Source: an uncultured Eubacteriales bacterium
GTDB taxonomy: Bacteria > Bacillota > Clostridia > Oscillospirales > Oscillospiraceae
Length of the DNA: 35,972 nucleotides
NCBI GenBank assembly: GCA_900321275.1
Contig: ONVI01000048.1
Location: 1 to 35,972, forward strand
Reading direction: 5' to 3'
Part shown: positions 1-35,972 of the stretch, piece by piece
Numbering within the stretch: position 1 is the stretch's first letter
How the letters are laid out: every line of letters begins with the position of its first letter
The notes under the pieces: model-generated
Told to the model about the DNA's origin: nothing
The model's database searches: none
The model's input: only the letters and a program-made list of their open reading frames with translations
Program-made: the position numbers and the translations under genes

Positions 1-22
1 CGGTTTTCAGTGCAACAATGGT

Positions 23-991
23 TTATATGGAATGCGTATTCTTCCACGTCTCCGCTCTCAGGCGGGCATTTTCACGGATATTCAGATAGAAAAACGAATA
101 GTCACATCCGTGATAGCTCTCCGGTCCGAAGACGCTTTCCAGGTCATCCATCTTCAGCAACTTTGTGATCGCGTACTTTTGAAACGCGGGATTCATGACC
201 ATGACCACGCCTCTTTCCAGGTCGAGCACGGCGTCGGCCCGGATCGGCAGTTCATCCATTCCGGAATTCAGGACATGCGGCACAAAGCTTCCGAGGTTCA
301 GTTCAGGCCCTGCCGGCGTATCATCCGTACGCCAGTTGAGGGGATTGATCGAAATCGCACCGGGAGAGACAACCAGGGAGGGCTTGCCTCTGTTCGCGGG
401 TCCCTCTGTGTTCCACGAGACCACAACGCCCAGGTCATCTGCCGCCTGTGCCGCTTTCACGTGCGGGTTCTCCTCCAGGTATTTTCCGGTCAGAGAATCG
501 CCGATGCAGTAGGCGGCGATCATCTTGGCATAATAATCCGGATGCGCTTTCATATAATCCGACAGGACTATGTAGCTCAAGCGGGATCCCTGGGAATGTC
601 CCGCGAGGAAATACGGCCGTCCCTGGTTCAGATTCTCAAAATAATAGTCCAAAGCCGCATAGACATCTGTTCTCGGCTCTAACCATTCGGCCTGATCCAC
701 TTCCTCAAAGCTCATCTTGGAAAGCTTCATCCCATTCACCTGTCTCCAGTATGGGGCGAAGAGATTGGCGACCGGTTCAAATGCGCTGGCCTGCTGGGCA
801 AAGTTTCGCTTGGCTCCCAAATGCATGCTGGGGTTGTTGAGCGAGCAGATGATGTCTGCCAGAGGATCTTCACAGCTTGAGGGGTAGAGGTAGAGCAGAT
901 CCACTTCTTTGTCCGGTGTTTTCGGCCACGAAAGCCAGTTTCTTCTCTTTGAATAATCCGGCGCCGTCCCGACCAGTGGTTTTTTGTACAT
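23..991 (-). CDS. DUF3089-type alpha/beta hydrolase
   Basis: The 322-residue product has the nucleophile-elbow motif GHSQG at residues 131-135 (Ser133) after a predicted strand (PYFLA). A candidate catalytic His lies in YHGCDYSFFY near residue 294. The early DLLYLYPSS segment and the distribution of these motifs match what I recall of DUF3089, a lipase/esterase-like family in the alpha/beta-hydrolase fold. The substrate is unknown. There is no signal peptide or membrane segment, so it is probably cytoplasmic. The start is supported by an AAAGGAG site just upstream of the ATG on the minus strand. It is the third gene on this strand after sbcD-sbcC, separated from sbcC by 172 nt. In that gap I see only a TATAAT-like hexamer (1064-1069, minus) with no convincing -35. 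The family call is fairly sure; the function is open. Confidence 0.8.
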   Translation of the reverse strand: MYKKPLVGTAPDYSKRRNWLSWPKTPDKEVDLLYLYPSSCEDPLADIICSLNNPSMHLGAKRNFAQQASAFEPVANLFAPYWRQVNGMKLSKMSFEEVDQAEWLEPRTDVYAALDYYFENLNQGRPYFLAGHSQGSRLSYIVLSDYMKAHPDYYAKMIAAYCIGDSLTGKYLEENPHVKAAQAADDLGVVVSWNTEGPANRGKPSLVVSPGAISINPLNWRTDDTPAGPELNLGSFVPHVLNSGMDELPIRADAVLDLERGVVMVMNPAFQKYAITKLLKMDDLESVFGPESYHGCDYSFFYLNIRENARLRAETWKNTHSI

Positions 992-1163
992 GGCTGTCTC
1001 CTTTCAAATACGATATTGTGCTTGTCCGTATGTTCTTTCAAATGCGTTCCTCAAAAGCATTGAATTATAAAACCAAAGGCAATGCCTACTGTATCAGTAC
1101 TATATCAGGTTCGGAGCCTTTTTTCAATAACAAAGGAGGCTTTACAATCGCAGCATGCTTTCC

Positions 1164-4100
1164 TCACGGCAGTTCCAGCGTCAGTGTGCTGCCCTTTTCA
1201 CCACCCTTGACGCGGATCTTCTGCGGGATGCTCTCGTCCAGCTTGTCCACGTGGGAGATGATGCCCACCAGCCGGTTCCCTTCGGTGAACTGTCCCAGCA
1301 CGTCCAGCGCCTTGTCCAGCACCCCGTCCGAGAGGGTACCGAAGCCCTCGTCGATAAACAGGGCTTCCATCTGCCTGCCGCCCGCATGGTTCTGTACCAC
1401 GTCGGAGAGCCCCAGCGCCAGGGACAGGGAGGTGAAGAAGGCCTCGCCGCCCGAGAGCGATCCCGAGCCGCGCAGCAGACCGGTGCTGTTGTCGAGCACT
1501 TCGATCTCCAGCCCGGCCTTGGCGTTGCGGCGGTCGGCGTCCGTGCGGTGGACGAGCTCATACCGCCCGCCGCTCATAAGCTCCAGGCGGCGGTTTGCCA
1601 TCTCCAGAATCTCCCGGAACACCGCGCCCATCACATAGCGGTCAAAGCTCAGCTTCCCGCCCTCGCCGCTTGTGCCCACGGCGAGCGAGGCAAGACGGTC
1701 GAGCCGTGTCCAGGCAGCCTCGCCCGCGGCAAGGGAAGCCGTCAGCGCCTGCGCCTTATGGAAGACGTCCGTGTGATTTTCCAGGAAAGCTTCCAGCTTC
1801 GCGCAGGCGTCGTTTGCGTCGTCGTACTCCTGCCGCAGGGCGGCAAGGAATTCGTCCAGCGCCGCAAGATCCGCAGGCTGCTTCCCGGCGGTCTGTTCGC
1901 TCAGCTTCCGAACCTGCTCCCGCGTGTGCCGCAGCGCTTCCGCATACGCGGTGAAGACATTTTGCTCCGCCTTCAGCCAGTCCTCAGCGTCCTCGTCTCC
2001 GATGGGGGCGAGGGCAAGACGGACTTTTTCCGTGCTTTCAAATCCTGCCTCGCGGAGCGCGCGGTCAAGCGCGGCTTCGGAGGCGTCCTGTTCTTCGCGC
2101 TGCTTTTCGGCGATGTTTTCTTTTTCGCTTACCATGCCGCTCGTCGTGTTGAGCTTTCGGTTCGCGTCGTCCAACGCTGCCCGATGGTTCTGCATCTGCC
2201 CGGCAAGCTGCCGCTGCTTTTCTTCCAGGGCCTCTTTCTCTGCTTTTGCGGCCTCGGCGCTGTCATGGCGGAGCTGCTTTTTCAGCTCCCCGATCGCGGC
2301 GTCTGCCGCCTGCGCGGCGGCGCGCTGTTCACGTTCGACCTTTTCGTACTGCTCGATCATAGCCCGCGAGGAGCTTATTTTTTCTTCCTTTTCCGGAAGC
2401 TGTGACTTGCAGCGCAGACGCTCCTTCTGCTGCGCAAGCGCTTTGGCATACAGGCTTTCAGCTTCGGACTTCCGCGCTTTCGCTTCCGCAATGGCGGCGC
2501 TCAGACAGCCGTCGGCGCACAGCATATCCCAACCCGTGCAATCCGGCAGGACGGACAGCGCCTTTTCCAGCAGCGTTGTCTTCCGCGCTTCGATGGCTGT
2601 TCGGAGCGTCTCGACCCCGGTGTTTTCTGCGCTGCGGGCCTGCTCCGCCTTCTCGTGGGCCTTCTTCGCCGCTTCAACGTCCTTTTGGTTCGGGGTTTCC
2701 GCCGGCAGCCCGGCAAGCTGCGGAATCTGCGCCCGGTTCAATCTGCTGCGGCATACGGGGCATTCCGCCTCGCCGTCAGTTTCCAGCGCCGTGTGCAGCT
2801 GCTCGGCGAGAAGTCCGGCCTGACCCGCGATGAAGCGCCGGTACAGATCTGAAAAATGCGCTTCTGTCTCCGCGGCCTTTTTCGTCAAAGCCGTAAGCCG
2901 CTCCTGCCTTTCACGCAGGTTCTTCTCCAACGCATAAATTGCCTCTTTCTCTTCCCGGACGCCGCTTTCCCCGTCCAGCGCCTGCAGCCGCTCCTGTGCG
3001 CGCTCATCTCGATACTCGGCCTCTTTTGCCTCACTGTCCGCATTTTCCAGCGTGAGAAGCTTTTCACGCAGGGCGTCCGTTTCCGCCGTGAGCGCTTCAA
3101 GCTTCCTTCGTTCCTTCTCCAGGGCTTTGCCCGCTGTATCTGCGGCGTCGGATGCGGAGCGCCTGTCTGCCTCCAGCCGCGCGAGATCGTCATAGCGGGG
3201 GAGCTGTTCGTCAATGGATCGGATCTGCGCGGAAACGGCGCTGATCTCCTCAGAAGTTTGTGCGTCTGCCTCGACTGCTTCTGCTGCCTCACGGGCTGCG
3301 ATCTGACAGGCCGCAAGCTTCGTGTGCAGAGCCTCGATTTCCGCAAGCGTACAGATAAGCGCATGGCGCGTTTTTTCCTGATTGTCCAGCGCCGGTTTGA
3401 CGCGGTGGATCGCCTTGTCAGCAAGAGCCCAGGCCTGCTTCCGCCGGTCCATATCCGGCCCTTTGGCCTCCGCTTCCGAAAGCGTTTGCCGCTGGGCCTC
3501 AAGCTCGGCAAGCCGGGCGTTGTCGGCCTCGGCGGCGCCCTTCTTCGTGTTGAGCGCGGCGATTTGCGCACTGAGCTCGTCCCGGATCTTTCTGCGCCGG
3601 GTCAGCGCTTCCTGATCTTCCAGTGTAAGCAGCCGCAGATTCTCGATCAGCTCCGGATGCTCTGGAAAATAGCGCGCGGCCTCCTCGCCGCCTGACGATG
3701 CGGGAAGCTTCAGGTTCTGCAGCAGCACCCGCAGCTGCTCCCGCTGCCCGGCGCGTTGATTCTTCAAGGCGTCGCGCGCAGCCGCCAGCAGATTCTGATA
3801 GTACAGATACGGGGCGCTGTCGAAGAGCTTGCCCAGAATTTCGTTTTTCTTGTCGCTGTCCGCCTTGAGAAATTCCCGGAACTCCCCCTGCGCCAGCATG
3901 ATGATCTTGCGGAACTGTTCGGCGCTTAGACCCAGCAGCTCTTCTACCCTTGCCGTCACTTTCTTTGCCCCGGTGAGCGGCTCGTGCGCGGGTTCCCAAA
4001 GCGTTGCGTTTGGATTGGCCTCGCCGTACTGGTTCTCCGTTCCGCGTTTTTTGACAAAGTGCAGACTGCGCTCCACCTCGTACTCTTTTTCGCCCTGCCG

Positions 4101-4346
4101 AAAACGCAGTATGACCCTGGTGTCCACGGATTTGGGTACATGATCGCAGTGGAGCATGTCTGCACTGCGGTCGGTGCCGCTGGCCATGCCGTAGAGGGCG
4201 AACATGATCGCGTCGAAGATGGTGGTCTTTCCCGCGCCCGTGTCCCCGGTCACCAGATACAGGCCGTGTTCGAGCTTGTCAAAGGGGACTTCCGTTTTTT
4301 CGGCATAGGAGCCGAAGGCGGTCATTTCAAGATATACCGGTCTCAT
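1164..4346 (-). CDS. sbcC: Exonuclease SbcCD, ATPase subunit SbcC
   Basis: This 1,060-residue protein is the ATPase of the SbcCD (Mre11-Rad50-like) complex, which opens hairpins and trims DNA double-strand ends in the cytoplasm. The N-terminus carries Walker A GDTGAGKTT (34-42) after a strand typical of Rad50/SbcC (MRPVYLEMTAFGSY). A long Ala/Glu/Arg/Lys-rich coiled coil fills the middle. At its apex is the zinc-hook CPVC (Cys529 and Cys532). The C-terminal lobe has the ABC signature LSGGEAFF near residue 965 and Walker B LFIDEGFGTLS near residue 1000. Length is normal for the family. The ATG overlaps the sbcD stop by 4 nt (ATGA), indicating translational coupling. Confidence 0.96.
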   Translation of the reverse strand: MRPVYLEMTAFGSYAEKTEVPFDKLEHGLYLVTGDTGAGKTTIFDAIMFALYGMASGTDRSADMLHCDHVPKSVDTRVILRFRQGEKEYEVERSLHFVKKRGTENQYGEANPNATLWEPAHEPLTGAKKVTARVEELLGLSAEQFRKIIMLAQGEFREFLKADSDKKNEILGKLFDSAPYLYYQNLLAAARDALKNQRAGQREQLRVLLQNLKLPASSGGEEAARYFPEHPELIENLRLLTLEDQEALTRRRKIRDELSAQIAALNTKKGAAEADNARLAELEAQRQTLSEAEAKGPDMDRRKQAWALADKAIHRVKPALDNQEKTRHALICTLAEIEALHTKLAACQIAAREAAEAVEADAQTSEEISAVSAQIRSIDEQLPRYDDLARLEADRRSASDAADTAGKALEKERRKLEALTAETDALREKLLTLENADSEAKEAEYRDERAQERLQALDGESGVREEKEAIYALEKNLRERQERLTALTKKAAETEAHFSDLYRRFIAGQAGLLAEQLHTALETDGEAECPVCRSRLNRAQIPQLAGLPAETPNQKDVEAAKKAHEKAEQARSAENTGVETLRTAIEARKTTLLEKALSVLPDCTGWDMLCADGCLSAAIAEAKARKSEAESLYAKALAQQKERLRCKSQLPEKEEKISSSRAMIEQYEKVEREQRAAAQAADAAIGELKKQLRHDSAEAAKAEKEALEEKQRQLAGQMQNHRAALDDANRKLNTTSGMVSEKENIAEKQREEQDASEAALDRALREAGFESTEKVRLALAPIGDEDAEDWLKAEQNVFTAYAEALRHTREQVRKLSEQTAGKQPADLAALDEFLAALRQEYDDANDACAKLEAFLENHTDVFHKAQALTASLAAGEAAWTRLDRLASLAVGTSGEGGKLSFDRYVMGAVFREILEMANRRLELMSGGRYELVHRTDADRRNAKAGLEIEVLDNSTGLLRGSGSLSGGEAFFTSLSLALGLSDVVQNHAGGRQMEALFIDEGFGTLSDGVLDKALDVLGQFTEGNRLVGIISHVDKLDESIPQKIRVKGGEKGSTLTLELP

Positions 4347-5587
4347 GTCCTTGCCTCCTGTCCGGTGAGATAATCCAGCAGCTTTTCAATCTCTGCCGCT
4401 GTTGGGGCGGCGTGGGGCTCCGCGTGCTGCAAAATCTCACCCGCAAAGCCGAGAAGCGCCGCGTCCTCATCTGTGGGCGGGACGCCGCCGCTGCGCTCGG
4501 TATAGAAATCGCAGAACAGATTATCGACGCTTTTCTCTTCCAGATCGCCCCGTGAGAGTACGCCTGCCTCGCCGGAAAACTGCGTGTAGTCCGAGCAGAG
4601 CTCCATCAGAACGCTGTCCCGGCTTTGGTACAGCTCATGGAAAAAAGCGGAGATCTCGGGGCTGACGCGCCGATCCGTCAGCACGATTCTGAGATATTCG
4701 CCCCGGCGCGTGTCGTGCAGCTGCGCATCGCGGATATCCTCAAAGGCGCCGCAGATCTCCCGCATGGGGTGCAGCGGCGGAATATGCAGCGTCTCAACCC
4801 GGACGGGCGCGCCCTTTTCTCCCAGCTCCACCAGCAGCGGCCCTTTGGCCTTCTGCTTCGTCTCGTTGAAATGATAGCACAGCGGCGAGCCCGCGTAACG
4901 CACCGCATCCCGTCCGACGGGGTAGGCCGCGTGGATATGCCCGAGGGCGGTGTAATCGAAGCCGTCGAAGGCGGTATAGTCGATTTGCCCGACGCCGCCC
5001 ACCATGGACTCGGAGCCGCCCCGTTCTCCCTCTGTGCCGCCGGCCGTCACGTTCTGGTGGGCGATAAGGACGTTGCGCTGCGCATAGTCGATCGGCTGCC
5101 GGGACAGCAGCTCACGCACGGCGGCGTCGCTGTCGCGCAGGCTGTCCTCACCGATGACCTGCCCGATCAGCGCCGGATAGACGTAGGGCATCAGCCAGAA
5201 GGTGACCGGGCCGTGCTCGTCCGAAAGCGTTACGGAGCGGAGCAGGGGAGAGGCGGACAAAGCCCCGGAGATATGCAGTCCCTCCCGCGCAAGCAGGGAA
5301 TTGAGGAAGGAGAGGCGCTGAACGGAGTCATGGTTGCCCGCGCACATCAGGACGGAGATGTGCAGCTCCGACAGCGAAGTCAGCATGCGGCTGAGAAGCT
5401 GTACCGCGTCGCCGGAGGGGGCGCCGCGGTCATATATATCACCCGCGATCACAACCGCGTCCGGGCGCAGTTCTTCCGTCAGGGCGAGAAAGCGTTCGAC
5501 CCACACGGGCTGGTCGCCGTTTTCCAGCAGGGAAGTACCGTAGATGGATTTGCCGAAGTGCAGATCGGCGAGATGAAGAAAGCGCAT
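4343..5587 (-). CDS. sbcD: Exonuclease SbcCD, nuclease subunit SbcD
   Basis: This is the 414-residue metallophosphoesterase subunit of SbcCD. The phosphodiesterase motifs appear in order: ADLHFGK (Asp8, His10), AGDIYDRG (Asp50, Asp53), GNHD (84-87), a central IAHQNV, and LGHIHAAYP. These residues bind two Mn/Mg ions in the family. The open frame extends 53 codons further upstream. I chose the start at 5587 because the extension has no family resemblance, a AAAGGAG site sits 8-13 nt before this ATG, and SbcD proteins normally begin MRFLHLAD. It is first in the sbcDC pair, and a candidate promoter lies at 5623-5651. Confidence 0.95.
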   Translation of the reverse strand: MRFLHLADLHFGKSIYGTSLLENGDQPVWVERFLALTEELRPDAVVIAGDIYDRGAPSGDAVQLLSRMLTSLSELHISVLMCAGNHDSVQRLSFLNSLLAREGLHISGALSASPLLRSVTLSDEHGPVTFWLMPYVYPALIGQVIGEDSLRDSDAAVRELLSRQPIDYAQRNVLIAHQNVTAGGTEGERGGSESMVGGVGQIDYTAFDGFDYTALGHIHAAYPVGRDAVRYAGSPLCYHFNETKQKAKGPLLVELGEKGAPVRVETLHIPPLHPMREICGAFEDIRDAQLHDTRRGEYLRIVLTDRRVSPEISAFFHELYQSRDSVLMELCSDYTQFSGEAGVLSRGDLEEKSVDNLFCDFYTERSGGVPPTDEDAALLGFAGEILQHAEPHAAPTAAEIEKLLDYLTGQEART

Positions 5588-5622
5588 AGCCTGCGTCTCC
5601 TTTGCTTTATCATGATGGAAAG

Positions 5623-5651
5623 AGTATATCAAAATACGCCGCAAATGAAAA
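5623..5651 (-). promoter_or_regulatory. Candidate sigma-A promoter for sbcDC
   Basis: On the minus strand, TTTTCA (5646-5651) and TATACT (5623-5628) are separated by 17 nt, 36 nt upstream of the chosen sbcD ATG. The -35 matches consensus at four of six bases. It lies inside the rejected 5' extension of sbcD. Confidence 0.45.
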
Positions 5652-5762
5652 GAGCGCAGGCGCAGACAGGACGCAGAATCTGAAAAGAATGCGCGCGAAA
5701 AAGGCACACACCAGCGGCACGGCTTTGAAAAGAATAACGCAGACATTTTGTCGCCTGCTGTA

Positions 5763-5791
5763 TTGAAATGATAAACTGATCCTGATATAAT
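5763..5791 (+). promoter_or_regulatory. Sigma-A promoter for the secreted Pro/Gly-repeat protein
   Basis: TTGAAA (5763-5768) and a perfect TATAAT (5786-5791) are separated by 17 nt. Transcription would start around 5798, leaving a leader of about 25 nt before the ribosome site. This strongly suggests the downstream gene is meant to be expressed despite its odd start codon. Confidence 0.75.
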
Positions 5792-5810
5792 AGTACCATC
5801 CTATAGCTGA

Positions 5811-5816
5811 AGGAGG
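5811..5816 (+). promoter_or_regulatory. Ribosome binding site that points to an ACG start
   Basis: AGGAGG, part of GAAGGAGGT, sits 8 nt upstream of the in-frame codon ACG at 5825. No ATG, GTG or TTG lies at a workable distance. The next in-frame candidates, TTG 5867 and ATG 5873, are about 50 nt away and would cut the signal peptide in half. An in-frame ATT at 5819 is only 2 nt from the site. Confidence 0.7.
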
Positions 5817-5824
5817 TTATTACA

Positions 5825-6628
5825 ACGAAAAAATTCATTGCAATCCTTCTGGTTTTTTCCCTGATTTTGAGCATGTCTGCCGCATCTTTTGCCGATTCCG
5901 CAAACGCCGCGGCGCCCCTTGCCAGGCTCAGCGGAAGCTTCGGCGCTGTGGAAACCATCCGCAGGAGCAGCGATACGGGCGCTGCAAACCCCTTCTATCT
6001 TGACAAGCCCGTGACCGATTGCGACCATGTCACGCTTGAGCTCAGCGTGACAGAGAGAAGCGGCTGGTGCGGCGCAAATTACTACATCTATGTGAGAGAC
6101 GCGGCAGGCGATTGGCACCATACCGGGGTGTTTCGCCTGAGAGAGGAGAATGTAAACGGACAGCCGTATACCTATGAGATCGATCTCGACAAGAGAGAGA
6201 CCTTCACTGCCATCGCGCTTTGGCCGGCAGACAAGGGCGTGGACTGCATCGGAGATTTTCACTTCTCGGTCTATGTGGATCCCGCCTGTGTCACAGAGTA
6301 TTCCAATGCCATTCCCAAGCCTTATTACCAGGACGGGAACGTGTCGTATGAGCCCATCGAAATTCACTTCGCGACAACCCCGTACGGGGAATCGAAGTGC
6401 TCGCTGAATGGGCTGTTTGGATGGCTGGTGCTTGCCGAATATATGAGAGAATTCGATCCCTGGCATCATCATTCGGGCGGCAATCCTCCGCCTCCACCCC
6501 CTCCGGGTGGAAATCCCCCTCCGGGTGGGAATCCTCCGGCAGGCGGCAATCCCCCGGCAGGCGGCAATCCCCCAGCGGGCGGCAATCCCCCTGCGGGCGG
6601 AACTGTTCAGCCGCCTTCCGGGAGCTGA
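5825..6628 (+). CDS. Secreted protein of unknown function with Gly-Asn-Pro repeat tail
   Basis: I do not recognise the family. Read from ACG 5825 the product is 267 residues. Residues 1-23 form a textbook signal peptide: KK, then the hydrophobic run FIAILLVFSLIL, ending in ASFA. The mature middle (about 24-210) is rich in predicted beta strands and aromatics (SGWCGANYYIYV, IALWPADKG, GDFHFSVYV), like a carbohydrate-binding or jelly-roll fold, but that is only an impression. After DPWHHHSGG the C-terminus is a flexible tail of GGNPPA repeats ending PPSGS. No LPXTG or membrane anchor follows, so it is probably released or held non-covalently. The start is unusual: a strong promoter and AGGAGG are in place, but the codon at the correct distance is ACG. 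A start at TTG 5867 would remove the positively charged and hydrophobic part of the signal. The coding region is flanked by its own promoter and terminator. Confidence 0.7.
   Translation, partial: TKKFIAILLVFSLILSMSAASFADSANAAAPLARLSGSFGAVETIRRSSDTGAANPFYLDKPVTDCDHVTLELSVTERSGWCGANYYIYVRDAAGDWHHTGVFRLREENVNGQPYTYEIDLDKRETFTAIALWPADKGVDCIGDFHFSVYVDPACVTEYSNAIPKPYYQDGNVSYEPIEIHFATTPYGESKCSLNGLFGWLVLAEYMREFDPWHHHSGGNPPPPPPPGGNPPPGGNPPAGGNPPAGGNPPAGGNPPAGGTVQPPSGS
6506..6604 (+). repeat. 18-bp tandem repeats coding GGNPP(A/P)
   Basis: Five consecutive 18-bp units begin at 6506, 6524, 6542, 6560 and 6578, followed by a half unit. Each encodes Gly-Gly-Asn-Pro-Pro-Ala (Pro in the first). Differences between units are mostly at third codon positions, which fits an expanded tandem repeat under protein-level selection. 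Confidence 0.85.
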
Positions 6629-6663
6629 ACTCCCTTGAAAGCATAATCCTTCCGACATGTTGA

Positions 6664-6707
6664 AATGGGTGATATGCACGCCGCGGCGTACATATCACCC
6701 ATTTTTT
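6664..6707 (+). terminator. Long-stem intrinsic terminator, possibly bidirectional
   Basis: Arms 6664-6676 and 6691-6703 are exact complements of 13 bp. The loop is itself the palindrome ACGCCGCGGCGT, so nearly the whole 40 bp can fold on itself. A run of six T follows (6702-6707) on the plus strand. It ends the secreted-protein gene. It lies just past the end of the minus-strand operon and may stop that too, although the T-run on that side is weak. Confidence 0.85.
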
Positions 6708-6715
6708 GCCCTGTA

Positions 6716-7027
6716 TTATATAATTTCACTCACCGGCTCGGCGTTCATGAGCTTTCCGGTAACCCGGCGGACGGCCATGTTCGCGGCGACAAGGTTCTGC
6801 CTGTCCTGTTCCGCCACGTCGATGTGCCAGACCCGGCGCAGGCGATTTTCCCGTCTGCCCATGAGCCGGGGATCCCAGCGTGTCCAGCCGAACACAGGGT
6901 ACTCGGAGGTTGTCCACACACGGTAGCGGACACCCTCGGAGACAAGCTCCGCCTCCACGCGCAGAAATTCCTCCTCGTCGTTGGTGATATAGACGGTCAG
7001 TTCCCGTCCGGTATCCCTGAACAGCAT
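6716..7027 (-). CDS. Small conserved-looking protein of unknown function (103 aa)
   Basis: I do not recognise this protein. It is short, soluble and highly charged, with no signal peptide. The first half (LTVYITNDEEEFLRVEAELVSEG..YRVWTTS) reads like a strand-helix-strand unit, vaguely similar to small DUF2007-like proteins. The second half has WTRWDPRL and RRVWHIDVAEQD. It is the last gene of the ABC transporter/glucosidase operon, 36 nt after the glucosidase stop, with a GAAAGGAAAGAGG ribosome site. Its codon use matches its neighbours, and its position argues that it is a real gene. A role linked to the transporter or glucosidase is only a guess. Confidence 0.65.
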   Translation of the reverse strand: MLFRDTGRELTVYITNDEEEFLRVEAELVSEGVRYRVWTTSEYPVFGWTRWDPRLMGRRENRLRRVWHIDVAEQDRQNLVAANMAVRRVTGKLMNAEPVSEII

Positions 7028-7063
7028 GGTGACCTCTTTCCTTTCAAATATTTGCTGCCTGTG

Positions 7064-8731
7064 TCATCCCTTTCTGTGACAGACCACGGTCTCCCAGGGA
7101 CGCACGATGCCCGCGGGGGCGGCGTCCGGGTAGTTTGCGATCAGGATTTCCGCACCCCGGTATTCTTCGGGAAGCGCGTATGCCTGCTCCCGCTCCGAGA
7201 AGTTGCACACGACCAGAAGACTCTCGTTGTCAAGCGTGCGGGTATAGATGAAAAGGTCGGGATGCTCCGGCTCCAGAAGCGCATAGTGCCCGTGGACGAT
7301 CACGTCCATCTCTTTGCGAAGCCGGATCAGCTTCTGATAGAAGCGGAACACGGAATCGGGCCGCTGTACCTGTTCGGCGGCGTTGATGGTCACATGGTTC
7401 GGGTTGACCGGCAGCCAGGGCGTACCCGTGGTGAAGCCCGCGTTGGGACCGGCGTCCCACTGCATGGGGGTGCGGGCGTTGTCGCGGCTGCGCGCGCGCA
7501 TCATTTTGACGCCCTCTTCCTCGGTCATGAGACCCTTGGCATGAAAGTCGCGGTAATTGCCGAGGGATTCGATGTCGTTGATCTGGTCGATGCTCGTCCA
7601 GGGGAAATTCGTCATGCCCAGCTCCTCGCCCTGGTAGACGTAGGGGGTGCCCTGCATCATGTGCAGACAGGCGGCCAGCATCTTGGCGGAGAGCTCCCGG
7701 TATTCCTCCTTCTCGCTGCCGTAGCGGGAGACGACGCGGGGCTGATCGTGGTTGTCCCAGTAGAGGCTGTTCCAGGCGACGCCGTCCAGCTCCCGCTGCC
7801 AGCGGCTCAGGATCTCCTTGAGCTTTACAAGGTCCTTGTGCTGCCGGGCATAGCGGCCGAGAACCGGATCAAAGTCCGCGCTCATGTGCTCGAACTGGAA
7901 CACCATCGAAAGCTCCGAACCGTCGAGGTTCGCGTAGGATTTGGCTTCCTCCAGCGTGACGCCCGCGCACTCGCCCACGGTCAGCAGATCGTGTTTGGAG
8001 AGAACGCGGCGGTTCATCTCCCGCAGATATTCATGCTCGTGCGGGCCGTTTGCGCAGAGCTCAAAGGAGGCGTACCCGTTGGGACGCGGCTCACCGTCGG
8101 GAAGACCCTCAGGCTTGGAGATGAGGCTGATGACGTCCATGCGGAAGCCGTCGATGCCCTTATCCAGCCACCAGTCCATCATCGTGAAAACCTCGCTGCG
8201 CACCACGGGATTGTCCCAGTTGAGATCGGGCTGCTTTTTCGAGAAGAGATGCAGATAGTACATATCCGTCTTCTCATCGTAGACCCAGGCGCTGCCGCCG
8301 AAGCAGGAGCCCCAGTTGTTCGGCTCCCTCCCGTTTTTCCCCTCGCGCCAGATGTAGTAATCGCGGCAGGGATTGTCGCGGGAGGAGCGGGACTCGATGA
8401 ACCATTTATGCTCATCCGAGGTGTGGTTGACCACCAGATCCATCACAATTTTCAGCCCCAGAGAATGGGCCTTTTCCAGCATCGCGTCAAAGTCCGCCAT
8501 GGTGCCGAATTCAGTCATGATGTCCTGATAATCGCTGATGTCGTAGCCGTTGTCGTCGTTGGGGGATTTGTATACCGGCGAGAGCCAGATCGTGTCCGAG
8601 CCCAGCTCCCGGATGTATTCGAGGCGGGAGGTGATGCCGGGAAGATCGCCGATCCCGTCGCCGTCGGAATCCTGAAAGCTGCGCGGATAGATCTGATAGA
8701 CCACGCTTCTCTGCCACCATTTTTCTTCCAT
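7064..8731 (-). CDS. GH13 alpha-glucosidase, probably oligo-1,6-glucosidase type
   Basis: The 555-residue cytoplasmic glycoside hydrolase is of GH13, probably subfamily 31. The N-terminus WWQRSVVYQIYPRSFQDSDGDGIGDLPG-type segment is characteristic. Conserved region I is DLVVNHTS (98-105). Region II GFRMDVIS has the nucleophile Asp199, region III TVGECAG the acid/base Glu254, and region IV WDNHDQPR Asp329. The Val after the nucleophile is the residue seen in enzymes that prefer alpha-1,6 bonds (isomaltose, panose), whereas alpha-1,4-specific relatives tend to have Ala or Thr there. No signal peptide is present, so the substrate must be imported. Its start lies 14 nt after the ABC ATPase stop, with a GAGGAGG site, so it is co-transcribed with the transporter. 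Confidence 0.93.
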   Translation of the reverse strand: MEEKWWQRSVVYQIYPRSFQDSDGDGIGDLPGITSRLEYIRELGSDTIWLSPVYKSPNDDNGYDISDYQDIMTEFGTMADFDAMLEKAHSLGLKIVMDLVVNHTSDEHKWFIESRSSRDNPCRDYYIWREGKNGREPNNWGSCFGGSAWVYDEKTDMYYLHLFSKKQPDLNWDNPVVRSEVFTMMDWWLDKGIDGFRMDVISLISKPEGLPDGEPRPNGYASFELCANGPHEHEYLREMNRRVLSKHDLLTVGECAGVTLEEAKSYANLDGSELSMVFQFEHMSADFDPVLGRYARQHKDLVKLKEILSRWQRELDGVAWNSLYWDNHDQPRVVSRYGSEKEEYRELSAKMLAACLHMMQGTPYVYQGEELGMTNFPWTSIDQINDIESLGNYRDFHAKGLMTEEEGVKMMRARSRDNARTPMQWDAGPNAGFTTGTPWLPVNPNHVTINAAEQVQRPDSVFRFYQKLIRLRKEMDVIVHGHYALLEPEHPDLFIYTRTLDNESLLVVCNFSEREQAYALPEEYRGAEILIANYPDAAPAGIVRPWETVVCHRKG

Positions 8732-8745
8732 GAAAATGCCTCCTC

Positions 8746-9813
8746 TTATGTCCTGATTTGCAGCTGCTCCTGCGTGGAGCCGTCGTCGGGAAATACCATA
8801 AATTCACGAACCGCGACCGTGACCGTGTCGTTCGCCTTGAAATGCCGGCGGAAGTCTCCGTCTTCAACGGCGCGCACAATGCTCTCGCCGACCTGTACAC
8901 GGCAGTCGGTGACGTCGCCGAGATAGGTCATCCGGGTGATGGTACCGGTGATCCCGCCGTTGGATTTTGAAAGGCGGATGTTTTCCGGACGGATGGCGAC
9001 AATTACGGCGCCCCTGCGCTCTGTCGCGGAGGGAATGGAAACGCCCCATGAGGGGATTGTGATCTCCCCCTCCGCTGCTGTCCCGGGGAAGAAGTCCACC
9101 TTGCCGAGAAAGTCCGCCACGAAGGGATTGACAGGATTGTTGTAGATCTCCTCGGGCGTCCCGGACTGTTGGATGACGCCGTCGTTGATAAGGAAGATCC
9201 GGTCGCTCATGGCCATGGCCTCGGTCTGATCGTGCGTGACATAGACCACGCCGATGCCGCGCTCCCGGGTGATGTCACGGATCTCAAAGCGCATGGTCTC
9301 GCGCAGCTTCGCGTCGAGGTTGGAAAGCGGCTCGTCCAGCAGCAGAATTTTGGGCTTTGCGACCAGGGCGCGGGCAAGGGCGATGCGCTGCTGCTGCCCG
9401 CCGGAGAGCTGGCTGGGAAGCCTGTCGGCGTACTGGCTCAGGTGTACGGTGGCGAGCATTTCCTCCACCCGGGTTTTGATCTCGTCCTTCGGCACATGCT
9501 TGATCTCCAGCGGATAGGCAACGTTGTCGAAAACGTTCATGTGCGGCCATACCGCGTAGGATTGGAACACCATGCCGATATCCCGCTTTTCGGGCGGCAG
9601 GAAGGTTTTCCCGCCGGAGACGAGCTTGCCGTCAAGACAGATCTCACCCGTAGTGGGGATCTCAAAGCCCGCGATCATGCGCAGGATGGTGGTCTTCCCG
9701 CAGCCGGAGGGACCCAGCAGCGTGATGAATTCCCCGTCCGCAAAGGTGGCGTTGAAGGTCTTGAGAACCGGCACGCCGTCGAAGCTTTTTGTCAGATTGG
9801 TAATTTGAATCAT
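8746..9813 (-). CDS. ABC transporter ATP-binding protein (FbpC/PotA/AfuC type)
   Basis: The 355-residue ATPase powers the importer encoded just upstream. Walker A GPSGCGKTT is at 34-42, the Q-loop at Gln84 (MVFQSYAVWPHMNV), the signature LSGGQQQR begins at 136, and Walker B ILLLDEP near 156-162 is followed by LSNLDAKLR and the H-loop VYVTHDQTEAM. About 110 C-terminal residues form a TOBE-like regulatory domain. The overall pattern belongs to the Fe3+/polyamine/phosphonate/hexose-phosphate group of ATPases. Similar TOBE-bearing ATPases (MsmK, MalK) energise sugar importers, so the ATPase alone does not fix the cargo. It lies 10 nt after the permease gene. Confidence 0.92.
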   Translation of the reverse strand: MIQITNLTKSFDGVPVLKTFNATFADGEFITLLGPSGCGKTTILRMIAGFEIPTTGEICLDGKLVSGGKTFLPPEKRDIGMVFQSYAVWPHMNVFDNVAYPLEIKHVPKDEIKTRVEEMLATVHLSQYADRLPSQLSGGQQQRIALARALVAKPKILLLDEPLSNLDAKLRETMRFEIRDITRERGIGVVYVTHDQTEAMAMSDRIFLINDGVIQQSGTPEEIYNNPVNPFVADFLGKVDFFPGTAAEGEITIPSWGVSIPSATERRGAVIVAIRPENIRLSKSNGGITGTITRMTYLGDVTDCRVQVGESIVRAVEDGDFRRHFKANDTVTVAVREFMVFPDDGSTQEQLQIRT

Positions 9814-9823
9814 AGTTATTTCC

Positions 9824-12277
9824 TCATATCGAGAACGCGCCCTTTGTCAGGCGGCCCAGAAGGAAGTTCAGCAGCATGACGAACATCAGAATTCCGAAGG
9901 CCATCGCGCAGGCCATCGGCTGACTGGTGAAGGTCCAGTACTCGTAGAGCTGGAAGCCGATGGTTTTCGTGTTGCTGGAATACAGAAGCGTGGTCATGGA
10001 CAGCTCATAGAAGCTTGGGATGAAGATCAGAAACCACCCCGCTGCGATGGAGGGGAAGATAAGCCGTCCCGTAATGCGGTACATGGTCCTGAGCCACGAA
10101 GCCCCGGAAATCTGTGAGCTCTCCTCCAGCGAGACATGGATCTGCGACATGGCGGAGACCACCGTGCGCATGCCCATCATCAGGTACTTGATGAGATAGG
10201 CGATGATCATGATGTAGGCGGTATTGTAGATGTTGATGCCGAAATTGCCCTTCATGGTCATGATGAGACTCAGCGCAATGACGACGGAGGGGGTTCCGCT
10301 TCCGAGTGTGATCAGAAAGTCCGGAATCTTCCGCCCGCGGATGCGGGTGCGCTGCAGGAGATAGCTCATGGTGCAGGCAATCACGATGCCCACGGTGGCC
10401 GTGATCGTGGCGTATAGCAGGGAGTTTTTCAGACAGTGCAGCGTCTCCGCCCTGCCGAAGATGGTCTTCCAGTTGCCGAGCGTGAAGTTCCCGGCGCGCA
10501 GGACGCTTTTGCCCACGTCGATCTTAAACGAAGTAAACAGGATCGTCGCAAAGGGGATCAGAATGACGATCACCGCGAAGAGCGTGACCAGCGCTGTGAG
10601 CGGGACGCGCCACGAGCGCAGATCCACCAGCGCGGGCTGCACGGACTTGCCCGACACGGTGATGTACTGCTTCCTTGCCAGCACCACGTCCGATAAAAAC
10701 AGGATTACGACCGCGATGGTGAGAAGAAAGACCGAAAGCCCCGTCGCGTCGTTGATTCCCTGCTGACCCAGCGAGACGTATTCCACGATGCGCGTCGTCA
10801 CCGTATGTACCCGTCCCGGCGCGCCGATGATGGAGGGAATGCCGTAGCAGCTCGCGGCGCTGACAAAGACAAGCAGCGCGCCCGAAATGAGCGACGGCGT
10901 CATCAGCGGCAGCGTAACGGTCACAAGGGTTTTCAAAGGCGACGCGCCTGAGGCGCGGCTCGCCTCCTCCAGAGAGGGGTCCATCTTTTCCATGGCGCGG
11001 CTGATCGTGATAAAGGCGTAGGGGTAATAGAAGGTGCTCAGCACCCAGATGAGGCCCGGCAGGGAATAGACGTTCAGCGGGCCGGGAGCATCGCTCAGAT
11101 GCAGCAGCACGCGCAGCCAGTGGTTGACGGTGCCGACGTTCGGGTTCAAAAGCCGCAGCCAGGCCATCGCGCCCACATAGGGCGGCACCATGTACGTCAG
11201 CACGAAGAGCGAGCGGAAAAAGCGCCGCCCGTAGAGATTCGTCCGCCCCACGAGCCACGCCAGCGGAAACGCGAACAGCGTGCCGAGGAGCATCGTGGCG
11301 AAGGAGGCGAGCAGCGTATTGCGCAGCGCGTCAAAATTCAGTTTGTAGCTGTACAGGCGGCGGAAGGTCTCCAGCGAAAAATGGGAATCCGGGAAAAAGG
11401 CCTTGACCACCGTGTAGATGAGCGGCATGAGCTGGAACACCAGCAGAAAGTCCAGAATAGCAAGGATAATCAGCCACTTGATATCAAAGCGCCAGACCCG
11501 GTCCGCCGCCATCATGAAGGCCAGCAGCAGCGCGTCGAGACTCAGCAGGACTCCGCACAGGATCACGGTGCGGGCGTGGCTGAGAATGAACTGGCGCAGG
11601 GGCGTCAGCTCACCGGAGGCGATCATGCGAAAGGCGTCGAGCTGCAGCGCCTTATCCCGCACACCTTTTTTAAACTCGTTCACGCTGGCGGTTTTCAGCT
11701 GCGACGAGCCGGAAAGGGAAGCGTAATACAGCTTCATGAGCATGGCCTGCCGCGCCGTCCCCTCAAGCTTTTCGACTGGTTTGGTGACGGCTTCGGGCAC
11801 CGGCGCATTCTCGTCAAGCACAGCCTTCAGCAGCGCCGGCGCGATCTCCGCCCCGGCAGTTTCCGCCGCTTTTTTTACGGAGGCGGAGAGCTTCGGCCCG
11901 CCGACGGCGTAGCTGATATAGAGAAGCTTCTGCACGGTTTCGGCGTCATTCTCAAGATCGAGCGCTTCAAAGGCTTCCGTGCCGACAGCGCCGCGCTCTG
12001 ACCAGTTTTCGCGCAGAAGCTCTGCCGAGATGTCGTTCAGCGCCGCCGCTTCCTCATCGCTCAGCGCCGAGAGCGCGGGCTTCAACAGCGCGTTCCAGTC
12101 GGCGTCCACCTCTTTGGAGAGCTCGTAGATCGCCTCGAAAGCGGCCTCGGAGCTGAAGCCCGCGCTGTCATTCTCGCGCAGCGCCGCGGCGCCCTGAAAA
12201 ATCAGGGCGATCCCGAGCAGGAAGACCAGCGCGAGGGTGAGCTTCGTAATCAGCGGGCCGCGGGATTGCGCGCTCAT
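9824..12277 (-). CDS. ABC transporter permease: two fused permease domains with N-terminal extracytoplasmic extension
   Basis: The 817-residue membrane protein contains two complete binding-protein-dependent permease domains, each with an EAA loop that contacts the ATPase: MDPSLEEASRASGASPLK in the first half and VSLEESSQISGASWLR in the second. Such fused permeases are typical of FbpB/AfuB-like systems. The oddity is the first ~290 residues. A membrane segment at about 10-30 is followed by some 200 mostly helical, Ala/Glu-rich residues, then two further segments (around 235-257 and 267-290) before the normal permease begins. This extension probably folds outside the membrane. The start overlaps the stop of the binding-protein gene by 4 nt (ATGA). 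Confidence 0.9.
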   Translation of the reverse strand: MSAQSRGPLITKLTLALVFLLGIALIFQGAAALRENDSAGFSSEAAFEAIYELSKEVDADWNALLKPALSALSDEEAAALNDISAELLRENWSERGAVGTEAFEALDLENDAETVQKLLYISYAVGGPKLSASVKKAAETAGAEIAPALLKAVLDENAPVPEAVTKPVEKLEGTARQAMLMKLYYASLSGSSQLKTASVNEFKKGVRDKALQLDAFRMIASGELTPLRQFILSHARTVILCGVLLSLDALLLAFMMAADRVWRFDIKWLIILAILDFLLVFQLMPLIYTVVKAFFPDSHFSLETFRRLYSYKLNFDALRNTLLASFATMLLGTLFAFPLAWLVGRTNLYGRRFFRSLFVLTYMVPPYVGAMAWLRLLNPNVGTVNHWLRVLLHLSDAPGPLNVYSLPGLIWVLSTFYYPYAFITISRAMEKMDPSLEEASRASGASPLKTLVTVTLPLMTPSLISGALLVFVSAASCYGIPSIIGAPGRVHTVTTRIVEYVSLGQQGINDATGLSVFLLTIAVVILFLSDVVLARKQYITVSGKSVQPALVDLRSWRVPLTALVTLFAVIVILIPFATILFTSFKIDVGKSVLRAGNFTLGNWKTIFGRAETLHCLKNSLLYATITATVGIVIACTMSYLLQRTRIRGRKIPDFLITLGSGTPSVVIALSLIMTMKGNFGINIYNTAYIMIIAYLIKYLMMGMRTVVSAMSQIHVSLEESSQISGASWLRTMYRITGRLIFPSIAAGWFLIFIPSFYELSMTTLLYSSNTKTIGFQLYEYWTFTSQPMACAMAFGILMFVMLLNFLLGRLTKGAFSI

Positions 12278-13353
12278 TTGGTGACAATCTCCGTCCAGGC
12301 TTTGTTGATGGCCTCGCGGTTTTTATAGGCGTTTTCCCAATCGACGCCGAGATCCTTCGCAATAAGATCGTCGGTGTCAACGGAACCCCAGGGGTTCTCC
12401 TTCATGCCCTTGAATACGGAGTGCATATAACCCTCCATGATGAGCTTCTGGGCATCCTCGCTCAAAAACCAGTTTTCCAGGGCCTCGCAGGCGTCGGCGT
12501 TGACGTTGGCGCTGCGGTCCTCGGCGACGGTCATGACCGTGGAGGGGATCAGGATAACGCCGTCCTCGGGATAGATGATCTGCAGATTCGTGACGGGCGT
12601 GCCCGCGTCTTCCGCTTCCTTGAGAACCTTCAGAATGGACTCCTCCAGAATCATGATGGCGGCACACTCGCCGGTCTGGAGCTTGGTGATGGCGGTGGAA
12701 CCGGACTCGATCATGACCTTGTTGTCGGCCAGACCCTTGAGATAGTCCTCACCGTAGTGGTTGTCCTCCGTCAGGGACGCGACGGCGGCGAAGGTGGTGC
12801 CGGAGGTCAGGGGATTGCCCATGGAGATGTAGCCTTTGAGGGAGGGATCGGTCGCAAAGTCCTTGAAGGACTTCGGGATGTTCACGCCCTTCGCGGCCCA
12901 GGTGTCCGCCATCTCCGGGTTGCAGGCCAGCACCATGTTGCACACGCGCACGGGATACCAATAGCCCTCTTCGTCGTAGGGGAAGCGGAGCAGATCGTCC
13001 GCGCCCTCAATTTCGATGGGCTCCAGATAGCCGTCCTCCTTGAGCTCCAGGGAGAAGGCGGGCTCCGCCACGAGCATCATGTCGCAGCTGAGCGTGCCGG
13101 TATCCATCTCACCGTAGAGCTTGGTGATCAGAGAAGAGGTGCCGCCGTAGAAGAAAAAGCTGCCGTCATACGCGGGGGTCAGGTTGGGAAACTCCTTTTT
13201 GATCGCCTCGTCCAGCATGTCCAGCACGAACTGATACATCGAGGAATAAATACCCACGGTGCCTTCCACATCCTCGTTGACGGCAAAGGCGCTGCCGCCG
13301 AGACAGCCGACAAACAGAAGCATCGTCAGAAGAACTGCGAGAATACGTTTCAT
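12274..13353 (-). CDS. ABC transporter extracellular solute-binding protein (Fbp/AfuA-like)
   Basis: The 359-residue exported binding protein captures the substrate for the adjacent permease. The signal peptide is MKRILAVLLTMLLFVGCLGGSAFA. The Cys in LFVGC could be a lipobox with an atypical Phe at -3, which would tether it as a lipoprotein. Otherwise cleavage after AFA would release it. The mature part has the order of segments seen in periplasmic-binding-protein type II folds of the iron/phosphonate/hexose-phosphate group: a GTVGIYSSM opening, FYGGTSSLITKLYGEM, SCDMMLVAEPAF, GYWYPVRV, GNPLTSGTTF, and VMTVAEDRSANVNADACEALENWF. The tyrosines used to coordinate iron in FbpA cannot be assigned by eye. 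It is the first gene of the operon, with an AAAGGAGG ribosome site and a good promoter. Confidence 0.88.
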   Translation of the reverse strand: MKRILAVLLTMLLFVGCLGGSAFAVNEDVEGTVGIYSSMYQFVLDMLDEAIKKEFPNLTPAYDGSFFFYGGTSSLITKLYGEMDTGTLSCDMMLVAEPAFSLELKEDGYLEPIEIEGADDLLRFPYDEEGYWYPVRVCNMVLACNPEMADTWAAKGVNIPKSFKDFATDPSLKGYISMGNPLTSGTTFAAVASLTEDNHYGEDYLKGLADNKVMIESGSTAITKLQTGECAAIMILEESILKVLKEAEDAGTPVTNLQIIYPEDGVILIPSTVMTVAEDRSANVNADACEALENWFLSEDAQKLIMEGYMHSVFKGMKENPWGSVDTDDLIAKDLGVDWENAYKNREAINKAWTEIVTK

Positions 13354-13392
13354 GGGAAAAACCTCCTTTTACTATTTGCACGGGATATTTAT

Positions 13393-13421
13393 AATATAAC
13401 AGAATTCCCACGGCGAGACAA
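13393..13421 (-). promoter_or_regulatory. Promoter of the ABC transporter-glucosidase operon
   Basis: On the minus strand TTGTCT (13416-13421) and TATATT (13393-13398) are 17 nt apart, 39 nt upstream of the binding-protein ATG. It is the only good promoter seen for the five minus-strand genes, which fits a single transcript of about 6.6 kb. Confidence 0.65.
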
Positions 13422-13439
13422 TACGGAAGTTTTATTCTC

Positions 13440-13468
13440 TTGCGCTTTGCCGTGATGCGCGATACAAT
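13440..13468 (+). promoter_or_regulatory. Divergent promoter for the threonine aldolase gene
   Basis: TTGCGC (13440-13445) and TACAAT (13463-13468) are spaced 17 nt apart. It is back to back with the minus-strand operon promoter, only about 20 nt away. The transcript would carry the palindromic element 13487-13572 as its 5' leader. Confidence 0.55.
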
Positions 13469-13486
13469 AAAACCCGACGAAAATTC

Positions 13487-13572
13487 AAGGAAGCGCTGAT
13501 TAAATCGACATGTGCAGACTGGCGGGAAATCCGCCGTCAGGATGTGCGCGGGGATTTATTCAGCGTTTCCCT
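13487..13572. repeat. Palindromic dispersed element (MITE/REP-like) in the threonine aldolase leader
   Basis: The ends are imperfect inverted repeats: 13487-13506 pairs with 13553-13572 at about 17 of 20 positions, around the core AGCGCTGAT/ATTCAGCGTT. An inner hairpin (13518-13539) contains ACTGGCGG-GAAAT-CCGCC. A stretch of 27 bp in it (13533-13559) occurs again, exactly and inverted, at 15411-15437. The ribosome site AGGAGG of the next gene starts 7 nt after the element, so folding of the element in RNA could influence its translation. Confidence 0.65.
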
Positions 13573-13593
13573 GAGCACAGGAGGATGGAGAAA

Positions 13594-14631
13594 ATGAAAG
13601 AAAGCAAACTGTCCTTCGCGTCCGACTATATGGAGGGCGCGCACCCGGAAATCCTCCGCCGTCTCGCGGAAACCAATACCTGCAAGAGCGCGGGCTACGG
13701 GCTTGATATGTATTCAAAATCCGCGCGGGAGAAGATCCGCGCCGTATGCCGCGCTCCGGAGGCGGACGTGTTCTTCCTCACGGGCGGCACGCAGACCAAC
13801 GCCGTCATGATCGACGCGCTTCTCCGCTCCTACCAGGGGGTGATCGCGGCGGAGACGGGCCATATCAGCGTACACGAGGCGGGAGCGATCGAATTCGGCG
13901 GGCATAAGGTGCTGACGCTGCCGCAGTATGAGGGAAAGCTCCGTGCCGCGGATATCGCCCGCTGTGTGGATACATGGCGGGAGGACGCAAACCGGGATCA
14001 CATGGTCATGCCGGGCATGGTCTACCTGTCCCACCCCACGGAGTGCGGAACGCTGTATTCGCTTCAAGAGCTCACGGAGATCAGCAGCGTCTGCCGGGAC
14101 AATCAGATCCCGCTGTACCTCGACGGGGCGCGCCTGGCCTATGCGCTGGCCTGCCCAAAGAACGACGTGAAGCTCCCGGATCTTGCTGCCCTGTGCGACG
14201 CCTTCTATATCGGCGGAACCAAATGCGGGGCGCTCTTCGGCGAGGCGCTTGTCATCCCGCGGCATAACCTTGTCCCGCAGCTGTTTACCATCATCAAGCA
14301 GCACGGGGCGCTGCTGGCGAAGGGCTTCGTCGCGGGCATCCAATTCGAGACGCTCTTTACCGACGGCCTCTATTTCAGCATCGGCCAAACGGCCATCGAC
14401 GCGGCTGACCGCATCCGCGCGGCCCTTCAGGAGCGGGGATACCGGCTTGCCTGGGACGCGCCGACCAACCAGATTTTCGTCGTTCTCGAAAAGAAACAGG
14501 CCGCCGCGCTCTCGGAAAGGATCGAGATGAGTTTCTGGGAAAACACCGACGAGACGCATACGATCATGCGCATTGCCACAAGCTGGGCGACCCGTCCCGA
14601 GGACGTCGAACGGCTGATCGCGTGCCTCTGA
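13594..14631 (+). CDS. Low-specificity threonine aldolase / beta-eliminating lyase family PLP enzyme
   Basis: The 345-residue protein is a fold-type I PLP enzyme. Family landmarks are FLTGGTQTN for phosphate binding, HISVHEAGAIE with the ring-stacking His, a central LDGARLAYA whose Asp contacts the PLP nitrogen, and AFYIGGTKCGALFGEA, whose Lys is the likely Schiff-base residue. The family cleaves threonine or allo-threonine to glycine and acetaldehyde, but some members act on other beta-hydroxy amino acids. An in-frame ATG at 13585 exists, but it directly abuts AGGAGG (13579-13584). ATG 13594 has 9-nt spacing, and the family's usual N-terminus begins near it. The end is shared with a hairpin terminator at 14654. 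Confidence 0.9.
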   Translation: MKESKLSFASDYMEGAHPEILRRLAETNTCKSAGYGLDMYSKSAREKIRAVCRAPEADVFFLTGGTQTNAVMIDALLRSYQGVIAAETGHISVHEAGAIEFGGHKVLTLPQYEGKLRAADIARCVDTWREDANRDHMVMPGMVYLSHPTECGTLYSLQELTEISSVCRDNQIPLYLDGARLAYALACPKNDVKLPDLAALCDAFYIGGTKCGALFGEALVIPRHNLVPQLFTIIKQHGALLAKGFVAGIQFETLFTDGLYFSIGQTAIDAADRIRAALQERGYRLAWDAPTNQIFVVLEKKQAAALSERIEMSFWENTDETHTIMRIATSWATRPEDVERLIACL

Positions 14632-14653
14632 CAGATCAAAAAAACATGGAAGT

Positions 14654-14692
14654 CCCCCGTCAGCGCAAAGTTCAGCGCTGACGGGGGCCCTT
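14654..14692. terminator. Bidirectional hairpin terminator between convergent genes
   Basis: Arms 14654-14666 and 14675-14687 pair perfectly over 13 bp (CCCCCGTCAGCGC and its complement) with an 8-nt loop. TTT C ATTT follows on the plus side. On the minus side a run of T (complement of the A-run near 14638-14644) lies a little beyond the stem. It sits 22 nt after the threonine aldolase stop and 5 nt after the stop of the converging membrane-protein gene. Confidence 0.8.
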
Positions 14693-15250
14693 TCATTTCG
14701 GAAACCGCAGGTGCGGTCTCAGACGGTATTCATAGAGAATGGCGAGATTGCGCAGCGCGGCGTCATAAATCAGCATGGTCAGCACCATAAGCAGATAAAA
14801 TGCCGCGGCGGCAAACCGGCCCAGCTCTTCCAGCTCGTCCATCCCGATATCCAGCCGAAACACGAAACAGATCAGGCCGTACATCAGCCCCAGTGCGGCC
14901 GCGAAATAGAGCAGCTTCAGAAGCAGCGACAAAGCGGCGGGCTTCACGCGATCCAGATACTGCTTCACAATCGGATAACAGCCCAGAAACAAGTAGAAGA
15001 ACGCGGCCTCCTTGTCGGCGCTGAGGATCATGGACAGCACCGCCGTGACGATCCACACAAGCCAGGCCCATTTGCTTCCGTACTCCCGCAGAACGGGGAT
15101 CAACAGCACACCCGCCAGCAGGGGAGAACAATAGGTCATGACCGGGATCATCCCGCCTGTCATCATCAGCGCGGCTCCAAGCGCCGCCATCAGACTGCAA
15201 AAAGCGATGGCATAGGTCTGGCCGCCTGTTTTTTTCCTGTTCTCTGCCAT
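14693..15250 (-). CDS. Small polytopic membrane protein, possibly an ECF-transporter S-component-like protein
   Basis: The product is 185 residues from the chosen ATG. Five or six hydrophobic segments fill it: AIAFCSLMAALGAALMM, a SPLLAGVLLIPVL segment, WLVWIVTAVLSMIL, AAFFYLFLGCYPIV, LLLKLLYFAAALGLMYGLICFVF and AAAFYLLMVLTMLIY. Short connecting loops (ADKEA, KQYLDRVKP) resemble small Gram-positive membrane proteins related to vitamin-uptake S components, but I cannot name a substrate. The open frame runs 17 codons further upstream. I chose 15250 because AGGAGG lies 5 nt before it. The protein starts MAENRKKTGG. It is transcribed alone towards the threonine aldolase gene. Confidence 0.8.
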   Translation of the reverse strand: MAENRKKTGGQTYAIAFCSLMAALGAALMMTGGMIPVMTYCSPLLAGVLLIPVLREYGSKWAWLVWIVTAVLSMILSADKEAAFFYLFLGCYPIVKQYLDRVKPAALSLLLKLLYFAAALGLMYGLICFVFRLDIGMDELEELGRFAAAAFYLLMVLTMLIYDAALRNLAILYEYRLRPHLRFPK

Positions 15251-15336
15251 GAAAGCCTCCTGCATGATTTCCGGCATTCCGGTACGCTCTCGCGCAAGCA
15301 TGGAAACGCCGCGAAAAATGGTTCCGAATCATCGTA

Positions 15337-15365
15337 ATTATACAGAAAAACGCCGTGCTGCGCAA
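15337..15365 (-). promoter_or_regulatory. Promoter of the small membrane protein gene
   Basis: On the minus strand TTGCGC (15360-15365) and a perfect TATAAT (15337-15342) are 17 nt apart, about 90 nt before the ATG. Confidence 0.6.
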
Positions 15366-15410
15366 GCTCTTGCTCGGAAAATGCTTATGCTATTCCTTTT
15401 AAGGAGTAGC

Positions 15411-15437
15411 ATAAATCCCCGCGCACATCCTGACGGC
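15411..15437. repeat. Second, partial and inverted copy of the palindromic element
   Basis: These 27 bases (ATAAATCCCCGCGCACATCC... ) are the exact reverse complement of 13533-13559. Bases on either side are only loosely similar to the full copy, so this looks like a decayed or half element. It lies in the gene-free stretch 15251-15645. Confidence 0.75.
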
Positions 15438-15512
15438 AGGGAGCGAACTGCGGAAGAACGGGATAACTTCCATTTACTAACAAAAATTAAGGTTTGAAAT
15501 ACGCGCGAATGC

Positions 15513-15541
15513 TTGCAATCCTAATGAAAATGTGGTATATT
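15513..15541 (+). promoter_or_regulatory. Promoter of the giant surface-protein gene
   Basis: TTGCAA (15513-15518) and TATATT (15536-15541) are 17 nt apart, with the extended -10 TGG directly before TATATT. A second TATAAT at 15550-15555 has no good -35. The leader to the ATG is about 95 nt. Confidence 0.55.
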
Positions 15542-15555
15542 TTACTCTGTATAAT

Positions 15556-15638
15556 AGCCCGCAGAATGTCCGCTTGCGAACGGTTCCGCGGGAGACGATA
15601 GATGATCTGTCCGCACGCTTGTGCGGAAAATAATGAGG
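15556..15638 (+). promoter_or_regulatory. Structured 5' leader and ribosome site of the giant surface-protein gene
   Basis: Two hairpins are visible. An outer one pairs CCCGC near 15558 with GCGGG near 15590. A short perfect one pairs TCCGCAC (15610-15616) with GTGCGGA (15621-15627) around GCTT. The ribosome site ATGAGG follows at 15633-15638, 7 nt before ATG 15646. I recognise no known riboswitch. Confidence 0.4.
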
Positions 15639-15645
15639 TAATGAC

Positions 15646-17883
15646 ATGATGCAAAGGAATACTACAATAAATGATGTTCGCCGCTTCTCGCTGCGCCGTG
15701 CGATCGCGTCTCTGCTGGTCGCGGCGGAGTGCTTGTCCCTTGCTGCCGTTGGGGTTCCGGTCTCCTATGCGGAGGAACAGATTCTGACAACCGGGCAGAC
15801 GGAGCAGGTCGTCCTGTCTCCGGGGGCGGAGGAAGAAACGCTGATTGTCGAAGAGAGCACGCCTGTGCAGGCGCCTGCCGCCGTCACACCGCTGGAGGCG
15901 GCACGGATGGGCGCAGAGACGGCGGAGCAGCTTGCGGGAGAGGCCGAACGCGCTGCCGAAGAGGCGGAGCAGGCGGCACGGGACTGCGCCGAGGCAAACG
16001 GCGACTATGCGCTGACGCTTGACGCCGACGCCCGCGCGGCGGAAGCGGCCCGACGCGCACAGGAGATTGCCGGACGCGCGAAAGAGGAAGCTGACTGGGC
16101 GGCAGAGGCTGCTTCGATCGCGGCGGAGGAAGCAGAGCAGGCGGCGCAGCAGGCCGAAATCCTGGCTTCCGAGGCGCAGTTCGCGGAAGAACTGGCCTAT
16201 CAGACGGCCGAAGAAGCGGATCGACTGCGCGAAGAGGCAGACCTGAGAATCGAGAGAATAAACGAAATCCGCTCGACGGCGGAGCCGATTGACAAAACGA
16301 ATAAAGCAGAGGAAAAGAAAAGCGATAAGCCCGACACGAAAGGGAAGGGCACAGAGCTGGTTGAGGAAACAAACAGCCCCGTCATTACCGAAAAGCCTTC
16401 AGAAACAATAAGTGATATTTTGCTTCCGGCGCTGCAGCTGGAAAAAGAAGAGGAAGCCGCGGAGATTATGCTGCAGCGTGCGATTGCCGAAGCCGAGCGC
16501 ACGAAGAATGAAGCCGCGATGAAGCGGGCGGATTCAGAGCACGCGGCAGAAAACGCGGCACGTCTCGCCGAAGAAGCGGAGCAGGCGGCGTACGCGTCCA
16601 TGAACGCGACGGATGCGGCGAACCGCGCAGCGTTGGCGGCTGATCGCGCGGCAGAGGCAAATCTGTACGTTTCCGAGGCGGCCTCGGTCGCTGCGGAAAA
16701 CGAAGCTGCGAGAATCGCAAAACTTGAACAGGAAAAGGCTTCGGAGAAAGCAGAAGAAACCGTAACCGAGACAGCTGCTGAAGAAGCGAAGGAAGAAGCG
16801 AAGGAAGAAGCGAAGGAAGAAGCGAAGGAAGAAGCCAAAGAAGAAGTCAAAGAAGAAGCGAAAGAAGAAACCAAGGAAGAAACCAGGGAAGTCAAAACAC
16901 TGGATTATTCCGAAGGGGCCGTTTCCGTCACAGGCGAAGCGCCTGCGGGTACGACCGTCGAGACAGCGGATGTTACCGACGACTACGCCGACTTTGATCC
17001 GAGCATTTATTCAGCGTTCTCTCTGCTTGAGGCGCCGACGTTTTTCGATGTGGAATCGAACACACAGCGCACGACGGAAACACAGTATCAGGTATTGGCG
17101 GCCTACGATATCTCCCTGTCCGTAGATGGAGAAAAGTTCCAGCCCGCACCCGGAAATCCGCTGGAGGTCAGCATCAGCAATCCCGCGATCAGCGAAAATC
17201 TGCGGCTCCAGGTCTGGCATATCCGCGACGACGGCACCGGCGAGCAGATCCCGGATTTTACTGTCGAGGGCGAAAGCGTGCGCTTCCCGGCGGAGAGCTT
17301 TTCCGCGTACCTCGTTGTGCAGGTCACGCTCACGACAAACATCACCGCCGGTGACGGCAATACTTACCGCGTCAGCGTGACCTACGATCAGGACGCGAAC
17401 ATGCCCGAAAACGCGAACCTTGCGGTTCGTGAGCTGGGCGATGACGAGAAAGAAGATTATGTAAACCAGAGCGCGGAAGCGCTCGGCACCGACGCGGAGG
17501 ACTTCGCGTTTGCCCGCGCTTTCGACATCAGCCTCACCGATCCCGACACCGGCGACGAGGTTCAGCCCGCGAGCGGCGTGAAGGTCAGCATCGCCCTGCT
17601 GGACACGGACGTGAGCGCGGCGGACGAACTGAATCTGCTCCACTTCGGCGAAGAGGTGGAGAAGGTCGACTATACCCTCAATGGCAGCGCCGTCGAATTC
17701 GAGACAGACGGGTTTTCCGTGTATGTGATCACGGGCTACACCGTGGACTTCCACTGGGGCGACTATACATACTCCATCGCGGGCGAGAGTGAGATCACCC
17801 TCTCCGCCCTTCTGGAGAAGCTCGGCGTGACGGAGACTGGCGGCTCCGCTCCCTTGCGCCCTTCAGCACCGACGAAAAGCTGA
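15646..17883 (+). CDS. Giant adhesin, N-terminal segment: signal peptide, coiled coil, EEAK repeats, beta modules
   Basis: The open segment is 745 codons. Residues 1-42 are an export signal with a long basic N-region (RRFSLRRAIASLLVAAECLSLAAVG) and a probable cut after VSYA. Residues about 80-200 and 265-370 are almost pure Ala/Glu/Arg heptads, i.e. extracellular coiled coil. Nine EEAK-type repeats follow (379-414). From about 420 the protein becomes beta-rich: a VTGEAPAGTTVE strand, an AYDISLSVDGEKFQPA module ending FSAYLVVQVTL, a similar AFDISLTDPDTGDEVQPASG module ending FSVYVITGYT, then HWGDYTYSIAGESEITL. The paired AYDISL/AFDISL modules look like internal duplicates. The natural coding does not end at the stop at 17881-17883. 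The protein sense continues one phase over (FSTDEKLTLTLKNGRS), so the last ~15 residues here are probably out of frame. Confidence 0.8.
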   Translation: MMQRNTTINDVRRFSLRRAIASLLVAAECLSLAAVGVPVSYAEEQILTTGQTEQVVLSPGAEEETLIVEESTPVQAPAAVTPLEAARMGAETAEQLAGEAERAAEEAEQAARDCAEANGDYALTLDADARAAEAARRAQEIAGRAKEEADWAAEAASIAAEEAEQAAQQAEILASEAQFAEELAYQTAEEADRLREEADLRIERINEIRSTAEPIDKTNKAEEKKSDKPDTKGKGTELVEETNSPVITEKPSETISDILLPALQLEKEEEAAEIMLQRAIAEAERTKNEAAMKRADSEHAAENAARLAEEAEQAAYASMNATDAANRAALAADRAAEANLYVSEAASVAAENEAARIAKLEQEKASEKAEETVTETAAEEAKEEAKEEAKEEAKEEAKEEVKEEAKEETKEETREVKTLDYSEGAVSVTGEAPAGTTVETADVTDDYADFDPSIYSAFSLLEAPTFFDVESNTQRTTETQYQVLAAYDISLSVDGEKFQPAPGNPLEVSISNPAISENLRLQVWHIRDDGTGEQIPDFTVEGESVRFPAESFSAYLVVQVTLTTNITAGDGNTYRVSVTYDQDANMPENANLAVRELGDDEKEDYVNQSAEALGTDAEDFAFARAFDISLTDPDTGDEVQPASGVKVSIALLDTDVSAADELNLLHFGEEVEKVDYTLNGSAVEFETDGFSVYVITGYTVDFHWGDYTYSIAGESEITLSALLEKLGVTETGGSAPLRPSAPTKS
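16780..16887 (+). repeat. 12-bp tandem repeats coding EEAK
   Basis: Nine 12-bp units, mostly GAAGAAGCGAAG, encode EEAK x5, EEVK, EEAK, EETK and EETR. The purine-rich, near-identical early units could slip in replication. Twelve bases keep the frame, so length change would alter only a charged helical spacer. Confidence 0.85.
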
Positions 17884-17909
17884 CCCTCACCCTCAAAAAC
17901 GGCAGGAGC

Positions 17910-19337
17910 GTGGAGATCAAGGTCACGGACGCGGTGACGCTGCCTATTACAAACCAAACGTGGGATTTTACGAGTGAAGGCGGAGGTCACGGCACATGGG
18001 AAATCGATGTAAACGGTGTCTTGACTCTTTCTGGAGAAGGCATAATAAAAGACAGAGATAGTGCAGCGGGTTTTCCTTGGGGAGCGTATGAAATAAGGAA
18101 GGCCATTACCAAGGTAATTATTGAGGATGGCATTACATACTTAGGTAATAACATGCTAACTCGTGCCAGCATGACGGAAATTGACGCATCAGGGTGCACG
18201 ACACTAACATCGACGGGAGGAAATACATTTAAGCAAGGTGATTATGGCGGGGAAACAGGTACACAAAAGAATCTTACTACTGTTAACTTCTCAAACAACA
18301 CAAATTTAACCAGCTTTAAAGGTAGAGATTTTGAAAAATGCACCGGCATCACGACTTTGGATATTTCAGGCACGAAACTCACAAAACTCTCTGACTTTGA
18401 TGCAAGTAAAACAAAACTTGCTACTATTAAAGCCAATAATTGTTCGAAATTGCCTGCATCTTTAAGCTTGTCTGATTATTCATCGCTTCGGACTTTGGAA
18501 CTCTCCGGCTGCACGCAGTTGACCAGCCTGACCTTGCCGAGCGGCGTGACGACGCTGGACGTCTCCGGCTGCACCAAATTGACCAGTCTGACCGTACCGA
18601 GCGGCGTAACGACGCTGAACATCACCGGCTGCACGGGCCTCAAGACGCTGGACATTTCCGGCTGCAGCGGGATCGACTCACTGAATCTCTCCTCCTGCAC
18701 CGGTCTCGCAACACTTAAGATCGGAAACCGCAATGACCAGGCAAATTTGTCCTGGCTGGCGCTGCCGGCTTCGCTTACCACGCTGGACGCCTCCGGCTTC
18801 ACAAGCCTGACGTCCGTCAGCGTTCCCGCGTCGGTCACCAGCCTGAATCTCTCCGGCTGCACGGGCCTCCAGCCTGACCCTGCCAAGCGGCCTGACCACG
18901 CTGAACGTCTCGGGCTGCACGGGTCTGACCAGCCTGACCGTGCCGAGCAGCGTAACGACGCTGGACATCACCGGCTGCACCGGGCTGGAAACACTGGACG
19001 TCTCGGACTGCACGGGGCTGACCAGTCTGACCGTACCGAGCGGTGTGACCACGCTGGACGTGTCCGGCTGTACGGGCCTGACCAGCCTGACCGTGCCGAG
19101 CGGTATCCAGACGCTGAACATCACGGGCTGCACTGGCTTGACCAGTTTGTCCCTTGTCGGCTGCGAGGGATTATCCTCTGTCGACGTGCCTTCCAACGTT
19201 ACCGAGCTGAATGTCTCCGACTGTACCGGCTTGACCAGTCTGACCGTGCCGAGCGGCGTAACGACGCTGGACATTTCCGGCTGCAGCGGGATCGACTCGC
19301 TGGATCTCTCCTCCCACACCGGTCTCGCAACGCTTAA
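17910..19337 (+). CDS. Giant adhesin, second segment: leucine-rich repeats (only to about 18868 in true frame)
   Basis: The nominal GTG at 17910 is not a real start. The open frame continues the preceding segment (TLKNGRSVEIKVTD). A BspA-like opening (TWDFTSEGGGHGTWEIDVNGVLTLSG, ITKVIIEDGITYLGN) leads into 20-residue leucine-rich repeats of the form LTSLTVPSGVTTLDVSGCTG. Bases 17950-18480 are clearly AT-richer (about 37-45% GC by hand count on sample lines) than the repeats after 18480 (about 60%). At 18868 the frame breaks: the repeat should read GLTSLT but reads GLQPDP. From there to 19337 the translation (Pro/Asp/Arg/His-rich) is an out-of-phase shadow. Confidence 0.65.
   Translation: MEIKVTDAVTLPITNQTWDFTSEGGGHGTWEIDVNGVLTLSGEGIIKDRDSAAGFPWGAYEIRKAITKVIIEDGITYLGNNMLTRASMTEIDASGCTTLTSTGGNTFKQGDYGGETGTQKNLTTVNFSNNTNLTSFKGRDFEKCTGITTLDISGTKLTKLSDFDASKTKLATIKANNCSKLPASLSLSDYSSLRTLELSGCTQLTSLTLPSGVTTLDVSGCTKLTSLTVPSGVTTLNITGCTGLKTLDISGCSGIDSLNLSSCTGLATLKIGNRNDQANLSWLALPASLTTLDASGFTSLTSVSVPASVTSLNLSGCTGLQPDPAKRPDHAERLGLHGSDQPDRAEQRNDAGHHRLHRAGNTGRLGLHGADQSDRTERCDHAGRVRLYGPDQPDRAERYPDAEHHGLHWLDQFVPCRLRGIILCRRAFQRYRAECLRLYRLDQSDRAERRNDAGHFRLQRDRLAGSLLPHRSRNA
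18644..18868 (+). repeat. 225-bp direct repeat, copy 1
   Basis: From GACGCTGGACATTTCCGG to CTGCACGGGCCT, this stretch is nearly identical to 19263-19487, with about a dozen substitutions by eye and no length difference. The frame breaks immediately after its last base. Confidence 0.85.
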
Positions 19338-19494
19338 AATCGGAAATCGCAACGACCAGACGGATTTGTCCTGGCTGACGCTGCCGGATTCGCTTACCAC
19401 GCTGGACGCCTCCGGCTTCACAAGCCTGACGTCCGTCAGCGTTCCCGCGTCGGTCACCAGCCTGAATCTCTCCGGCTGCACGGGCCTACCCTGA
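18940..19494 (+). CDS. Giant adhesin, third segment: leucine-rich repeats continued
   Basis: The true coding resumes in this frame from 18869. GTG 18940 is just the first possible start. The translation is eight more repeats of the type LTSLTVPSGVTTLDVSGCTG, then the block with IDSLDLSSHTG, GNRNDQTDLSWLTLPDSLTTL and a SLTSVSVPASVTSLNLSGCTG ending. It stops at 19492-19494 because the frame breaks again after 19487. With GACC restored it would run on as LTTLNLTGCSDNDLIIYF in the frame of the last segment. Confidence 0.65.
   Translation: MPSSVTTLDITGCTGLETLDVSDCTGLTSLTVPSGVTTLDVSGCTGLTSLTVPSGIQTLNITGCTGLTSLSLVGCEGLSSVDVPSNVTELNVSDCTGLTSLTVPSGVTTLDISGCSGIDSLDLSSHTGLATLKIGNRNDQTDLSWLTLPDSLTTLDASGFTSLTSVSVPASVTSLNLSGCTGLP
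19263..19487 (+). repeat. 225-bp direct repeat, copy 2
   Basis: This is the second copy of 18644-18868. It too ends with CTGCACGGGCCT, and the frame breaks immediately after. The bases that follow (ACCCTGAACC) lack the GACC expected from the repeat pattern. Confidence 0.85.
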
Positions 19495-19766
19495 ACCTTA
19501 CCGGATGCTCGGACAACGACCTGATCATCTATTTCGATGGGACTTCCGAAAACCTCTCCGTAACGATACCGGAGGATTATTCTGTAATTTGCTGGGGCGA
19601 CTATCCCTATACCATCAACAGAAATGCCACCGTAACGCTGGGTGATATTTTCACCACCTGCGGTATCACGGACATTTTCACTGCCCACGGAATCACGGAC
19701 ATTGCTGATGTTGTTGACAGCATCGCCGTTTCTGATCCGGAAATCCTGGAAGTCGACGGCCTGACA

Positions 19767-22700
19767 GTGACGTATCTGAAAGCCTTCACGGAGCCGCAAA
19801 CGCTGACTGTTCGGCTCAAGAACGGATTAAGCGGCGCGATCAAGGTGGCTTGCCCGTCACTGGAGGAATCCGATAATCTCAACGATTTCCTTGATGATGC
19901 TGCCGGATACAGCTACGAAGGCGAAACGGAGACGTACTCGCTTTCGAAACCGGCCTTCCTTGCACAGGATGAAGTACTACATTTAAATCTGTCCTTCTCC
20001 GAAATACCGGAAGGGCAGGCGGGCGAGCGCCAGATGGCATTGCTGGCGCCGATGAGCTATACCCTTCCCGCGGGCCTGACGGTTGTTGAAGGATCGCTTC
20101 CGCTTGCCGCGATCACCGTCCCGGGCGTTGAAGAGCCCTTCCCCGCCTCTGTGAGCCTTGGCACGGATCCCGACACAGGTTTGCAGATACTGACCGTAGT
20201 AGGAAACTATGGGGATCAGAGGGACGCGGTCACCGCGGCTTCCACGGCCGGCGTCACCCTGTCTGTGGCCGTTAAGCCGGACACGATTCCGGAAGACTAC
20301 GAGCTCGGCAACGGCATGACTTTACCCGTCGAACTTATTCGCCTCACGCCTGATGACTATGTGCCGCTCACAAGAGAATATCTCGGACTGGACGGCAGCT
20401 GGGCGCACTGGAAAGTTACTGTAAATCCGAGCGGCTATACGCTCAACAAAGGCAGAGACCTTACGCTCGCCGACACTTTCGATGACGACTATCCGACAAA
20501 GAAAACAAAGATAGACGCCGATCAGTCCATTGACTATTCCAGCGTTAAGGTAAAACGTGATGGCGTTGTCGTTAATGATTACAGCTATGATTACAGCGGC
20601 AACACCGGTACCTTTATCATCCCGGACAATACGCCCGTTACGATCGAGTATCGCACGCGCATATCAGCCCAGCCGGGTGAGGCGAAGACCTTCCGCGGTA
20701 CGGCACGGCTCAGGGACGCCGCTGGGGAGATTGCCAGCTCTACGGCGGGCGTTACCGAGGAGGCGGTCACGATCTATCCCAGCCCCTCTGACGTCGGAGG
20801 TATGGGCGACAGCTTTATGGTGAAGCTCTATGTCTATGCCGATGGACAGATGCAGCAGGGCGTCGTAGGGGCGGAGTTTATCCTTTTGGACGCCAGTCAG
20901 CGCCCTCTGGAGTATAAGGTGGGCGATAATAAGGGGCAGCCCGTTACCTTTACCACCGGCAGCGACGGCTATGTCAACATTGAGCTCAACGAGGAGCCCG
21001 GCGACGTCTCCATTGAGAAGAATACCGGCTACTACCTCGAAATGAAGCAGGCTGTGGCGGGATACCAGAAGGACAACACCCCGTACAGCTTCATGATTAC
21101 GGACGATCCGTCCTATGACACAGGAGGATTCTATCAATATTATAACGGCGACACAATGAAGGTGCGTCTTTACCCCGCCAGCCCCGGACTCCGCGTCTCC
21201 ATACACTTTTCCGGCAGCTACGCCCTGCGGGCGGATCAGAAAAACGCTGTGACAGCCATCCTCCAGAAGCTGGAGGATAATGAAAACTGGGTCGAGGTTG
21301 AGCGCCACCCCTATACGGATACTCTATATGGATCGATCACCTTCAATGAAATATTGTATGACGCATCAAAAGGAACGTATCAGAATATCTATCGCGTTGT
21401 CGAAGAGAATGAAAGACCCTGGGATTTGCCTGATGATATCCATCTTGAAACAACGTTTTACTGTCTGGTAAATACGGGAACCGCTGACCCGAAAAAAGAA
21501 CCGCAGGAATTCATGGCCCATAGTGCCGATGACAGCGTCGACGTCGTCATTGACAACTGCTATGAGGAGCCGCAGCTGACCATCGTCAAGATGGATAAGC
21601 AAACGGGCAAGACGTTAGGCGGCGCGGTCTTCTCGGTTTACAAGATCGTCAATGGCGCAAAGTCCGGCGAAGCAGTCATAACGTATACGACGGAGGCTGA
21701 CGGCGAGTTGGTGATCCAGGGCGGCAGCGCCTTTGTATCTGAGACTCTCTACGGTATCACAGAGACCACCGCGCCGACGGATTATCTACTGCCGCAGGAA
21801 GAGGAATGGCTGTATTTCTACTTCTGCAATGACGAATATCTGGAGCCGAGTATTCTGGCGAACCTTCCCGAGGGTGCTGAGGCGATCAACCTGACAACTT
21901 CCGGCGACATAATCACGATCGACAACCAAAAGGAAATTATTACCATCCCTGTCATGAAGATATGGCAGGGCGGCGCGTGGCCTGCCGATGTGACCGACGT
22001 AACGATTGGGCTGTATCGGTCTGTCGAAGGCAGCGGCGTAGTGGATCCCGTTTATTACGATGGCAGTACTACAAAGCGTACCGTCACGTTGACGAGCGCC
22101 GCACCCTACAACAACACGGCCTTCACGGAACTGCCCTCACGGGATGCCGGCGGAAACATCATATACTCCATCAAGGAGGAAAACATCGACGGTCAGGATC
22201 CGTTGACAGCCGGCTATAACCAGGAATACGGCACTTCCAGCGCCGGCGTGTATGTCGTGCGCAACAAACCGGCCACTACACTGACGGTCAGCAAAGCGTG
22301 GGAGGACTTTAACGGCAATCCCGTTGCTGATCCTGCGGCGCAGTCCCCCGTCACCTTCGACGTTTATCGCTCGTCCACACTTTTTGTGGATCCAGACCCG
22401 ACCGATGGCGTCACCAACGCGGATATGATGGCCTTTGTCAGCAATCTGCCGAAGGTGCGTGAAGGCGTGAGCTTCGGCGCCCCGGATTGGAATACATCCA
22501 TTAATGACCTGGACAGACAGGACGACCTGGGCAATCTCTATTACTATTATGTTTTAGAGACCGTACCCTCCTTCGGCAACGAGCTGTATGAGCTGAACGA
22601 AGCAGCCGGTGAAATCTTGATCAAAAACAAGATCGCGCCGTCTACCGTGGGTCTGACGGTGACAAAGGCCGCGCTGAAGGACGATCCCCGTCCGGAGTCC

Positions 22701-25700
22701 CTTTACAGAGATTTTGAATTCACCCTGAAGCTGCAAGTGGACGACAATCATCCCGTCCGAAGCTGGCAGGTGTATACCGACGCGGTAAATCCGGATAATA
22801 ACCTGGTCACGGATTGGAACGGCGAAGTTAAATTCACGCTCAAGCCGACAAATCCTGCTCAGCAGCCGACAGAAGGGGCGTCCATAACGCTCAGCCTCCC
22901 CGTGGGCGTCACGGCGACCGTCACCGAGACGTATAACCCCGAGTACACGGTTGAAACAAGCACGGACGGTGGCACCACCAAGGAAAGCGGCAGTACCTTT
23001 TCTTATGTGACCGACAGCGGGACCCCTGAGCTCAGTCTTACCTACACCAACACCCTGCACGTTGTCTGCAAGGTGGTGAAGGATAATGGAACACAGGTAC
23101 CCTTTGAAACCCTGAAGAGCGCCCTGAAATATATCCGCACAAATCCGGACGACTTCGACGAAAATACCTGGACCATCTACATGCTGGAGGACTACACCAT
23201 CCCCGTGACGGACGTGGTCGAACTTGCGGACGAGGAGAGCCTGACCCTCACCACGGCTACGACCGACGAAACCGATTTGTTCCATTTCAAGCCCGGACAA
23301 GAAACTGACCGCGCCGTCATTACCCGCGGCGGGGTTGGCGAAAGCATGCTCACAAACGCGGGCACGCTGACGCTGGAAAACATTTGTCTCGACGGCGGCA
23401 ATATCACAGCCACCGGCGACGGCGGCCTGGTGAACAGCACCGGCACGCTGAACCTGAACAACAAGACGACTTTGCGCAATTCCGCCGCCAACGGCAAGGG
23501 CGGCGCGGTTTACGCCGAAGGCCCGGTGAACATCATTGACGGCGTTTCCATCATCGGCAACAGCGCGCCCAGCGCCTCCGCCCTCTATCTGAAGGGCACG
23601 CTCACCATGACCGGCGGCAGCATCACCGGCAACACCGGCGCGGCTGACGGCGCGGTGGTGGTCAAGGATGCCGGCGGCGTGGTCTATCTCTCGTACAGTC
23701 CGGTAATCATTGCCAACACAAATGCTCAGGGCGAAGCGGCCAACCTCTATATCGGTATTGACAGCGACAACATTGTGAATGTTGTCGACCCCGGTCTTAA
23801 CGAGGACGCTCAGATCGGCGTCACGGCCCAGGAAGGCCACATGTTGATCGGCGAGCAGTTTGCCACGGCCGAATACGGGCAGACGGCAAATCTCAACCGT
23901 TTTGTCAATGATGTATACGGCTATCGCGGCAAGCTGAAAGACGGCACCTCCACCAACATCGTCTGGGACGGTCTGACGATTAAAATCAAGAAAGTCGTTG
24001 ATCCGGTCGGCGCCAATGCCAACGATCGCTTTACAATCACGCTCTCTTCGCAGTCGATCATCATGAGCACCTATATCATCGACGGTACGCTCGATTACAC
24101 GGTCACGGCGGCGAGACAGGGCAGACCCGGCAGAATCGTCCTCAGAAATATTAAGGCAGAGGATGAAATCACCATATCCCCTATGCCCGTGGGCAATTAT
24201 ACGATCGCGGAGGACGCCTCCAACTATAATCCGACCTACAAACTGGGAGATATGCCCATCGTCGACGGCAGCTTCACCGCGGATGATAACTGCACCGTCA
24301 CGGTGACCAACACCCGCAGACTGGCCGACGTGAAGCTGACGAAGACCCTGGACGACAGACTGAAAGCGGCGGGTGAAGCACAGGACTTTGGCTTCACTGT
24401 CAAGCTGACCGAGGCGGACGGCACGCCGGTTAAAGGCTTTACGCTTGCCGAGGGGATCACCACGGACGAAAACGGTGAGGCGACCTTTACCATGTCCCTG
24501 ACGGATGGTAATACCGCCGAACACTACGATGTGAAGAATTTCATGGCTCCTGTTGGCGCGACCATGACCATCACAGAGACCATTGATCTGAATTACGAGA
24601 TCACGGCCTCTGCCGTTACCATGCCCGAAGAGGGTAGAGGCACAGCGATTCCGGACAAAGACACGGGCAACGCCAACATTTTTGCCTTCGATGTGACGGA
24701 CGACGGCGCCGACGTCACCTTCGCCAACGTGCGTAAGATGGCGGAGATCGAGCTCAGGAAGGAGCTTGTGAACAAGGTCTCGAAGACGGAATCCTTCAAG
24801 TTCACAGTCACGCTCTCCCGCGCGGACGGGACTGCCGCGGCGAACTATATCATATACAGAGACTCCGCTGACCCCGCAAAGAATATCGTCACGAACGGAA
24901 GCGGCCAGGCGACCATTCTCCTTGAACTGGGGGAGGACGAATCCGCCAAAGCCATCACCCTGACCATCCCTGACGGCGCGAAGCTGGTGGTCGAGGAGAC
25001 GGATACAAACGGTCATATGGGTTTCTATACCACAACTTATTCTATCAACGGCGCTGCAGCCACGACCGGCGCGACGGCGACGATCAATGCTGTCTCTGAC
25101 ACCGACAGAAGCATTGTCTTCACCAATACCCGTACGACGAAGACGATCACTGTGAAAAACACCGTCAACGGCTATTCCGGCAACGTGGTTCCCTTTACCT
25201 ACACGGCTACCGTGACCGACGGAAGTGAGAGCGGCAACGATTACGATGCCTATGATTTTGAAGACGGCGTTTTGACCTTTGAACTTACGAAGGATCAGAC
25301 AAAAACGCTGACCGTACCCTATGGCGCGACCCTGACCGTGGAAGAGGCCTTCATCGTCGGCTACAGCACCACGGTAAAACGTGGCGGAGAAGCTGCTGTC
25401 GAGGCATTGAGCGATAGTTTTACCGTTACAACAGACATGTCATCATCTTCACCGCTTTTGTTTACAAATAATCAGCTGATCGGTTTGCAACTGATAAACA
25501 ATACGTCGTCGGAGCTTGAGAATGTGACGGTCACCGTCGAAAAGAACAATATCTATCGCGTCAATGCTGATAAAAAAGGACAAACGCTGATCGGCTCCAA
25601 TCAAACGGCGACGCTGGATATTGATAGCGGTGATACTGCTATTTTGGAAATCCAGCATGACACCTCAAAAATGGACACTTCGCAGAATTATACAGTTAAT

Positions 25701-28700
25701 GGCAGAACCCCTGCCGACGGCTATTACTATACGATCATTAACGAGCCCTCCTTCCATGAGTACGCCGATCCTGCGATTCTGCGCGTATATGATGCGGCTG
25801 ACTTTGAGGTAAAAGGCAAGCTCCGTTACAGCGTTCAGGATTCCATCGTCACCTTTACCGAGCAGCCGCTGGTGAGCTTTGACTCCAACGGCGGCGCGTG
25901 GACGACGGAGATGGACGGCTACCATGACCGGGACGGCGACCGCAAGGTCTATCAGAAGGCCGTGGACACGGGCGCGAAGGTCGCAAGACCCAGCTCCGAT
26001 CCCGTCTATCCCACCGCGGAGGGGATTGACTTCCTCGGCTGGACGGAGTATCAAGAATACGCAAAACAAGATCATTCTACCGATACAGAGATCGATCCAG
26101 AAAAGGCTTACGACTTTAATACTCCTGTGACCGCGCCAATCACGCTCTACGCGGTCTGGGCGAAGCCTGCCCGCGACGAGCGCGTTGTGACCGTCAAAAA
26201 CGGAAGCAATGAAAGCCTGAATGTTACCGCAACGTTGAGTCAAGACAACATACCGACAAGCGGCTATGCCCTCGCTGACGGCCTGACCACTAACGAAAAC
26301 GGACAGGCAAGCTTCGAACTCCCAGCGGGGGAGAGCAAAAACCTGACGGTTCCCGACGGCATGGAGCTTGTCCTCGGTCTGGACAAAGAATCTCTTGCGG
26401 TTTCTTCGGAATACACGCTTACGGCCTCCGCTGACAACAAGAGCCACACCATTGACTCTGTCTCACGGGACGGCACTGTCACCTTCATTCCCGGCATCTG
26501 CAAGATTACGGACAGTGAGGGCAGCGTGCTCTATGACAGCGAGGGCAAGCCTGCCGTGTACGGAACGCTTGTGGCTGCTTTCACGGCCTATCCGAACATA
26601 ACAAACGCAGCGGCGGTGAAGCTGCTGGTGGATGAGTATACCATCCAGGAGGCCACGCCGATTGCTTTCCCGAACAAGACCATGACGCTGACCACGGCGG
26701 GCAAAAACGACACGGACTTCCCCTATGTCGGCGTGCGGGATCGCGCGACCATTTACAGATCGACAGCGGGAGCCAACGCGAAATGCTTTACGCTGAGCAC
26801 CGGCAATGTCACGCTGACCAATATTGTTCTGGATGGCGGCAGCGAGCTGGGCGTTAAAATCGCGAATACCGCAAACGGCGGATTGCTCTTTATTGAGGGC
26901 GGCACTCTCACCGTCGAGACTGGCACAACCCTGCGCAACTGTGAATATGCGGACTATACCGACGGCAACAACAGCCGCGGCGGCGCGATCAACATTAAAA
27001 AAGGCACGCTAAATATAAATGCAGGTCTATTCACGAACCTCCATGCACGGAATGGCGGCGCAATTTACGCGGATGGCAGCGCCACCACCATGAACCTTAC
27101 CGGAACAAACGGCAGCACGAACTTCGAAAACTGCATTGCTGAGGCCAGCGGCGGTGCGGTCTATTACAACGCTTCCGGCAATCTGACCATTGACGGCGGA
27201 ACCGACAACGGCTTTAGGGTAGATGCGCAGGGAGAGACACAGTTCGATGCGAATAACAAAAAAATCGAAGTCAGCAATCCGGGCATTGTTTTTACTTCCT
27301 GTGTCGCGAAGAGCAGCAGCGTAGGCAATGGCGGCGCAATCTATATCAATTCGAGCGGCGTCGCCGTTATTCGAGGCTGCAGTTTCGTCGAGTGCAGTGC
27401 AAAAGTAAACATAAACGATAACAGACAAAATGGCGGCGGAGCCATTGCAGCGAATAATGTCAATACGATGACGGTATCGAATTGCACCTTTAGTGCATGC
27501 GATACCTTGACAACAGGCGGTGCGGTTTTTGCCAGAATCAAGGATGGCACCTCGATGACGGTCAATAACTGCATCTTCAGGAATGATAGCTGTAAGGGTC
27601 AGGGCGGTGGTATCGGCGTCTATCAGAATAACGAAAATGCCAGTACTACTGCGCTGTTGACGGTTAACGGCTGCAGCTTTGAGAATTGTTCCTCAGGTAC
27701 ACAAAACGGAAGCGGCGGCGCGATCCAGAGTTACCTGCCCTGCATGTCATTGAATAATTCAGAGTTTTCCGACTGCTGGGCCGGTAAAGAAGGCGGCGGT
27801 ATCAATAACTATTTTGGCAACAACTATACACAGCAGTGGTCACAATCTTACCTGAACATGTCTGGGTGCACCTTTACCCGCTGCCGCGCAGAGGATCGTT
27901 TTCAGGTCGATATTGTGGTTCACTATGGCGGCGCACTCAACACCAAGGCCAATACGGTAAATGTGGATGACTGCGAGTTTGTAGAGTGTGTTTCGACCCT
28001 GCGTGACGGCGGCGCACTCCACCTCGGCGGATGTGGAGCAGGAAGCTCGGCAACAATTTCGAATAGCACTTTCACAAGCTGCACGGCGAAGAAGCACGGC
28101 GGGGCGGTGTTCTCCTCGGCTGAAACGCTGGAAATCAGCAACTCCAAGTTCTATGGCTGTATGTCGACTGCGGATTCCGGCGGCGCGGTATACCATGGCA
28201 TGAACTGCCGAAGTGAACAGAACGTAAAGAAAGAGACCAAAATCACAAATTGCGAGTTCAAACAAGGCTGCGGCGCGGCAATCAATGGAAGCGCAGTGTG
28301 GACGGCTGCACAGAGCGCCGTAATTACAGGCTGCACCATAGAAGGCTGCACAACCGGCAACAGCGGCGCGATTTATCTCTCCGACAAGGATGTAAAGATA
28401 AATACAAGCGGCAATAAGGAAACCGGAACGACCGCAATTGCTGTTTCCTTGCCGAGTGGAGCACTCGCCCGCGGTACCATCACCGGCGGCAGCATCACGG
28501 GTTGCCAGGCGGTGAGCGGCAGCGCGGTCTATGTCGGTCACAGCGCGATTTTCTCCAGCCCGACAGATGACAGCGGCCATTTCACTGACGCCACGCTTAC
28601 AATCTCCGGCAACAGCGTTTCCGGTTCTAACTGCGGCGCGATCCAGACCGTTGACACAGGCAAGCTGTACTTTGAGGGCAACGTGGTGGTGGAGAAGAAT

Positions 28701-31700
28701 ACTTCCAGCGCCGAAGCCAATGACCACGACGTCCTGATGCAGATCAACGGCAATACGATCATCAACACCACGAGCAACGGCCTCGGTTCCGGGGCGCATA
28801 TCGGCGTGTATGTGCCGGGTGTAAATGGCGACGATATCTATGGCAAGCACGGCAAGTACAGCCAGCCCTTCGGCACTTACCACAAGAGCACCGCCGGCAG
28901 CAACTTCCTGGACGCCTTCTTCAACAACCGCGACAGCGAGCTGTACGGCTATCAGGGCGACACATACATCCATTGGGGCTTCTATGTCTGCAAGATCACG
29001 GACGCGGAAGGCAACACCCTCAAGCGCACCAACGGCAGAGACGCCGTCTACCAGCAGATGTCCCAGGCAGTTAACGATTTCACAAGCGTCACAGGCGGAG
29101 AACCGGTCTATATCAAGATGCTGGTGGAGAACTATGCCGTCCGGCAGGATACCGCAATCACCAACTTCCCCGCCGCGGACATCACCCTGACCACAGCCTC
29201 CAAATCGGACACCGATCATCCCTACCGCGGCACGGAGGGCACGTTCAGCACCATCTATCGCACCAACAGTGAAAACCCGCTGTTCAGTGTGGGCACGGAT
29301 AATGCTGTCTTCCAGCTCAAGGACATCACCCTGGATGGCCGCCGCAATGACAAGACAGCCACAGAAGGCGCATACAAGCTCATCACATCTGACAAGGGAG
29401 CAATCGTTGTCAACAGCGGCACCACGCTGCAATACGCGAAGAGCGACAGCGGCGCGGCCATCACCGCCGTTCAGGTGACGATCAACGGCAGCTATGACAC
29501 GGAGAAGAAGGAGCCGACCGTTAAGATCACCAACTGCACGGCAACAGGCAGCGGCGGTGCGATCAGTACGCAGAACCTGACAATCACCAATACAAGCAGC
29601 AAAGCGGGCGAGTACGGTACAGTCTTTTCAAGCTGCGCCTCCGAAGCTGACGGCGGCGCAGCCTATGTCAGCGGCAGCACCATGTCCATCACCGGCACGC
29701 TGTTCCAGAACTGCCAAAGCACCGGCGAGGGCGGTGCGGTCTGCCACAGCGATTCCGACGCTAATGCTTCTTCCATCAGCAACAGCTCCTTTGCAAGCTG
29801 CTCCGCAACGCTCAGCGGCGGCGCGGTGAGCTCCAAGGCCGTGACGCTTACGCTTGCGCAGTCCGTTTTCGATAACTGCAGCTCTAAGCAGAACGGCGGC
29901 GCGGTCAACCATGCGGGAACCACCGGCACGACGATCACCGACACTGTCTTCACCAACTGCAAGACCACCGGCACCGGCCCGGATTACGGCTTCGGCGGCT
30001 CGGTATACATCGAAGCCCTTACGGTCGCGGTGAGTGGCGGAAGCTTCACAAACAGCACAGCCAATAACCACGGCGGCGCGCTGTATTGCAAGAACAACGC
30101 CGATGATTCCGCAACGACGATTTCCGGCTCCGCCTTTGAAAGCTGTTCCACGAACCGCGTCACGGACGGCGCAGGCGGCGCGATCTACAGCGAGAACAAG
30201 ACGCTCACCCTGCAGAAATACACGGCGGATGACGGCACCGTTACCAACACCACCATCAACGCCTGCATAGCCCTGGGCTACAGCGGCGCGGTCCACATGG
30301 CGACGACCGACAGCATCCTGAACATCAAGGACGGCACCGTGATCAGCGGCTGCTATGCCGATCAGGGCGGCGCGATCTACCTCCCGAGCGAGATGACGCT
30401 GAACCTCACCGAAAGCCCGGAGTTTACCCAGAACGGCTATACCACCAGCGGCGGCGAAGTGAGCGACGCCACAGAGGGCGCGTGCATCTATCTGTCCGAG
30501 GGCAGCCGAATCAATCTTCAGGGCAGCCCGAGGTTCAGCCGCAACATTCTGCCGAACGAGCCCAGAATTCCCAACGGCGGCGTCACAGACTATGTGCGCC
30601 AGGATATCTACCTGGCGGGTTATGCGTCTGATACAGAGTTCGATACCAATGCGGCGTCGATCTATGTCGTCGGCGAACTGACCGGCGATACCATCTGGGT
30701 CTGGCCCGAGCAATCACCCCACAAATTGCCCAATGAACAGTTTGCGAAGATCCTCGACGGCGTCACGGTCAGTGATGACAGCCTGGGTCATTTGCGCAAC
30801 GCCCTGTCTGATGCCGTAACCAACTGCAGCAACGGCGAGTATCTGGCCGGCGTACAGCTCGGCACAGACACGGTAAATGTCTACTGGGACAAGATGTATA
30901 CCGTCTCCTTCAAGAAGATCGACAACAAGGGCGTCAGAGTGCCCGACGCAGAGTTCACCCTCTATAAGTACCAGGATCTGACCAGAGTCAGCGAGGAAGA
31001 GGCCTTTATACCGGAAAATGTCGTTGCGACAGCAGTCTCTGATAATTCCGACGCCCAGGAGAAGAGAGGCATGGTGGACTTCAACGCCATCCGCATCGGC
31101 GTGTATTACATGAAGGAGACCAAGGTCCCCATCAGCTTCAAGGAAAACAACGCGACATATCTGGTGCTGGTTGGCACGCCGTACCTCAGCCCCAATGACA
31201 ACAACAGATATCTGTGGGAGGGCGACGGGCCGCTCAACGTAGCGAATGCCGAGGACCTTGTTGCCCAGCATACGACCAGTGCAGGCAGATACTACGGCAT
31301 CTTCCCGCTGGACGAGAATAAGCAGGCAAAGCTCCGCGCGAATCTGGCCAGCAGCAGCGTGGGCATAGAAAATGTCCGCAACGACTACCAGGTCAGCTTT
31401 ATGAAGGTGGACAGCTCCGGCGCTGCGCTGCCGGGCGCGGCCTTTACGATCTACACCGCGATTCTGGACAGCAGCGGCCAACCGGACACTTTTGATGACG
31501 GTTATCCGAAGATGATGCGCTGGAGCCGCGACGGAGAAACATATCCTGACCCTGCCGTTTCCGCGGATGGTACTGCCGCCTACAAGGACGTGAAAAACAA
31601 AACGCTCCCCAAGGGAATGGTGTATTTCCGTGAGGTGCCCCTCGGCACCTATTACCTCCTTGAGACTGCGTATCCTGAGCGAAACGGGAGCGGCTACCGC

Positions 31701-34700
31701 ACCTTCTATTTGGAGAGCGACCGGGTATTCAAGCTGGAGGTCGAGGAGAAACAAGGATCGAGGGAAGAGGTCAACGTCACGCTCAGCGAGTGGAAAGCAG
31801 CCGATGAGGACGGCCCCGCACACTATGAGGAGCTTTCCAAGGACACGAACGACGAATATTACGTTGTTTCCAACCAGGAGGTCGTCTGCAAGCTGACGGA
31901 CGCCAACGACAATCTGCTCTATGTCAAGGGACATGAAGTCTGGGAGAATAAGGTATCCGAAGCCAGACTTTTCCCCGCAATCTACACGACGCTGGAGGAG
32001 GGTTTCGAGGCCGCGCAGGCGGGAAGCTTTGTCAATAGAAACGGGAATCCGGTTATCGTGAACGCCTTGAAGCTGAAGGTGCTGAAGGACTTTACGATCT
32101 CCAAACCGATACTCTATAACAACGACCGCAAGATCACCTTTACCACAGCGGAAACAAGGGTGCCATGGAGCAGGGAGGATAGCAGGGACATCTATATATT
32201 CAGCACCACCCGTACCTCAGACACCTCCAGAGCCCTGATCAGCCGCGCGTACAAGGAGGATAACTCCACCGACGCAAACGCGGGCGCGCTCATTACCCTT
32301 GACGACGGCGCGGATATGACCCTGCAAAATATCAGACTCAACGGCCAAAAGAACACGTATTACGGCAGGGCGTTCCATGTTGTGGACGGCTCCCTGACCA
32401 TTCTGGACAGCGTTCAGCTGCAGAACTTCAAGGTGTCGATCAGAAATTCGGAGAAAAGCGACATCCGAGGCGGCGCGATTCTTCTGGAGGACAACACAAG
32501 TCTGACCGTTGACGGCGGAGCACAGCGCAGATCGGCAGTATTCACGAGCAACCAGACTGTGAACTATACGGAAGGCGGCTCCGACGGCGGCGCGATCGCG
32601 ATCGGTGAAAACTGTACCGTCAGCCTGAGCAACGCACAGTTTACCAGCAACAGCGTGTTGGCTGCCGGGAATAAGAAGGGCAACGGCGGCGCGATCAGCG
32701 CGGCCCAGGCCAATCTACCCCTTCGGAATGTGGTCTTCCGGAACAACGAAGCCAGAAATGATGGCGGCGCGGTTTACATTACGGGGAACTCCAGCTTGAC
32801 AGCGGATAACTGCATTTTTACCGGCAACGAGGCGAACACAAGGGATACCAACGCCGGCGAGGGCGGCGCGATCGCGGCGCTTTCCGAGGCGGCCGCCCCC
32901 TCTGAGCTGACGATTACAGGCGGTACCTTCACTGAAAACTCTGCCGCGAACGGCGGCGCGATCATGATCGGCGACTACGGTACGTTGCTCCTGAATGAAA
33001 CGACCATGAGCAGCAACAAAGCAGCCTGCGGCAGCGCTGTCTATGCGGAGGACTCTGCCGAAGTCACCGCCATCGACGCGAGCATCACCGGCAACACAGC
33101 CAGCGGAGAAAACGGCGGCGCTATCAATGTCGGCGGCGTAAACGCAAGACTCTACTTTGGCGGCAGCCCCACCGTGTTTGACAACTTTGGCGCCCTCGGC
33201 GATACGCAGCAGATGAACCTTGTCCTGAACGAAGACAGCAACGAGGTTATCAATACCACGGCAGACGGACTGACGAATGGCGTAATCGGCGTATTTGTCA
33301 TCGAGAGCGACAGCAATGTGTTTGAGAAGCACGGTCTGCCGGGCAAGCCCTTCGGCACCTTCCAGGATAAGACCGCCCGTGCGAATCCCCAGGTCTTCCG
33401 CAGCGACCATGCGCTGTCCCTCTACGGCGTCAGAAACGAAGACAATCCCAATGACGATCTGATCTACTGGGTGGACGTGATCTGTAAGCTGACGGATGCC
33501 AGCGACAATATTCTCTATCAGGACATCTACCTCACCATCAACGGCAAGACGGAGACGCGCAAGGCCCAGGCTGTCTATGCAAGAATCACCGCGCCGGATG
33601 ACCAGGAGAGTGATCCGAACGGCTTCAACGCATCACATGACGGCTTTGACGCTGCGGGGGGGACTCTCTACACAAAGAATGGGGATACCTACACCGCGTA
33701 TCCGAACACGAACCAGACCGATATTAAGCTCAAAATGCTGAGGGATTACGACATTGACAAGAGCATCCGGTATCAGGGCAACCGCATGGTGACCTTCACC
33801 ACGGCAGAGACAGGCGATCCGACCGATGTGATGAGAACGCGGGGAGACTACTTCTGCTTCAAGACCGATCGGACGGGTGCGGACGGCAGAGCATGGATTC
33901 AGCGTGATTTGACGCCGAATACAGAGCCAAACAATAACTGGAGAAATGCCTTGATTGAGGCCCCGATGATTGCTGCCACAGGCACAGCCCTGACCCTGAC
34001 CGACATCACCCTCGACGGCGCGAAGAGTTCCTACACAAGCAGAGCGAATGGCGGTATCGTCAATGTAGCCTCCGGAAGCAGACTGTATGTCGTAAACGGC
34101 GCCAAGCTGCAAAACTCCGCAACCTCCGCCAGCGGCGGGGCGGTGCATGTCGCTTCCGGCGGTGCACTGACCATGACCGGCGGCGAGATTATCGGCAACA
34201 CGGCATCCGGCAACGGCGGCGCGGTGTATGTCGATCCCAACGCTTCAATGACCATGGCCAACGAAGTATTGACCAATGGTGCCGTGCTTAGAGGAACAAT
34301 CAACGGCAACACTGCGTTAAACGGCGCGGGCATCTATCTGGCGTTTACCGACGAAAATAACCACGCCGTGCTGTACATCTCCGGCGAACCGTACTTTGGC
34401 GGGACAGGGACAAATGCTGGAGGCAATTTCATAGTTGTCGATGCCGATGGCAATCCTCTCGGAAACTTTGTCCGGAAGGGGGCGGACTTCAAGCCTGAGG
34501 GTAATGATCCGACGAACGGCAGCAAGCCGTACCGGAAGGATAATCAAGACTACTATCTTGTCCGCCAGGACATCTTTATTCCCGGTACGGCGGCACCTCA
34601 TAACGCCATCCGCATAACGGGCAAAATCACCTCCGGCGACGGCTCAATCTGGGTCTGGGCAAATGATGGCGAAAAGGGCAAGGTTAATCACTACGAAATG

Positions 34701-35753
34701 CTCAAGCAGTTCGCTGTGATTGCTGACGGTGTTACGATCGACGAAAACACCTACAAGGTCTTCCGCAACGCACGTTCTGACGCGGATACCGACTGCGGCG
34801 GCGATTACCTGACAGGCCAGAGCGGTGACAAGATCGGCGGATGGAACTGCGTATATTGGACAGGAGGCTTCGATGTTCTGTTCCAAAAAATCGACGGCTA
34901 CGGCAAAGATATGGACGGCGCTACCTTTACACTGTATAAGGCCAATGACACCGGCACGGCGATCACAGAACCCTTCCAGCGCTCTCAGAAGGATGTAACA
35001 GCCGTATCCGGGAACATTCATGAGAATGCGGCAGTGATGATAAAGGTGAAGGGCGCAGGCAACACAACAGAGGACAGGGCGGTCTACGGAGACGGTCTGG
35101 CCGTGTTCGAAAAAATCCCGCCCGGTGTCTACTTCATGAAGGAGACCAAGGTCGTCGATTCCAACGGCACGGACTTTACATCAAAGTACCGGACAGTAGA
35201 AGAACAGTACAAGATTGTGCTCGACAAGATGGGCTGGTATACAATCTATACTCCCGCGTACGGTTCGGACGGAAAGCCTGACTGGACAGCAGCATCGCTG
35301 CCGACAGCGCCGACGTCGAATTTCGTAAAGGATTCCAACGGAAAGTATACGAAACCGGCATCCCCGGCTTCTGTAGGAGACTTGGAGGTTTATACCGTTT
35401 TGAATATCGCCCCGACCGTGACACGCAAAGTAATTCTGCGCAAGGTGGATAGTGCATATAAACCTTTGGATAAGCCCGTGTTTACAGTTTATTATGCTGA
35501 TGGTCAGTCTATTGTAAGACTACAGAAACAGAATGGGATAGTCGAGACGCTGAAGGACTTAAAGGCTCAATCCTCTGGCGTAACCTGGATTGGCACTCTG
35601 CCATATGGTATATACTATCTGGTTGAGACAACGGATGCAGAAGGCAATTCCCTTGAACCCGGGTCAGAGATTCGCTATACTCTGACCGTCGGCGATGACA
35701 GCGTTACAGCACCCGGCAGCAGAGACGGAGTTGTAATCAAAGGACCAAACTGA
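19767..35753 (+). CDS. Giant adhesin, main segment: Cna-B/SpaA domains and five beta-helix modules
   Basis: The 5,328-codon segment is numbered from GTG 19767, but coding continues back to 19488, so this is not a true start. Residues about 210-340 resemble a collagen-adhesin-like strand module (WAHWKVTVNPSGY, DLTLADTF). A SpaA domain begins LTIVKMDKQTGK at 604; its Lys and the Glu of ITETTAP are the usual isopeptide pair. Cna-B-like domains follow (VMKIWQGG, LTVSKAWEDFNGN). Beta-helix 1 spans about 1099-1403. A tandem of domains sharing GAxLxVEE and FTNTR covers 1412-1905. An InlB-type repeat (VSFDSNGG...FLGWT) starts at 2036. Beta-helices 2 to 5 start at about 2243, 3074, 4039 and 4571. Two SpaA domains follow helix 3 and two follow helix 5 (YYMKETKV, YFMKETKV). 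The GGA(I/V) and F-x-x-C/N pattern recalls chlamydial polymorphic membrane proteins. The end, VVIKGPN, has no sorting signal. Confidence 0.85.
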   Translation: MTYLKAFTEPQTLTVRLKNGLSGAIKVACPSLEESDNLNDFLDDAAGYSYEGETETYSLSKPAFLAQDEVLHLNLSFSEIPEGQAGERQMALLAPMSYTLPAGLTVVEGSLPLAAITVPGVEEPFPASVSLGTDPDTGLQILTVVGNYGDQRDAVTAASTAGVTLSVAVKPDTIPEDYELGNGMTLPVELIRLTPDDYVPLTREYLGLDGSWAHWKVTVNPSGYTLNKGRDLTLADTFDDDYPTKKTKIDADQSIDYSSVKVKRDGVVVNDYSYDYSGNTGTFIIPDNTPVTIEYRTRISAQPGEAKTFRGTARLRDAAGEIASSTAGVTEEAVTIYPSPSDVGGMGDSFMVKLYVYADGQMQQGVVGAEFILLDASQRPLEYKVGDNKGQPVTFTTGSDGYVNIELNEEPGDVSIEKNTGYYLEMKQAVAGYQKDNTPYSFMITDDPSYDTGGFYQYYNGDTMKVRLYPASPGLRVSIHFSGSYALRADQKNAVTAILQKLEDNENWVEVERHPYTDTLYGSITFNEILYDASKGTYQNIYRVVEENERPWDLPDDIHLETTFYCLVNTGTADPKKEPQEFMAHSADDSVDVVIDNCYEEPQLTIVKMDKQTGKTLGGAVFSVYKIVNGAKSGEAVITYTTEADGELVIQGGSAFVSETLYGITETTAPTDYLLPQEEEWLYFYFCNDEYLEPSILANLPEGAEAINLTTSGDIITIDNQKEIITIPVMKIWQGGAWPADVTDVTIGLYRSVEGSGVVDPVYYDGSTTKRTVTLTSAAPYNNTAFTELPSRDAGGNIIYSIKEENIDGQDPLTAGYNQEYGTSSAGVYVVRNKPATTLTVSKAWEDFNGNPVADPAAQSPVTFDVYRSSTLFVDPDPTDGVTNADMMAFVSNLPKVREGVSFGAPDWNTSINDLDRQDDLGNLYYYYVLETVPSFGNELYELNEAAGEILIKNKIAPSTVGLTVTKAALKDDPRPESLYRDFEFTLKLQVDDNHPVRSWQVYTDAVNPDNNLVTDWNGEVKFTLKPTNPAQQPTEGASITLSLPVGVTATVTETYNPEYTVETSTDGGTTKESGSTFSYVTDSGTPELSLTYTNTLHVVCKVVKDNGTQVPFETLKSALKYIRTNPDDFDENTWTIYMLEDYTIPVTDVVELADEESLTLTTATTDETDLFHFKPGQETDRAVITRGGVGESMLTNAGTLTLENICLDGGNITATGDGGLVNSTGTLNLNNKTTLRNSAANGKGGAVYAEGPVNIIDGVSIIGNSAPSASALYLKGTLTMTGGSITGNTGAADGAVVVKDAGGVVYLSYSPVIIANTNAQGEAANLYIGIDSDNIVNVVDPGLNEDAQIGVTAQEGHMLIGEQFATAEYGQTANLNRFVNDVYGYRGKLKDGTSTNIVWDGLTIKIKKVVDPVGANANDRFTITLSSQSIIMSTYIIDGTLDYTVTAARQGRPGRIVLRNIKAEDEITISPMPVGNYTIAEDASNYNPTYKLGDMPIVDGSFTADDNCTVTVTNTRRLADVKLTKTLDDRLKAAGEAQDFGFTVKLTEADGTPVKGFTLAEGITTDENGEATFTMSLTDGNTAEHYDVKNFMAPVGATMTITETIDLNYEITASAVTMPEEGRGTAIPDKDTGNANIFAFDVTDDGADVTFANVRKMAEIELRKELVNKVSKTESFKFTVTLSRADGTAAANYIIYRDSADPAKNIVTNGSGQATILLELGEDESAKAITLTIPDGAKLVVEETDTNGHMGFYTTTYSINGAAATTGATATINAVSDTDRSIVFTNTRTTKTITVKNTVNGYSGNVVPFTYTATVTDGSESGNDYDAYDFEDGVLTFELTKDQTKTLTVPYGATLTVEEAFIVGYSTTVKRGGEAAVEALSDSFTVTTDMSSSSPLLFTNNQLIGLQLINNTSSELENVTVTVEKNNIYRVNADKKGQTLIGSNQTATLDIDSGDTAILEIQHDTSKMDTSQNYTVNGRTPADGYYYTIINEPSFHEYADPAILRVYDAADFEVKGKLRYSVQDSIVTFTEQPLVSFDSNGGAWTTEMDGYHDRDGDRKVYQKAVDTGAKVARPSSDPVYPTAEGIDFLGWTEYQEYAKQDHSTDTEIDPEKAYDFNTPVTAPITLYAVWAKPARDERVVTVKNGSNESLNVTATLSQDNIPTSGYALADGLTTNENGQASFELPAGESKNLTVPDGMELVLGLDKESLAVSSEYTLTASADNKSHTIDSVSRDGTVTFIPGICKITDSEGSVLYDSEGKPAVYGTLVAAFTAYPNITNAAAVKLLVDEYTIQEATPIAFPNKTMTLTTAGKNDTDFPYVGVRDRATIYRSTAGANAKCFTLSTGNVTLTNIVLDGGSELGVKIANTANGGLLFIEGGTLTVETGTTLRNCEYADYTDGNNSRGGAINIKKGTLNINAGLFTNLHARNGGAIYADGSATTMNLTGTNGSTNFENCIAEASGGAVYYNASGNLTIDGGTDNGFRVDAQGETQFDANNKKIEVSNPGIVFTSCVAKSSSVGNGGAIYINSSGVAVIRGCSFVECSAKVNINDNRQNGGGAIAANNVNTMTVSNCTFSACDTLTTGGAVFARIKDGTSMTVNNCIFRNDSCKGQGGGIGVYQNNENASTTALLTVNGCSFENCSSGTQNGSGGAIQSYLPCMSLNNSEFSDCWAGKEGGGINNYFGNNYTQQWSQSYLNMSGCTFTRCRAEDRFQVDIVVHYGGALNTKANTVNVDDCEFVECVSTLRDGGALHLGGCGAGSSATISNSTFTSCTAKKHGGAVFSSAETLEISNSKFYGCMSTADSGGAVYHGMNCRSEQNVKKETKITNCEFKQGCGAAINGSAVWTAAQSAVITGCTIEGCTTGNSGAIYLSDKDVKINTSGNKETGTTAIAVSLPSGALARGTITGGSITGCQAVSGSAVYVGHSAIFSSPTDDSGHFTDATLTISGNSVSGSNCGAIQTVDTGKLYFEGNVVVEKNTSSAEANDHDVLMQINGNTIINTTSNGLGSGAHIGVYVPGVNGDDIYGKHGKYSQPFGTYHKSTAGSNFLDAFFNNRDSELYGYQGDTYIHWGFYVCKITDAEGNTLKRTNGRDAVYQQMSQAVNDFTSVTGGEPVYIKMLVENYAVRQDTAITNFPAADITLTTASKSDTDHPYRGTEGTFSTIYRTNSENPLFSVGTDNAVFQLKDITLDGRRNDKTATEGAYKLITSDKGAIVVNSGTTLQYAKSDSGAAITAVQVTINGSYDTEKKEPTVKITNCTATGSGGAISTQNLTITNTSSKAGEYGTVFSSCASEADGGAAYVSGSTMSITGTLFQNCQSTGEGGAVCHSDSDANASSISNSSFASCSATLSGGAVSSKAVTLTLAQSVFDNCSSKQNGGAVNHAGTTGTTITDTVFTNCKTTGTGPDYGFGGSVYIEALTVAVSGGSFTNSTANNHGGALYCKNNADDSATTISGSAFESCSTNRVTDGAGGAIYSENKTLTLQKYTADDGTVTNTTINACIALGYSGAVHMATTDSILNIKDGTVISGCYADQGGAIYLPSEMTLNLTESPEFTQNGYTTSGGEVSDATEGACIYLSEGSRINLQGSPRFSRNILPNEPRIPNGGVTDYVRQDIYLAGYASDTEFDTNAASIYVVGELTGDTIWVWPEQSPHKLPNEQFAKILDGVTVSDDSLGHLRNALSDAVTNCSNGEYLAGVQLGTDTVNVYWDKMYTVSFKKIDNKGVRVPDAEFTLYKYQDLTRVSEEEAFIPENVVATAVSDNSDAQEKRGMVDFNAIRIGVYYMKETKVPISFKENNATYLVLVGTPYLSPNDNNRYLWEGDGPLNVANAEDLVAQHTTSAGRYYGIFPLDENKQAKLRANLASSSVGIENVRNDYQVSFMKVDSSGAALPGAAFTIYTAILDSSGQPDTFDDGYPKMMRWSRDGETYPDPAVSADGTAAYKDVKNKTLPKGMVYFREVPLGTYYLLETAYPERNGSGYRTFYLESDRVFKLEVEEKQGSREEVNVTLSEWKAADEDGPAHYEELSKDTNDEYYVVSNQEVVCKLTDANDNLLYVKGHEVWENKVSEARLFPAIYTTLEEGFEAAQAGSFVNRNGNPVIVNALKLKVLKDFTISKPILYNNDRKITFTTAETRVPWSREDSRDIYIFSTTRTSDTSRALISRAYKEDNSTDANAGALITLDDGADMTLQNIRLNGQKNTYYGRAFHVVDGSLTILDSVQLQNFKVSIRNSEKSDIRGGAILLEDNTSLTVDGGAQRRSAVFTSNQTVNYTEGGSDGGAIAIGENCTVSLSNAQFTSNSVLAAGNKKGNGGAISAAQANLPLRNVVFRNNEARNDGGAVYITGNSSLTADNCIFTGNEANTRDTNAGEGGAIAALSEAAAPSELTITGGTFTENSAANGGAIMIGDYGTLLLNETTMSSNKAACGSAVYAEDSAEVTAIDASITGNTASGENGGAINVGGVNARLYFGGSPTVFDNFGALGDTQQMNLVLNEDSNEVINTTADGLTNGVIGVFVIESDSNVFEKHGLPGKPFGTFQDKTARANPQVFRSDHALSLYGVRNEDNPNDDLIYWVDVICKLTDASDNILYQDIYLTINGKTETRKAQAVYARITAPDDQESDPNGFNASHDGFDAAGGTLYTKNGDTYTAYPNTNQTDIKLKMLRDYDIDKSIRYQGNRMVTFTTAETGDPTDVMRTRGDYFCFKTDRTGADGRAWIQRDLTPNTEPNNNWRNALIEAPMIAATGTALTLTDITLDGAKSSYTSRANGGIVNVASGSRLYVVNGAKLQNSATSASGGAVHVASGGALTMTGGEIIGNTASGNGGAVYVDPNASMTMANEVLTNGAVLRGTINGNTALNGAGIYLAFTDENNHAVLYISGEPYFGGTGTNAGGNFIVVDADGNPLGNFVRKGADFKPEGNDPTNGSKPYRKDNQDYYLVRQDIFIPGTAAPHNAIRITGKITSGDGSIWVWANDGEKGKVNHYEMLKQFAVIADGVTIDENTYKVFRNARSDADTDCGGDYLTGQSGDKIGGWNCVYWTGGFDVLFQKIDGYGKDMDGATFTLYKANDTGTAITEPFQRSQKDVTAVSGNIHENAAVMIKVKGAGNTTEDRAVYGDGLAVFEKIPPGVYFMKETKVVDSNGTDFTSKYRTVEEQYKIVLDKMGWYTIYTPAYGSDGKPDWTAASLPTAPTSNFVKDSNGKYTKPASPASVGDLEVYTVLNIAPTVTRKVILRKVDSAYKPLDKPVFTVYYADGQSIVRLQKQNGIVETLKDLKAQSSGVTWIGTLPYGIYYLVETTDAEGNSLEPGSEIRYTLTVGDDSVTAPGSRDGVVIKGPN
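23061..23975 (+). repeat. Beta-helix module 1 (type A end)
   Basis: It opens VVCKVVKDNG and continues to MLEDYTIPV and LTLTTAT, then GGAVY-type helical rungs. It closes with the VDPGLNEDAQIGV region and YGYRGKL...NIVWDG. It is the shortest module and has few Cys. Confidence 0.7.
26493..28980 (+). repeat. Beta-helix module 2 (type A end, Cys-rich)
   Basis: It opens GICKITDSEGSVLY, KLLVDEYTI, MTLTTAGKNDTDFPY. About 28 Cys occur in rungs such as GCSFVECSAK, NCTFSACD, GCSFENCSSG and DCEFVECVST, each near a GGAI/GGAV turn. It closes INTTSNGLGSGAHIGVYV, KHGKYSQPFGTY, LYGYQGDTYIHWG. Confidence 0.75.
28981..30900 (+). repeat. Beta-helix module 3 (type B end)
   Basis: It follows module 2 without a linker. 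It opens YVCKITDAEGNTL, KMLVENYAV, ITLTTASKSDTDHPY. Rungs FSSCASEADGGAAY, FQNCQSTGEGGAV and FDNCSSKQNGGAV follow. It closes VRQDIYLAGY, DTIWVWPE, FAKILDGVTV and VNVYWDK, then a SpaA domain. Confidence 0.75.
31881..33470 (+). repeat. Beta-helix module 4 (type A end)
   Basis: It opens VVCKLTDANDNLLY, KVLKDFTISK, ITFTTAETR. Rungs include FTSNQTV...DGGAIAIG and FRNNEARNDGGAVYI. It closes VINTTADGLTNGVIGVFV, KHGLPGKPFGTF, LYGVRNEDN...LIYWVD. Confidence 0.75.
33471..34867 (+). repeat. Beta-helix module 5 (type B end)
   Basis: It opens VDVICKLTDASDNILY, KMLRDYDIDK, VTFTTAETGDP. It has a short helical body (GGIVNVASG, SGGAVHVASG, GGAVYVDP). It closes VRQDIFIPGT, GSIWVWAND, FAVIADGVTI, NCVYWTGG, then two SpaA domains. 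Confidence 0.75.
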
Positions 35754-35790
35754 GATCAGGCAACCCACTCCGTAAGCAAAACAACATGCG

Positions 35791-35820
35791 CCCCCGGTCA
35801 GCGGGAAACCTGACCGGGGG
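35791..35820 (+). terminator. Hairpin after the giant gene, lacking a T-run
   Basis: Arms 35791-35801 (CCCCCGGTCAG) and 35810-35820 pair fully over 11 bp around an 8-nt loop. The bases after it are GCACAAAACA, so it is not a classic terminator alone. It may protect the 3' end of the transcript. Confidence 0.5.
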
Positions 35821-35833
35821 GCACAAAACAGAG

Positions 35834-35872
35834 AGCTCCTCAGATACGATGCATGTATCTGAGGAGCTTTTT
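35834..35872 (+). terminator. Strong intrinsic terminator of the giant gene
   Basis: Arms 35834-35847 (AGCTCCTCAGATAC) and 35855-35868 are exact complements over 14 bp with a 7-nt loop (GATGCAT), followed by five T (35868-35872). Confidence 0.9.
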
Positions 35873-35874
35873 GG

Positions 35875-35972
35875 GTAAGCGCACAATAAGCACCCGCCTA
35901 CCAAGTGACCCACATTTATGAGACAATCTCCGAGAGACTCGAAAAACTTCTAGTGAGTTTTTCGAGAAAACT
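35875..35972. mobile_element. Possible left end of an IS66-family insertion sequence (cut by window edge)
   Basis: Right after the terminator the sequence starts GTAAGCGCAC. IS66-family ends typically begin GTAAGCG. The remaining ~90 bp are gene-free. They include a perfect 11-bp inverted repeat (35938-35948 with 35956-35966, CTCGAAAAACT around TCTAGTG), as in transposon subterminal regions. No transposase is visible within the window and the 8-bp target duplication cannot be checked, so this is tentative. Confidence 0.3.

Follow-up and report, generated by a model that had tools for sequence, protein, structure and literature searches.

Does the locus at positions 15646-35753 (+ strand) encode one very large protein or several smaller ones, and if it is one protein, how is it kept at the cell surface? 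The window, by which we mean the whole stretch of 35,972 nucleotides that was analysed, is the complete contig C68 of a metagenome-assembled genome (2.74 Mb, 101 contigs) of an uncultured member of the Oscillospiraceae. In the ORF listing the locus appears as three ORFs on one strand, of 745, 475 and 5328 aa. A sequence-only reading had proposed that these belong to a single exported mosaic protein of about 6,700 residues, split by three frame breaks. It missed that the giant family has no wall anchor and that it is linked to type IV pilus (T4P) genes. The coding layout of the locus is as follows.

15646-17883, + strand: ORF 1, 745 aa
17835-17883, + strand: frame break 1; residues of intact relatives are missing here
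17910-19337, + strand: ORF 2, 475 aa
18770-18868, + strand: exact 99-bp repeat, copy 1, with frame break 2 at its 3' end
19389-19487, + strand: exact 99-bp repeat, copy 2, with frame break 3 at its 3' end
19497-35753, + strand: main body, 5418 codons without a stop; 58% identity to G107 over 5401 alignment columns
19767-35753, + strand: ORF 3, 5328 aa

Three reading frames, one gene

Evidence for a single gene comes from G107, a genome of the same genus. It carries one ORF of 6888 aa to which the pieces of the window align in the same order: piece A over residues 17-730, pieces B and C in the leucine-rich repeat (LRR) part, where they overlap because an LRR unit is doubled in the window, and piece D with 58% identity over 5401 columns. 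Hence, the three window ORFs are pieces of a single gene, whose mosaic product of about 6,700 residues is predicted to be exported, as had been proposed. That the deposited contig shows three ORFs would suit several independent genes. We give that reading next to no credence, since one G107 ORF is matched in order by all pieces and the breaks cut LRR units in mid-repeat (judged by eye), and it was rejected on the 6888-aa ORF.

Nor do the relatives show the separate genes or recurring stop codons that would speak against one gene. Ten giants of relatives are single ORFs, with lengths from stop to stop of 6888 aa (G107), 7050 aa (G123), 6881 aa (G120), 6856 aa (G095), 5929 and 5571 aa (the two of G072), 5490 aa (G015), 4878 aa (G027), 4951 aa (G054) and 3083 aa (G334). 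The giants of G091, G108 and G062 are interrupted, at places other than those of the window, and in G088, G079, G119 and L025 the contig stops inside the giant. The locus had also been ranked among the larger bacterial surface proteins. This goes too far, as four ORFs of the same genus are larger (6856-7050 aa), and among its congeners a protein of such length is nothing unusual. In its available part, PMC11573180 counts over 41,000 proteins that exceed 5,000 aa, mostly eukaryotic. The proposal that the exact domain order has no described counterpart is likewise too strong, as G107 has the same order.

Reading all frames confirmed the three breaks, which lie in a repeat-rich stretch where coding continuity is lost near 17.85, 18.87 and 19.49 kb. 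Each of breaks 2 and 3 coincides with the 3' end of one exact 99-bp repeat copy, which points to an assembly error. The repeat is part of a wider LRR unit of 233 nt with copies at 18636-18868 and 19255-19487 that are 93% identical. The window has two copies of this unit and G107 has one, the pattern expected from a wrong join across a repeat. The doubled unit is either a recent expansion or an assembly duplication; frame breaks 2 and 3 are probably assembly errors, and break 1, which lies away from the 99-bp repeat, may be real. A conserved programmed frameshift is an unlikely cause of the breaks, judging from the relatives, because the interrupted ones break elsewhere and ten are intact. No base was put back at the breaks; intact copies are available in relatives.

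One could also argue that the window copy is a real pseudogene and that its frame breaks are biological. The position of break 1 would fit, as would the interruption of the giants of G091, G108 and G062 in other places and the doubling of the LRR unit relative to G107. We nevertheless consider a pseudogene unlikely, if still a serious contender, for the following reasons. First, breaks 2 and 3 match the ends of an exact repeat. Second, there is no stop in the 5418 codons downstream of the breaks (19497-35750), a stretch in which the other two forward frames contain 218 and 238 stops. Third, ten relatives have intact giants.

The surroundings of the gene can be described briefly. Upstream, at 7064-13353, the window encodes an alpha-amylase, an ABC ATPase, a permease of 817 aa that matches BPD_transp_1 in two stretches, and a binding protein; an amylase-like ORF is likewise found upstream of the giant in G088. 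The contig ends 219 bp past the giant. Hairpins follow the stop codon, and behind the larger one a T-run was seen by eye on the + strand. An inverted repeat at the contig end (35929-35966, by eye) is possibly the end of a mobile element that halted the assembly. The same genome holds a second large ORF of 2481 aa (contig C59, 99536-106981, - strand), to which the C-terminal region of the giant is weakly similar (E 8e-5); it has no LPXTG within its last 25 residues.

Module order and the missing wall anchor

What kind of protein does this gene encode? ORF 1 opens with a signal peptide, continues with a coiled-coil-like stretch and ends in two N-terminal modules; no Pfam family matched it at E<=0.01. 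The modules that follow are listed here with the evidence for each.

about 15646-15774, + strand: Sec-type signal peptide, judged by eye
16780-16881, + strand: EEAK tandem repeats within the Ala/Glu-rich coiled-coil-like stretch of ORF 1, judged by eye
17302-17736, + strand: N-module; at every position, 8 or more of the 10 secreted giants tested have a match
17850-18869, + strand: leucine-rich repeats, part 1 (Pfam LRR_4 7.6e-16, LRR_5 1e-11)
18940-19491, + strand: leucine-rich repeats, part 2, in a shifted frame (Pfam LRR_EndoS 1.6e-12); 69% identity to the LRR part of G107
21573-22994, + strand: SpaA (4.6e-14), Cna_B (2.2e-7) and DUF7601 (7.2e-7) domains
23067-24000, end approximate, + strand: putative beta-helix unit 1, CK cap at 23067; fold by motif only
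24771-26153, + strand: DUF7601 domains by Pfam, plus an InlB-type repeat that is weak (Flg_new does not reach its cut-off)
26499-28988, + strand: putative beta-helix unit 2, cap at 26499; PF13229 at 2.7e-11 in 26601-29000
28989-30890, end approximate, + strand: putative beta-helix unit 3, cap at 28989
30900-31880, + strand: SpaA domains separating beta-helix units; PF17802 at 2.1e-32, four stretches in 30297-35750, the best at 30900-31172
31887-33482, + strand: putative beta-helix unit 4 with a Chlam_PMP repeat, cap at 31887; PF02415 at 7.5e-7
33483-34890, end approximate, + strand: putative beta-helix unit 5, cap at 33483
34899-35750, + strand: SpaA domain at the C-terminus, together with a sub-threshold pilin-D1-like match; neither an LPXTG motif nor a membrane tail
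35790-35868, strand unassigned (hairpin listing: - strand only): hairpins 3' of the stop codon, a possible terminator; the larger one has 14 pairs

LRR, SpaA, Cna_B, DUF7601, Beta_helix and Chlam_PMP (PF02415, 29.2 bits against a cut-off of 20.6) each exceed their Pfam cut-off in at least one piece. Thus the LRR and SpaA/Cna-B parts of the domain list proposed earlier hold in a profile search; the InlB-type repeat is weak and stays below cut-off (Flg_new, E 0.016, 15.7 bits against 27). NCBIfam gave weak repeat matches only. The proposal of five beta-helices gains support, at the level of motifs, from five copies of a CK[ILV][TV][DK] cap motif (23067, 26499, 28989, 31887 and 33483) together with an excess of GGx[IV] motifs, of which the giant has 31, compared with a mean of 1.6 and a maximum of 5 over 200 shuffles.

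Domains of the SpaA/Cna-B type invite comparison with sortase-anchored adhesins. The giant has such domains, and its N-module also occurs in anchored ORFs. The difference is at the C-terminus: the giant has neither an LPXTG motif nor a membrane segment nor a basic tail, and sortase anchoring was rejected on these grounds. Eight sortase matches in the genome of the window exceed their cut-off, as does one Gram_pos_anchor match. Within the giant-bearing stretches, the ORFs of more than 1300 aa all lack an LPXTG-like motif in their last 100 residues. When the C-terminus was judged by a rule on hydropathy and charge, an anchor was called in none of 17 family members, compared with 15 of 20 ORFs that carry the N-module at other loci, which were picked by hand from the N-module matches there (Fisher p 3.1e-6). 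The 17 comprise 13 secreted giants (with L025 partial and G091 represented by its larger ORF) and four pilin-headed ORFs (G250, G001, G382 and G136); for the secreted giants alone the count is 0 of 13 (p 2.9e-5). Five comparison ORFs were scored as unanchored. One of them, from G033, ends in an LPQTG tail but fell short of the hydropathy cut, which leaves 4 of 20 without any tail. Another two are the giants found in G076, where pilin 4 is present as well.

Type IV pilus genes beside the giants of relatives

If these giants are not attached to the wall, what else could hold them? Nine relatives have their giant next to or within a T4P cluster, and in all of these except G015 the gap is under about 150 bp. 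The arrangements are several.

G107, G095, G091, L025: giant followed by pilins 1-2-3-4, gaps about 30-150 bp
G120: pilO, giant, pilin 4, then pilins 1, 2 and 3, gaps 97 and 100 bp
G015: pilO, giant, AAA-type gene (by eye), then pilins 1-4, with 3.1 kb from giant to pilin 1
G119: pilin 4 followed by giant, <100 bp, giant partial
G054, G334 (in other families): pilin 4 followed by giant, <100 bp

Of these linked giants, those of G119 and L025 are partial and that of G091 is split; G088, G079 and G076 are left out of the count because their contigs end. In L025, pilB- and pilT-like genes come after the pilins. The AAA-type gene that separates giant and pilins in G015 lies on contig C69 at 65230-66804, and a gene resembling it occurs near the giant of G027 (C5, 1545-3251). 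In G027 the remnant of a pilin-4 C-terminus directly follows the giant; its intact T4P cluster is in another place. Giant and T4P genes share a contig at a larger distance in G123 (23.6 kb) and G072 (17.8 and 52 kb). As for the window's own genome, its T4P genes form a cluster on contig C67, where a pilB-like gene is divergent from pilin 1 and there is no giant. A junction between C68 and C67 was considered and rejected: the contigs share no end of 12-200 bases, and the pilB-like gene sits upstream of pilin 1. Five pilin-like genes stand in a row on C67 (22416-27687), adjoining pilD- and pilM-like genes. Pilin 4 of this cluster (806 aa) contains repeats that look GLUG-like by eye, and it closes with GDWPxPE, a motif invariant in the four sequences aligned.

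How firm the gene names are differs from gene to gene. Pfam identifies Peptidase_A24, PilM_2 and two T2SSE ATPases, one with MshEN, in the T4P cluster. N_methyl exceeds its cut-off in pilin 4 only; pilin 3 reaches 17.1 bits against a cut-off of 21.2, and for pilins 1, 2 and 5 Pfam gives nothing of pilin type at 0.01. Pilins 1-3 and 5 were named from a hydrophobic N-terminus after a conserved Gly and from gene order, PilN and PilO from position, and PilB and PilT from order and similarity. A profile search of the PDB brought up Geobacter geopilin for pilin 3 (E 0.00055 and 0.0036) and nothing up to E 1 for pilins 1 and 2. Pilin 1 reads GASITY/F and lacks the Glu at +5, which we take to be typical of GspK-type tip pilins.

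The linkage could be a property of surface-protein loci in general. It is then relevant that no T4P reference gene matched at E 1e-5 in 20 comparison stretches. Among 101 genomes of the genus, pilin 4 occurs in 14, and it occurs in 9 of the 11 genomes with a giant N-terminal match above 150 bits (p 4.8e-8, a value that ignores shared ancestry and uses a cut set after seeing the list). Strong giant N-termini without a pilin 4 match were found in G062 and G108. Weaker N-terminal matches occur in 38 of the 101 genomes; the N-module is thus not confined to T4P proteins. Across the whole class, a search with pilin 4 gave matches in at least 188 of 391 genomes, mostly via its repeat region or the general pilin N-terminus, and was not used as a count of systems.

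Beyond linkage, there is a direct fusion. G250, which belongs to another family, has one ORF of 2948 aa (stop to stop) that opens as pilin 4, with N_methyl at 22.8 bits against a cut-off of 21.2. The pilin 4 part closes with the conserved GDWPAPE; the N-module follows directly, without a signal peptide and with 34% identity to the secreted giants over 126 residues (E 8e-17), and then come Flg_new and SpaA. This fusion stands on one assembled contig of one genome. ORFs of 1383-5261 aa in other genera also have a pilin-4-like head. Within the genus, G001 has an ORF of 5739 aa (contig C53, 54378-71597, - strand) with a pilin-4-like N-terminal region inside a T4P cluster; it is a candidate giant modular pilin. 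Next to the pilin-headed ORFs of G382, G136, G251 (C14), G170, G327, G373, G358, G135 and G001 there are T4P reference genes; none were found around the pilin-headed ORFs of G284 and of two further G251 contigs.

The giants themselves seem to move. Nine of them, grouped by best-alignment similarity and not by tree, fall into four classes.

Class 1: window and G107, 58% over 5414 columns
Class 2: G123, G095 and G120, 56-65% over 6288-6544 columns
Class 3: G072b and G015, 65% over 5088 columns
Class 4: G027 and G091, 42% over 4218 columns

Each class has at least one member linked to T4P genes and at least one away from an intact T4P cluster. G107 and G095 have PilM proteins that are 94% identical and giants of different classes, with a common 80% stretch of 565 columns. 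G095 and G120 have PilM proteins that are 55% identical and giants that are 65% identical over 6531 columns. The giant classes cut across the similarity of the pilus core, and hence it looks as if whole giants have been exchanged horizontally between species.

A proposed partnership with the pilus

T4P linkage in relatives suggests that pili hold the giants outward as oversized adhesins. Our preferred reading, which we hold with moderate confidence, is that the locus is one gene for a Sec-exported mosaic of about 6,700 residues, whose family consists of giant non-pilin effectors working with monoderm T4P. The giant would be exported by Sec, its N-terminal module region would be captured by pilin-like proteins (pilins 1-3 and the large pilin 4), and the pilus would carry it outward, where the beta-helix, LRR and Cna-B/SpaA modules could bind fibre, host or other cells. 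We infer the docking, the tip position and the ligand of the giant, and also that this mechanism would apply to the window's own copy, which is not beside its T4P genes.

Alternatively, the giant could be an ordinary secreted adhesin, held non-covalently or shed, and the T4P linkage could reflect a hot spot for surface proteins. The giants of the window, G123 and G072, all away from T4P genes, would fit this, as would the lack of pilin 4 in G062 and G108 and the many other loci with N-module proteins. It is more difficult to reconcile with T4P linkage in each of the four classes and in several layouts, with linkage in three further families (G054, G334 and G250), and with an in-frame pilin 4 fusion and a missing anchor. 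We therefore regard an ordinary adhesin as unlikely, although it deserves to be kept in mind.

It is also conceivable that the giant is no tip adhesin but a cargo whose export or release the pilus assists, a role proposed for TcpF and CofJ. The missing anchor, the Sec-type signal peptide and the adjoining pilin genes in relatives are compatible with cargo, and there is a precedent in which a minor pilin binds the N-terminus of a secreted protein (PMC9565799, in the part available). However, a monoderm has no outer membrane to cross, and in the G250 fusion the module is permanently built into a pilin. Cargo is quite improbable to us.

The proposed partnership of giant and pilus has parallels in known systems. 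The pilY1 gene sits in a minor-pilin operon, and PilY1 is about six times smaller than the giant. The giant is beside pilin genes in nine relatives and fused once; in the window's genome it is not beside them. According to the available parts of PMC8179133 and PMC10191384, PilC/PilY1 is a modular non-pilin proposed to sit at the tip on four minor pilins. It also differs from the giant: its C-terminal beta-propeller (IPR008707) was not found by Pfam in the giant pieces scanned, and it belongs to a diderm system, whereas the host of the giant is a monoderm. TcpF and CofJ, of type IVb systems, are much smaller than the giant and also come from diderms. They are secreted non-pilins whose N-termini are bound by minor pilins, with TcpF encoded in the pilus operon (PMC9565799, in the same part). 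We propose, by analogy, that the giant resembles PilC/PilY1 or TcpF/CofJ in role and differs from them in family.

Modular type IV pilins such as PilB and PilC of S. sanguinis present adhesive modules on monoderm T4P, and the G250 ORF is such a fusion; unlike G250, ORF 1 of the window has no N_methyl or class III signal. The extreme multi-domain modular pilin given in the accessible text of PMC8179133 has 860 residues. Chlamydial Pmp and other beta-helix adhesins share the GGxI/V repeats and the PMP repeat match of the giant. They differ in that Pfam finds no autotransporter barrel in the giant, whose C-terminus is SpaA and whose beta-helices are mixed with LRR and SpaA.

As far as the available text of PMC6916266 goes, monoderms lack components of the late, mostly outer-membrane T4P steps, and T4P of Ruminococcus albus mediate cellulose adhesion. 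The T4P cluster of R. flavefaciens is described in PMC3672088, whose available part does not mention a giant, and non-pilin tip effectors are given for diderm systems only in that of PMC10191384. A literature search by title and abstract start returned no paper on a giant-T4P system; coverage was thin for subscription papers and preprints, and hence this is weak evidence of absence. What is new here is the context: an anchorless giant family tied to T4P clusters in relatives.

Taken further, monoderm Clostridia may have T4P effectors of up to about 7,000 residues that are exported by Sec, lack an anchor, are carried by a complex of minor pilins, are swapped whole between species as alternative cassettes and have been turned into giant modular pilins in sister lineages by direct fusion. 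We put this wider picture forward tentatively. If true, a monoderm pilus with partners of 3,000-7,000 residues would widen what T4P are thought to present, and it would explain how unanchored giants are retained on the cell. It would also provide a handle on how uncultured gut Clostridia attach. The G250 fusion pinpoints two candidate contact segments, the end of pilin 4 and the N-module.
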